Of a DNA stretch of 64,000 bases, positions 1-64,000 are shown piece by piece (position 1 is the first letter of the stretch; each line of letters starts with the position of its first letter). The stretch lies in assembly GCA_021018995.1 (NCBI GenBank), contig CM037590.1, positions 87,824,097-87,888,096 on the forward strand. The letters are read 5' to 3'. The position numbers were made by a program, and so were the translations under genes. The stretch is from Chloranthus sessilifolius (taxonomy: Eukaryota > Streptophyta > Magnoliopsida > Chloranthales > Chloranthaceae). The notes under the pieces were generated by a model, which was not told the DNA's origin, did not search any database, and saw only the letters and a program-made list of their open reading frames with translations.

Positions 1-519
1 CTTAGACTTCGCGAGTTACCTCGCGAGGCTCTACTGAGTTCTGAACAGCGCGAGGTTCTATGTCTCACTTGATCTTCGCGAGATTGGCTTTGCCTTCGCC
101 AAGATGTTTTCTTTCTTGAATGGCGTGAGAACTGTGCGAGGCATTCTTCTTCTGATAATTGCATCCCACGGTGATTGCGCGACAGCTGCGTAAGGAATCT
201 TTTGAAGCTCTCTCTCCTCAGCCGTTCTAAGTGAACTGCACAAGATTGAGAGAGGTCTGCTTTGAACTGCACGACACTATGCGATGTGTTCTACTCTTGA
301 GCTTCGCGAGAGCTGCGCGAGTTTGAGTTTCTGAAGCTCTTCAGTCATTCATCTGAGGGATATTTGGTGCCAAAGCAGGCTCCTTAACAGGATTCTTGGC
401 CTTATTTCACTACTAATTATTACCTACACAAAACACTTAACAAGAACTTATTAGGTGGCTAAGGGTCTAGTCAAAGGTTAAGTTAAGGGGTGAAAAGTGG
501 TACTTTTCAGGTCTTAACA
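1..519 (-). repeat. Partial LTR, family E (5' end of the LTR)
   Basis: Read on the minus strand, the LTR starts at 519 with TGTTAAGACC and runs off the left edge of the window. It is homologous to the two arms of solo LTR E2 (46363-46463 and 60662 onward), which share the start, the stretch around 361-470 and the stretch around 60-330. It contains many CTCGCGAG-type words (for example near 8, 20 and 48), the motif typical of this family. The base after the end is not a polypurine tract but a D-like LTR fragment, so this copy looks inserted into that fragment. Whether it is a solo LTR or part of a full element cannot be seen. Minus-strand reading frames at 58-243 are not conserved in frame with E2 and are not called genes. 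Confidence 0.85.
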
Positions 520-1661
520 GTCATTCTACAATGGAAATACTCTCAGATCTGTAGTCTGTGCAGCTAGGAACCTACAATAGCACTCTTAACCTTACCCAAT
601 TACAGATCTAACTTCGCTCCTCGCTACTCCAAGAAACTTAGCCAACCATGGTTGGGCTAAAAGAGGGAAATGGGATTTCTTTGCAAGCTCTAATCTCCAG
701 AATTTGGCTCAGATCTCGATCCTCCCCCAATTATAATTGGGGTCTCTATTTTTCCTGCCAAAAATCCCTTCTAAAAGGTTGTCAGAGTTTTTTTGAGTAC
801 TATTAAAGCATGTGGGTCAGTTTGGGCTTCCTAGGGCATCTTTTGGAACTATTGTGTCGGTCACCAAGTGCCTCGGGTTGCGTGCAGTAAGTCACCAAAT
901 CACAACGTGTGCACAGTTGAATTTCTGAGAAGTTCTGCACACAATTTTGACAGGTTCAGGAAGCTTTCGACAGGTTCAGATAGAGCTTTTTGGTCCTTTC
1001 GCTAGGTTCTCAGATTTGTTCGATAGGTTTTGATTGGAAGAATCTTCGCTTAGAGTTCCAGCCTTCTCAGTCCTTGGGTTGGAGTATTCGACAGGTTGGA
1101 GAGACTCTTCGATAGGTTGGAGAGCCATTTCGACAGGTTCCGCTCTACATTTCATCGTTTTGATAGGTTTGCTTTCAGTCTTATCGAAAGGCTCAATCAC
1201 CCTTCGATAGGTTCTATTTCAGCATTTTCATCTCAATGGGTTCAAGAAACCATTCGATAGGTTCCTTTGACACTTCAGGCAGGTTTTCGATAGGATGGTT
1301 TCTTCTTTCCTTTCAGCTGCTCGATAGGTTATGAGATCCTATCGAACTCCTCAATCCAGATGAATTCATCCTTCTACTTTCAGCTCCGATTGAAGTCCTT
1401 AGGTGACCAATCGATAGGGCATTTTTAGCCTATTTTCACTTCCTTCGCCTTGCCCTGCTGTAGCCACGTGCTCCAAGGGTCAGTGAGGTGCTACCCTCTG
1501 GTGTGCTATTGATGGATTTATCCTGTGCTGAGAGATAGCTCCTTTTTGGGCATTCTTGAGTGCTTTTCTGTATTAGTATCTTTTTTTGTTGTTGTCTACA
1601 AAATGCACTTGACAAAAGCTTATTAGTGTGCTCACAGGTCTATCAATGGTCAGGTTATTAG
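520..1661 (-). repeat. D-like LTR fragment, truncated at both visible ends
   Basis: This matches the part of LTR D at about 38810-40000, including the block 'ctctcagatctgtagtctgtgcagct', the CGATAGGTT/CGACAGGTT words, and the end '...gtctacaaaatgcact...caatggtcagg'. The last 40 or so bases of the LTR, the polypurine tract and the 3' UTR are missing. At 1661/1662 it joins directly to the broken 3' ORF of element A. At 520 it is interrupted by the family E LTR. Motif copies at 1089, 1110 and 1131 are exactly 21 bp apart. It could be the 3' LTR of A after a deletion, or an unrelated D-family insertion; the visible part of A's 5' LTR does not overlap it, so the two cannot be compared. Confidence 0.8.
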
Positions 1662-2852
1662 TGGTAGCTCCCTCTTCCATTGTGGGTGCTGCTTGAGTTA
1701 GCAGCTCCTCCTCCTTCTCAATTAAAGTGCCACTGATCCCCCACTGTTTCTTTTCACATTTGCTAGCGGCCAGGTTGAGGGTCTCCTCATTCATCTGAAA
1801 GTGGTAGCCCCCCAATTGCAGTAGAGCTATAATGAGCCTACAATAGGGCAAGGCATGGGGCTTCTGCTCTCTCTTAACCTTCTCATGTATGTCTTTCATC
1901 CCTTCAAAAATCAGCTTTGCAGCATCAAATTAGTGGTTGTAGTGGAAGGAGTGGAGGGCATCAGCAATTGGGGACCTCCTCTCTTGCTGGTGCCCAGAGC
2001 AGTATACATTTTTCCTCAAAACACCATCCATAAATCTCAGTCTTTGAGGCAGGTCTCTCTTCCTAATTGATACCCCAGAGGCTGTGATCCCTCCAGTGAG
2101 CTCTTTGGCAATCTCAGGGATGGATGCAGTCAAAGGTGCACCTAAGCCACACCCTGGGTTGTATGTGGCAGGAATCCCAAGTATTTCAGTAATTGCTGCC
2201 TGGTTGAACAACATCTCAAAATCATCAATCAAAACTAGTAATACATGCTTTCCATCATCCCCAGTCTTTACCCTGATGTTCTGGTAAAATAACTGCACTA
2301 GTCTAAGGACGACTAGTGTAGTGGGGGCCTGAGCAGGGGTAGCAGTGAGGCCTTGGTGAGGGATTCTATTGATGCAGCAATCTCAAGCTGTTCCTCAAAG
2401 AAATCCTTGTCAAAGGCAGTCTCAGCCTCTAGCTTGATGGCAGCCACAAACTCAGAGGGAGTTCTGAGTGACTCATCCTCTTCCTCTTCCTCAGGGGCCA
2501 CCTCAGGGACCACATCCTTGCCCTTTTTTTATTTTTTCTTAGCTTTTTCAGGGCTATTAGCAGCAGAGGGGTGGTCTCTAGCTCTCTTCTTTGGTGTTGC
2601 TTTCTTCTTGACAACAGGGGCAATAGAGGCCACAGCCTTGGCCTTCTTCATAGGAGCAGCCCTCTTTTTAGGTAATTCCACTTGGGGCTCAACAGGTGGT
2701 GTAGGAATCTCAGAGGTCTCCACAGTGGAGGCCTCTACAAGCCTCATAGATTTCCTAGTGGTCACAGGGCTGCCAGTAGGGGAAGGGTTCAGCATGGCAG
2801 CCAAAGTATCAATAAATTTAGAACTCGTGGCCATGGCTACACAAATTCTCAA
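1662..2852 (-). pseudogene. Element A 3' ORF (plant transposon-protein core), broken and 3'-truncated
   Basis: Four overlapping minus-strand pieces (2529-2852, 2313-2513, 1930-2298, 1573-1899) form one gene with frameshifts. The start is MRICVAMATSSKF; either ATG (2852 or 2834) is possible. The N-terminus is Pro/Lys-rich with nuclear-signal-like runs (PKKRAAPMKKAK, KKKATPKKRARD). The core has LFYQN, LIDDFE and GHQQERRSPIADAL, which align with the 3' ORFs of C, D and F. This core resembles the domain annotated in databases as 'putative plant transposon protein' (Pfam Transposase_32, from memory). No hydrophobic membrane span is seen. The reading frame runs past the deletion junction at 1661/1662, so the C-terminus is lost. 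Function unknown; in Athila elements this position is often called env-like, which the sequence does not support here. Confidence 0.75.
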
Positions 2853-4003
2853 AAATTAGGTCTTTAAGCTCAAAGATTGGGTAGTTCACACTCCAAGGAT
2901 AATATTGCACACAAATTTCTCTCTACTCAACACTGAAAATCACAGCCTAATCAATTGAAATAAAAGAGTGAGAATACTTACCACCAAATTGCTAGGGTTC
3001 CACTTCAAATGTTGCACAGTGGATCAAATCTCCCCAAACCAAGAGTAAAATGACCGGGAGTAGTTGTAGAACACAATAGTAAGAGCAGAGTGCTTGGGGT
3101 GGAGTGGTATGTGTAGTTAAGGAGAAGGAATGGAGAAGGAAAGTTGGAGGTGTGGCAATGGAAGCTAGGGCAAAGAAGAAAATGAATGTAGAAATGAGGA
3201 CTTTCTAAGGGTATTAGTGGGTGAACCCGTGCCTCGCGCAATTCTTGCTAGGTACTCGCAGGCCAAAATCTCCTCGCACGCTAAGGTGAGATCTCTTGAG
3301 AAATGCAGTCGCGGAGAAGAAAATTGCCTTGCGAGGTCATCACGGAGTTGATTGGAATCTGAGTCACGCGAGAGGACATGTGTGTCCCTCATGAGAAAAA
3401 AATATATTCAGTGAGCCAAGGGCCTCGCGAGGTAGGTTACAGTACGAGCTTCAGAAGTTCTGCTCGCGAGGCTCTCACGAGGTTTACGAAATAGCTCGCA
3501 AGTGTGAAATTGAGTCCATTGAGCCTCGCGAGAAAGATAAATAAACTCTTTTTCAGTGTTGCACATTGGCTTATGCATCAATACTGAAATTCACCTTGCT
3601 ATTGTGCATCAGCACCAACTTTCCTCACATTTCATCTCTTTCACCTCTGATAAGTTTATGCCCAGTACCAACATATGCATAGAATAAATTTCCTAGAATT
3701 CAAAAGATTTTAACATACAACAAGTCCATTCACATTTAAATGACAGTAGGTCCATGCACATTTAAATGACAGCAGGTCCATGCACATTTAAATGACAGCA
3801 GGTCCATGCACATTTCAATCCCACCAGGAAGCATGCTCATGAAATTCAGATGACAAAACATGCACATCAACATCAACAATAACACAACAAAAAATAAAAC
3901 ATGCATATCAACAACAAAGCAAAGACAACACATGACAGAGTTTTAAATAAAACAGCACAAAAATTTAACAAGTATGGTATACAGTGTACAGAGTTATGGA
4001 TCA
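2853..4003 (-). other. Element A INT-to-3'ORF gap with CTCGCGAG motif cluster
   Basis: This is about 1.15 kb with no credible gene. From about 3226 to 3535 there are many words of the type CTCGCGAG (3430, 3471, 3525 and decayed forms such as CTCGCACG and CTTGCGAG). The same words dominate the family E LTRs at 1-330 and 60780-61400. The cluster lies upstream of the 3' ORF start at 2852, where the other elements carry their own family motif. Short ORFs here are translations of the repeated word. The part from 3640 to 4003 holds a 26-bp tandem repeat and AT-rich sequence. Confidence 0.7.
3723..3826. repeat. 26-bp tandem repeat, about 3.7 copies
   Basis: The units start at 3723, 3749, 3775 and 3801, with consensus 'ggtccatgcacatttaaatg' followed by 'acagca'. 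The last copy is partial. It lies downstream (minus strand) of the integrase stop in element A. No function is apparent. Confidence 0.9.
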
Positions 4004-5285
4004 CTAAGCAGTGGGAGGTTCATGAAGGTGGATGGTCTGAGGAGGCTCCACAGAATTTTCTACACAAATCTTCAGCCTTTTACCATTCACTTTCATGTTC
4101 TTCCCAGAAATGGAATCCAAGATCTCCAAAGCACCAGATGGGGAGGCATTGGTGATAGTATAAGGCCCATCCCACCAGGATTTTAACTTTCCTAGAAAGA
4201 ATTTTAATTTAGAGTTAAAAAGCCAACCCTTGGTACCAGCCTTGAAGTCCTTCCTCATCAGTTTCTTGTCAAAGAATGCCTTGGATCTCTCCTTGTAAAT
4301 TCTTGCATTTGTTAGGTTTCCAGTCTCGACTCATCAAGCTCTGACAATTACAAATTCCTGTGTGAACTAGCAGTAGTTAGATCAATATTCAGTGTTTTAA
4401 TAGCCCAGTAGGCTCTATGCTCTAACTTTACTGGTAGATGATATGTCTTGCCATATACCAGTCTAAAAGGGGACATGCCAATAGGGGTCTTATAGGCAGT
4501 CCTATAAGCCCACAGTGCATCATTCAACTTTTGTGCCCAATCCTTCCTATCTATCCTCACAGTCTTCTCCAAGATGTGCTTAATCTCCCTATTATAAATT
4601 TTAACTTGCCTACTGGTCTATGGGTGGTAGGGAGTTGCAATCTTGTGTATAACAAAATACCTTTTCAGCAAATTCTCAAAAGGCTTGTTACAGAAATGAC
4701 TTCCCCATCACTAATGATAGCTCTAGGGGTGCCAAATCTAGATAAGATATTGTCCTTTAAATTTTTGACGACAACTGTGGGGTTATTTGTCCTTGTGGTA
4801 ATGGCTTCAACCCACTTGGACACATAGTCCACTGCCACAAGGATAAAATTGAAACTAATAGAAGGAGGAAAAGGACCCATAAAATCAACCCCCAGATGTC
4901 AAATAGTTCTACCACAAGAATGGGTTGCAGTGGCATTGAATCTTTCTTGGAAATGCCTCCCAATCTTTCTTGCAAATCAGGCTTTGCAATGTATGTGTGC
5001 ATCTTTGAACAAAGAGGGCCAGTAAAACCCACATTATAATACTTTTGCAGCTGCCTTTTTATCATTAAAGTGAACTCCACAGGCTCTCTCATGGAACATA
5101 GAAAGAATGTTGTGAAACTCACTTTCAGGCACACATCTCCTAACAATCTAATCTGCACAATGCTTATATATGTAAGGGTCCTCCCACATAAAATGTTTGA
5201 CCTGAGAGAAAAATAGGTCTTTGTCCATCTTGGACCAATGAAGGGAGATCCTACGAACAGCAAGAAAATTCACAATGTGTGCAAA
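4004..5285 (-). pseudogene. Element A integrase, multiply frameshifted
   Basis: Integrase inserts the element cDNA into the genome. Pieces in several frames cover the domain: the zinc-binding and early core region (4757-5263), the first core Asp in [10 protein letters not shown] and the second in IISDG (4665-4880), [24 protein letters not shown] (4348-4572, first and last residues only needed to recognise it), and a C-terminal domain with the GPY/F-like WWDGPYT (4004-4258). The protein ends with EPPQTIHLHEPPTA. At least three frameshifts or stops separate the pieces, so it cannot be functional. It follows RNase H with no gap, as in the Athila polyprotein. Confidence 0.85.
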
Positions 5286-5738
5286 TCAGGGCACACTAGA
5301 CTGAATAGCCAATAGCTGCTCATCAGGGAACAATTCATTAATAGGTGTAGCTGCACATTCATCCATCACAATTGTAAAGAGGTAGTCAGCCACCACATTC
5401 TCCACTCTTTTCTTATCCTTGATCTTAAGATCAAACTCCTGCAACAGGAGGATCCATCTGATCAGTCTTGGTTTGGCATCCTTTTTGGTTAGGGTTGAGT
5501 GATCAGTAAACACAACAATTTTAGACCCAGGCAAGTAGGGTCTAAACTTATTCACAACAAACACAATAGCTAATAGCTCCTTCTCAATTATGGTATAATT
5601 GATCTGAGCCTCTGCTAGTGTTTTGCTTGCATAATAAATCACTGCAAGCAGCTTATCCTCCCTCTATCCTAGGATAGCACCTATGGCTAGGTCTGATGCA
5701 TCACACATCAATTCAAAGGGGAGTGAGTAATCTGGGGC
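5286..5738 (-). pseudogene. Element A RNase H, broken
   Basis: RNase H removes the RNA strand during reverse transcription. The piece at 5286-5642 carries [15 protein letters not shown], the EKELLAIV motif and VFTDHSTL, all typical of Ty3/gypsy RNase H, followed by the tether [15 protein letters not shown]. An in-frame stop just upstream (near 5667) separates it from the RT piece that contains the start of RNase H (CDAS region). '[13 protein letters not shown]' lacks the usual KYLLSK residues, so a short internal deletion is also present. Confidence 0.85.
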
Positions 5739-6893
5739 CTAGATTATAGGAGCAGTGGTAAGGCACCTTTTTAAAACCTCAAAGGCCTCAAGGCACTCAG
5801 CAAAAAATTCAAATTGCACATCCTGACATAGTAGGTGGCGCAGTGGCTTTACAATTCTGCTGAAGTCCTTAATGAACCTCTTGTAGAATCTAGCATGTCC
5901 TAAAAAGGATCTGATTTGTTTGACAGTCCTGGGTGGGGGCAGGTGTGAGATCAGGTCCACTTTAGCTTTGTCAACCTCTATACCTCTGTGGAAGACCACA
6001 AGGCTTAACACAATATCTTGTGTTAGGCCAAGGTGACTCAAGCATTTGCTAAAGCGGTCCCCATAAACTAAAAAATCATCCATAAATATTTCTAAGAACT
6101 TGTCAATCATATCAGAGAAAATGGCATACATGCACCTCTGAAATGTAGTTGGGGCATTGCACAGTCCAAAAGACATCCTCCTGTAAGCAAAGGTACCAAA
6201 GGGACATGTAAAAGTGGTTTTTTCTTGATCTTGAGGATACACAGGGATTTCGTTATACCCTGAGTATCCATCAAGAAAGTAATAAAATATCTTCCCAGCT
6301 AATTTATCTAGAATTTGGTCAATGAAAGGGAGAGGGAAGTGGTCTTTCCTGGTCTTGGAGTTGAGTTTTCTATAATCTATGTAAACTCTCCAGCCAGTGG
6401 TCTCCCTGGCTGGCATCAATTCCCTAGAATCAAAAATAATAACTGTTATGCCTAACTTTTTGGGTACCACCTGAATAGGTGACACCCACTCTGAATCTGA
6501 AATGGGGTAAATCACCCCTGCATCCAACAGTTTTACTATCTCTTTCAAGACCACCTCTTGCATGTGAGGATTAAGCTTCTTTTGCATATCCCTAGAGGGT
6601 TTTGAACTCTCTTCCAAGTGAATTTTGTGCATGAAAACTGAGACATCAATGCCCCCAAGATCAGCAATTATCCACCCCATAGCCTTTATGTGCTTCTTGA
6701 GAACACTCAATAATTCCTCCTCCCACTCACTAGTGAGAGAGGAAGAGATATTCACTGAAAGTTTTTTGTTTTACCCCACAAAGGCATACTTTAATGTATC
6801 TGAGAGCTATTTTAGCTCCAGATTAGGGAGGCTTTCAATGGAAGGCAACAAAGGTGCCTTGGTGGTTTGAGGAAGGGATAGGAATGTAGGTTT
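5739..6893 (-). pseudogene. Element A reverse transcriptase with short internal deletion
   Basis: A continuous 338-codon stretch (5739-6755) covers the RT palm and fingers: WVSPIQVVPKK, WRVYIDYRKLN, DHFPLPFIDQ, YFLDGYSGYNEI, FTCPFGTFAYRRM, and the catalytic FMDDF. Compared with C, about 20 residues are missing in frame after the FMDDF block: 'HLGLTQDIVLSLVVFHRG' replaces the segment that holds CEETNLLLSWEKSHF. The PR-RT linker upstream (6756-6893) has a frameshift. The RT catalytic aspartates remain, but the thumb region is damaged. Confidence 0.85.
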
Positions 6894-7622
6894 TCAGCTG
6901 GAATGATGCACTAGGCCCATAGAAGACTCTATTTTGGTGTTGTCTTCTGTCATGAGAGCTTGGGCCTCCTTCTCAACCATACTCCAAATATTTTCCAGGT
7001 TCTTAGCCACATTATTCCAATCCAACAGATTGGATAATTCTTCTTCCACAAGGCCATCTAGTACATCTATTGCACAGTGGTCCTCAATGTCCATCTGAGG
7101 CTGCCTGGCAGTATTGTACACATTTAATTGAGCCTTCATATTCCCAACGCTCACCTCCATCACCCCTAACCTGCATTGAACGCAAGCATTGGCAGTGGCC
7201 AAGAATGGCCTACTAAGGATGACAGGAATTGGGGTTTTACTTTTGCAAGGGTCCATGTCCAAAACTAAGAAATCAGCAGGATAGTAGAACTTGTCCACCC
7301 CCCCCAAAACATCCTCTACCGCACCCACAGGTCTTCTCTCAGACCTATCAGCCAGCTGGAGTACAACTGATATGGATTTTAGCTCCCCCAAACCCAGCTC
7401 CTCATATACAGAATATGGGAGCAGGTTTATATTGGCCCCTAAGTCCAAGAGGGCTCTACCAATGGTGTGGTTTCCAATTATGCAAGGGATGGATGGTACC
7501 CCTGGGTGCTGCAATTTCTTAGGTGTGGCTATAGACAACACTGATTCAACATGTTCAATAATAAAAACCTTTTTGGATAATTGCACCCTTGCTTTCCTTT
7601 TTTGTGTGCAGAGGTCCTTCAA
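6894..7622 (-). pseudogene. Element A aspartic protease
   Basis: This 242-codon stretch has the retroviral-type protease signature of this clade, ALLDLGANINLLPYSVYEELGL, with the catalytic Asp in DLGA, and the downstream ILSRPFLATANA (ILGRPF in other copies, G changed to S). It starts at an internal ATG (MKDLCTQKRKARVQLSKKVF); the real protein is part of the gag-pol fusion, so this ATG is not the true start. It processes the polyprotein in an active element. It is open by itself but lies between broken gag and RT. Confidence 0.85.
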
Positions 7623-9472
7623 GAATTTGGCATAGGCAAGGACCTATTTTATAGCATCAAGCAGGGGCAAATTTATCTTGACCTGCTTGAAGGTCTCCAT
7701 TTCCTCCATATCAGCATTCCCCTTATCAAAAGGAGATGGGCCAGCAAGTGCATGAGGAAATGGCACCTGTGAGACTGCTGAAGCCACTGCTGCATGCCTA
7801 ATAACATCATAGTCAAATTTTTGTTTTTTCCTTTTTTCTTCATTTATTGCTTGTTGTTGGAGCTCAACATTAGCCCCCTTATTTTGTCCTTACTACTCCA
7901 TAGCAGGGGATAAATTCACTAGTTTTTCAACACTCATATTTTCTTCTTTTTAACTCTTCATGGCCACCTCAGCTGCCTTGCCCACTAAATTGTCAACCTC
8001 CCTGCCACTCCTTAGGGTAGTGATTGTATTAGCCTCCTCATGGGTAGAGGAGCCTTCTCCATTTATGTACTGCCCTTTAGTGTTGACTAGGCAACCTGCC
8101 CTCCTCTCTCTTGTTCAAAACATTATAGATTTTACCCAGCTGGTCCTCTATTTTTTTTAATTTTACCCATGACAGTTCACAGTTTGTGCCAAGTTTCCCA
8201 GATTTTACATTGATGTCAGCATTTGCTCTTCAAAGGAAGAGGATCTGAGCTGTGGTGGGGGCAAGACTACTAATTTGGCTGTGGGGCAGGCAACTGAAAA
8301 TTCTGCCTAGGTGCATATCCCTAGTTGAATTGGTGTTGATGTCTATATGGAGCTGCCAACTACTGCTGTTGGAGTTATTGGTATGTGTCTTATCTCCACC
8401 TCAAATTTGGGTTCTCCATGTGTACCCAACAGGTTGCTGCCCATATGCCTGGGCAGCATTGGCATGTTCCATAACTAATTCAGGGAACTGGTTGGCTGAT
8501 GGACATTCTTGAAGTGAATGTGTGGGAGATTGACATATCAGACATGCCTCTTCCACTTGTGCAGCCATCCTAGGCTGCATCACATTCATCAATTTATCAA
8601 ACTTTAAACTCAAATTATCCACCTTCCTTTCTAATTCACTCTACACCTTGACCTCATACATGCCACCTCTAAGGGCGGATTCTTTCACCAATTTAGCTGG
8701 GGCCTGACTGTCATTGCGAGACAGTGATTCCTGCTGCATGAAATTCTCACCTATAATGTCAAACAACTCCCATGCCTCATCAGCTGTCTTGTGGAGGTAA
8801 CCCCCACATGAGGCATCCACCATGTCCCTACTTTTGAGATTAATTCCTTGGTAAAAGATTTACACAAGTTATCACTATGAAATTTAGTGGTAGGGACATT
8901 ATTTTAACATCTCTTAAAACCTATCCCATGCTTCATAAAAATATTTAGTTGAGGATTGAGGAAATGAAAGTATGTTTGTCCTCATCTAACTAGTTTTATT
9001 CATGGGAAAGAATTTTGCCAGAAATTGGCTTTGAGGTCACTCCATGTCTGGATGCTATTGGCTAGGAGCTTAAAGAGCCAGGTGTTGGCTTTGTCCTTTA
9101 GGGAAAAAGGAAAAAACCTCAGTTTAGTGGCTTCAGGTCCCAAGCCAGTAATGTTAAATGTGGTACAAAGTGCCAAGAATTGATCAATGTGCTTGTAAGG
9201 ATCTTCCTTACTAAGCCCATAAAAAGATGGCAGCATGTTAATGGTGGAGGACCTGATTTCATAATTTTCCTCAACTTAAGGAAATTGTATATAAAAGGGA
9301 GATGTGTAATCCCAGGTGCATTTTATTCCTTCAAAGTCCTTCGCCTCTCAGCCATCACAATTGGCTCAGTTTCAACAATAGGGGTTGGTGTGTTGTTTCT
9401 CAGTCTAAGGACCCTTTCAACCTCAAGATTTAGAGGTTCCAACTCAGTGTTAAGGAACCTTCTACCAAGCAT
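7623..9472 (-). pseudogene. Element A gag, broken
   Basis: Gag forms the virus-like particle and binds RNA. The start is an ATG at 9472 (MLGRRFL, matching MFGRRTL in B and C). The conserved capsid-region MLPSFYGLSKEDPYKHIDQF lies at 9000-9236, MVDASCGG at 8641-8823, and a CCHC zinc knuckle CLICQSPTHSLQEC (C-x2-C-x4-H-x4-C) within 8401-8622. At least four frameshifts or stops interrupt it. The 3' part (7623-8400) is the low-complexity gag-PR linker with further stops. Confidence 0.8.
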
Positions 9473-9789
9473 ACACACACATAATCAGCAGGTAAAGAAA
9501 ATACTCAGCACACTTAAAAAATTTGCAAACAATTACAGCTAAATAGCTTTACAACTAAATTATTGACAGGGAATTCCACACAAATGGTCTGAGTTTTAGG
9601 GTAAAAGAAGTGCAAACAGAGCTAGCTAAACTCCAGCTGCAGCTCTAGCTTTTCCCTATTGTTTTTATCCAAATCTGCAAAAATTCTAAGAAAAATCAGT
9701 AGTACTTTTTATTCAAGCTAAGGCACAGCTACAAAGAATTTTCTAAACTTAATTAAAATATAACTCAAGTCTACTAAAAAAATCAATAT

Positions 9790-9806
9790 CCTCGGCAGCA
9801 GTGTTA
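9790..9806 (-). other. Element A primer-binding site (tRNA-Asp, degenerate)
   Basis: On the minus strand the site reads TAACACTGCTGCCGAGG, against TGGCGCCGTTGCCGGGG expected for the 3' end of plant tRNA-Asp. Most differences are G-to-A or C-to-T changes. It lies 6 bp from the LTR start at 9813. Confidence 0.75.
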
Positions 9807-9812
9807 AAAACT

Positions 9813-10217
9813 TGTTGGTTGTTCAGGTTGCTGTTTGTTATTGGTGAGAAAATAGTGGTGAAGAAATATAAATCAAAAAGTGAAGAAATGGAAATTGGTT
9901 AAAACAGTAAATCTGAAATACATAGCCTACAAGATACAGGGCTGTTGTAGCAAGTTTTGAGTAAGTAAGAGTTTGTCCCACAGAGAAATTGATCTAGAAC
10001 CCAAAATGGGTTGTATTAGTAGGCCTCCAGATCTGGCTATAGATCTGATAATCCTAGAGAAAGGGAGTTGGGTGTCACAACTACACTAAACTAACACTAA
10101 AAGAAGAGAAATAAAGTGCAGTCCTATCCTAGAGAAAGGGTTATGAAGAAGGTGGTGATGGTGTATAATAAAATAAAGATAAAATGATGGGAAGTAGGCA
10201 ATTAAGCTAAGGTTATT
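9813..10217 (-). repeat. Element A 5' LTR, first arm
   Basis: It starts (plus reading) with TGTTGGTTGTTC next to the primer site. It is interrupted at 10217 by element B and resumes at 37557 after the B target-site duplication. The segment 'gcaagttttgagtaagtaagagtttgtccca' region is related to the equivalent part of E2 (near 62880) and, less closely, of B, C and D. Confidence 0.85.
10213..10217. other. Target-site duplication of element B, left copy (ttatt)
   Basis: The pentamer ttatt before the LTR at 10218 is repeated at 37552-37556 after the other LTR. The match is perfect, so B inserted once, as a unit, into the LTR of A. Confidence 0.92.
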
Positions 10218-12337
10218 TGTTGTGGAATTTCAGTGTGCTGATTATTGTGTAATGATAAAAGCAAAATAAAATCAGAGTAAAACAGAGGATGCATTCAGCA
10301 CATCTAAAATATCCTAGGCCTGTAAGATATAGGGCCCTTTGTAGCAAGTTTTAATAAGTAAGGGAATGTCCACAGGGAGATGAGTTTAAAATATGATAAA
10401 TTTTCAGATCTGTGAGAGATCTGGCACCCTAATTAACGCTAAGGAAGCTAAGAAAAAGGGGAGAGGTTAAATAGGGTTGTCACTTGAATTAAACTAAACT
10501 TCTTTAGATGTGAACTACTGAGATCGAATCCAGAGATCTAGATCTTGCAAATAGAAGGATTTAAAAAAAAAAAAAAATAGAAAATGGAGAAGAGCAGCTT
10601 AGAGATTGGTCTCACTGCGATCAGGTTGAGCTGATCATGTTACAGGGGTTCAAAGCACACAAATCCCTTAGCTGGCTACAAGCACAGCTGCCAAGTAGAA
10701 GATTCCACTCTAAACCAAAGGATTTAACTGATCTTAAGGTTATGGTTTGTCCACTTTAATGGTCACATACCATCTTATAGACTTCATCCAATCCAAAGGT
10801 TTATGGTGGAAGAATCCAATTGAAATCGGAGATTGGACTGCTCTTAAAGCTATGACCTGTCCACTTTAATAGTCACAGATCATCCTAGGGAGTTCCTCCA
10901 AACTAAAGGTTTCAACCAGAGCATTAAAACCACTACAGATGCTGCAATTTCTAGGGCACAGACGCAAGAAATTATAGGGATATCAGATCTAGGGAGATCA
11001 GATGGTATCCAAAAGGTCTACCAGTTAAGTGGGTGAGCTGATCAACAGACTCCTCTACATAAATCCGATCGAGCACCAAATGAAACCAAAGGAACTATAG
11101 ATCTGATTAAATCAATAAAAACAATAATTACTTTGTAATAAAACTCGCTCTACAATAGAATGCTCTCAGATTTATAGTCTGTGTAGTAATTAACCCACAA
11201 TAACACTCTCAACCTTACCCAATTACAGATCTAACATCTCTCTTCGCGTATCCTAGGGAATTAGCCAACCATAGTTGGGCTAACAGAGGGAAAATAGAAT
11301 TTCGCTGCAAGCTTTAATCTCGAGAATTTGATCCAAATCTCGATCTCCCCCCATTGCAATTGGGGATCTCCCTATATAGCTTTCTCTCCTATTTTTCCCA
11401 CCAATTTTCCCTTCTAGAAGGTCTTCAGAGTTTGTTAGAGTTTTGTTAGAGCACATGGGTTGGTTAGGGTTTCTTAGGGCATCTTTTGGATCGCCATGCC
11501 GGTCATTAATGTGCCTCGGTTTACGTGTAGTAGGTCACCAAGTTGCAGCGTGTGAATTGTCGATTTTTTTAGAAGTTCTTCACACGATTTTGACAGGTTG
11601 AGGAAGCTTTCGACAGGTTCAAATGGAGCTTTTTGGTCCTTTTGCAAGGTTCTCAGATCTCTTCGATAGGTTTCGATAGGATGAGCCTTCTCTTAGAGCT
11701 TCAGCATTCTCGCCCTCTGCTTGGAGCATTCGACAGATTGGGGAAGCTTTTCGATAGGTTGGAGGACCATTTCGATAGGTTCCGCTCCCGCGTCTCCATC
11801 TCGTTAAGTTTAGGAAACCATTTGATAGGTTCAGGAAACCATTCAATAGATTCCTCTTACACCTTAGGCAGGCTTTCGATAGGATGGTTCCTCCTTTCTT
11901 TTAGCTGCTCGATAGGTTCTTGGATCCTATCGAACTCCTCAATCCACATGAATCCATTCTTCTTCTGCCTTTAGATCCTATCATAACCTTTCCAACTGCA
12001 CGAATTCCCTCTTTCTTTACTTTCAGCTCTTATCGAAGTCTTCAAATGACCTCTTGATAGGATATTTTCAGCCTATTTTCACTTCCTTCTCCTTACCCTG
12101 TTGTAGCCATGAGCTCCAAGGGCCTAATGGTGTGCAGCCCTCTTGTGTGCCATTGTTGGGTCTGCACTGTGCTGAGAGATGGACTTCTTTGTGTGGCATT
12201 CTTGAGTGGTTTTCTGCATTTTTCCTATCTTTTATTGCTATCTACAAAACAGGCTCAACAGAGGTTTATTAATATGCTCACAGGTCCATCAAAGGTCAGG
12301 TTAAGGGGTGAAAACTGACATTTTTCACTACTTAACA
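10218..12337 (-). repeat. Element B 3' LTR (2120 bp)
   Basis: It starts (plus reading) TGTTGTGGAATTT and ends CTTAACA. In transcript orientation the motif-rich U3 (12060 down to 11590) comes first, then a TATA-type box at 11373-11378, then the leader with two 32-nt hairpins (10852-10883 and 10742-10773). TCGA(T/C)AGGTT words at 11731, 11752 and 11773 are 21 bp apart; those at 11823 and 11844 are also 21 bp apart. Some CG have decayed to TG. A pure A run lies at about 10561-10577. Confidence 0.92.
11373..11378 (-). promoter_or_regulatory. Putative TATA box of LTR B
   Basis: TATATA lies in 'gctatatagggagatcc' on the minus strand, downstream of the motif cluster. The equivalent in the other LTR is at 36588-36593. 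The exact transcription start cannot be read. Confidence 0.5.
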
Positions 12338-12375
12338 CACCCCCAAACCTAAGCTTTGCTAGTCCCTGAGCAAAG
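12338..12375 (-). promoter_or_regulatory. Element B polypurine tract with abutting hairpin
   Basis: The minus-strand PPT aggtttgggggtg (12338-12350) touches the LTR. Three bases away is a hairpin with arms CTTTGCT and AGCAAAG (12369-12375 and 12354-12360) and an 8-nt loop ending GGGACT. The PPT primes plus-strand DNA synthesis. The same arrangement exists in C, D and F. Confidence 0.85.
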
Positions 12376-14690
12376 GAAAATTAAAGAAGAATAAAATTGC
12401 CACTTTCGTAGGGATCACGGATGCATTTAACATGTGCATCAAGCCTTTTTAAACCCCTAGGTGATCCCTAGTGGAGGAGTGAAGTCTCCTGAGGGTTTTC
12501 AGTGAAGGTACCCACAAACTTCTCCGATAAAGTGAGTTAATAGTAGTGCATCTTGCTAAAACCGAGTTTTAGTAAATAGAATAAATTTACATCATGTCTT
12601 TTCAATTCATTAGAGAAATTTCAACAGGAAAAAAAATCAGTTCACAACTTGAAAGTCTGCTATGATCCTTCACCATCACTCAGCTCATGCCAAGGCATTT
12701 CTCCTAAAAATTAATGCATGGCTCACCTTTCACTTGAGAATTCTGTATTGATACTACCCTCATCAAATTGGATTTCAGACCCAAGTCTCACCAGGGCTGT
12801 CCACTCACAAAAAAAAAAAATGAAGGGTGTAGAATTTCACACAGCTCAAGAGCAGTTACAGCCCTCAAATAGGGCAGCAAGCATGAGCACAGGCATTGCT
12901 CTAATTCCTAAAAATTTTCTAGCTCTTTACACCATAGATTAAACAACTCTTTATCTCCACATGACTGCTCAATTCATTTCAGATCTGTAAGGTCTTTTTA
13001 TTGGGTTGTAATGTGGCTTAGGGATGAGGTTTGTAAAAGAATGAAAGGATAAAAGGGATTCATATTGAGAAATCAGTAAATCATTTCAGCACAATTTCAT
13101 CTACTTGTTGAACTTGCAGATCTGAAGTGGCCAGTCTCTAATCCTCATTTCAATCTTTCAATGAAGTGACTTCTCTTTCTCATTCTTTTTTTTTTTTTTT
13201 TTTTTAAATTGGAATGCCACAATACCACCAACTGTGCTTTTCAACCAATCATCGAATCTTGCTCCTCTAACCTTACTTCTCCTTCTATCTCCTGATTCCT
13301 CAGATCGAGAGTGGACTGAAATAGGTCTGGGGTTTTGGGTTCAAATTTTCTAATTTTTATCAAAGAAAAATTGAGATTTTAAAGGCTCAAATGGTGTGTA
13401 TCAAGGGCAGTTCAAAGGTGGGAACATTTTAGGCTCAAACTGTCCAAAGGATGGCCTTACTTCATGTCCTCAATGTCATAAATGCTGTCAAGCGGTTTCA
13501 ACTTAGATTTGCCTAACTTCTAGTGATCAAAACTGGATCCAATCAGTCCTTAGAGTAGAAAAATTACCAAGACACTCTTCAAAGAAAAAAAATTCAGGCC
13601 CAAATCTCACAAGGTATAGTCTTCATCAAATCTTCTGGGGTGTATCCTTACAGTTTTCTCTCATTTCAGGTTTACTAAACATTAAATTTTTGAAAATTCT
13701 TGACATTTGCTTCATGAAGAAAGTTAAAACTACAGCTCATTTCAGTTTCAAAAAGTTTTTAATTTCCTCTTTTCAAAAAAAAATTCAAGTGAGAATATAC
13801 TCTGATTAATTCCAAACACTCCTTTTTAGCCTAGCTGCACTATTATTCACTCATTTCATTGGCATACCTGCCATACCACCAAACCTAAATTAAACAGTGT
13901 CCTCACTGTTGGAAGCATGGTAGGAAGAACATAAGTAAGACATAATATTAGAAAAGAAAGAGACACAAAAGGTGAAAGCATACAAGCACAGATAATATTA
14001 AAAAGACATTGTATTGGAAATAACACACTACAAATCTGAGATTTATCGCTACAGAATAACAAAATCTGGCACAGGGATATCCTCCTCCCGCTTATGATGC
14101 AAGAGGAACTGCAAGCCAGGATGGGGGGAAGAAAAGGAAAAAGAATGATGAGTCAGGGGGCAGGGGGTGGGGTGCTGGTGGAGGAAGGAGGTGGGGATGC
14201 CGGAGGCTAGGTCTTCTGTCTCTGCTTCTCCCGCTTGTTCTTTTTCCTTTCCTCCTTGGCGAAGATTCTTTGTACCTCTTCGTATTCATCCTAGAGAAAT
14301 TGGAGAGGGTCAGGCTCGACCGGTGGTGGCCGTGGTGGCCAGACCGGGTAGAACATGGTCGACAAGTCTTGAGGTTTGTCGTCGGCCATGAGTGCGGGAT
14401 GGTAGGGTTGCACGAATCAAGGGGAAATGGACATGGAAAAGCTGGACGAGGCTGATATTTAAAGATCATGGGCGTTGGAATATGAATCGGTACAATAAAT
14501 TTTTGCATTCTTCCAGGCTGAAAGTGAAAGTGGGAATAAATGGAGCGGTGGTTGCTGTGTGGGAAATAGAGTGTGGACTTTTAGGAGTGGTAGTTAAGTC
14601 AAGAAAGTATGCGCAATGAATGCTGAGACCCCAAGTTGTGGATAAGAATGAACACGTGCACGGATAGTGGGAAGGGACTGTCCTATCGAA
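12376..14690 (-). other. Element B 3' UTR and region where a 3' ORF would lie
   Basis: It includes the conserved block 12397-12519 (also in C, D and F; centred on 'ctccactagggatcacctag') and an internal hairpin plus PPT-like tract at 13875-13910. No transposon-protein core is found. Two short minus-strand relics remain: MADDKPQDLSTMFYPVW from 14390, ended by a stop after about 32 codons, then in the same region a Lys/Arg/Glu-rich stretch DEYEEVQRIFAKEERKK. A TATTTAAA sequence sits at 14456-14463. A poly-T run lies at about 13186-13205. Confidence 0.6.
13875..13910 (-). promoter_or_regulatory. Internal hairpin and degenerate second PPT (B)
   Basis: The hairpin arms AACAGTG and CACTGTT enclose AGGA (transcript sense; 13893-13910), followed by a decayed tract aggtttggtgg at 13875-13886. 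The equivalent sites in C, D and F are listed separately. Confidence 0.65.
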
Positions 14691-15010
14691 AGGTTATAGA
14701 GAATGAAAGATGATTTCGATAGGATGAGGTGAGTGATTTCGATAGGTCAAGGCTTCCTGTCGAAATCATAGCAAATGAGACTTTCCAATGGAATGATTAG
14801 ATAGGATTCCGATAGATAGAGTCATCCTTTCGATAGGTATTTGGTGGGTGATCTATCATTTCGATAGGTTCCAGATAGGTATCCAGAACCTATCGAAACC
14901 TTCTTTCTGTCTCTCTGATCCTATCGAAGAGTTGATTTTAGCTATCGACCAGTATCAGTGCCTATCGAAAATTTCATAGAACCTATCGAAATCATCGACT
15001 ATCCTCACGA
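14690..15010 (-). promoter_or_regulatory. Element B motif cluster between INT and the 3' region (TCGATAGG)
   Basis: At least ten TTTCGATAGG or CCTATCGAAA words in both orientations lie in 320 bp, for example at 14717, 14740, 14831, 14862, 14961 and 14982. Spacing is often 21-23 bp. The cluster sits at the place where a promoter for the 3' ORF would be in related elements. Confidence 0.75.
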
Positions 15011-15259
15011 AAAGTGCAATTAAACTATCGGAAGGTCTCAAAAGTCCAATGACTTTGCGCTTCAGCGCAAGTCTCAGCATCAAGCAAACTCCTACTGCTC
15101 TGCTAAAATTTATTTATTTACCTTATAAACATGCTTCCATGATCTCTAAACTGCAAGCATTATCAAGATGACACCCTACCCCTAGCATGGCAATGTACAT
15201 GAACAAACTATCAAGACAAAATGAAATATGATACATATCATACACAATGAACTCGGGTG

Positions 15260-16490
15260 TTAAACTGAAGGGCCCTGAAGATCAATGGTCTCCATAGGCT
15301 CAAGAATATTTTCAATACAAATTTTTAGCCTTTGACCATTGACTTTCATGGTTCGACCATCTCTAGGGTCCGTGATTTCTACAGCCCCAGATAGGGAAAC
15401 ATGTACAACTGTGAAAGGTCCCTCCCATCTGGAATGCAACTTTCCTGGAAAGAATTTCAATCTAGAGTTGAACATTCATACCTTGTCATTTGTCCTGAAT
15501 TATTTTCGTAGAAATGTCTTTCATGAAAGGCTTTGGTCTTCTCCTTGTAAATTCGGGCATTTGCATAAGCTTCTAATCGCTGCTCATCCAGCTCAGATAA
15601 CTGGAGTTTCCTATATATACCAGCACAGTTTAATTCAGAATTTATTTCTCTAATAGCCCAGTATGCTTTGTGTTCTAACTCAACAGGCAAGTGGCATGCC
15701 TTTCCATAAACTAGTCTGAATGGGGACATACCTTTGGGGGTTTTATAGGCAGTCCTATAAGCCCATAAGGCATCTGTCAATTTTATAGACCAGTCCCTCC
15801 TGTCAGTTCTCACAGTCTTCTCTAGAATATGTTTAATTTTCCTGTTGAAAATCTCTACTTGCTCACTGGTTTTTAGGTGGTAGGGGGTGGCTACTCTGTG
15901 AGTCATAGAGTATTTTTCCATCAGTTTATCAAAAGGTTTATTACAGAAGTGGCTCCCCCCATCACTAATAATAGCTTTGGGGATGCCAAACCTCGAGAAG
16001 ATGTTGTCTTTTAAAATTTTAATGACAACCTTGTGGTCATTTGTTCTTGTAGCTATGGCCTCTACCCATTTGGACACATAGTCCACAGCTACAAGGATGA
16101 AATTATATCCATAGGAGGGTGGAAAAGATCCCATAAAATTGATTCCCCAAATGTCAAACAATTCAACAACAAGTATAGGTTGCAAAGGCATGGAGTTTCT
16201 CTTTGTAATGCTTCCCATTTGTTGGCATCGAGGACAAGCTTTACAATGCTGTTGGGCATCTTTGAACAGAGTAGGCCAGTAAAAACCACTTTGAAGCACA
16301 TTCATCGTAGTCTTGTTACCACTGAAGTGGCCCTCACAAGCCTGTTCATGGCACATGGTTAGAATATTTTTGAACTCGGTCTCAGGTACACAACGTCTTA
16401 TCACCTGATCTGCACAATACTTAAAGAGGTAGGGATCCTCCCACATGTAATATCAAATCTGTGAGAAGAACAGACTTCTATCATCCTTAT
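15260..16490 (-). pseudogene. Element B integrase
   Basis: A 329-codon stretch (15457-16446) holds the zinc-binding part ([10 protein letters not shown] ... CKACPRCQQ), the first core Asp in VAVDYVSKW, the second in IISDGGSHF, and the third acidic site in [11 protein letters not shown], followed by [13 protein letters not shown] and [18 protein letters not shown]. The C-terminal part with RWEGPF (GPY/F motif) is in another frame (15260-15475) and ends METIDLQGPSV. A frameshift near 15480 separates them, and there is a stop upstream near 16450. It is the best-preserved integrase on the minus strand. Confidence 0.88.
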
Positions 16491-17090
16491 TCTAATGTGG
16501 AGGGATCCTTCCCACAACAAGGTAGTTTACTATATTGGCAAACCAGGGCACACTTATCTGTACAGTAAAAAGTTGCTCATCTAGGAAAGACTCATTGATG
16601 GGCAAGCTCTCTGTTCCAGCTTCTGGGATCCTTGACAAATGGTCAACAACCACATTCTTAACTCCCTTCTTGTCTTTAATCTCTAAGTTGAATTCCTGCA
16701 AAAGAAGAATTTATCTAATTAGTCTTGCTTTTGCTTCCTTCTTGGACAAGAGGTACTTCAAGGCTACGTGGTCAGTAAACACAGTGATTTTTTATCCCAG
16801 CACATAAGACCTGAATTTCTCCAAGGCAAATACAATGGCTAACAACTCCTTCTCAGTCGTGGTGTAATTCAATTGAGCATCAACCATTGATTTACTAGCA
16901 TATGCTACCACACATGGAGCCTTGTCTCTTCTTTGGCCCAAAACTGCACCAATGGCGAAGTCTGATGTATCACACATCAACTTGAATGGCAGAGAAAAAT
17001 CAGGGGCTTGCAAGATAGGAGCTATAGTCAAACAAGTCTTTAATAGTTAAAAAGTAGCAAGGCATTAATCATTGAACTCAAAGGGGACCC
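16491..17090 (-). pseudogene. Element B RNase H
   Basis: Pieces at 16792-17031 ([36 protein letters not shown]) and 16492-16701 ([20 protein letters not shown]) show the RNase H core and its link to integrase. 'CDTSD' has Thr where other copies have Ala. The VFTDH strand falls at the break near 16790, where a frameshift occurs. Confidence 0.85.
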
Positions 17091-17639
17091 CCTGGCACAA
17101 TAGGTGGCAAAGAGGCTTGGAGATTTTGCTGAAGTCCTTGATGAACCTCCTATAGAACCCAACATGGCCTAAGAATGACCTAACTTGCTTGACAGTTTTG
17201 GGAGGGGGCAAATGTGCAATTAAGTCAATCTTAGCCTGATCAACCTCTATTCCTTTATGAGATACAACATGTCCTAGGACAGTGCCTTGAGTCACCATGA
17301 AGTGACTCTTTTCCCAACTCAAAACTAGGTTGGTCTCCTCACACCTTTATAGTACAGAGCTGAGATGATGTAGGCATTGGCCAAAATCATCTCCATAAAT
17401 GGAGAAATCGTCCATGAAGATCTCTAAAACCTTGTCCATCATGTCAGAGAAGATGGCATACATACATCTTTAGAAAGTGGCAGGTGCATTACACAGCCCA
17501 AATGGTATCCTTCTGTATGCAAAGGTTCCAAATGGGCATGTGAATGTGGTTTTTTCTTGGTCTTGGGGGTAGACAGGGATCTGATTGTACCCTGAATATC
17601 CATCAAGAAAACAATAATAGGCCTTGCCTGCCAACTTGT
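17065..17639 (-). pseudogene. Element B reverse transcriptase, 3' part (split by C)
   Basis: It begins exactly at the C insertion (17639) with KLAGKAYYCFLDGYSGYNQI and continues FTCPFGTFAYRRIPFGLCNAPATF, then a stop near 17470 (a Gln codon changed to stop), FMDDFSIYG, a stop near 17347, and WEKSHFMVTQGTVLGHVV, QVRSFLGHVGFYRRFIKDFSK (17065-17322). The other part of the same gene lies at 31942-32680. Confidence 0.88.
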
Positions 17640-19510
17640 TGTTGGCTTCTCTAGTGTGCATGATTTATTTGTGTTTTGAAAATAGATTTGCAACTGCTAA
17701 GTTATATTGAATGTGGAACATTAAAAAGAGTAAAGAAATATCAGCACAGAGAGAAGTGAATTAGCCTGCAAGATCAGGGCCAATTGTAGCAAGTTTTAAA
17801 TGTAAATGAGTAAAAGATCGTCCACAGAGAATTTGTTTAAAATGCAAGATAAACCTCCACATCTGAGCTACCAGATCTGGCCTCTTATCCTATCTACAGA
17901 GCACATAAGATGGGAGGTTGAATTTGTCACATTAACTAAATGATAAAAGTAAAAGTTAAACTAAATGATCCAGATCTAAGTTGGGGGAATTTTGATGTAA
18001 ACTTATAAAAAATGGAGAAATAATATCTAACTTTGATTTGGTCCTTGAAACAAAATGAGAATGACTGCAGATCAAATGAGAGATGATCCAATCTTCATCT
18101 GGCTACAAGCACAGATGTAAGAGAAATAAATCTAACTCAAGGATTAGATTTAGGCTTATGGCTATGGTCTATCCACTTCAATGGCCACAAACCATCCAAT
18201 AGTCTTTAATCTAAACTCTTAATTTAGAACAAGAAATATCACTACAAATGCTGCGAGAGATTAGGTTACAAACACTAATTCCCACAGGGTTAATGAATCA
18301 CGGGAAATTGCATGAAAAACAGTAAATCTAAAGGAGTCTAGTGCAATAAGGAGATCAGAGGGAACCCTTAACATGAATCCAATTGAGAATGTACGGTTTA
18401 CAGCAACCTTTTCAAATTCACCATTACAATTACAGAGCATAGCTTAAACAGCTCTCAGATTTGTAGTCTTGAATACAATTCTCTTTTGAATTACAGAGGT
18501 ATCTCACAGCTCTCAATTGCAAGTAAAAGTTAGGCTATTACAGGGGTTTCAGACAAACTAGCTTATTTGGAAATGGGGGAGTAGGAATGAAACTCAAAAT
18601 CTGGATACCCAAATTGGGCAAATGGTTCATCTATTTATAGTTTTCCCCAGGTCTAGCTCATATGCGTATCGAACAATCAGAAGTGCTCAAATCTGTATCA
18701 ACCAATGGTAGTCGAGCACAAGGATCCAGATCTATTCTGGCCAATCAGAATTGCTCGATCTGGTTCAGCCAATCAGGCGACATAAGCATCAATTCTGTTA
18801 TGCAATTTGAAAATCTATTAGAGCTTCTAGAAGTTCCCGCCAAGTGATTTCATCTCCGGGTGCTCACATGGGATGGAATATGCCTTCGCTTCATGCTTAG
18901 AATCTTCTGGAATGTCCCTAGGTTTTTAAATGCATTGGGACGCATGAAAAAGATTACTGAATTACCCTTGCAAAAGCTAGGAATCTTCAGAATACCATTT
19001 CGCATAGTTTAGGGGACTTTTCACAAGGTACTGTGACTCCTGAAGCTCTTTTCGTAAAGTTCAGGTTCTGTTCGCAAGGAGTTCTCTTCTTTTCGAATAG
19101 GTCAATCATCCTTTCGAAGAGTTCTGGTGCTCTTCGAAAACTAAGCCTGGAGCTTTTAGTTCTTTTCGCAGAGTTCAGGTTCTTTTCGATATGTTCAGAT
19201 TCTTTTCGAAAAGACTTTCATGATGCATTTTTTTCTATTCGAATTGCTCCACATTTCTTTTCTGGGTTGAGACCAGGTCTTTGCCTCTTCAGTTTAGGCA
19301 TTTTGACAGCTAGTGAGGTTGTCCCTTCTCTTTCTTCCTTTGGATCGACATGGATTATCATCTTTTTGGCACTTTTAGGCTGCTTTCATGGTTAAGCCTG
19401 TCTTTATTGTTAGCTGTAACACAAGCACTTAAAACACTTATTTAGTTCTCTCAACGGTCTATCAAGGCCTAGGTTAAAGGGTGGAAAATGGTATTTTCTA
19501 GTTCTCAACA
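17640..19510 (-). repeat. Element C 3' LTR (1871 bp)
   Basis: It starts TGTTGGCTTCTC and ends TTCTCAACA. In transcript sense, U3 carries TTCGAAAAG-type words whose CG bases fall at 19053, 19073, 19094, 19115, 19135, 19167, 19187 and 19207, that is at 20-21 bp steps with one gap of 32. A TATAAATA box is at 18632-18639 (minus). A 32-nt hairpin lies at 18174-18195 onward in the leader half. Confidence 0.93.
18632..18639 (-). promoter_or_regulatory. Putative TATA box of LTR C
   Basis: TATAAATA on the minus strand, about 400 bp downstream of the TTCGAA motif cluster. The copy in the other LTR is at 31060-31067. Confidence 0.55.
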
Positions 19511-19548
19511 CACCCCCAAACCTAAGCTTTGCTAGTCCCTTAGCAAAG
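19511..19548 (-). promoter_or_regulatory. Element C polypurine tract with abutting hairpin
   Basis: PPT aggtttgggggtg (19511-19523) touches the LTR, and 3 bp away CTTTGCT/AGCAAAG arms (19542-19548 and 19527-19533) enclose an 8-nt loop. Confidence 0.85.
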
Positions 19549-21220
19549 TCAAAATTAAAAACAGAATAAAAGGCCACCTTTGTAGAGAACACAGTTGCAT
19601 TTAGGATATAGAACAAGCCTTTTAAACCGCTAGGTGATCCCTAGTGGAGGAGAGAAGTCTCCTGAGGGTTTTCATGAAGGTACCCACAAACTTCTCAATA
19701 AATCGCTGAAGATCAATGCAGTTCATTAAAGCAAACTTTCATCCAATCGATTATTCACACTTGCATCACCATGTTGTAAGAAGATTTTCAAGAAAACATC
19801 GGTTCAAAACTAAAATTCTGTAATTCCTTTTACCATTCACTCAATTTGTGTCAAAAAGTTATTTACAAGAAAATTAATGAACACTTGCCTTCTATTTGAG
19901 AATCCACTTTGATGTTACCCCAAATAAGTCGATTTCAAACCCAACTCTCACCGTTTTCACTCAACATGTAAGTAAGAGGGTTGTACTATTTCACACGGCT
20001 CAAGAGCGATTCTGACCTAAATAGGACTGTAAGCATGAGCATAGGCATTGCTTTTTAGTTCTAAATTCACTGCTCTTTTCACCATAGATTACACAAATCC
20101 TTATCTCCATGTGACAGCTCAATCCATCATTGATCAGTAAGGACTTTAACTTGGGTTGTAATGTGGCTTATGGGTGAAATTTATCAAGAATAAAGGGGTG
20201 GAATGGAGTTCAAAATTGAGAAGTCAGTCAAGGCAAGGAGGTGATAGACACACCTTCTTTAATTCAGCACAATTTCATCTTCTTCTTTGAATTTCCAGAG
20301 CCAAAGTGGCCATCTTTTTCTCTTTCTTTTTCAAACTTCCAATGAAATGCCTTCTTTTTTTTTTTTTTTTTTTCAAAGCAACATTGACTGGAATGCCACA
20401 TTTCTTCTACTGATACATCATTGCCTTCAATTATTTTTTTACCAAACTGTTACCCAACTCACCTTTCTTCAGCTTTCTTTCCTTTTCCTTCTGAATTCTC
20501 AAAGTGAGGGTTAGGCTAAATGAGGTTGATGAGGGTTCAAAGAAATCTTGGATGTATAAAGCTCAAATGGTGTGTATCAAGGGCAGTTTTAAAAGGTGGG
20601 GATTTTTGAAGTTCAAACTGTTCAAAAGGAGGCCTTACATCATGTCTTTAATATCCTAATTGCTGTCAAATTATTTCAATTTGGATATGTGTAACTTCTA
20701 ATGAAAGTAAGCAGGTTCAATCAGTCCCTAGAGCAGAAAAAAATTGCCAATTCATACCTCCAAAGAATACATTTCAGGCCCAAATCTCACTGGGTGTGGT
20801 TTTCTATCAAATTCCTGAGGTATATCATCACTGTTTTCTCTCTGTTTAGGTTTACTAAAACATCAATTTTCTTTTGGAAATTTTCTGGCATTCACTTCAT
20901 GAAAGTATTAGAATTACACTAGAAATTAATTTCAAAAAGTTTTTAACTTCCTTATTTTTCAAAACAACAGGTGTGAAATTACTTCATTTTCAAAAATTCC
21001 ACTGATCATAAGCTGCATTGATGTTAACTCAATTATTGACATTTCTGCCACACCCCCAAACCTAAGGGGAGCAGGGTCCTCACTGGTCCAAAGCAAAGAA
21101 AAGAAGCAATCAAGCAGGAATCATAATGGCAAGAAGAAAGTACAGAAATGCACAGTAATTACACAAGAAAAACCAGAATTTTATATTACAAACTCATAAC
21201 ACAGATAAGTACAATGTGAT
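19549..21220 (-). other. Element C 3' UTR
   Basis: About 1.7 kb without a gene. The block 19570-19691 is conserved with B, D and F. The rest (poly-T near 20349-20373, 'ggtgtgtatcaagggcagtt' near 20570) is shared with B and D. An internal hairpin and perfect second PPT lie at 21051-21086. Short ORFs are AT-rich chance frames. Confidence 0.8.
21051..21086 (-). promoter_or_regulatory. Internal second polypurine tract with hairpin (C)
   Basis: The minus strand reads CCAGTG-AGGA-CCCTG (21072-21086), then aggtttgggggtg (21051-21063), identical to the 3' PPT but about 1.5 kb upstream of it. It is just downstream of the 3' ORF stop. Confidence 0.75.
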
Positions 21221-23694
21221 CTAATAACTGGGGTCAAAATCTATATCATAAGTTGGTTCAATGGGATCAGAACTGGAGTCACTGTCAAAGTCAGAACTAG
21301 AATCAGTATTGGAGTCTGAACTCGATTTAGCCTTCTCCTAGATTGTGTTTTGCAGCTCAGTGTATTCCTCTGATTTGATCTTTTTGGTGAGGCCAATGTA
21401 CTTTCTAAGTCTAGTAGTCCTCAGTTTTTCCTGGTCAAGTTGTGCTTGCAACATGGTCACCTTGTGCTGCTCACTCTTAACCATCTGAAAAGTTTGACCC
21501 AGCAGGTCCTTCATTTTCTCTCTCTCAAATTTCATGAATAACTCCAATTTCCGAATCTGGTTTTCATAAGGGGTTCTAATGTAAGCTTGCAAATCAGCTA
21601 AACCCTTGAGGACATCTCGACAGATATATGGATTTTCTTCCATGGCCCTTTTGAGAGCGGCAAATCTGGGAATGGGAATGGAATGGTAGGGGACCAAAGG
21701 TATCCCAGCTTGGGAGTGGGAGAAGAGGGTTCAGAAGGATGACTTCAGGGTTGGTCTGATTGGCTTGATCAGAGAAAGTGAGGAGAGGTGAAGAGGACTC
21801 AACCAGAGGTACCTCAGGTTCAGTTTGGGTAGCATGGGCAGTAGTGGTGAGGGTGGGTAGATCAACCAATACTACCTCAGGTTCAGTTTGGGTAGCATGG
21901 TCATCAACAACAGGTACAGTGGTTAAGGTAGTTGTGTGGGATGTGGAGGCTAAGGTTTGGAGAAGGTCATTGGTCACAAACTGATTATCTATGTTGATCT
22001 GTAGTTGGGCTTGGATGGATTGGAGAGAGGTAAGTATTTGGCTAATTGATTCAGGTGTGGGTGAGGTATGGATAGCAGGGACTGGTAAAACTGAAGTGGA
22101 TGGTGGAGGTGCAATGGGTGAAATGGTTGTAAAGGGAGAAGTAGCCAAGTGAGTGAAATGAGGAGGGTCAGGTATAGGGACAGGTTCAAGCCCAACGTTT
22201 TCAAAAATAGACCCCATCAATGATGAATAAGCCTCTGTAGTGAAAAGCTCAGGTTCAGGGGTATGGGATACTTCAGGTGTGTGGGCTAAAGGAGCAGGTG
22301 AACTTGAGAGGCTTTGGAGAAGAGGAGTGCAAGGAAATTGTTCAATAAAATTTGTAGCCAAGTCTTGGGCATGGGTGGGAGAAATTGGTGGTGTGAGTAT
22401 GGTTGGAGTGGTTGGTGTAGAGGGGGAATCTGCAATTGGGATAATGGTGGGTATGGGAGATGGGACTGCTGGAATAGGTGAAGTGGCAGGAGCTGGACTA
22501 GGTGAGGGGGGTAAAATGCCAACTTCTTCAAGAATGGGTGCAGCTAAAGAGCTGGTCACCACAGGAAGGACAGCTTCTTCAAGAATGGGTGACTAAAGAG
22601 CTTTGGTCACCTCGTGGTCAGCAAAGCAGGTTCTAAGGGAGCTGCAGGGGTAGGTTCATGTATGGCAGGTCCACTAATAGCTGCAAATGCAGGCTCAGTA
22701 GCAATTGCAGGTGCAGGCTCACCTTCCTCTGTCAGTTTTTTCAGCATTGCTTGGCTTGTAGTCCAAGCCTTTTTCCCAAAAGTATGAGGAGCTATGACTT
22801 CAAATGGCTCCTGGTCATCAATGTCAAACTTAGCTCTTAATAGGGCTGTGATCAGTCTACCAAATGGGATTCCAGCTAATTTCTGCTCCTTTTTCAACTT
22901 GGCACTAATATCAGCCATGGCTTCAAAAATTAACATAGAGGCATTGAAAAATTGCCCCTTAGAAAAATGAAAGAGAGCCTCTAAAATTGGTGTCCTCCTT
23001 TCTTGGCTGTGCCCGGTGACGTAAAAACTTCCCCTCAAAATTGAATCCATCAATAAAAGTTGAGGTGCTAGGTCTCTCCTCATTATGGATTGTCCAGTTC
23101 CAACGATCCCTTGGGTTAGATGTGCAGCCATTTCTCTGAAGGAGGCTACTTCTGGTGCAGCCAATGGACCAGAAGGATCATATTGAAAAGGTATCCCCAA
23201 AGCATTCCCAATGTCTTCATATGTGGCAGTTAGATCACAATCATCAATAAAGATAACAAGAGTAAGGACATCAGCATCTTTTTCTGTCACTTTTACCAGG
23301 TTTTGGTACCATAATTTCACCATTCGCGGATAAATTTTCTCTGGCAGAGGGGTAAGGATATTGCTCAGTGAGGCATCCATCATGTATCTTAAGGATAGCT
23401 GACAGTCTGGTTTGTTGACGAAAAAAGTTTCGTCCATGATAAGCTCAAGAATCAGCTTCTGAGCTTCAATGAATGGATTTGGCAGTACCAAATGCATAGG
23501 CAGAGGAGGAAGCTCAAGCTCAGGACTAGCAACTGCAGGGATGGGTTCCTCATGTCTAACTTTCTTTCCTTTCTCAATCTTATCAGCTTTATCCATTGAT
23601 AGTTTTCTTTTGGCTGAAGTTTTGGTTTTTCCTTTTGGGGTTGGTTTGCTAATTTTCTTAGCGTAAGATTTCCAGGATTTTTCGCTTTTCCCAT
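21221..23694 (-). pseudogene. Element C 3' ORF (about 800 codons, few breaks)
   Basis: It starts at an ATG at 23694 (GKSEKSW... after correcting one base near the start), with a Lys-rich N-terminus (KKISKPTPKGKTK, KTSAKRKLS). The core (22607-23596) has YPRMVKLWYQNLVKV, GTGQSIMRRDLAPQ and GHSQERRTPILEAL, homologous to A, D and F. Next is a long Pro/Ser/Thr stretch (21594-22562), then a charged helical segment likely to form a coiled coil (21338-21697, ELFMKFEREKMKDLLG), and a Ser/Asp-rich tail after a stop at about 21338. There are frameshifts near the start and near 22600. No signal peptide or membrane span is visible. Expected product: a nuclear or particle-associated protein of unknown role. 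Confidence 0.75.
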
Positions 23695-24509
23695 TCTAAA
23701 GTTGTGTATAAAAATGCCCACAACAAATGCTGACACAAAATCAAACTTTGCAAATGATAAATAGAGGAAATGCACAGAAAAATACCGAAATCTAGGGTTT
23801 TGGTTGAACATGTTGCTTGCTCTCTGAAATCCACCAGACCAGAAGCTAAAATCCCTCTCTTCAAGCTCAAATGATCGAACAAATGTGAAGAAAAGTGTGG
23901 CTGAATTCTAAAATCACGCAAGGAAAGAAAGAAATGGGGTTTCTGTGGAACAGGACGTTCTCAGAAAACTTTCGAATATGAAACCCTTACTTCGAAAGGG
24001 TTTAAATATGCTCAAAGTTATTTTCGCAAAGTCATTTTTAAGTTTTCGAAAAGTTCCAAAACAGTCCTTTTTTCAACAGAGAATGGCATCAGTACCATTC
24101 GAAAAGCTAATAGCTTCAGAAACAACTTTTCAAAAAGCAAATGGCTTCAGAAACAACTTTTCGAAAAGCAAATGGCTTCAGAAACAACTATTCGAAAAGC
24201 AAATCATTGCTTTCGAGCAGTTTGTTACAAATCCAGATCCTTTTCGAAAAGTAAATTGAACTTTGCAAAAAGACAATTTTTACTTTGCGAATTAATTTTT
24301 CACATATTTAAACTTCTCGAAAAGAGAACAAACATGAATAAAAACAGAGAAATAGAAAACTATGCAAAAACTATAGAACAAAAACATATTGTACAGTTGT
24401 ATACCATCAGATTTGGGGAGGTTCTTGATGATAGATGGGCAGCATAGGCTCCTAGGTATTTTCAATGCATGGTTTGAGCCTCTGACCATTTACTTTCAAG
24501 ATTCTTCCA
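23695..24509 (-). promoter_or_regulatory. Element C INT-to-3'ORF gap with TTTTCGAAAAG motif cluster
   Basis: From about 23970 to 24320 there are around a dozen TTCGAAAAG words, several in a 31-bp tandem repeat (24106-24198). No gene is present. The cluster lies upstream of the 3' ORF in transcript sense, matching the position of motif clusters in B, D and F. Confidence 0.75.
24106..24198. repeat. 31-bp tandem repeat carrying the C motif, 3 copies
   Basis: Units start at 24106, 24137 and 24168 with core 'gcttcagaaacaacttttcg'. Each unit contains one TTTTCGAAAAG word (the first decayed to TTTTCAAAAAG, the third to TATTCGAAAAG). Confidence 0.9.
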
Positions 24510-25782
24510 TTACTTGGGTCTTGTCAATACTGAAGTCATGAATGACACAGTATATGGCCCTTCCCATCTGGATCTCAGCTTTCCAGGAAAAAACTTAAGT
24601 TTTGAGTTAAATAGCCATACCTTAGAGCCAGTTGTGAACTCTTTTCTCAACAAATTTTTATCATGGAAGGCTTTGACTTTCTCTTTGTAAGATCTAGAAT
24701 TGGTGTATGCATCCATTCTCAGCTCCTCCAACTCAACAAGTTGCAGTTTCCTATGATTACCAGCAGTAGTCAGATCCATGTTCAATGTTTTAATAGCCCA
24801 AAAGGCTTTATATTCTATCTCCACTGGTAAATGGCATGCTTTGCCATAGACCAACCTGAATGGGGACATGCCAATTGGGGTTTTATAGGCTGTCCTATAT
24901 GCCCACAATGCATCATTCAAAAAAGGACCAATCCTTTCATCCTTCTTCACAGTCTTTTCCAAGATATGTTTGATTTCTCTATTGAAATTCCACTTGTCCA
25001 CTGGTTTGTGGATGATATGGAGTAGCTACTCTATGAGTCACAGAATATTTTTTCAATAAAGCTTCAAAATGTTTATTATAAAAATGGCTTCCCCCATCAC
25101 TGATAATAGCTCTGGGAAAATCAAACCTGGAAAAAATGTGATCCTTTAAAAATTTCAGAACCACTTTGTGATCATTGGTTTTAGTGGCTGTGGCTTCAAC
25201 CCATTTGGATACATAATCCACTACTAAAATAAAATTACACCATTGGAAGGAGGAAAGGACCCATGAAGTCTATCCCCCAAATATCAAACAATTCAACTAC
25301 CTATTTGGGCTGTAAAGGCATTGTGTTTCTCTTGGAAATCCTGCCCAATTTTTAGCAGATCTGGCACGTCTTACAGTGCTGCAGAGTATCTTTGAAGAGT
25401 CTAGGCCAATAAAATCCTGCAAAACCTTTGCAATTTTGTTTCCACTAAAATGACCTCCACAGGCCTGTTCATGACACATAGAAAGTATGCTATGAAATTC
25501 TTCTTCAGGGACACATCTTATTATTTGGTCTGCACAAATCTTAAACAGATAAGGATCTTCCCAAATAAAATGTTTAACCTTTGAGAAGAAAAGATCTTTA
25601 TCCATTTTATTCCAATGTTGAGGAATTCTTCCAGTAGCCAAAAAGTTAACTATGTTTGCAAACCAAGGGGTGTGTATACTAATAGCAAAAAGTTGCTCAT
25701 CAGGGAAAGATTCATTAATAGGCAGCCTGTCAATCTCAGCAGTTAAAATTCTAGACAGGTGATCAGCCACCACATTCTCCAC
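24510..25782 (-). pseudogene. Element C integrase, broken
   Basis: Pieces at 25297-25782 ([23 protein letters not shown]), 24979-25221 ([37 protein letters not shown]) and 24510-25001 ([35 protein letters not shown]) cover all domains including the three acidic sites. Breaks are a frameshift near 25000, one near 25225, and one near 25340. The C-terminus after GPYTV is frameshifted. Confidence 0.88.
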
Positions 25783-26304
25783 ACCCTTTTTATCTTTGAT
25801 CTGTAAATCAAATTCCTATAATAGGAGGATCCACCTGATTAATCTTGGTTTGGTGTCCTTCTTAGACAGAAGGTATTTCAAGGCAGAGTGGTCAGTGAAC
25901 ACCATTATTTGTGAACCCAAGACATATGACCTGAATTTCTTTAAAGCAAAAATAATTGCCAGCAGCTCCTTCTCAGTTGTTGTGTAATTGAGTTGTGTAT
26001 CAATCATTGATCTATTAGCATAAGTTATGACATGAGGCAGCTTATCCTTTCTCTGTCCAAGGACAGCTCCCAAAGCATAATCTGATGCATCACACATCAG
26101 TTCAAAAGGCAGTGAATAATCTGGAGACTGTAATATTGGAGCTGAAATCAAACAGTTTTTTAAGAATTCAAATGCCTTCATATATTCATTGTTGAAAACA
26201 AAAGGGACATCTTGGCACAATAAATGACAAAGAGGCTTGGTTATTTTACTGAAGTCCTTAATGAACCTTCTGTAAAATCCAGCATGTCCCAGAAAACTTC
26301 TGAT
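25783..26304 (-). pseudogene. Element C RNase H
   Basis: The 134-codon stretch (25816-26220) has [29 protein letters not shown] and VFTDHSALKYLLSKKD, a full RNase H core. A stop before EFDL near 25815 and one near 26304 (Gln or Lys codon to stop, after KTVK) separate it from INT and RT. Confidence 0.9.
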
Positions 26305-28017
26305 CTATTTAACAGTTTTGAGAGGTGGTAAATGCGCAATTAAATCAATTTTTGCTCTGTCTACCTCAGTGCCCTTGTGGGAGACAACATGGCCAAGGAC
26401 AATGCCCTGGGTGACCATGAAATGGCTCTTCTCCCAGCTCAAAAGTAGATTGGTTTCTTCACATCTCTGTAACACCAATTTGAGATGATGTAAACACTGG
26501 GCAAAACTGTCTCCATAGATTGAAAAATCATCCATAAAAATCTCCATAAATTGGTCAATCATATCAGAGAAAATGGAGTACATGCATCTTTGAAAGGTAG
26601 CAGGAGCATTACAAAGACCAAAAGGCATTCTCCTATAGGCAAAAGTGCCAAAAGGGCAAGTGAATGTGGTCTTTTCCTGATCTTGTGGGTACACAGGAAT
26701 CTGGTTGTAACCAGAGTAACCATCAAGAAAGCAGTAATAAGCTTTTCCTGCTAGCTTATCTAAAATCTGATCAATGAATGGGAGAGGGAAATGGTCTTTT
26801 CTAGTCATTGAATTTAATTTTCTGTAATCAATACAGACCCTCCACCCAGTTATTTGTCTGGTTGACATAAGCTCACTAGAATCTGAGGTTACAACAGTGA
26901 TCCCAGATTTCTTAGGTACCACCTGTGTAGGTGCCACCCAAGCTGAATCTGAAATGGGGTAAATGACCCCTGCATCCAACAACTTAACAACCTCTTTCAT
27001 GACCACTTCTTGCATATGAGGGTTCAACCTCCTTTGCATTTCCCTAGAAGGCTTTGCATCTTCTTCCAAATGGATTTTATGCATGCAAACAGCTGGACTG
27101 ATTCCTCCCAAATCAGCAATAGTCCAGCCAATTGCCCTTCTATGTTGTTTCAAAACAATCAACAGCTCTTCCTCTTGCTCCTTTGTGAGGGAGGAAGAAA
27201 TAATCGCAGGCAATGATTTATGGTCTCCTAAAAACACATATTTCAAATTTTCTGGCAACTGCTTCAGTTCTAAATCAGGTGGGCTGAGAAAAGAAGGTAG
27301 CAAAGGTACCTTAGCTGTTTGTGGAAGGGGAAGAATAGCAGGTTTCCAAGAAGAGAAACTTGCTGATTGATTATGAGTTCCTTGCACAGCATTTACTTCC
27401 TCAGACTTTGAGGTACAAAATGTTTCTTCCTCGGAATTTCCCCAAGCATCTTTAGAATCTGTGGTTAAATCTTCACACTGCAAAAACTGTTGTAAAGTCC
27501 CTTCCACCAGTTCATCCAATAGATCAACATGAAAACATTCCTCAGAGCTGAATTGAGGCTGTGTGACTGCATTATAAACATTTAATTTCACCTTCATATT
27601 TCCAAAAGAGACTTCCATAATACCAGACCTGCATTGAATGCAAGCATTTGCTGTAGCCAGGAATGGTCTTCCCAAAATGACGGGGATGGAAGTTTTGCTT
27701 TTTGTAGGTTCCATGTCTAAAACTAGAAAATCAGCAGGATAGAAAATTTTATCTACTCCCACCAATACATCCTCAATCATCCCAACTGGCTTTCTTTCAG
27801 ATCTGTCTGCTAGTTGTAACACCACATGAGTGGGTTTTAATTCTCCCAAACCTAGTTTCTCATATACAGAATATGAAAGTAGGTTGACACTAGCACCCAA
27901 ATCTAATAAAGCCTTTTCAATGGTATGTTCCCCAATAATGCAATGGATTGTGGGGATTCCAGAATCTTGAAGTTTAGGAGGTGTGGTAATAGACAACACC
28001 TGATTAACTCTTTCCAC
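26305..28017 (-). pseudogene. Element C protease and reverse transcriptase, one long open stretch
   Basis: These 570 codons are the longest open stretch in the window. Protease: ALLDLGASVNLLSYSVYEKLGL with catalytic Asp, VILGRPFLATANACIQC. Linker: LPENLKYVFLGDHKSLP. RT: KIHLEEDAKPSREMQRRLNP, WVAPTQVVPKKSG, WRVCIDYRKLN, FLDGYSGYNQIPVYPQDQEK, FGLCNAPATFQRCM, FMDDFSIYG, LLSWEKSHFMVTQGIVLGH. All catalytic residues are present. Stops lie on both sides (28047 and 26304), so the polyprotein cannot be made without readthrough. The first ATG is internal. Confidence 0.93.
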
Positions 28018-29904
28018 AGCAAAGACCTTGGATAACTGTATCCTAGACTATCTTTTGTGAGTGCAAATATCTTTCAAAAATTTTGTGTATGCTGGAATTT
28101 GTTTGATTGCATCAAGCAAAAGTAGATTTATCTTGACTTGCTTGAAAGTCTCCATCATTTCATCTATTTTTGTGTTCCCTTTATCAAAAGGGGATACAGA
28201 TTTCATGGCATGAGGATATGGTAAATGAGGAACTAGTCCTTCATTTACAGCTTTAGAAGCATTATCAAAATCTTTTTGATTTTTTATTTTTTCATTTTTT
28301 TGATTTTTCTGAGGTACATCAGCACCCCCACTGCTAACATTATGTTGCTCCTGCTGCATATCTTTATCATTTTCCTCACTTTTTTCTTCTTTAGTACCCA
28401 TTTTGTTATTTATAATTCTTCCACTTCTCAAAGTTGTGACAGTTTTTACTTCTTCATGTGAAATAGAAGCCTCTCCAACCATGAACTGTCCTTTGGGATT
28501 ATTCAAAGGTTGGCTGGGTAACTTTCCTTCCTCTCTTTTGGCCAAAGTATTTGAAAGCTAGCCCAATGTTTTTTCAATCTTCTTTATGCTCTGACTGTGA
28601 AAGTTCACAGTCTGAGTTAAAGATCCTAAATTCTGGAGTGAATTTAGGACTTGATCTTCAAAAGAAGGGGACCTAGAAGGGATTTGAACTTGAGCAGATT
28701 ACTGTACAGGTTGTTGTGGAATGGGCTGCTGAAAATTTGGCTTGGCATAAAAATTCTGCTGATAAGGCTGAGCAGTTTTGAAAGGCATTTAGTTCTTTGG
28801 TTGCTGCTGCTGTTGTGATTGATAATTCCCCTGGCTCCACCTCAAATTGGGGTGCCCTCTCCATGGATATTCATTTGACTGCATCTGTCCAAATGATTGG
28901 GCAGCATGACCTTGTTCCACCACTAGATCTGGAAACTGTGGTACAACAGGATATTGGTCAAGTGAATGAGTAGGGGACTGGCATATCAGACATGCCTCCT
29001 CTGCTTTTGCAACCATTGGATTTTTAAGTGAGTCCATCAATCTATCAAACTTTGTGGTTAAATTATCCATCTTTCTTTCCAACTCATTCACCTCATAAAT
29101 CTTTCCTTTGGTGGTTTGCTGATTGTTCAACCTAGCAGGATTTTCAATATCTCTTGACAAAGATTCCTGTTGAGTTGAGTTTTCACCAATTACTTCAAAT
29201 AAGTCCCAAACCTCCTCAACTATTTTTTGCAAGTAAGTGCCTCCACAGGAAGCATCTACCATATTCTTGCCTTTTTGATCAATTCCTTGATAGAAGCTTT
29301 GAACAAGCTGCCATCGGAGAATTTGATGATGAGGACATTGCCTTAAAAGTTCTTTAAATCTTTCCCATGCTTCATGGAAAGTTTCAGTTGAGTTTTGTGA
29401 GAAGGAAATAATACTTTGTCTCAATTGACTTGTTTTAGACATTGGAAAGTATTTGGCTAAAAATTGACACTGCAAATCATTCCAAGAAGTGATACTATTT
29501 GGTGCTAACATAGACAACCATGCTCTAGCTTTGTCCTTTAATGAAAAAGGAAAGAGCCTAAGCTTGGTTGCCTCTGGACCAAGTCCAGCTATGTTGAATG
29601 TGGTGCAAAGAGACAAGAATTCATCCACATGTTTGTATGGATCTTCCTTACTCAACCCATGGAAGGAAGGAAGCATTTGGATAGTCGATGATTTGATCTC
29701 ATAATTTCCTTCAACAGTAGGAAATTGAATGCAAAAGGGAGAATTATAAGCACCAGGTGCAAAGTAATCCCTCAAAAGTCGAGGTTCTTCACCCATAGTA
29801 ACTGTTTCAGCAGAATTCTGTGTTTTTTGTCTGGTTAGTAATAGCCTTTCAACTTCTAAATTTAGAGGGACAATCTCAGGGCTGAGAGTCCTCCTACCAA
29901 ACAT
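28018..29904 (-). pseudogene. Element C gag, nearly intact 5' two-thirds
   Basis: A 371-codon stretch starts at ATG 29904 (MFGRRTLSPEIVPLN) and runs through MLPSFHGLSKEDPYKHVDEF, ARAWLSMLAPNS, FLAKYFPMSK, MVDASCGGTY to a stop at 28789. The zinc knuckle reads CLICQSPTHSLDQY: the last Cys of C-x2-C-x4-H-x4-C is Tyr (a TAT codon, one G-to-A change), so RNA binding is probably impaired. Further stops near 28700 and 28560 and the piece 28048-28545 complete the linker to protease. Confidence 0.9.
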
Positions 29905-30079
29905 ACAACACAGAACAGAGAATCAGATTATGCACAGCAAACCTTCAGAATTCCTTTTGAAGTAGATTCCCTTCTTCAAAACGGATATGAATAACTGCAC
30001 AGATATAAACAATAGAATAGTTTAGCACTGATGTAAAAATAAAAATGGAAACTTAGGTCTACCTATTTTAAAACAAATT

Positions 30080-30096
30080 CCCCGGCAGCGGCACTA
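30080..30096 (-). other. Element C primer-binding site (tRNA-Asp)
   Basis: On the minus strand TAGTGCCGCTGCCGGGG, three mismatches to the plant tRNA-Asp complement. It lies 6 bp from the LTR. Confidence 0.85.
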
Positions 30097-30102
30097 AAAA
30101 CT

Positions 30103-31936
30103 TGTTGGCTTCTCTAGTGTGCATGATTTATTTGTGTTTTGAAAACAGATTTGCAACTGCTAAGTTATACTGAATCTGGATCATTAAAAAGAGTAAAGAA
30201 ATATCAGCACAGAGAGAAGTGAATTAGCCTGCAAGATCAGGGCCAATTGTAGCAAGTTTTAAATGTAAATGAGTAAAAGATCGTCCACAGCGAATTTGTT
30301 TAAAATGCAAGATAAACCTCCAGATCTGGCCTCTTATCCTATCTACAAAGCACATAAGATGGGAGGTTAAATTTGTCACATTAACTAAATGATAAAAGTA
30401 AAAGTTAAACTATATGATCCAGATCTGAGTTGGGGGAATTTTGATATAAACTTATAAAAAATGGAGAAATAATATCTAACTTTGATTTGGTCCTTGAAAC
30501 AAAATGAGAATGACTGCAGATCAAATGAGAGATGATCCAATCTTCATCTGGCTACAAGCACAGATGTAAGAGAAATAAATCTAACTCAAGGATTAGATTT
30601 AGGCTTATGGCTATGGTCTGTCCACATCAATGGCCACAGACCATCTAATAGTCTTTAATCTAAACCCTTAATTTAGAACAAGAAATATCACTACAAATGC
30701 TGTGAGAGATTAGGTTACAAACACTAATTCCCACAGGGTTAATAAATCACGGGAAATTGCATGAAAAATAGTAAATCTAAAGGAGTCTAATGCAATAAGG
30801 AGATCAGAGGGAACCCTTAACACGAATCCAATTGAGAATGTACGGTTTACAACAACCTTTTCAAATTCACCTTAAACAGCTCTCAGATTTGTAGTCTTGA
30901 ATACAATTCTCTTTTGAATTACAGAGGTATCTCACAGCTCTCAATTGCAAGTAAAAGTTAGGCTATTACAGGGGTTTCAGACAAACTAGCTGATTTGAAA
31001 ATGGGGGAGTAGGAATGAAACTCAAAATTTGGATACCCAAATTGGGCAAATGGTTCATCTATTTATAGTTTTCCCCAGGTCTAGCTCAGATGCGTATCGA
31101 CTAATCAGAAGTGCTCAGATCTGTATCAACCAATGGTAGTCGAGCACAAGGATCCAGATCTATTCTGGCCAATCAGAATTGCTCGATCTAGTTCAGCCAA
31201 TCAGGCGACATAAGCATCAATTATGTTATGCAATTTGAAAATCTGTTAGAGCTTCTAGAAGTTCCCGCCAAGTGATTTCATCTCCGAGTGCTCACATGGG
31301 GTGGAATATGCCTTCGCTTCATGCTTAGAATCTTTTGGAATGTCCCTAGGTTTTTAAATGCATTGGGACGCGTGAAAAAGATTACTGAATTACCCTTGCA
31401 AAAGCTAGGAATCTCCAAAATACCATTTCGCATAGTTTAGGGGACTTTTCGCAAGGTACTGTGACTCCTGAAGCTCTTTTCGCAAAGTTCAGGTTCGGTT
31501 CGCTAGGAGTTCTCTTCTTTTCAAATAGGTCAATCATCCTTTCGAAGAGTTCTGGTGCTCTTTGAAAACTAAGCCTGGAGCTTTTAGTTCTTTTCGCAGA
31601 GTTCAAGTTCTTTTCGAAATGTTCAGATTCTTTTCGAAAAGTACTCTGTAGTGCATTTTTCTGTTCGAATTGCTCCACATTTCTTTTCTGGGTTGAGACC
31701 AGGTCTTTTCCTCTTCAGTTCAGGCATTTTAACAGGTAGTGAGGTTGTCCCTTCTCTTTCTTCCTTTGGATCGACATGGATTATCTTCTTTTTGGCACTT
31801 TTAGGCTGCTTTCATGGTTAAGCCTGTCTTTATTGTTAGCTGTAACACAAGCACTTAAAACACTTATTTAGTTCTCTCAAGGGTCTATCAAGGCCTAGGT
31901 TAAAGGGTGGAAAATGGTATTTTCTAGTTCTCAACA
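30103..31936 (-). repeat. Element C 5' LTR (1834 bp)
   Basis: It matches 17640-19510 with scattered substitutions and two deletions (near 30320 and 30870). The TTCGAAAAG words at 31450-31640 repeat the array in the other LTR. The 32-nt hairpin (30613-30644) has 9-bp arms ATGGTCTGT and ACAGACCAT, perfectly paired here. Confidence 0.94.
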
Positions 31937-31941
31937 CTTGT

Positions 31942-32680
31942 CCAAGATTTAATCTATGAAGGGCAGTGGGAAGTGATCCTTGCTAGTTTTCTCATTGATC
32001 TTTCGATAATCTATGCATACCCTCCACCCAGTGGTCTGTCTGGTTGGAATCAACTCACCTGAGTCTGCTTCCATTACTGTGATCCCGGATTTCTTGGGTA
32101 CTACCTGGGTAGGTGCCACCCATTGAGAATCCGAGATAGGGTAAATTATCCCAGCATTGAGGAGTTTGACTACCTCCTTCATCAACACTTCCTGCATGTG
32201 TGGGTTGAGTTTCCTTTGCATCTCTCTAGAAGGTTTAGAGCCTTCCTCAAGATGGATTTTATGTATGCAGACAGTATGATTGATCCCCCCTAAGTCTGCA
32301 ATGGTCCATCCTATTACCCTCTTATGCCTTTTTAGCACACAAAGTAGCTCTTTTTCCTGCTCAAGGGTGAGGGAAGAAGAAATTATCACTGGCAATTTGT
32401 TATTGTCTCCTAAAAAGGCATACTTCAAAGATTTTGGGAGCTGGTTTAACTCCACATCTGGGGGGCTGATGAGGGAAGGCAGTAGGGGTGTCTTAGAGGG
32501 TGGTGGAAGAAGTAACAGAGCAGGCCTCCATGGGTGATGTTGTGTTAGCTTTGCTTCAAAGGATACACTTTTCACATGTTCAACCTCAGAGGTGGAGGTT
32601 TTCTTTTCCTCTATTTTTTGCCATACTTTGTCAAAAACATTAGACTACTCATTATCATGTAGCTACGTATCCAAATTCTC
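31942..32680 (-). pseudogene. Element B reverse transcriptase, 5' part, and PR-RT linker
   Basis: The piece 31949-32575 has LPKSLKYAFLGDNNKLP, KIHLEEGSKPSREMQRKLNP, WVAPTQVVPKKSG, WRVCIDYRKINEK, DHFPLPFID. It runs straight into the right-hand cttgt of the C insertion; joined across C it continues at 17639. The linker at 32576-32680 contains stops. Confidence 0.9.
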
Positions 32681-33337
32681 TTACACAACCTCATCTATCA
32701 CATCTATGGAAAAACAGTCTTCATTGAGATAGGGTTGATTAGCTGAGGTGTACACATTCAATTTAACCTTCATGTTCCCAAAGGATACTTCCATGACTCC
32801 TGACCTACATTGTATACAAGCATTAGCTATGGTAAAAAAGGGCCTTCCTAATATTACAGGTATGGAAGTAGCACACTTGCTTGGTTCCATGTCCAGCACC
32901 AGAAAGTCAGCAGGGTAAAAGAATTTGTCATTCCCAACCAAAACGTCTTCAATGATCCCCACAGGCTTCCTTTCAGATCTATCAACTAGTTGTAGGACCA
33001 CATGTGTGGGCTTCAATTCTCCTAATCTCAGCTTCTCATATACTGAATATGGAAGCAAGTTCACACTAGCTCCCAGATCTAACAAAGCCTTTTCAATGGT
33101 ATGATCCCCAATGATGCAAGGGATAGTGGGGACTCCAGGGTCCTGGAGTTTGGTTGGGGTGGCTATGGTCAATATCTGCTTCACCTTTTCTGCCAAAAAG
33201 ACCTTCTTGGATAAGTGTATCCTAGATTGTCTTTTATGGGTGCACAGGTCTTTTAAGAACTTGGCATAGGCTAAAATTTGCTTGATTATATCAAGTAAAG
33301 GCAAGTTGGTCTTTACTTGCTTAAAAGTTTCCATCAT
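32681..33337 (-). pseudogene. Element B aspartic protease
   Basis: Open for 218 codons: KALLDLGASVNLLPYSVYEKL with catalytic Asp, VILGRPFFTIANACIQC, and the tail YLNEDCFSIDVIDEVV. The upstream part (MMETFKQVKTNLPLLDIIKQI) belongs to the gag-PR junction and is conserved in all copies. An in-frame stop follows near 32680. Confidence 0.9.
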
Positions 33338-35102
33338 TTCCTATGTTTTACCTTGCCCCTTGTCGAAGGGGGAAGGTGCCTGAAATGCCTTGGGAATTGG
33401 CAAATGTGGGACTACTCCCTCATTTGTAGCCCTAGCCAACTGGTCATCTGTCTTTTTAACTTTGTTATTTTCTTAAGAACCCTCCTTCTATTTCTTATTT
33501 AAACTGGGTTGTTCCTATTGTGTCTTTCCAAAAACCACTTCTTTTTCTTTTTCAAAATCTCTGACAGGCTCACAGCCCACTTGATTATCTACCAGCCGTT
33601 CACTCCTCAATGTAGTAACAGATTTAGCTTCCTCCTGGGTGGAAGAAACTTCACCCACTACCAAGTGTCCCCTTGGGTTATCCAGTGGTTGGCTAGGCAG
33701 CCTCCCTTCTTCTCTCTTAGTCAATGCATTCGACATCTGACTAAGATGGTCCTCTATCTTCTTAATGCTTTGGCTGTGAGAGTGCACAGTTTGGGTTAAG
33801 GGACCCAAATTCTGCAATAAGGCCAGAACTTGTTTCTCGAAAGAAAGTGCTCTCACAGCTGGAGGGGGTGCAGGTTGCTACACAGGCTGAGCCATGGGTT
33901 GGGCCATGAGCTGCTGGTAATGAGGTTTGGGAACATAATTTTGGTGGTAGGGTTGAGCATTTCTGTAAGGCATGGGCTGCTGTTGCTATTGCTGCTGGTT
34001 TGGGTATGCATCTTGTCTCCACCTCAAGTTGGGGGTTCCTCCATTGATACCCAGCAGCAAGCTGTTGCCCATAGGACTGAGTGGCAGCCACATGTTCTGT
34101 AATAAAATTTGGAAACTGGACAGTTGATGGGCATTCTTCAAGGGAGTGAGCAGGGGATTGGCAGATAGCACATGCCTCTTCCACCCTAGCAGCCATGGGT
34201 GACTGCATTGCTCCCATGAGCTTATCAAATTTCAGTGTCAGGTTGTCCACTTTCCTCTCCAAATCACTTTGCACATTTACCTCAAACATCTTCCCTCTGG
34301 TGGTATTCTCTTTTACCAATCTAGGAGGATCTAGGTCCCTAGACAAGGTCTCCCTCTACATGGAGTTCTATCTAATGATATCAAACAACTCCCAGGCCTT
34401 CTCAGCAGTTTTATGGAGGTAGGTGCCACCACAAGAAGCATCTACCATGTCTCTAATTTTGGAATCAATCCCTTGATAAAAATTTTGGACAAGTTGTCAT
34501 TCAGGGATTTGATGGTGGGGGCACTTCTTTAGGAGTTCCTTGAATCTCTCCCAAGCTTGGTGAAAATCTTCAGTTGGATCTTGGGCAAACGAGATGATGC
34601 CCTTCCTCAACTGGCCTATTTTGGACATGGGGAAGAATTTGGCCAATAACTGACATTGAAGATCACTCCAGGACTGAATGTTGTTGGGTGGAAGCATTGA
34701 TAGGTAGGTCCTGGCTCTATCCTTTAATGAAAAAGGAAAGAGTTTCATCCTAGTTGCCTCCTCCCCCAAACCTGTGATGTTAAAAGTGGTGCAGAGTCCT
34801 AAGAATTCATCAATTTGTTTATAAGGATCCTCTTTGGTCAGGCCATGGAATGAGGGTAGCATCTTGATTATGGAAGACTTTATTTCATAATTTTCTTACA
34901 CAGCTGGGAACTGAATGCGGAAGGGGGAATTGTAAACACCTGGTGCATTAAATTCCTTGAGAGTTCTAGGCTGTTGTTGCTCACCCATTTCTGGAAATTT
35001 AGCTACAACAGATGTGAGTGGAGTTTGTCTAGATCTGAGAAGCCTTTCAACCTCTGGATTTAAAGGGAGAATCTGAGGTTGGAGAGTTCTTCTCCCAAAC
35101 AT
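33338..35102 (-). pseudogene. Element B gag, broken by several stops
   Basis: ATG at 35102 (MFGRRTLQPQILPLN). A stop at about 34896 in place of a sense codon before ENYEIKSS, then MLPSFHGLTKEDPYKQIDEF to PHHQIPE and a stop at 34497, MVDASCGG region with more stops, and 33762-34346 with an intact zinc knuckle CAICQSPAHSLEEC. Tail pieces at 33515-33856 (KKIEDHLSQMSNALTKREEG). Most stops look like single-base changes. Confidence 0.88.
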
Positions 35103-35409
35103 ACACCACTCAAGATCTAATGCAGAGCAATTCTTCAAACACAACAAACAAGGACAGAAACAAATAATTACTTAATCTAAAAATTAACAGATCTGACAAA
35201 TGAAGGAGAGTAGAGGGATGCAAACTCAAGAGCAGCCTCCAGCACAATGCTCCTCTTTCCTAGCAACTTTAGATTTGGTGGAATGTAAACAGAGTATTGG
35301 AAAACAACAAAACTTATAAATACAGTTAGCAAAAAAAAATCAAACAAACTACTGTAGATCTATGGTCTAAACTAAATTAAACTTAGATCTACCAATTTTA
35401 ACAACATCT

Positions 35410-35426
35410 CCCCGGCAGCGACGCCA
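35410..35426 (-). other. Element B primer-binding site (tRNA-Asp)
   Basis: On the minus strand TGGCGTCGCTGCCGGGG, two mismatches to the plant tRNA-Asp complement. It lies 6 bp from the LTR. Confidence 0.9.
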
Positions 35427-35432
35427 AAAACT

Positions 35433-37551
35433 TATTGTGGAATTTCAGTGTGCTGATTATTGTGTAATGATAAAAGCAAAATAAAATCAGAGTAAAATAG
35501 AGGATGGATTTAGCACATCTAAAATATCCTAGGCCTGCAAGATACAGGGTCCTTTGTAGCAAGTTTTATCAAGTAAGGGAATGTCCACAGGGAGATGAGT
35601 TTAAAATATGGTAAATTTCCAGATCTGTGAGAGATCTGGCACCCTAATTAACACTAAGGAAGCTAAGAAAAAGGGGAGAGGTTAAACATGGTTGTCACTT
35701 GAATTAAACTAAACTTCTTGAGATGTGAACTACTGAGATCGAATCTAGAGATCTAGATCTTGCAAATGGAAGGGTTTTAAAAAAATAAAAAATAAAAAAT
35801 GGAGAAGAGCAGCTTGGAGATTGGTCTCACTGTGATCAGGTTGAACGAATCATGTTACAGGGGTTTAAAGCACACAAATCCCTCAGCTGGCTACAAGCAC
35901 AGCTGCCGGGTAGAAGATTCTACTCTAAACCAAAGGATTTGACTGATCTTAAGACTATGGTCAGTCCACTTTAATGGTCACAGACCATCCTATAGACTTC
36001 ATCCTATCTAAAGATTTATGGTGGAAGAATCCAATTGAAACCAGAGATTGGACTGCTCTTAAAGCTATGACCTGTCCACTTTAATGGTCACAGATCATCC
36101 TAGGGAATTCCTCCAAACCAAAGGTTTCAACCAGAGCATTAAAACCACTATAGATGCTACAATTTCTAGGTCACAAATGTAAGAAATTACAGGGATATCA
36201 GATCTAGGGAGATCAGATGGTATCCAAGAGGTCTACCAGTTAAGTGGGTGAGCTGATTAACAGACTCCTCTACACAAATTCGATCGAGCACCAAATGAAA
36301 CCAAAGGAACTATAGATCTGATTAAATCAATAAAAACAATATTTACATTACAATAAAACTCACTTTATAATGGAATGCTCTCAGATCTGTAGTCTGTGCA
36401 GCAATTAACTCACAATAACACTCTCAACCTTACCCAATTATAGATCTAACCTCTCTCTTCACTGCTCCTAGGGAATTAGCCAACCATAGTTGGGCTAACA
36501 GAGGGAAAATAGAATTTCACTGCAAGCTCTGATCTCCAGAATTTGATCCAAATCTCGATCTCCCCCCATTGCAATTGGGGATCTCCCTATATAGCTTTCT
36601 CTCCTATTTTTCCCGCCAATTTTCCCTTCTAGAAGGTCTTCCGAGTTTGTTAGAGTTCTGTTAGAGCACGGGGGTTGGTTAGGGTTTCCTAGGGAATCTT
36701 TTGGATCGTCGTGCCGATCACCAATGTGCCTCAGTTTGTGTGCAACAGGTCACCAAGTTGCAGCGTGTGACTCGTCGATTTTCTGAGAAGTTCTTCACAC
36801 GATTTTGACAGGTTGAGGAAGCTTTCGACAGGTTCAAAGGGAGCTTTTTGGGCCTTTTGCTAGGTTTTTAGATCCCTTTGATAGGTTCCGATAGGATGAG
36901 CCTTCTCTTAGAGCTTAAGCATTCTCGCTCTCTGCCTGGAGCATTCGACAGATTGGGGAAGCTTTTCGATAGGTTGGAGGACCATTTCGATAGGTTTCAC
37001 TCCCGCGTCTCCATCTCGTTAAGTTTAGGAAACCATTCAATAGGTTCAGGAAACCATTCGATAGGTTCCTCTTACACCTTAGGCAGGCTTTCCATAGGAT
37101 GGTTCCTCCTTTCTTTCAGCCGCTCGATAGGTTCTTGGATCCTATCGAACTCCTCAATCCACACGAATCAATTTTTCTTCTGCCTTCAGATCTTATCGAA
37201 ACCTTTCCAACTAAACGAATTCCTTCTTTCTTTGCTTTCAGCTCCTATCGAAGTCTTCAAATGACCTCTCGATAGGATGTTTTCAACCTGTTTTTACTTC
37301 CTTCGCCTTACCCTGCTGTAGCCACGCACTCCAAGGGCCCAATGGTGTGCAGCCCTCTTGTGTGCCATTGTTGGGTCTGCACTGTGATGAGAGATGGACT
37401 TCTTTGTGTGGAATTCTTGAGTGGTTTTCTGCACTTCTCCTATCTTTTATTGCTATCTACAAAGCAGGCTCAACAGAGGTTTATTAATGTGCTCACGGTC
37501 CATCAAAGGTCAGGTTAAGGGGTGAAAACTGGGATTTTCCACTACTTAACA
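35433..37551 (-). repeat. Element B 5' LTR (2119 bp)
   Basis: It matches 10218-12337 along its length. The terminal TG (plus reading) is mutated to TA at 35433-35434. It has a TATA-type box at 36588-36593, 32-nt hairpins at 35957-35988 and 36067-36098, and a TCGATAGGTT cluster from about 36800 to 37260. Confidence 0.93.
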
Positions 37552-37556
37552 TTATT
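37552..37556. other. Target-site duplication of element B, right copy (ttatt)
   Basis: Identical to 10213-10217. Confidence 0.92.
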
Positions 37557-37905
37557 TCAGTTATGTAACTCAAATTTAGGACTGTCTCTACAACAATCCT
37601 TCAGATGGCTATAAGAGCATCTGTAAGGTTGAAGTATCTAACTCAACTCTTATGGTTTGACCTGGTCTCTTAAGGCTATAACCTGTCCACTTTAATGGTC
37701 ATAGGCTATCCAATAGAGAGGATCAAACCACATGAATTAAATCAAAAAATGAATCTGATCCAAGGGAATGGACTAATCTTAAGGCTATAAAATGTCCACT
37801 TAAATAGTCACAAATTATCCAATAGATGACCTCCAACTAATGGATCAAATCAGAATAGTAAAATCATTGCAAACACCATGTTTGTGAGGCTACAAGCTCA
37901 GGCAC
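37557..37905 (-). repeat. Element A 5' LTR, second arm
   Basis: It continues the LTR interrupted at 10217, up to the insertion of D at 37906. It carries two 32-nt hairpins at 37678-37709 and 37787-37818, the same pair found in B, D and E2. The rest of this LTR should lie beyond the far end of D, outside the window. Confidence 0.8.
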
Positions 37906-40039
37906 TGTTGGGGTGTTTGCCTTCCCTCAAATGGGGGTCTAAAATCACTAATAAAACTAGGTAGAACACACTCACACAGACCTGCAATTTATCAGGGTCT
38001 GTTATAGCAAGCTTTAAAAAGATGGTGAGTAAGGGAATGTCCACAGGGAGGTTGGCTTAAAAATGTGATAAATCTCCAGATCTGTATGAGATCTGGCACC
38101 CTAACTAATGCTATGTTAGCTAAAAGACCGGGGAGAGGTTTAAAAGGGATTGTCACTTAAGCTAAGCTAAAATTAAATATAGACTAACTTGGATCAAGTT
38201 TGAGAACTTAGATCTTGCAGGAGAAAAGAGTAAAAAAAAATAAAATGGAGAAGAGTAGCTTGGAAATTGGTCTTCACTAAAATCAGATTCGATTAATCAT
38301 GCTACAGAGGTTCAGAGCACTCAATTCCCTCAACTGGCTCTAAGCACAACTGCAGGGTAGAAAGCTCCACTCCAAATCACAGGATCCACCTGGTCTTAAG
38401 GCTATGATATGTCCACTTGAATGGTCACAGGCGATCCTATAGACTTTATCTGATCCATGAATTTGCAGTAGACAAATCCAATTAGAGCCTGAGCTTGGAC
38501 TAATCTTAAGGTTATGATCTATCCACTTTAATGGTCACATGCCATCCTAGGGATCTCCTCCAAAGCTAAAGCATCAATTAGAACAATTAAAACCACTACG
38601 GATGCTGCAATTCCTAGGTCACAAACTCAAGGAATTACAGGAGTATCAGATCCAGGGAGATCGGGTGGTATCCAAGAGGCCTACCAGTTAAGTGGGTGAG
38701 CTGATCTACAGACTCCTCTATATAAATCCGATCTATCACCAAATGAAACCAAACAAACTTTAGATCAAATTAAAGCATTAAAAATAGCATTTACATTGCA
38801 ATCAAAATCACTCTACAATGAAAATACTCTCAGAATTGTAGTTTGTGCAGCTGGGAACCCACAATAGCAATCTTAAACTTACCCAATTACAGATCTAACC
38901 TCTCTCCTCGCTACTCCAAGGGAACTAGCCAACCATTGTTGGGCTAAAGGAGGGAAAATAGAATTTCTCTGCAAGCTCTAATCTTTATAATTTGGCTCAA
39001 ATCTCGATCCCCCCCAAGCTCTAATCTCTAAAATTTCTCCTCTATTTTTCCCACCAAAAATTCCTTCTAGAAGGTCCTCAGAGTTTGTTAGGGTTCTGTT
39101 AGAGCACGTGAGTCGGTTAGGATTTCCTAGGGCATCTTCTGGAACCATCGTGCCGATCACTAAGTGCCTCGGGTTGCTTGCAGCAGGTCACCAAGTTGTA
39201 GCGTGTCCACAGCTTAATTTCTGAGATGTTCTGCACACGATTTCGACAGGTTCAAGAAGCTTTCGACAGGTTGGAATAGAGCTTTTTGGTCCTTTTGCTA
39301 GGTTCTCAGATCTCTTCAATAGGTTCCGATAGGATGAGCCTTCTCTTAGAGTTTCAGCATTCTCAGCCCCTCACTTGGAGTATTCGACAGGTTGGGGAAG
39401 CTTTTCAACAGGTTGGAGAACCATTTGGATAGGTTCCACTCTGCATGCCATTGTTTCGATAGGGTTGCTTTCACTCTTATCGAAAGGCTCAAGCACCCTT
39501 CGATAGGTTCTGTTCTAGCGTCTCCATCCGATAGGTTCAGGAAACTAGTCGATAGGTTCCCTTTATACCTCAGGCGGGTTTTCGATAGGATTGTTTCTTC
39601 CTTCCTTTTAACTGCTCAATAGGTTCTTGGATCCTATCGAACTCCTCAATTCACACAAATCCATCCTTCTTCTACCTTCAGATCCTATCGAAACCTTTTC
39701 AACTGCATGAATTCCTCCTTTCTCTGCTTTTAGCTCCTATCAAAGTCTTCAGGTGACCTCTCGATAGGATGTTTTCAGCCTGTTTTCACTTCCTTCACCT
39801 TGCCCTGCTATAGCCACGCACTCTGGTTCAGTGATGTGCTACCCTCTGGTGTGCTGTTGCTAGGTTTAACCTGTACTGAGAGATGGCTCCTTTTTGGGCA
39901 TTTTTGAGTGGTTTTCTGCATTAGTGTCATCTTTTCTTGGTGTCTACAAAATGCACTCGATAAAGGCTTATTAGTGTGCTCATAGGCCTATCAATGGTCA
40001 GGTTAAAGGGTGAAAAGTGGCATTTTTCACCACTTAACA
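37906..40039 (-). repeat. Element D 3' LTR (2134 bp)
   Basis: It starts TGTTGGGGTGTTTG and ends CACTTAACA next to the PPT. Hairpins at 38404-38435 and 38514-38545. TCGACAGGTT-type words at 39385, 39406 and 39427 are exactly 21 bp apart; others run to 39770. The TATA-bearing segment seen in B near 11373 is shortened here. Confidence 0.92.
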
Positions 40040-40077
40040 CACCCCCAAACCTAAGCTTTGCTAGTCCCTAAACAAAG
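40040..40077 (-). promoter_or_regulatory. Element D polypurine tract with abutting hairpin
   Basis: PPT aggtttgggggtg (40040-40052), 3-bp gap, then arms CTTTGTT and AGCAAAG (transcript sense). The C-to-T change in one arm leaves a G-U pair in RNA, so the stem is kept. Confidence 0.85.
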
Positions 40078-40947
40078 GAGAATAAAAAGGAATTAAAATG
40101 CGACTTTCGTAGGGAGCACAGATGCATTTAGCATATGCACCAAACCTTTTAAACCCCCAAGGTGATTCCTAGTGGAGGAGTGAAGTCTCCTGAGGGTTTT
40201 CAGTGAAGGTACCCACAAACTTCTCCAATAAGGTTAGTTAATGATAGTGCATCCTGCTAAATAAAGTTTTAGTAAATAAAATAAATTCTCATCATGTCTT
40301 TTTAGTTCTAGAGGGTTTTCAGCAAAAAAATCACCAACTTAAAACATGAAATTTTGCTGTAATTCTTTCATCATCAATCAGTTCATGTCAAGGCATTGTG
40401 CCTGAAAATTGATGCATGGCTCACCTTTCATTTGAGAATTCTATTTTGATACTACCCCCATCAAATTGGATTTCAGACCCAAGCCTCACCAGGGCTGTTT
40501 ACTCACAACAAAAATGAAGGGTGTAGAATTTCACACAGCTCAAGAGCAGTTACAGTCCTCAAATAGGACTGTAAGCATGAGCATAGGCATTGCTCTAATT
40601 TCTGAAATTTTCTAACTCTTTTCACCATAGATTAGACAGATCCTTATCTCCACATGACAGCTCAATCCATTTCAGATCAGTAAGGTCTTTTTATTGGGTT
40701 GTAATGTGGCTTATAGATAAGGTTTGTAAAAGAATGAAAGGGTGAAAGGGAGTCAAATTGAGAAATCAGTAAAGGTAAGGAGGTGGTCTAGACAACACCT
40801 TCTTCATTTCAGCACCTTTTCACTTTCTTTTTGAATTTTCATACTGGAAGTGATCAGCTTCATCGGCTTCTTATCTTCTTTCAGATTTTCAAATGAGGTG
40901 ACTTCTCTTTCTCATCCTTTTGCTCTTTTTTTTTTTTTTTTTCTTAA

Positions 40948-40949
<2 letters not shown>

Positions 40950-40985
<36 letters not shown>
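40950..40985. repeat. (TTA)n microsatellite
   Basis: About a dozen TTA units directly after a poly-T run, inside the 3' UTR of D. Confidence 0.95.
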
Positions 40986-41684
40986 GGCTCGGAATGCCAC
41001 AACTATACATCACACTAGCCTTCAGATATTCTTCTTCTTTTTGCCAGACATCGAACCTTGCACTTCTAACCTCGCTTCTCCTCTTATTTTCATTCTCAGG
41101 TTGAGGGTGAACTGAAATAGGTCAAAAGGTTTTTGGTTCAAAATTTCTAGTTTTCATCAAAGAAAAACCTGTGATTTTAAAATCTCAACTGGTGTGTATC
41201 AAGGGCAGTTCAAAGGTGGGGCATTTTTAGGCTCAAACTGTCCAAGGGATGGCCTTACTTCATGTCTTCAATGTCATGAATGTTGTCAAGCTGTCTCAAC
41301 TTGGAATTGTCTAACTTCTAGTGATTAGAATTAGATCCCATCAGTCCTTAGAGCAGGAAAAATTTGCCCAAACACTCTTCAAAGAAAATTTTTCAGGCCC
41401 AAATCTCACTGGGTATGGCCTTCCATCAAATTTTCAGAGGTGTATCTTCCCAATTTTCTCTCATTTCAGGTTTACTACACATCAAAATTATTTTTCACAA
41501 ATTGTTGACATTTGCCTCATGAAGTCTGTTGGACTACAGCTTATTTCAGTTTCAAAAAGTTTTTAATTTCCTCTTTTTATAAAAATTTTACAAAAATTCA
41601 AGTGAGAATTTACTCTAATTAATTCCAACCACTCCTTTTTAGCCTAGCTGCACTGAAATTAACTAATTTATTGGCATACATACA

Positions 41685-41721
41685 TGCCCCCAAACCTAAA
41701 CTAAACAGTGTCCTCACTGTT
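41685..41721 (-). promoter_or_regulatory. Internal second polypurine tract with hairpin (D)
   Basis: Transcript sense: AACAGTG-AGGA-CACTGTT (41704-41721, 7-bp stem, 4-nt loop), then aggtttgggggca (41685-41697). Confidence 0.75.
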
Positions 41722-41854
41722 GAACACTATGAAATCAGGAGAGAGGCATGGGAAAAGAGCAATACAAAAAAAACAAAACTACATGAAGACAAAATTGTAT
41801 TAAAATGCCAAATATATACATGAAACAAGTGACTAAAACAACAAACTGCAATAG

Positions 41855-44769
41855 CTATTTACAGGCATCATCTGGCCAATCATAGAGGTCAGCCAGGTTT
41901 TTCAGCTCATCCTTAGATAACGGAGCTTTTCCTTTAGATTTAGCTTTCGATTGCGGCTTCTTTGCTACCTCCTCAGACTGGGCAGCGGGTTGTTTTCCTT
42001 TAGGATCAACAGCAGCAACAAAATTTGAATCTGAATCAGAAGGAAAAAGGGCAATGGGGTCCAATCTGAGAGCCGCAGTAGCCTTCCTTCTTTCCTCCCT
42101 TGACAGTAAGGTGAAGGAGGCATCAGGTTGGGTTGGGGGACTGGGTGGGGGGTGTCTGTAGACTGGGCAGCAGGCTTCTTTCCTTACTTGATAGAAGCAG
42201 CAGAGGGAGCAGATCTTTTGGCAATAACTTTCCTCTTGGGGGGGGAGCTCATTTTGGTTTTAGAGGGGGAGGTTGAGTAGGGGGAGGCTCCTGGGCTGGA
42301 GGAGGGCGCACATCCATAGGGGGGGTGGGAGGAGGTTGAGTTGTAGAAGGGGGACAGGATTGAGTGGAAGGAGGTGCAGGAGGAGGTGCGGTGGCGAGAG
42401 GGGTAGGTTGAAATGGCTGAGAGGTAAGGGAAGCAATCTTTTTTTCCAATATGTCAATTTGTTTTGCGGCATAAAGCAGGTTGGCATCAGAGAATTCCTT
42501 GGTGGCCTTGAGTATCTCCTGAGCATTGGCTAATTTTTTCTTGAGAAGCTCAGAATTCTTCTTCTCATATTTGGCAATGAGACTCTCAGCAGCAGCCAAC
42601 TGTTTTGCGTACTCATAATGAGTCAGGATTTCAGACCACCCTTGAGAGATATCTCGGAGCTTAATTTTGTGCTCTAATTCTATGTTGGCAATCCTCTCCT
42701 CATAAGGGGCCGCAATGGAAGCACGGAGTGCAGCCATACCTCTCAGGACAACCCTGTGGATGTAAGGGTTGTCCCTCATGGCATATAGTAGGGTGAGGTA
42801 AGGGGGGATGTACATGGTTTGTCGAAGGACAATGGGCAAGGACAAGGGTGTAGTGGAAGAAGAGGAAGGGGTGGAGAGAACTAGAGCCTCCCATGGATCA
42901 GTTTGGGTGGAGGCATCCTGGGAAATAGGTGGGGAGGTGGTGAAGGGTAGAGGGGATTCAGTTACTACGGAGGCCAGGAAATCTGGTGATGAGGGTAAAG
43001 TGACCGGTGGTGAGGAAAGTATGGGGAGAGCTGGTGCGGCTACTTCCTCAGGCTGGGCAGCCGCAGGGTTTGGAGTAGGTATGGGTGAAGCTGGAGGGGA
43101 TATGTGAGGGGGTTGAGGGGTGGAAGAGGGTGGAGTAAGGGTGGATTGAATTGATTGGAGGCATGAGCTCATATGAGTCTGATTGTCAGTGTTGATGGTT
43201 AATTGGGATTGAATGGATTGGAGGAGGGATAGAATTTGAGTGAGGGTGTCAGGCATGGTGGGGGTAGAAGGGGCAGGTGTTTAGACATGATGGAAGGGAG
43301 AAGAGGGAGCATGGTTAAAATGAGGGGGAGTGGGGCGTGGGGAGTCAGGAAGTGGAGTGTACTCATGAACAACATCCTCCACAATTGAGGTTAAGAGGGC
43401 CGTGAACCCAGTAGTGGTGAACAAGTCCACACCCTATGGATGCAGAGGGGTTTGTGATGGGGGGAAATTAGAAATGGGTTGGGTAATGGATGGAGAAGAA
43501 ATGGTAGGGATAAGCTCAAAGGATGTGGGAGGTTCAAGGATGTCAGGTTGGAAAACCTGGGAGGTGGGTGAAGGTAAAACAGGTTCAGAGGAGGGTGGAG
43601 AGAGGCTGGTTGGAAGAGAGACTAATACAAACGGAAAAAGTAAAGTGGGTGGAGGTGTGGGTAATGGGATAGGTATGGTAGGTGGAGGGGTGGATGAGAG
43701 TATCTCTGTAGGAGTCTCTGCTGCCACAGTAGTGGGTTCCTTCTCAGCCTCCTCCCTTCCAACTGGCTGACTCTTCTTAATCAAGGTGAGGCTGGTTGAC
43801 CATTCCCGCTTTCCATACAATTTGATGATCAGCTTCTCCATTGGCTCATTTCTCTTGATCACATACTTTCCAATCTTGAGCAGACATGTGATGAGTTTGC
43901 AGAAAGGTAGACCTCCTCCCTTAGCAAAAGCTTGTCTCTTCAGCACCTTGTCATTGATGTCCACCATTGTTTCAAAAATTAGCTTAGGTGCATTCACAAA
44001 TTGCCCCTTTGGACAGAAGTATAGGGCATCCACTAATGGGGCCCTTCTCTCTTGCAAATGGCCAGAGACAGACATTTTTCCTCAAAATGGTATCAATGAG
44101 TCTTGGAGTAGGATGGAGGTCTCTTCTCATCAAGGATTCACCAAAGCCCACTATTCCGTTAGTAAGCTGTTTAGCCATTTCCCTAAATGTAGCCCCTGTG
44201 GGTGCTCCCTCAGCTCTGGTGGAGTCAAATTGATATGGGACTCCCAAAGCCATCCCAATGTCTCTGCAATCGACAGTCAGCTGCTAGTCATCAATCAAGA
44301 TTTCTAGTATACCGTCGTCCCCAAGCACCACCTTCTTTGTCAGGTTCTGGTACCACAATTTCACCAACCTGAGGTAGACAGTTTCCTTCAAGGGTGAAAG
44401 AAGGGGCAACAGACCTTCTTTCTTCAAATATTCCAATGTCCCTTAGCACTCCCCAATGTTAGCAAAATAAGCCAGAACAAAATCTATCTCAGGGACAAGA
44501 CTCAATTTTTCTACAAACTCATTGGGGGTAGTTAACCCAGCTGGCAACCCTACTGTAGGAGTAGCTCTCACTAAGGGTTCTTCCACCACAGGCTCCTGAA
44601 TCTCAACAGCTTTGGCTTTCTTAGCTTTAGGAATCTTTTTGGGTGTCATCTCAGTGAGCTTCCTCTTGACAGGTGGTTTGTCAGCTAGCTTCAACTTCTT
44701 GGAGGATTTGGGGGTGGAAGGAGTTGTTCTACGGCGTATGTTTGCTAAAGTTTCCTCTGGCTCATCCAT
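41855..44769 (-). pseudogene. Element D 3' ORF (about 950 codons)
   Basis: Starts at ATG 44769 (MDEPEETLANIRRR) with Lys-rich runs (KKLKLADKPPVKRK, KKIPKAKKAKAVE). Core pieces at 43984-44253 (MRRDLHPTPRLIDTILRKN) and 43434-44075 (GHLQERRAPLVDALYFC, LPFCKLITCLLKIGKY). Pro-rich linker, then 42249-43256 with MRDNPYIHRVVLRGMAALRA and a long charged helical region (KYEKKNSELLKKKLANAQ), a Pro-rich stretch, basic PPKRKVIAKRS after another break, and a basic/acidic C-terminus (41855-42064, KKPQSKAKSKGKAPLSK). At least four frameshifts or stops. It is homologous to C along its whole length. Nuclear localisation is plausible from the basic runs; function unknown. Confidence 0.78.
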
Positions 44770-45731
44770 TTTACTCTCAGAGGTTAGTTACTCACCAACT
44801 TGGAGTGGAGCTTGAAGGTTAAAAATTAGACAAACGACAGATTAATGGTGGGAAGGCAACTGACCTTGAAATACCTAGGGTTTAACAAAAATTGCAAAGC
44901 ACAGCTTCAATTTTCCTAAAGTCAGGGGCAAAATGCTCCTCTATGCAAGCTGAATGTACTGAAAAATGGCAAACTGAATAGCTGAAGGTACTGTGAGGAT
45001 TTAGTGGAGAAAGAGGGAGGTGAAAGAGAGAGGAAAAGAGCTAGGGTTTTGCAGAAGGTATGGACTGAGGCACAAATGACCTATCGACAGGTATATAAGG
45101 GGTGAAATATGATTCTGCTATGATGAACTAGATGATTTCGATAGGTTCATGCGTCCTATCGAAAATGTAGCAGACAAAGCTTTAAAAGGGGGTGATTCGA
45201 TAGGATCTCGATAGGTGGAACTATCTTTTCGATAAGTTTAAATGGCAGATAAGTCATCATTTCGATAGGTTCCCGATAGGTATCCAGAACCTATCTAAAT
45301 CTCCATTTTGCCCTTTTTTATCCTATCAAGAAGTTAGTTTCGCCTGTCGAGAAGTTCAGTGCCTATCGAAACCATCGAACAGCCTGCCGAAATCACCATG
45401 TGACCTAACAAAAAGTGAACTTGACCTATCGAACACTCCTAAAAACCAAATAAGGTTGTAATTCTGGGTACTCTTAGTTTCAGCACTCAGTAGGCTTGTC
45501 TGTTGTGCTGCTCTACAGTTTGTTTTCCTTGTGGCCAAGCTCCCATTATCTCAGGACAACTAGTAATATTGAAATGATGGTCTACTATTAAGCATGGCAG
45601 TTTTGTTTCTCTATTTTTATTTTTTTTTCTTTTATTATTGCAGGAAATAAAAAAAAATTCAATTAACAATAAAGTAAACCCCTAAAACAAAAACAAAGTA
45701 TGGTACATATGATACATACTGACTTCAGGGG
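44770..45731 (-). promoter_or_regulatory. Element D gap upstream of the 3' ORF, with TCGATAGG motif cluster
   Basis: From about 45080 to 45440 lie about ten TTTCGATAGG or CCTATCGAAA words (for example 45135, 45155, 45196, 45262). TATATA at 45092-45098 sits at the ORF-proximal edge. The rest, 44770-45070 and 45440-45731, is non-coding, with T-rich tracts near 45600. Confidence 0.7.
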
Positions 45732-46362
45732 CTAATCTGGAGGGTCTGGAAGGTCCATAGTCTCCTCAGGCTCATCAAACTTGGCACCTTTCGTGGATCT
45801 TTTCTTCAGCCAGTGTCCATTCCCTGGATGCAGTTTTCCATCTGTGAACCAAGCATTATCCTATAACAGCCAATGTGTATTCTCATGAATCACTTTCTTT
45901 TGGGCATTAATGGAAAAGCAAGCCTCTTCAGGAGAGGGTTGATAGCCAATGCTATATACATTCAGCTTAACCTTCATGTTTTCAAATGACACTTCCATGA
46001 TTCCATACCCGCATTGTATGTGAGCATTAGCAGTGGCCAAAAAGGGCCTGCCTAAAATCACAGGTATGAAAGAAGCACATTTGCTTGGTTTCATGTCCAA
46101 TACCAAAAAGTCAGCAGGATAGAAGAATTTGTCAACTCCAACCAAAACATCCTCAATTATCTCTGCAGGTTTCCTTTCAGATCTGCCAGCCAGCTGTAGG
46201 ACCACATGTGTGGGCTTTAATTCTCCCAAGCACAGGTTCTCATATAGTTAATATGGAAGCAAATTTATACTGGCTCCCAAATCTAATAAGGCTTTATCAA
46301 TGATGTGATCCCCAATGATGCAGGGGATAGTGGGGGTTCCAGGGTCTTAAAATTTGGTTGGA
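45732..46362 (-). pseudogene. Element D protease joined to the last codons of integrase (RT-RH-INT deleted)
   Basis: The protease half (MGELKPTHVVLQLAGRSERKP, VILGRPFLATANAHIQC, tail SPEEACFSINAQKK) ends in HWLL and a stop at 45861. The same frame then continues through KLHPGNGHWLKKRSTKGAKFDEP to EETMDLPDPPD and a stop at 45732. The ending resembles the integrase ending METIDLQGPSV of B. So the whole RT, RNase H and most of INT were removed and the reading frame closed. The catalytic DLGA part lies beyond the E2 insertion boundary and is only partly kept (46230-46362, frame disturbed). Confidence 0.8.
46358..46362. other. Target-site duplication of solo LTR E2, left copy (ttgga)
   Basis: Paired with ttggg at 63039-63043. 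Joining the flanks with ttggg restores the sequence 'tttggttggggt' seen in the protease of B near 33150, so the left copy has one G-to-A change. Confidence 0.85.
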
Positions 46363-46463
46363 TGTTAAGACGTGAAAAGTACCACTTTTCACCCCTTAAC
46401 TTAGCCTTTGATTAGACCCTTAGCCATTTAATAAGTTCTTGTTAAGTGTTTTATGTAGGTAAT
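46363..46463 (+). repeat. Solo LTR E2, first arm
   Basis: Starts TGTTAAGACGTGAAAAGTACC, the same start as the family E LTR whose end is at 519 on the other strand. Interrupted after 101 bp by element F. The last five bases (gtaat) are the F target site. Confidence 0.9.
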
Positions 46464-46714
46464 TGATCGGTGTTGAAATATGACTATAATTCACACTTTA
46501 AATCCTACATTTAGCTGTTCAATGAAAGCATCTGATGGTTGTTGTGAGGTTTTGATGTTTACAGGTGTTTCTGACCGCTAGATCGTTCAAAGTGCATAAA
46601 AGAAGGAAATTACAGGCTAAAAAAGAGATATGGACAAAAAAGGTCCAAAGAAGCATTGAAAGCCATGAAGAGAATCAACCTCCATCAAGAAAGGGGAGAC
46701 TTTGCATTGAAGAG

Positions 46715-46887
46715 TCAATCGATTGAGGCATTATGGTCAATCGATTGACAGATGGAGAAAAACTCAACCCTAGAAAGTCAATCGATTGAGACATAAAATT
46801 CAATCGATTGAGCCATGAAGGCAGAAGTGTCCTAAGGGAATTCGAACACTAAGTCAATCGATTGAGACTTCTGTCTCAATCGATTGA
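46715..46887 (+). promoter_or_regulatory. LTR F palindrome array (3 pairs)
   Basis: Six perfect copies of the 12-bp palindrome TCAATCGATTGA, in pairs with 10-bp spacers. Immediately upstream of the TATA box, so in the position of a promoter-proximal binding array. The 3' LTR copy is at 59613-59785. Confidence 0.9.
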
Positions 46888-46916
46888 GGCAATTAGGGTT
46901 AGTTTCAATCGGATAT

Positions 46917-46924
46917 TATAAATA
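46917..46924 (+). promoter_or_regulatory. TATA box of LTR F
   Basis: TATAAATA, 30 bp after the last palindrome. The 3' LTR copy is at 59815-59822. Confidence 0.7.
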
Positions 46925-47764
46925 AGAGGCTTACGGCTTTGAATAAGAAAGTTGTTTTTGTTTGATTGAGAGAGCTTTTTGAATAGAGAGTTTTTATTTC
47001 TTAGAGAGTTTTTATTAGAGAAATTTGTGTAATAACTAGAGACTTTTGTAAGAGAGTTTTCGGAGAGTAGTAAAATTGTGTTCTTCTTTTTACACCTTCT
47101 TTGCTCTTTACATTGGGAATGATTTTGAATACAATTGAAGATCTTGCAACAAGGATGAGAGGCTAAAGGTCAGAGGTCAAGGAGGATGCGATCCCCAGAT
47201 AAGTACCTATATTTTATGTTTAATGCCATAGTTTGATAATTTCATCATCAAATCATTTTTCTTAAAGTGTAGTGATTCTGTTTTTAGTGTTTTGATCTAA
47301 AATACCATGAGATACGCTATGCTTTTCACATGATTCATACCATGATTAATTTGAGTCATTGTTTTTAGATAGGGTATGCCGGGTTAATGATCACGCTTAA
47401 TTACTAGTCATGTTTCTCTTAGAATGATGGTGTGTTGATGTTCATAAAATTGTGGGTTTAAAAATAGAAAAGGGTATAAATCTGGGGTAGCAAATTCCTT
47501 GATCTTGTTTTTTAAATTTGTTCTTAGATTTCTCATTACATAATTTTTAGATTAATTTGTTTTCTTTCTTGCACTTAGAAAAGTGTTAACTCTTGGTAAA
47601 AATTAAAATCTGCCCCTTGGTACTTCCTTGGGGATATTTTCTAAATCTCTAGGAAGAATTGAATAAAATTTCAGATTTCCCTGTGGGTTCGACACCCTTG
47701 TTCTTGCCTTACTAGAACAGATCTTGTACACTTGCAAGGGTTTATTTAAAATTGATCAAGTTTT

Positions 47765-47781
47765 TGGCACCGTTGCCGGGG
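47765..47781 (+). other. Element F primer-binding site (tRNA-Asp)
   Basis: TGGCACCGTTGCCGGGG, one mismatch to the complement of plant tRNA-Asp 3' end, 6 bp after the LTR. Confidence 0.93.
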
Positions 47782-48763
47782 AATTCGGCGAAATTTTGAG
47801 TAAATTCCGATTAGAGATTTTTTTTGTTTTTATAACAGTCAATCGATTGAGACTTGTTTCTCAATCGATTGAGGTTGCGTGTTTTTGGCAATAATTGTGC
47901 CTCAATCGATTGACTCAACTCTGTCAATCGATTGACAAACTTGAAAATAATAAAAATAAAAAAAAATAAAAATAAAAAAAAAAATTTCTTTCCCTAATTT
48001 TCTTTCTTAGATTAGATTTTGTGATATTCTTTAGGAAGTTTAGGTTTTTAGAAGTTCTTAGTTTAGAAGTTTTTCTTTTTTTTTATTATTTTCCACTTTT
48101 AGAAATTTTAGGATTTTCTAAAAATTGGTTATTCATTTTTTTTAGGAAATTTATATTTTTAGGAAATTTATATTCTTAGTTTAGAAGTTTTCTTTTAGGA
48201 AAGATTTTTTTTTTTTTAGGTTTTTAATTTCTAATTTCTAATTTTCGAATTTAGATTTTATTTTTATTTTTTCTGAATTTAAAAAAAATAATAATAATAA
48301 TAATAATAATAAAAATAAAAATAAAAATTGAGTGGTCTTCTTTCCTTTTCCTTCTTACTTTGCTCTCTGTTCGTAGCAGCATTCAATCGATTGAAGCTAC
48401 ATTCTCAATCGATTGATACTGAGCCACTTTCTGTGTGCTCTCTACTCTTTTCTCAATCGATTGACATTCCTGTGTCAATCAATTGACAGAATTCTTGTGT
48501 GTTTTTAATCTTTGAACCTCAATCGATTGGGATAAGTCTCTCAATCGATTGACTGACAAAGTCTTTTGCTGATATTCTGGGTGCTTTCTGACTTTTGGGA
48601 CCTCAATCGATTGAGAGTATCCCCTCAATCGATTGACTGACAAGTCATTTGTGAGAAATTTTTTTTGTGCTTCTGTCCATCTATTGAGACCAGTTTCTCA
48701 ATCGATTGAGTCTGTTAAGGACTTATTTTGGGTTCTTCAAACCTTTGATTGTGGGTGTGGTGT
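47782..48763 (+). promoter_or_regulatory. Element F 5' leader with palindrome array (7 pairs)
   Basis: Non-coding. Palindromes (some with one or two changes) start at 47839/47861, 47902/47924, 48383/48405, 48453/48475, 48519/48541, 48603/48625 and 48676/48698: seven pairs, every pair 22 bp apart. Between 47936 and 48360 the sequence is AT-rich with repeated 'ttaggaaattta' and an (ATA)n run near 48290-48310. Confidence 0.88.
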
Positions 48764-50395
48764 ATGAGCTTTACTCGTTCTCATCACCCACATTTGCTAC
48801 CGTTTAATCCGGAGATCGAACGATCTTTGCAAGACAACCTTAGAATCCAAAGGAATCAGTATCATCCTACTGATACCATGGCTAATCAAGAGCAAGAAAT
48901 GAATGAAAACAACAATCAGAATGGCAACAATGTGAATAATGGAAATAATGGGAACAATAATTACTATGGGGGACCTAGAACACTTGAATACTATAATGAT
49001 CCTGGTTTTTACGAGGATCAGGAGTGTATCATGCATGCTCCCATTCCCGGGAATCATTATGAATTCAAATCAGCAATGATTCAAATGCTACCAATATTCC
49101 ATGGTTTGGCAAATGAAAATCCGCACGTTCATCTGAACGAGTTCACTGGGGTATGCAAAATGTTCAGAGTCCACAATGTTACTGATGAGATAGCGAAGCT
49201 CAGGCTCTTTCCGTTCTCTTTAAGAGACAAGGCAAAACGTGGTTCTATTCTTTAGAACCGCAATCTATTCGAGTTGGGCGAGCTACATCGCGATTCCTCA
49301 AAAGTATTTTCCCATGACTAAAGCCATTGAGATGCGTCAAAAGATCCTTTTCTTTTCCCAACAACCTCTGAGACATTCCATGAATGGGAACGCTTTTAAG
49401 GAGTTAATCAGAGGTTGCCCTAACCATCAAGTTCCAAGGTGGCACCAAGTCCAAAGTTGCTACAATGGACTGATTCCTGAAGGAAGACGCATGGTTGATG
49501 CATCTTGCGGTGGATCTTGTGCCACAAAAGAGGCCGATGAGTTGTGGGCATTGTTTGAGAAATTGTATCAAACCTCGATACAAAGTGCGACCTGGGCGAA
49601 CCACTTTGGACTTAGCACCTAAATCTCATGTGTTGACCAAAGGCGGATTGTATGAGGTCAACAATAACTTCGATCTATCAACCAAGGTTGATATCTTTGT
49701 CCAAACAGATGAACATGTTGATAGCAACCAAGCAAGCTAAAGTTCTGTCACCCCCACTTTGTATGCTCAATTTGTGAACACCCAGGTCATATGGCTAATG
49801 AGTGCCCAACTACCTTGACATTCCTTCCTGATGAATCTACTCTTCCAGAGCAGATAAATGTCACTCAATCTTATCAGCGGCAAGGTAGAAACGTGTACTC
49901 AAATACCTACAACCCAGAGTGGAAAAATCACCCCACTTAGGATGGAGTGGATCAAACCAAACTGGTCAGGTCAACCAACAATACCGAACCAATCCTACGA
50001 ATGGACAACAAGTTTTTCCACAAAATTTTCAGCAAAATTTCCGTCCACAACAGAATTTTCAGCAGAATTCTAATTTTCACCAGAATTCTAACTTTCAGCA
50101 GAATGCTCCATATTCTCATCCAAATTCTGATTTCCGGAAAAATCAGAATTTCAATCAGAATCCTAATCAATCTCATACAAGCACTTCAAAGGATTCTGAT
50201 CTGGAAGAAAAGGTAATCTCTGTGATATGCAATCTTTTCAGCAGATGATAATTGACCAAGTCGATCAATTGGCAAATCAAGCTGAGTCGACGAGAGGAGG
50301 GTAAGCTTCTACCAACCCATCAACAATCCTCGCCAAGCATCATCCGATGAAGGACCATTAAATAGTCAACAGTTGAAAGTCATTCGTGTTGCGAA
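48764..50395 (+). pseudogene. Element F gag, frameshifted
   Basis: Likely start at ATG 48764 (MSFTRSHHPHLLPFNPEIERSL; an in-frame ATG at 48749 is less like the relatives). Then an Asn-rich stretch, MIQMLPIFHGLANENPHVHLNEF, KLRLFPFSLRDKA, a one-base frameshift near 49235, QKYFPMTKAIEMRQKI, RRMVDASCGGSC, frameshifts near 49560-49740, a zinc knuckle C-x2-C-x4-H-x4-C at 49764-49805 (CSICEHPGHMANEC), and an Asn/Gln/Phe-rich tail (49919-50248). Several frameshifts lie in or beside short A or C runs. Confidence 0.85.
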
Positions 50396-51655
50396 GTGGA
50401 CGGGAAGTTCATAATCAAGTGGAATTGCCTGTGGAAGCAGAGGAAGAAGGTGAAGCAGACAAAGAGTAGGAAGCAGATAAAAAGAAAGAGTCAGAGAGAA
50501 GAGCGGAGAAAGAGAGAAGAAAAGAGAAGGAGGAAGAGAAAAGAAGAGAGAAGGGAAAAGGTGATAGAGGATGAGTCCCCCTCAACTGTCCAACAAGGAC
50601 AAGATTCAGAAGGGGAACCCGCACCTTTTGTCCCAAAGGCACCATTTCCTCAATGCCTAACTCCTCCATCAAGAATGGGAAAGGGACCCACAAAAATGGA
50701 AGATATTTTCGAAACATTTAAGCAAGTAAAGATAAACCTTCCATTGCTTGAAACAATCAAGCAAGTGCACGAGTATGCAAAGTTTTCAAAGATTTATGCA
50801 CTAAGAGAAAGGCGTAATCATGTTTCGAGGAAAGTGTTCTTGACTAATCACGCCGATTCTATATTGCAATTGGAAACCCCAAAAACTAAAAAGACCACGG
50901 AGTTCCTACTGTTCCATGTGTCATTGGTGGGCTACCAGTTGGGAAAGCCTTATTGGATTTGGGAGCCGTGTTAATTTAATCCCATATTCATTGTACGAGA
51001 AACTTCGGATGGGTGAATTGAGACCCTAGCGGTCACATTGCAATGGCGGATAGATCGGAAAAGACGCTCGAGGCGTTATTGAGGATGTCTTGGTTGGAAT
51101 AGATAAGTTTGTCTTTCCAGTGGATTTTGTTGTTTTGGACATGGACACACCTGTTAAGTCACTTAATCAAGTCCCCATCATCCTTGGACGTCCGTTTCTC
51201 GCTACGGCCAACGCGTGCATTAATTGTCGAACAGGAGTCATGGACATTTCTTTTGGAAACATGAAGGTTCGATTGAATATCTTCCATGCGATGAACCATT
51301 TCCCAAACGAGGATGAAGTCGAATGTTTTTACATCGATCAGATAGATGAAGTGGTAGATGAGGCATTACCTTCAATACTTACCAAAGAGGAATTTGAAAA
51401 TGCTTTGTTGGCCATCTATGAAGAGAAAGGATCGGAAGAGAAGCAGTCCGACGAGAGAGAGTCTAGCTCATCATACCAGGATGATCACTTAGATGCGAGT
51501 GTGCCTGAGATAGAATCATTACCTGTTGAGGTGGAGGACGTGTTGCCTCCATCACTTGAGCAACCACCACTTGTGGAATTGAAACAATTGCCAGAGTCCC
51601 TCAAGTATGCTTTTACGGGACCTCATGAAACACTTCGATAATAATCTCATCCACG
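50396..51655 (+). pseudogene. Element F gag-PR linker and aspartic protease
   Basis: The 50396-50974 piece has a long Lys/Glu/Arg-rich run, then MEDIFETFKQVKINLPLLETIKQ (conserved junction). The active site ALLDLGA is at about 50947-50970 with a frameshift right after it. The rest (51090-51641) has VDFVVLDMD, IILGRPFLATANACINC, CFYIDQIDEVVDEAL, and the linker LPESLKYAFTGPHETL ending in a stop at about 51640. Confidence 0.85.
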
Positions 51656-52420
51656 TTGTCAGAACAAGAAAAAGAGTTGTTGAAGGTCTTTGAAGAGCAC
51701 AAGGAAGCTATCGGTTGGACTCTCTCTGATCTCAAAGGGATTGACCCATCGGTATGTATGCATAAAATACATTTGGAAGATGAGAGTAAACCTTCAAGGG
51801 AACCACAGCTGCGACTTAATCCAAACATGCAAGAAGTCGTTCTAAAAGAAGTCATTAAACTCCTTGATGCTGGAATCATCTCTCCGATTTCTGATAGTGA
51901 ATGGGGTAGTCCAGTCCAAATTGTCCCGAAAAAGTCCGGAACCACTGTAAAGGAAACTGCTGAAGGAGAATTGGTCCCCACTCGAGAAACTCGGATGGGC
52001 GTTCGCATTGACTTTCGGAAATTAAACGCCGCCACCAGAAAGGATCATTTTCCCCTTCCGTTCATTGATCAAATCCTTGAGAAGTTAGCTGGGCAAGAGT
52101 TTTATTGTTTTCTTGATGGGTATTCGGGATACAATCGGTGCCCGCTACTACCGGTGATCAAGAAAAGACAACGTTCACATGCCCTTATGGTACGTTTGCA
52201 TACCGCAGGATGCCATTCGGCCTATGTAATGCCCCGGCCACATTTCAACGGTGTATGTTGGCCATATTTTCAGATATGATCGACAAATTCATTGAAGTAT
52301 TCATGGACGACTTCTCTGTTTTTGGGAGAACCTTTGATTCTTGTTTGAATCATCTTTCACAAGTCTTTATAACGTTGTGTTGACTCCAAACTTGTTCTTA
52401 GCTGGGAGAAGAGCCATTTT
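51656..52420 (+). pseudogene. Element F reverse transcriptase
   Basis: First piece 51656-52279: KIHLEDESKPSREPQLRLNP, WGSPVQIVPKKSG, GVRIDFRKLNAATRK, DHFPLPFIDQILEKLAG, CFLDGYSGYN, then a frameshift near 52135. Second piece 52138-52383: FTCPYGTFAYRRMPFGLCNAPATFQ and catalytic FMDDFSVFG, then a frameshift near 52375. Catalytic Asp residues are intact. Confidence 0.9.
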
Positions 52421-53064
52421 ATGGTTAAACAAGGGATTGTTCTGGGGCACATTGTCTCACAGAAAGGAATCGAGGTGGATAGAGCAAAAGTTGATCTAAT
52501 TGCTCACTTGCCACCACCCAACAGTGTTCGACAAATTCGATCATTTTTGGGTCATGCAGGGTTTTATAGAAGGTTCATTAAGGATTTCAGCAAGGTGGCT
52601 AAACCATTGTGCACCTTGCTTGACAAAGATGTTCCTTTTGAATTTACTGAGGACTGCATGCAAGCATTTTTGAAATTGCGAGAGCTCTTATCCAATGCAC
52701 CAATCATCCAGCCACCGGATTATTCTCTCCCATTCGAACTCATGTGTGATGCATCTGATTACGCAATTGGAGCTGTCCTAGGACAGAGGGTGAATAAATT
52801 ACCCCACGTAATTTATTATGCTAGCAAGTCATTAATTGATGCCCAACTCAATTACACCACCACCGAGAAAGAATTATTAGCTGTGGTGTATGCTCTGGAC
52901 AAGTTTCGTTCCTATTTACTTGGATCAAAAATAGTGGTCTTTTCAGATCATTCCATACGAAATATCTTCTAGCAAAGAAGGATACTAAACCGAGATTAAT
53001 CCGTTGGATCCTTCTGCTCCAAGAGTTCAATTTCGAGATTAAGGATAAGAAGGGTGTTGAGAAC
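52421..53064 (+). pseudogene. Element F RT thumb and RNase H
   Basis: 52421-52972: [80 protein letters not shown], then a one-base frameshift near 52955 ahead of the [16 protein letters not shown] tether. All RNase H acidic residues visible so far are kept. Confidence 0.9.
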
Positions 53065-54474
53065 GTGGTGGCTGATCATTTGTCGAGAATTCTACCTGAA
53101 GAATCTGCAATACCTGAGATCATCCGTGATACGTTTCCGGATGAACATTTGCTAGCAATTGATGTAGCTTATGCAAAGGTTCCATGGTTTGCGAACATTG
53201 TGAATTATCTGGTTACTGGCAGAATCCCCACTGAGTGGGGTAAGAATGATAAGAATCTCTTTTTCTCCCAAATAAAATACTATTTTTGGGATGAACCATG
53301 TCTGTTCAAATTCTGCTCAGATCAGATCATCAGGAGATGTGTACCCGAAGAGGAGCAAATGAGCGTCCTATACTTGTGTCATGCTGGGGCCTGTGGCGGC
53401 CATTTCGGAGGACAGAAGACCGCCCAGAAAATCCTTCAAAGCGGATTCTACTGGCCCTCCATCTTTCGTGACGCTGCTCAATTTTGCAAGGAATGTCGAC
53501 GATGTCAACAGCTTGGCAATATTTCAAAACGGAATATGATGCCCCTTAATCCAATTCTGATTGTTGAAATTTTTGATGTTTGGGGGATTGACTTTATGGG
53601 TCCCTTTCCCCCATCCTTTGGGTTTTCATATATTCTAGTGGCTGTTGATTATGTCTCGAAATGGATAGAAGCTGTGGAAACCCGATCGAATGATCATAAG
53701 GTTGTGGTCAAATTCCTCAGAGACAATGTGTTTACCCGATTCGGGATTCCAAGAGCAATCATCAGCGATGGCGGTTCGCATTTTTGTAATAGCCATTTTG
53801 CCACCTTAATGAAGAAGTACGGCGTCACTCACAAAGTTGCTACGCCGTACCATCCACAGACTAGCGGTCAGGTGGAAGTGTCTAATCGGGAAATTAAGTG
53901 AATTCTAGAAAAAACGGTCCAACCGAATAGAAAAGATTGGTCAAACCGGCTCTCAGAGGCTCTGTGGGCATATCGGACCGCATTCAAGACTCCGCTTGGA
54001 ATGTCTCCGTTTCGAATTGTTTACGGCAAAGCTTGCCATCTTCCTGTCGAATTGGAGCATAAAGCATTCTGGGCGATAAAAAGATTTAATTCTGACATGC
54101 AAGCAGCCGGGTCGCATCGCCGATTGCAATTGAATGAATTGGAGGAATTACGCTACGAAGCGTATGAGAATTCGAAAATGTACAAGGAAAGGTATAAAAA
54201 GCTGCATGATGCATCCATTTCTCGAAAAGAATTTCACGTTGGCCAAAAAGTTTGGTTATTCAATTCCCGACTGAAGCTCCACCCGGGAAAATTAAAATCT
54301 CGATGGGAAGGCCCATTTCAGGTAGTGTCCATTAGTGCGCATGGTGCCATTGAAATTCGGAGCCTTGTTGACAATCGCATTTGTAAAGTTAATGGGCAAA
54401 GACTCAAACCAATGTTTGAGCCGATCACCCAGTTACAGATTGAGGCGATGCACCTCCGTGATCCTGGGGACTGA
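53065..54474 (+). pseudogene. Element F integrase with one premature stop
   Basis: One frame throughout, with a single TGA at 53899-53901. N-terminal zinc-binding part ([10 protein letters not shown] ... CKECRRCQQ), core Asp in VAVDYVSKW, Asp in IISDGGSHF, Glu in [11 protein letters not shown], then after the stop [30 protein letters not shown] and C-terminal SRWEGPFQV (GPY/F), ending LRDPGD. It is the least damaged integrase of the window. Confidence 0.92.
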
Positions 54475-55139
54475 TCACTGAAAGGTCGAGCTGTCGACAT
54501 GTAAACTCAGCGCTTCCTGGGAGGCACCCCAGTTGTTGTTGTAAAAAATAAAAAAAAATAAAAAAAATATATAGTCCACAGTCAATCGATTGAATGTGAT
54601 TCCTCAATCGATTGAAGGGTCTGTGACAATCAATTGACTGAGATTCCTCAATCGATTGAAGGGTCTGTGTCAATCGATTGAGCTTCCTCATTTTTTTTAT
54701 CTCAATCGATTGAGAATTTGGCCTCAATCGATTGACATCTTAAGAGTTTGTGCAGTTGTGTTGGAAGTTGATCCGCCACCCGACAACTCTTGTCATGGCA
54801 GCTGCCGTCTCGGGTTGGTTTTTCGTGGCCCTTTAATGCCCTTCCGTTTCCAAGGACACCAACCGGCGCTATCAATCCTCAATCGATTGACACCTTAGTG
54901 TCAATCGATTGACATTCAAGAGGGGAGTAATGGCAAGAGTCCCCTCTCCCAAGCAGTGCCACGTTGCCGCTCCCACCTCGCGACGTGGGAAGTCCATGCA
55001 TCCTCAATCGATTGAGCAGTAAGCCTCAATCGATTGAGGCTCACACTATATATATGGTCCTCCCGACCCGTGGAGACCTCATTCGAATTCCAGCCTAATT
55101 TTCAAGCCGCGATCTTCATCTCCTCCTTGTTTTGATCCA
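54475..55139 (+). promoter_or_regulatory. Element F INT-to-3'ORF gap: palindrome array and TATA box
   Basis: Palindromes start at 54582, 54604, 54626, 54648 and 54670 (five in a row at 22 bp), 54702/54724, 54879/54901 and 55004/55026. TATATATAT follows at 55047-55055, about 85 bp before the ATG of the 3' ORF. The layout repeats that of the LTR (pairs then TATA), suggesting a separate promoter for the 3' ORF. Confidence 0.8.
55047..55055 (+). promoter_or_regulatory. Putative TATA box of the F 3' ORF
   Basis: TATATATAT, 10 bp after the last palindrome and 85 bp upstream of the ATG at 55140. Confidence 0.6.
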
Positions 55140-56281
55140 ATGGCTGCCCTTATCCGACCACCGCGCCCAGCCCATGATCCGATGCGCATCCCTAACGAGC
55201 ATTATATCGATCGCCAATTCCAAACGGAGAATTTTTTCGACTTGGTGAAATATCGGAACATCGCAGAATGCGCACGGTCGATCGAATTCATCGAGGCCCT
55301 CCACTTGGAAATGCTACTGACCCCACCACCTATCGATGTCGCCCCGCGCATCATTCGGCTATTCTATCAAAAGATGGTGTGGGTGCCCGAGACCCTCTCC
55401 CCAATCGGCTTGCCGTTCATCACCATTGAGATCGATAACTGGCAATATAACCTCCACGCCGCTGATCTCGCCCTTGCTTTCAATTTCTACGAGGCTCGTC
55501 CCGTCAACCACCACCTTCCTACGGCTATCGAGCGTAGCCAAGATGATATGATCAACAATATGTGTGGTGGTTGTCGTGGGGACCGTCCAGCCACTGGCGG
55601 CCTTGTGTTGCCCATGGATATCCTCTTTTGGGATATCGTTATGGCCAATAACCTTTTGCCACATGGCACCAAGACCGAGCGGACTTTGGGTCGAGTGAAG
55701 GCGCTCTACGCGGCACACACCAATACTTGGTTTGATGCGCCTGGGTTGATGCTCGCGGAGATGTACCGCTGCCATAGTGATATCGCCATTGTGTCGTACA
55801 CCTTAAGCGTGCATGATTCTCCTCCACTTCCCACACTATGTGATGCACCTTACGGACCACCTTGGCTGCCCATCTATGACGATGAGGAGATGGGCGACAT
55901 GCAATTCTATCAATATGGTGTGAATGTGTGTCAAGAGTATCAAAGCGATCATCCGCAATCGGCCCCGGTTGAGGATGCTCCTCCTCCCGTCAAACCCGCC
56001 GCAGCCAACGTGGCGGTGTTAGGCGACCTGTCGAAGAGGTCCCCGATTTTGATGCCGAGGCGGCTGTTGCTCGCCTTGAGGTGCGGATGGACGGGCTGAA
56101 TGCACGGCTTGGTGGTGTGGATAGGCGGTCCCGGTTTCAAACCGCTCTCCTAATGCGGATGGCTCGCGAGTCATTCCCGGGTCGTGCCAACCATTTCATC
56201 GACGGCGCAAGAGCGGCAATGAACGAGGGGCGGGAACCGGAAGATGAAGATGAAGATGAAGATGATGATGATGATGTGTGA
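55140..56281 (+). pseudogene. Element F 3' ORF (transposon-protein core, acidic tail), one frameshift
   Basis: ATG at 55140 (MAALIRPPRPAHDPM). The core has PRIIRLFYQKMVWVPE, ITIEIDNWQYNLHAADLALAF, and HGTKTERTLGRVKALYAA, which line up with PRMVKLWYQNLVKV, IFIDDCDLTATYEDIG and GHSQERRTPILEALFHF of C. A one-base frameshift between about 55975 and 56030 moves it to another frame that continues EVPDFDAEAAVARLEV and ends in a run of Glu/Asp (56081-56281). It lacks the Lys-rich N-terminus of A, C and D. It is visibly GC-richer than gag-pol of the same element. Function unknown; no membrane span. Confidence 0.78.
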
Positions 56282-57471
56282 TTGTCTTGTTTTGTTGTGA
56301 AGTTTTTCTTTTCTCTGTTTGGTGTTTTTGTTTTTGTTTTTTTTTTTTTTGTTGTTGATGTATCGGATCGGTGGCTACAAGTTTTTAATGATAGTGTTTG
56401 CTTTGTTTTGGGCATATTGTGTGTTTGGTTTCTGGCTCTCAGTCAATCGATTGAGATCTCCCTCTCAATCGATTGAGCTACTTCATGCCCTCCTAAATTT
56501 TCCTCCGTCAATCGATTGAGACTTCTGTCTCAATCGATTGACTGATGCACCTCAATTTGGACATTCCTGGTTTTGGTCTCTATTTTTAGCATGGTTCATC
56601 AATCGATTGACATTTAGGTGCCAATCGATTGACACTTACTTGGTCCGCTTGATCAACCCTATTTGGAATAGGGGTGTTTTTCCAAATATTTGATGTGGAG
56701 CTCGGATTTACCATCTTTGCCCTCTCTTGTCAATCGATTGACACAAACATGTCAATCGATTGACTGAGACTCCTTTCTAACTATTTCTCCATGCACCGAC
56801 TTCCGAATTTTTTTTTTATTTTTTTTTAAAGTGTCCCTCTTTTAGGAAATTCTTCGCTATTTAAGGCACTTGCCGGGTCCTCCTTTTAGTCCATATTTGC
56901 AGTTTCCGTCCCCGCCTTGTCGCCATGTCTTCCATCCGTCCTCGTCTGGCGTCATGATCCAAAAGTTAATGGAGCCCTTGCGCATAAGCGTGCGATACAC
57001 CGCTCCACCACCCATCGATTGGTCCACCATGCCATCATCCACCTTGATGACGAATCTGTTTCATCTTGTCATCACCAACCCTCCCCACCCTTATCACCAC
57101 CTCGCTAAATCCCACCCCGGGCGGTTGGAATTCTGAAGAAATGTGGCGCTCACGCTTCCAAAGCCAGGCGGCATCTCTACCATGGCGGACTAGAGGATTT
57201 GTTTTCGGTTTTTAGGGTCTAATTTTACATGTCTTTAGGGTAGGGTTATTTTTCTGTTATTGTTGTTTCAGTTCGGTTTGTTTTCGTTTTGGGATTCGTT
57301 TGTTTCGTGTTGCATCACGTTAGATTTTGCTTTACTTTGTCATAATTTTCTTTTTAATAACAATATAGTTTCGTATTTGTGTTTTCTCTCTTTCCCTTGC
57401 TCGGTTGTTTTGTCCTTTGTTTGCATAGAGCAGGTTTGGGGGAGGCCTTCTTCCCTTTCTCCACATCATCA
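56282..57471 (+). other. Element F region after the 3' ORF, with palindrome array and a possible small ORF
   Basis: Palindrome pairs start at 56443/56465, 56508/56530, 56599/56621 and 56730/56752, all 22 bp apart. A TATTTAAG box at 56858-56865 follows. Downstream 56870-57194 is GC-rich like the 3' ORF and could be a decayed small gene (MSSIRPRLAS from 56925, then another frame with HKRAIHRSTTHRLVHHAI to 57108). A PPT-like tract ggtttgggggagg lies at about 57432-57445. Confidence 0.55.
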
Positions 57472-57507
57472 CCAATGAGGACATTGGCCCGTTCAGGTTT
57501 GGGGGGG
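57472..57507 (+). promoter_or_regulatory. Internal second polypurine tract with hairpin (F)
   Basis: CCAATG-AGGA-CATTGG (57472-57487; 6-bp stem, AGGA loop) then aggtttggggggg (57495-57507). Compared with AACAGTG/CACTGTT in B and D, both arms differ but still pair and the loop is the same. Confidence 0.75.
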
Positions 57508-57523
57508 TAATTGTTCTTCTTTT

Positions 57524-57567
<44 letters not shown>

Positions 57568-58469
57568 CTTTTAGCTGTTCTCGGATTTTTGAATGTTTAT
57601 CAGTCAATCGATTGAGCATACTATCTCAATCGATCAACTGATAAACATTAAAGGATATAAGAATTTGTGGCTTAGTCAATCGATTGAGTCCACTCAGTCA
57701 ATCGATTGAGTCCACTCAGTCAATCGATTGAGTCCAATCAGTCAATCGATTGAGAATTTGGTCTCAATCGATTAACTGATGGTTGGCAAAAGCTGTAATT
57801 TAATTGATTATCCATATTTGTGAGCATGAAAAATTCTTCCTGAAATTTCTTTAATCAATGCTATCATACCATGGTTATTTTATGAGTGCCCATAAGGTGT
57901 AGATATTGAACATTAATGATCATGAATCATGCTTAAAAATAATTGTTTTCATCACTCACTTTCAATCTCAAAATCGGAGGATTAAGTGTGTAACATGGAA
58001 TCCTAAAGATCACAAAGAAAGACTAAAACCTTGAAAGTTTTTGAAACACTTGTCCTTGTTCTTAATGAGTGCTGAAATCAATTCGGAGTATCTTTGAAAT
58101 CCTTGTTCCAATTGTTAAAACCCATTGATTTGTGATTTTATGTGTGTTATAACATTACACTAGAAATCATTGTGTACTAACTTAAGGCAAATGGGCATAT
58201 TTTACCATCATGAAAGGAAATGATCTAAGGCCATCATTGGTTAAATGCGCTTAAACTGACCCACCTTATAAATTTATCCTTCTAGTACACCTTTGAGCTT
58301 ATTGGAAATTTACCTTTATACATTCTTTGATAAGCTGCAATAACCTTTAACCCTTTACCGCTTCTGAAAATTCAGCTTGCCCTTACTTATTTCTGAGAAA
58401 TTAGGAACAAGGGATGAAAATGAGTGAAACGAGAGTAAGTGGGGATTATATGTGTTATAGTGTGTACTG

Positions 58470-58500
<31 letters not shown>

Positions 58501-59324
58501 AAGAAAAGGAAATTGTAAAAACAATGAAAAATATATTGAGAAGAATGGTGAGAGACTAGAAAAGAAAAAAGAATAAAAATACAAAATCAGTAGTTGTTTC
58601 TTTTCCAATTTCTCAGAAACTTTTGAATCCATCCTTCCTTTCTTCTCTTAACCTTAACCCGAGCCTCATTACAACCTTAGAAAAGACCTTTTTGATCCAA
58701 TCATGAGTGATGAAATGCCTTGTGGAGAGTAAGTACACAATTGTCTATGGTGCTTGATATATGCATGCTTAAAATACAGATATCTTTCTTAATGAGATTT
58801 CCCTTATAATTCTTTGATACACCATATATCTTTAAACTTGTGAGATTTTCTTCTAATTGTGTTACAATTCCATCTCATTCATCGGAAGTGATTTCATTCT
58901 GAGTGTATACCCATGGTGAGGATTGGAGTCTAGACATGTGATCTAAAAGTTCCAGTTTAAGTTTTTTTTCCTCTGACATAAGAACTTTGGGCAGTGATGA
59001 TCTCATGACATTGAGGCATGAAATATGAACATTAGAAGACAACGGTCTGAACTGAATGTGGCATAAAATGGAATGAACGTGGTTAGATGTATTCTAAAAA
59101 GATTTTTCAGGAGCGTCTAATTGCTTAAGGACATGATTAATCAATCCTGATAGCCTTGAAGTTTGTAGGTACCTTCAACTGAAAACCTTCAGGAGACACA
59201 ACTCCTCCACTAGGGATCACCTAGGGGTTTAAAGGCTTGTTGCACATGCTAAGTGCAATCGTGTTCCCTACGAAAGTGGCATTTAAATTTTAGGATGTTA
59301 GTTTATTTTTATATTTATCATTCT
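57508..59324 (+). other. Element F 3' UTR
   Basis: Poly-A run at about 57529-57563; palindromes at 57604/57626 and five in a row at 57676, 57698, 57720, 57742 and 57764 (22 bp steps); then about 1.5 kb of AT-rich non-coding DNA with another poly-A run at about 58471-58497. The block 59161-59286 is strongly conserved with B, C and D. No gene. Confidence 0.8.
59161..59286 (+). other. Conserved 3' UTR block near the PPT (F copy)
   Basis: Shared with B (12397-12519), C (19570-19691) and D (40099-40220) in the same position and orientation, with the centre 'ctccactagggatcacctag' nearly unchanged. Contains short inverted repeats (CTAGG/CCTAG). Neighbouring sequence is far more divergent. Confidence 0.8.
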
Positions 59325-59362
59325 CTTTGCTCGAGGACTAGCAAAGTGTAGGTTTGGGGGTG
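59325..59362 (+). promoter_or_regulatory. Element F polypurine tract with abutting hairpin
   Basis: CTTTGCT (59325-59331), loop CGAGGACT, AGCAAAG (59340-59346), then PPT aggtttgggggtg (59350-59362) touching the LTR. Confidence 0.88.
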
Positions 59363-60656
59363 TGATCGGTGTTGAAATATGACTATAATTCACACTTTAA
59401 ATCCTACATTTAGCTGTTCAATGAAAGCATCTGATGGTTGTTGTGAGGTTTTGATGTTTACAGGTGTTTCTGACAGCTAGATCGTTCAAAGTGCATAAAA
59501 GAAGGAAATTACAGGCTAAAAAAGAGATATGGACAAAAAGGTCCAAAGAAGCATTGAAAGCCATGAAGAGAATCAACCTCCATCAAGAAAGGGGAGACTT
59601 TGCATTGAAGAGTCAATCGATTGAGGCATTATGGTCAATCGATTGACAGATGGAGAAAAACTCAACCCTAGAAAGTCAATCGATTGAGACATAAAATTCA
59701 ATCGATTGAGCCATGAAGGCAGAAGTGTCCTAAGGGAATTCGAACACTAAGTCAATCGATTGAGACTTCTGTCTCAATCGATTGAGGCAATTAGGGTTAG
59801 TTTCAATCGGATATTATAAATAAGAGGCTTACGGCTTTGAATAAGAAAGTTGTTTTTGTTTGATTGAGAGAGCTTTTTGAATAGAGAGTTTTTATTTCTT
59901 AGAGAGTTTTTATTAGAGAAATTTGTGTAATAACTAGAGACTTTTGTAAGAGAGTTTTCGGAGAGTAGTAAAATTGTGTTCTTCTTTTTACACCTTCTTT
60001 GCTCTTTACATTGGGAATGATTTTGAATACAATTGAAGATCTTGCAACAAGGATGACAGGCTAAAGGCTGTAGGTCAAGGAGGATGCGATCCCCAGATAA
60101 GTACCTATATTTTATGTTTAATGCCATAGTTTGATAATTTCATCATCAAATCGTTTTTCTTAAAGTGTAGTGATTCTGTTTTTAGTGTTTTGATCTAAAA
60201 TACCATGAGATACGCTATGCTTTTCACATGATTCTTACCCCGATTAGGCTGAGTCATTGTTTTTAGATAGGGTATGCCGGGTTAATGATCACGCTTAATT
60301 ACTAGTCATGTTTCTCTTAGAATGATGGTGTGTTGATGTTCATAAAATTGTGGGTTTAAAAATAGAAAAGGGTATAAATCTGGGGTAGCAAATTCCTTGA
60401 TCTTGTTTTTAAAATTTGTTCTTAGATTTCTCATTACATAATTTTTAGATTAATTTGTTTTCTTTCTTGCACTTAGAAAAGTGTTAACTCTTGGTAAAAA
60501 TTAAAATCTGCCCCTTGGTACTTCCTCGGGGATATTTTCTAAATCTCTAGGAAGAATTGAATAAAATTTCAGATTTCCCTGTGGGTTCGACACCCTTGTT
60601 CTTGCCTTACTAGAACAGATCTTGTACACTTGCAAGGGTTTATTTAAAATTGATCA
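59363..60656 (+). repeat. Element F 3' LTR (1294 bp)
   Basis: Matches the 5' LTR with few changes (a one-base difference in an A run near 59535, a cluster near 60055-60075, another near 60235-60250). Palindrome pairs at 59613-59785, TATA at 59815-59822. Confidence 0.95.
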
Positions 60657-60661
60657 GTAAT

Positions 60662-63038
60662 AATCAGCAGTGAAACAAGGCCAGGAATCCTGCTAAGGAG
60701 CCTATTTTGGCACCAGAAGTTCCTTAGAAGGATGGACTCTGAATCCAAACCTGGAATGAGACTCGCGCAGTCCAACTGAGCTTCCTAAGACTTTACAACA
60801 ACTACTCGTGCAGCTCTCTCAAAGCTCAAGGGTAGAACACATCACGCAGTCTCACGCAGTTCAAAGCAGACCTCTCTCTACCTTGCACAGTTTGCTCAGA
60901 ACGGCTGAGGAGAGAGAGCTTCAAGAGACTCTTCGTGCAGCTGTCGCACAGTGGCCGCGAGATGTAATTATCAGAAGAGAACTCCTCGCACAGTTCTCAC
61001 GCCATTCAAGAAGAAAGCATCCTCGCGAAGACGGAGCCATCCTCGCGAAGATCAGTCAAGACATGAAGCCTTGCACAGTTCAGAACTCCTTAAAGCCTCG
61101 CGAGGAAACTCGCAAAGTCCATTGAAGAGAAGTGCTCACGAAGTTCTTGCGCTATTCAAATCTATCCTCGCAAAGATCAACCCAGCGATCGCATAGCTAC
61201 CTCGTGACTGCTTGAACTACAACCCTGTGACATCTGAGGCTTTGATGTCTACTCAACCTCGCGACTGCCTGAAGCGCAAACCAAGGCAACCTCACAACGG
61301 TTGAAGCTTCAATATCAAATCATCCTCGCGAAGAGCAAGAGCTACCATGTGACAAGTCTGGGAAACAAAGGGGCTACCTAGCGAAGCTCTAAACTTCAAC
61401 TTCCATCTCTTCAGCAGAGGACCTTCTGGGAATTTCTAGCAATTAGGGCACGCGCTCCCACACTCAAATATCTATGCACGTGCCCCAAGGCATCCAAGGA
61501 TCACTATTCGACCATGTGGCATCATTAAAATTAAGGTTTCCCTAACCCTAATGCGCTGCCACACCACTGCTATATAAACCCATACTTAGCTTAGGTTTAG
61601 ATGTTCTAAAAATTCCTGGAATAACTGGGAACACACCTCATTTCTTGGAGACTTGATCTGAGATCATTTTTCTTTTCTTTTTTATAGCCGTAAGTAGTTT
61701 TCTTTTTCTTTTCCCTTCTCTCCATAGTCCAGCACTTGCTAACTATGTCTTTGTATGCTTTTTGAACTAGATCAATGGAAGTTTTGTAATAGGATTTGTA
61801 CTCTGTGGGATTTGTGTTTGAATGTGAGATGCTCTGTGCAAGGCTGCTGCCTTGTGATCCGCCATTGCTTTGGTTGTGATTCAAAGCAATGGAGGACTGA
61901 TTCTAAGGGCCACTCAGATCTAAGTGACCTATGTGTCTGGGCTATCATGGTCATATACAGCCTTAGCCCCACCATAGGACCCACTAGATCTGAAATCCCC
62001 ATGGGAGCTTGAGCTGATAGCTTTGTAACAATGGTGGTGGCAGTGATATTCTTGTTTTGTCTTGGGCTCCGTGAGGAGGATAGCCTCTGGGATAGTTTGT
62101 GACCATTCAAGTGGACAGGCTATAGCCTTAGGGTGATTCTAATCCATCGATCCAAGATGGATCCTTCTTTACACCTGAGCTTGTAGAAGCCTGGTGGGAG
62201 ATTGTACAGAGGTAGACTCCCCTACATTTGTATAGATCCGCTATTAGATGTTAGATCTGATCTGGTTATAGAGATTGTAGGCTTGTGACTGAACCATTGT
62301 AGCCTCACCCAAGCAATGGACAGCTAGATCAAAGGTTGTACTCAATCTCTTGTTGGTTCTGTGTCTGGGCTATCATGGTCCTATACAGCCTTAGCCCCAC
62401 ACTTAGATCTTTAGAGGTTGAGGTTCCCTATGGATTCTTGAGCTGGTAGCCTGGATGAAATAGTGCCTACAATGATTAACTTGTTTTGACCCATCCCTGG
62501 ATTGTGGTTCCCCTATAGGATAGTCTGTGGCCATTCGAGTGGACAGGTTATAACCTTAAGGGATTAAATCATGGCAGAGAGATGGGTTGGATCCTTTCTC
62601 CTCAGTGGTGATAATGTAGCCATTGGACAGGATTTCTATAACATCAGATCTGAATATGAGTTATAAAGCTCCTCTGATCTAGGCTCAATGACATACTTCT
62701 CACCCTTTTATATTTATTTTCCACACTCCATCCATCCTCTCAACCCTTTCTGTAGTTTAGAATACCTAGAATAAGTGACCTTAAACTCCCCTCCTTTTTA
62801 GGACTGCCAGATCTGTAGTCAGATCTGGAGGGACTACTAGAGATGGCTCCCTTGGAGCCGTAGATCACCTTTCCTTGTGGGACAAACTCTTACTTATCAA
62901 AACTTACCACAATGGACCCTGTATCTTGCAGGTCTAGGATTTCTTAGTTGTGCTGATTTCATCCCCTGTTTTATCTTGATTTTAAATTTCTTTTACCACA
63001 ACCAATAAAGCAAGCACACACTCAGAAATCCGCCAACA
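60662..63038 (+). repeat. Solo LTR E2, second arm
   Basis: Continues from 46463. The first part (60780-61400) matches the family E LTR at 1-330 on the other strand and is rich in CTCGCGAAG words (61021 and 61041 are 20 bp apart). TATATAAA at 61571-61578 is a putative TATA box. Two 32-nt hairpins at 62092-62123 and 62520-62551. Ends CCGCCAACA at 63038, followed by the ttggg target site. No internal element sequence lies between start and end apart from F, so the element is reduced to one LTR of about 2.48 kb. ORFs inside are not conserved in the sister copy. Confidence 0.88.
61571..61578 (+). promoter_or_regulatory. Putative TATA box of LTR E2
   Basis: TATATAAA, about 170 bp downstream of the CTCGCGA-rich stretch. 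Confidence 0.6.
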
Positions 63039-64000
63039 TTGGGGTTACAATCGACTAAATTTGTTTCACTTTCTCTACTGAAAAGACTTTCTTGGATAGG
63101 TGTATCCTGGATTGTCTTTTATGGGTGTATAGTTCTTTTAAAAACTTGGCATAGGCTAGGACTTGTTTAATGGCATCAAGTAAGGACAAATTGATTTTTA
63201 CTTGCTTGAAAGTCTCCATCATTTTCTCAATTTTTTCTTTCCTTTATCAAAATGGGAAGGTGCTTGTAGTGCCTTAGGAAATGGCAAATGTGGGATTGCT
63301 CCCTCACTTGCAGCCTTAGCCAATGGGGCCTCTTTCTTTTTTATTTTTTTCTTTTCTTGAGGATCCTTATTATCCTCTTTATTCACAGCTGGTTGCTCCT
63401 TCAAGTCCACCAGTGGTGGCCTTAGTTGTGTTCTGGTAGAAATCACTTCATTTTCTTCCTCCAAGTTCCTCACAAGCTCACAGCCCACTTGGTTGTCCAC
63501 TAGCCTAGCACTTCTCAATGTTGTAACAGATTTGGCTTCCTCATAGGTGGAGGAAACTTCACCCACTACAAACTGCCTTCGTGGGTTGTCCTGTGCTTGG
63601 CTAGGCAGCCTTCCTCCTCTTCTAGTCAGGGCATCAGACAGCTGACCAAGTTGATCCTCTATCTTTTTGATGCTCTAGTTGTGAGAGTGCACAGTTTGGA
63701 ATAAAGAGTTCAAGCTCTGTAGTGAAGATAGAACTTATTTCTCAAAGGAAGGTGCTCTCGTAGTTGAAGGGGGTGCAGATTGCTGCACAGGAGGAGATAC
63801 AGGTTGAGCCATGGGTTGCTAATACTGAGGCCTTGGGACATAACCTTTTCGATAAGGCTGAGCATTTCTGTAGGGCAGGGGCTACTGGGGTTGTTGCTGC
63901 TGGCTGGGGTATGCATCTTGTCTCCACCTCAGATTGGGGTGGTTCTTCCATTGATACCCAGTAGCAGGCTGTTGCCCATAAGATTGAGCTGCAGCCACAT
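63039..64000 (-). pseudogene. Element D gag-PR junction and gag, cut by the window end
   Basis: Just beyond E2 the protease N-terminal region resumes on the minus strand (pieces such as VFSVEKVK and the LSKKVFLAEK-like stretch near 63070-63110), then the conserved junction (TFKQVKINLSLLDAIKQ equivalent near 63150-63220). 63219-63566 has TLRSARLVDNQVGCEL, and 63710-63964 has QSEVETRCIPQPAAT. It is homologous to B at 33180-34100. Frameshifts and stops are present. The zinc knuckle and capsid region lie outside the window. Confidence 0.85.

Follow-up and report, generated by a model that had tools for sequence, protein, structure and literature searches.

The arrays closest in anatomy to those described here are the repeated motif (RM) boxes of the Sireviruses, which, in the available text of PMC2829016, are element-specific palindromes present in 8-32 copies, most of them from 200-400 bp onward within the upper LTR half and again upstream of the ENV-like gene, forming CpG islands and lying upstream of a TATA box. 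An initial annotation of the present locus had instead named the VANDAL transposons and their VANC proteins as the nearest parallel. That comparison holds for short, family-specific, non-coding motifs that change between related families, but the Sirevirus RM is closer in anatomy; as far as the available parts of PMC5735166 and PMC10398659 describe them, VANDALs are DNA transposons with motifs of 8-9 bp in tandem repeats, and VANC carries DUF1985 and DUF287, its binding and the resulting methylation loss having been demonstrated. Retand, a Ty3/gypsy element like those in this study, carries tandem arrays specific to each family between pol and the 3' LTR, together with an extra ORF (TRP28) whose product is proposed to bind DNA; in the accessible portion of PMC11963269, however, the ORF is antisense with PF04195, the arrays are counted as tandem repeats, and palindromic sites common to the LTR are not described. 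For sunflower, the available text of PMC12844716 reports strong local hypomethylation of LTRs in one Athila clade and, drawing the analogy to VANC, suggests that factors encoded by the elements might be involved; the hypomethylation there is tied to no motif. No report of arrays such as these in Athila elements was found in the portions of the literature covered (mostly titles and abstracts, with few subscription journals), and among the listed papers with a full-text match to a motif string, PMC2829016 was by title the sole one on plant retrotransposons.

The window analyzed here, a stretch of 64,000 nucleotides, contains several retrotransposons (designated A to F), among which C encodes protease and RT in a single frame and C, B and F have integrase pieces after RT. 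The order gag-PR-RT-INT, followed by an ORF between INT and the 3' LTR as in the Athila lineage, is that of Ty3/gypsy and differs from the Ty1/copia Sireviruses; we provisionally call the elements Athila-like. An additional RNase H (aRH) marks Tat and is absent from Athila (PMC6317226). The ATHILA ORF-1 domain (pfam03078), which is reported in 16% of Athila elements and is not required, was not among the Pfam matches of the scanned ORFs.

The recurrence of CpG-bearing motifs in control regions was confirmed by a palindrome scan of 26 region classes (part of the window's bases, 30 shuffles per region), in which matching LTRs, integrase-to-3' ORF gaps and F untranslated regions held 4-14 one-mismatch full palindromes each, compared with a shuffle mean of at most 0.20. 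Whole motifs were palindromes of 10-12 bp whose half-sites all terminated in TCG: CCTATCG in B, D and a D-like LTR fragment, CTTTTCG in C, TCAATCG in F, and CCTCG in E and the interior of A. Exact matches in the window numbered 47 for TCGATAGG, 20 for TCGATAGGTT, 45 for TCAATCGATTGA and 6 for CTCGCGAG, while TTTTCGAAAAG gave 9 matches counted strand-wise, at 5 places. The motif unit as first annotated did contain the CpG, but TCGATAGGTT is a single half-site plus flank, the unit being a CpG-centred 12-bp palindrome (CYTWTCGAWARG in B/D). Because a de novo EM search of 13 regions had a mixed outcome, with top scores exceeding those of shuffles in 11 of them (the exceptions being the B and D LTRs; five shuffles each, with fewer start seeds in the shuffles) and another or low-complexity pattern leading in the A gap, C gap, D gap and F 3' part, counts were taken from the palindrome scan and from doublet, spacer and CpG counting.

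Elements B, C and D lie on the minus strand. In B (TSD TTATT), an array at about 11580-12060 in the 3' LTR (10218-12337) has its counterpart in the 5' LTR (35433-37551), and the gap array (14640-15040) contains many 21-bp steps and phased CpGs. The CTTTTCGAAAAG-type sites of C (TSD CTTGT) form an array with 20-21 bp steps at 18990-19250 in the 3' LTR (17640-19510), with a further array at 31424-31672 in the 5' LTR (30103-31936), and recur in the gap at 23970-24330, where TATTTAAA lies at 24008. D has an array at 39270-39790 in an LTR at about 37905-40039 (outer end read by eye) and a gap array at 45070-45445 with TATATA at 45097. B and D use one motif, with CCTATCG half-sites in both LTR and gap, as had been annotated. 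The TCGATAGG-bearing LTR assigned to the A side does contain an array of CYTWTCGAWARG (940-1425, minus strand), but this LTR (520-1657) is a truncated one of D-like type that has become fused to A, not A's own. Of the two pieces of A's own 5' LTR, one has E as its nearest match (76% over 162 bp) and the other D (69% over 272 bp). The interior of A carries a CCTCGCGAGG array in the integrase/3' ORF gap (3220-3550, minus strand). E-family sites of the form CCTCGCGA(G/A)G occupy 1-330 on the minus strand, in an element of minus orientation whose LTR starts at 519, and a solo E LTR on the plus strand (46363-46463 and 60662 to ~63035, split by F) has an array at 60750-61400 and TATATAAA at 61571. 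F, also on the plus strand, has three TCAATCGATTGA doublets in its 5' LTR (46715-46887, with TATAAATA at 46917) and a copy of this array in its 3' LTR (59613-59785), as well as gap arrays of TCAATCGATTGA (54582-55037) followed by TATATATA at 55047, upstream of the 3' ORF. Beyond LTR and gap, F has additional arrays in the 5' (47839-48709, TCAATCGATTGA) and 3' untranslated parts, the latter beyond the 3' ORF at 56443-57775 with TATTTAAG at 56858. One copy of CTCGCGAG, at 56163, falls within an open frame at 55973-56278, which overlaps the F 3' ORF at its end.

The motifs were concentrated in LTRs and gaps and almost entirely non-coding, as evidenced by only three stray matches across five gag/pol regions, and they were nearly family-restricted, with cosines between the half-site spectra of LTR and gap arrays of 0.49-0.98 within a group and no more than 0.14 between groups. 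One motif is found in two otherwise unrelated sequences, LTR and gap, of a family; in B, C and D, LTR and gap gave no mutual similarity match despite their common sites. A wholesale change of motif between families, as initially annotated, was seen between the B-C-D, E-A and F groups but not within B-C-D, where half-sites are related and near-matches to the B/D consensus occurred in the C LTRs (three) and C gap (three) and one near-match to the C consensus in the D gap. As with the Sirevirus RM, palindromes were present in at least 8 copies in the LTR and upstream of the ENV-like ORF, a likeness that is best in F, B/D and C and weaker in E/A, for which the LTR and the gap belong to different elements. 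The available text of PMC2829016 gives a mostly CGG-CCG core for the RM, with Tnd-1 as an exception, whereas the main half-sites here end in TCG without CGG.

The sites were also regularly spaced. In B, C, D and F they formed doublets 20-22 bp apart, but the doublet was not seen in the array spacings of E or the A gap. Of 14 step coordinates annotated, 12 have CpG at that exact base; at the other two, D 39406 and 39427, the sites (TTCAACAGG and TTTGGATAGG) have decayed and carry no CpG. With two-mismatch sites, 37 of 65 adjacent spacings in eight arrays of B, C and F measured 19-23 bp, where a uniform distribution would give 5.7. Once two 31-bp duplication steps in C are dropped from the rest, 26 spacings remain, and 25 of these fall no more than 2.5 bp from a multiple of 10.5. 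Phasing of CpGs alone was less general: z exceeded 3 in five of 14 arrays (B gap, C LTR, C gap, A gap and F 5' part) and was below 2 in nine, including both E arrays, the A-side LTR and the B LTR, and one of three coding controls reached 2.8. All 21 close exact pairs in F were spaced at 22 bp, yet their 16 distinct spacers had a mean pairwise identity of 0.33. Neither a fixed 20-22 bp doublet nor helical phasing is mentioned for Sireviruses in the available text of PMC2829016.

CpG content set the arrays apart as well. Among A-E, with array borders drawn after the sites were known, CpG density was 42 per kb in arrays versus 2.8-7.0 in the other parts counted, and CpG o/e reached 0.89 in arrays, as against 0.07 in the gag/pol of A-D and 0.19 in LTR stretches beyond the arrays. 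In the alignment of the B and D gaps, motif columns were 85% identical and the others 68%, while motif conservation in the A-side, B and D LTR comparisons was modest (86-87% versus 79-83%), and in comparisons between elements motif CpGs were not kept at a significantly different rate from other CpGs (four of four, p = 0.26-0.76). These data bear on the view that the arrays are functionless, the unit having spread within each family by tandem-repeat turnover and gene conversion. The C gap does contain a visible 31-bp tandem duplication, but the unrelated spacers of F alongside exact motif and spacing, the common sites of B, C and D in LTRs and gaps lacking similarity, and the retention of CpGs that without selection should have been lost as in gag/pol make this view very improbable.

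Palindromes with fixed spacing yet unrelated spacers point instead to binding platforms, and we tentatively read the arrays as cooperative platforms for a dimeric, sequence-specific DNA-binding protein at element promoters, a reading to which we give a little under an even chance. Each 10-12 bp palindrome would bind one dimer; B, C, D and F would place two dimers on one face of the DNA, separated by about two helical turns. Constant TCG ends with family-dependent outer bases would be expected if diverged members of one protein family read the half-sites, and since the core contains CpG, methylation may block binding, in which case the array could be an on/off switch linked to silencing. Each element would have two promoters, one in the LTR and, more tentatively, an internal one for the 3' ORF, and F possibly more. 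If the platform reading is correct, retrotransposon families living side by side in a genome mark their control regions with private docking codes, which would help to explain how one family is active while its relatives are silent, and a single regulatory plan would be common to Sireviruses and Athila-like elements, members of two superfamilies. The doublet rule (a pair of TCG palindromes spaced 20-22 bp) provides a search pattern for any plant genome.

Support for promoter placement from TATA-like boxes was borderline. Such boxes lay -60 to +100 bp from the downstream end of 7 of 17 arrays, compared with 3.6 in random non-coding sequence (p = 0.054), and, out to +300 bp, in 11 of 17 versus 7.2 (p = 0.052), whereas the Sirevirus RM cluster is followed by TATA. 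Within -60 to +100 bp they accompanied four of the five gap arrays (B, C, D and F), and none was found near the A gap, C LTR, D LTR or A-side LTR. The borderline chance control weakens the promoter claim but leaves our estimate for the binding arrays unchanged, since that rests mainly on spacing and family restriction.

Perfect palindromes could also act as RNA, with hairpins from paired copies aiding packaging or feeding small RNAs as proposed for maize Sireviruses, whose palindrome clusters have mapped small RNAs (PMC10760457, available text). Nine of 12 array windows did fold better than dinucleotide shuffles (z = -3.4 to -9.9), as did the C LTR window to a lesser degree (z = -2.3), but the B and E LTRs folded no better (z = 0.21 and -0.64, respectively), and since copies of a perfect palindrome can always pair, these z-scores may merely be a side effect. 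Helical phasing, and doublets that combine strict spacing with free spacers, are furthermore features of double-stranded DNA, and we regard the RNA explanation as improbable.

Two sources of the putative DNA-binding reader were weighed. An element-encoded reader, most likely the 3' ORF product, would activate or de-silence only copies with the matching motif, by analogy to VANC in VANDAL, and the gap array would make the 3' ORF promoter self-activating. In its favor, motif specificity tracks the element family while the TCG core and, across B, C, D and F, the doublet geometry persist, and one sunflower Athila clade loses LTR methylation in all contexts (PMC12844716, available text). In addition, 3' ORF pieces were identified in A (1660-2855, comprising a basic piece at 2532-2855, a PF20167-like piece at 1933-2382 and a piece at 1660-1929), C (22610-23596, a weak PF20167 match), D (43437-44787, broken frames) and F (55140-56099, 319 aa, a remote relative of the C 3' ORF), on the strands of their elements. 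Sequence comparison indicates that the 3' ORF evolves faster than pol pieces: identity between A and C was 39-44% in stretches versus 77% for RT pieces, and between C and F 23% (184 columns, E = 2e-6) versus 58% for integrase pieces. A, C and D have a basic piece at or before the 3' ORF start (in C, at the start of open frame 22610-23695), the most basic 20 residues having net charges of +7, +9 and +8, respectively, and no membrane helix was seen in 13 3' ORF pieces (19-residue mean hydropathy never above 1.56). Fast evolution, the basic piece and the lack of a visible membrane helix are consistent with a nuclear protein, and if such a reader exists, the often "envelope-like" ORF between integrase and the 3' LTR gains a testable regulatory role.

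Other observations count against an element-encoded reader. Pfam scans found no DNA-binding domain in the 3' ORF pieces; for seven of them hmmscan at E up to 10, which discards most very weak matches, returned PF20167 only, below the cut-off (best 31.8 of 45 bits), and neither DUF1985 nor DUF287, while three further pieces gave no Pfam match or a weak PH_15. Structure models were poor (mean pLDDT 41.4 for the C and 40.6 for the F 3' ORF). The family code proposed initially thus stands as to family restriction, non-coding location and a common motif in LTR and gap, but gained no DNA-binding or VANC domain. B retains the motif of D with hardly any recognizable 3' ORF, its trace being a 16-residue match to C among reading-frame pieces of at least 35 aa. 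Furthermore, Tnd-1, a Sirevirus listed without ENV in the available text of PMC2829016, has the RM ACAATCGATTGT, which is near the F motif and shares CAATCGATTG with it, and this indicates a host reader instead. We therefore slightly favor a host-encoded reader, to which we would assign not quite even chances, and consider an element-encoded one possible but doubtful. Its strongest form, in which a 3' ORF reader in each family co-evolves with a palindromic operator at the LTR and at its own promoter as a self-activating, possibly anti-silencing, family-private switch, is unlikely; it would amount to the VANC principle reached in another element class.

The fate of motif CpGs after insertion also argues against an element-encoded reader, and nothing in this analysis demonstrates anti-silencing. 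In raw counts, the B LTR pair shared 9 motif CpGs and had lost 7 in one LTR (other CpGs, 13 and 21), the C pair shared 8 and had lost 4 (others, 13 and 5), and the F pair shared 6 and had lost none (others, 11 and 4). Nine of the 11 motif CpGs lost in B and C had become TG/CA, and the LTR pairs of these elements gave no sign of lasting protection, their motif CpGs decaying much like the others.

Beyond the window, protein searches with the F and C 3' ORFs gave no matches among 1337 and 3221 candidates, respectively, the F doublet pattern had none in viral contigs, RT-based searches of viral and genome contigs confirmed none of 59 and 60 stretches, and a literature search for PF20167 by name found no paper. 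A plasmid search with an RT query matched three records, from Bacillus and Wolbachia, at 28-34% identity.

Nested Ty3/gypsy retrotransposons, which we take to be of the Athila lineage, fill the window, and their gag, protease, RT and integrase were recognised by Pfam. With element limits taken from LTR pairs and borders, element B occupied 10218-37551 on the minus strand (target duplication TTATT), with element C inserted within it at 17640-31936, also on the minus strand (target duplication CTTGT). Element D, on the minus strand and starting near 37905 as read by eye, was split by a solo LTR of family E with near-duplicate flanks (TTGGA/TTGGG), itself split by element F at 46464-60656 on the plus strand (target duplication GTAAT). 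Element A extended over about 1660-9840, its 3' end fused to a truncated D-like LTR at 520-1657, and a second E-type LTR end lay at 1-519. BLAST identity of the LTR pairs was 92.7% for B, 94.9% for C and 98.8% for F. A stretch of F adjoining its 3' LTR (59158-59362), the sole non-coding part of F with B, C or D matches listed in the self-search, showed 75-84% identity to 12338-12522 (B), 19511-19694 (C) and 40091-40223 (D).

The short motifs reported in the initial annotation were borne out by exact counts, and the unit seen in the printed arrays, which are clusters of sites in an LTR or in the gap between integrase and an extra 3' open reading frame (3' ORF), was a palindrome whose core contains CpG. 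The palindrome was TCAATCGATTGA in F, CTTTTCGAAAAG in C, CCTATCGAAAGG plus relatives (CYTWTCGAWARG) in B, D and the D-like fragment, and CCTCGCGAGG in E and the A gap, with half-sites TCAATCG (F), CTTTTCG (C), CCTATCG (B/D) and CCTCG (E/A). The two halves share the CpG by overlap in the F, C and B/D palindromes; those of E/A (3220-3550; 1-330; 60750-61400) abut as TCGCGA, a different geometry from the overlapping types. Bits per position beside the CpG peaked in C and in the LTR, 5' part and 3' part of F; values were moderate for the F gap and B/D, low for both E and A, and close to nil at CpGs of the F coding sequence, which served as a control. Action of the palindromes in RNA is improbable: 9 of 12 sequence windows folded better than shuffles with z below -3, but those of the B LTR and E LTR folded no better. 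In the C gap array a 31-bp unit is tandemly duplicated (24090-24200), which is one way of array growth.

Counted with one mismatch allowed over 26 region classes, the motifs were nearly family-restricted. F motifs numbered 12 for its LTR pair, 13 for the 5' part, 10 for the gap and 14 past the 3' ORF, with 0 in the other classes. The E LTRs contained 5 E motifs, the A gap 4 and the F gap one. C motifs were split evenly between the C LTRs and the C gap, 6 apiece, with single hits in the D gap and in D pol. There were 28 B/D motifs across five LTR and gap regions of B/D type, and outside that type 3 in C LTRs, 3 in the C gap and 1 each in A coding sequence, D pol and the D 3' part. When the five bases beside every CpG were compared without alignment, 11 arrays gave similarities of 0.70-0.85 among B/D arrays, 0.79 between C LTR and C gap, 0.49 between E LTR and A gap and 0.98 between F LTR and F gap, versus at most 0.14 across blocks. 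Among the matches listed in a sensitive self-search of the window, none joined the A, B, C or D gap to an LTR, and those between F gap and LTR covered motif-containing stretches only. Since gaps and LTRs are otherwise dissimilar, the same site stands at two unrelated places within one family. The proposal of a family-specific motif at constant LTR and gap locations was largely upheld. Both places were seen in the family itself for the B/D, C and F blocks. The E-A block depends on tying the A interior to E, a weak link: an A piece at one end was 76% identical to E over 162 bp, and the other A piece was closer to D.

Spacing within arrays was also regular. All 21 pairs of consecutive exact F copies less than 32 bp apart were spaced by exactly 22 bp, and the 16 distinct 10-bp spacers of these doublets had an identity of 0.33, so that they do not reflect duplication of a longer unit. 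Preferred spacing was 21 bp in B and D and 20-21 bp in C. Thus the steps of 20-22 bp noted initially hold firmly in F, B/D and C, but no such doublet was seen among the site spacings of E or the A gap. In eight arrays (B LTR, B gap, C LTR, C gap and four of F, homologous arrays not being double-counted), 37 of 65 adjacent spacings between two-mismatch sites were 19-23 bp, with 5.7 expected if uniform. After two 31-bp steps reflecting the visible duplication were dropped, 25 of the 26 remaining spacings were at most 2.5 bp from a multiple of 10.5 (13/14 with one mismatch, 26/30 with three). A stricter test, using all CpGs and no motif in 14 arrays and three coding controls, gave z values of 6.4 for the B gap, 5.4 for the C LTR, 6.6 for the C gap, 3.4 for the F 5' part and 3.1 for the A gap; z was below 2 in the other nine arrays, E among them, and one of three controls gave 2.8 at small amplitude. 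For C and for the B gap, longer-range phasing is therefore firm; E lacks it, and elsewhere it is suggestive.

The CpG observed/expected ratio in the arrays of A-E was 0.89 (204 in 4.9 kb, 42 per kb), somewhat favoured by array borders set after the sites were seen, compared with 0.19 in LTRs outside arrays (48 in 6.9 kb), 0.15 in the 3' ORF and 3' parts of A-D (86 in 12.6 kb) and 0.07 in gag/pol of A-D (48 CpGs in 17.4 kb). This gag/pol depletion (4157-9484; 24513-29922) stands against 0.70 in the F body within the same nest, suggesting that the lineages differ in methylation or age history. Because divergence between the C LTRs is just 3.1% when motif sites are set aside, most CpG loss in the C body should predate this insertion, the active lineage having retained high CpG density mainly at the motif. 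Between paired LTRs, motif CpGs were lost from one copy at 7/16 sites in B and 4/12 in C, 9 of these 11 to TG or CA, and other CpGs at 21/34 and 5/18, respectively; F, with 0/6 motif CpGs lost, is too young to tell. The pattern argues that selection acted in active copies and that inserted ones had no lasting protection from methylation; that the sites have no function is scarcely credible.

TATA-like boxes, identified by a pattern occurring elsewhere about once per kb and strand, lay downstream of the array in F, E and B LTRs; in the F, B, C and D gaps they stood beside the array's last sites or between them. In the interval from -60 to +100 bp around the downstream end of the array, 7 of 17 arrays had a box, versus 3.6 expected from random placement in non-coding sequence (p 0.054); extension to +300 bp gave 11 of 17 versus 7.2 (p 0.052). 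Four of five gap arrays had a box (B and D being homologous), and F was the sole LTR with one up to +100. In the F gap the last doublet is followed by TATATATA at 55047 and the ORF start at 55140, and F has further arrays ahead of gag and past the 3' ORF. A role of the gap as another promoter, from which the 3' ORF would be expressed, is inferred with borderline support.

In the available portions of published reports, Sirevirus RM boxes, the repeated motifs of those elements, resemble the arrays in placement, palindromy and CpG content and are followed by a TATA box, but reside in Ty1/copia elements (PMC2829016). The VANDAL/VANC system, the parallel initially invoked, shares the logic, with binding and methylation loss by the anti-silencing VANC proteins proven there, but concerns DNA transposons (PMC5735166, PMC10398659). 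Retand has an extra ORF, for which DNA binding has been proposed (PMC11963269), members of the Ogre/Tat/Athila group commonly carry extra ORFs whose domains are tied to lineage (PMC6317226), and one sunflower Athila clade has low LTR methylation in all contexts (PMC12844716). A literature search, mostly without full texts, found no earlier report of such arrays in Athila-type elements.

The 3' ORF pieces of A, C and D were related (39-58% in stretches of at least 33 residues), and that of F was a remote relative (23% over 184 columns, E 2e-6). RT pieces were 77% (A) and 69% (B) identical to C, and integrase pieces 67% (B) and 58% (C) identical to F. A reader, that is, a protein docking on the sites, might tentatively be sought in the element itself: site specificity tracks family, a TCG core persists across families, and one array lies upstream of the coding sequence of a fast-evolving protein. 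Host-encoded readers have close to an even chance, because Sirevirus Tnd-1, listed without ENV, carries ACAATCGATTGT (PMC2829016), which has CAATCGATTG in common with F, and because B holds good arrays despite hardly any recognisable 3' ORF, its pieces of at least 35 aa in 13000-15200 giving only a 16-residue match to C. Compared with D (40040-45860), B (12338-15300) lacks about 2.6 kb from the 3' part to the gap, where the 3' ORF would sit, with 13911-14679 in B corresponding to 41722-45077 in D.

The first 3' ORF pieces of A, C and D contain strongly basic stretches, followed in C and D by P/S/T-rich pieces (0.33-0.41). The usual hydropathy limit for a membrane helix is 1.6; no such hydrophobic stretch was found in 13 3' ORF pieces, the highest 19-residue mean being 1.56. 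Judged from its sequence, the product resembles an envelope less than it does a nuclear protein. PF20167 ('putative plant transposon protein') matched C and A weakly, under its cut-off, and structure models (pLDDT near 41) were uninformative on fold. A second open frame at 55973-56278, which includes a basic stretch and has an acidic tail, overlaps the F 3' ORF end and may reflect a frame break or an intron.
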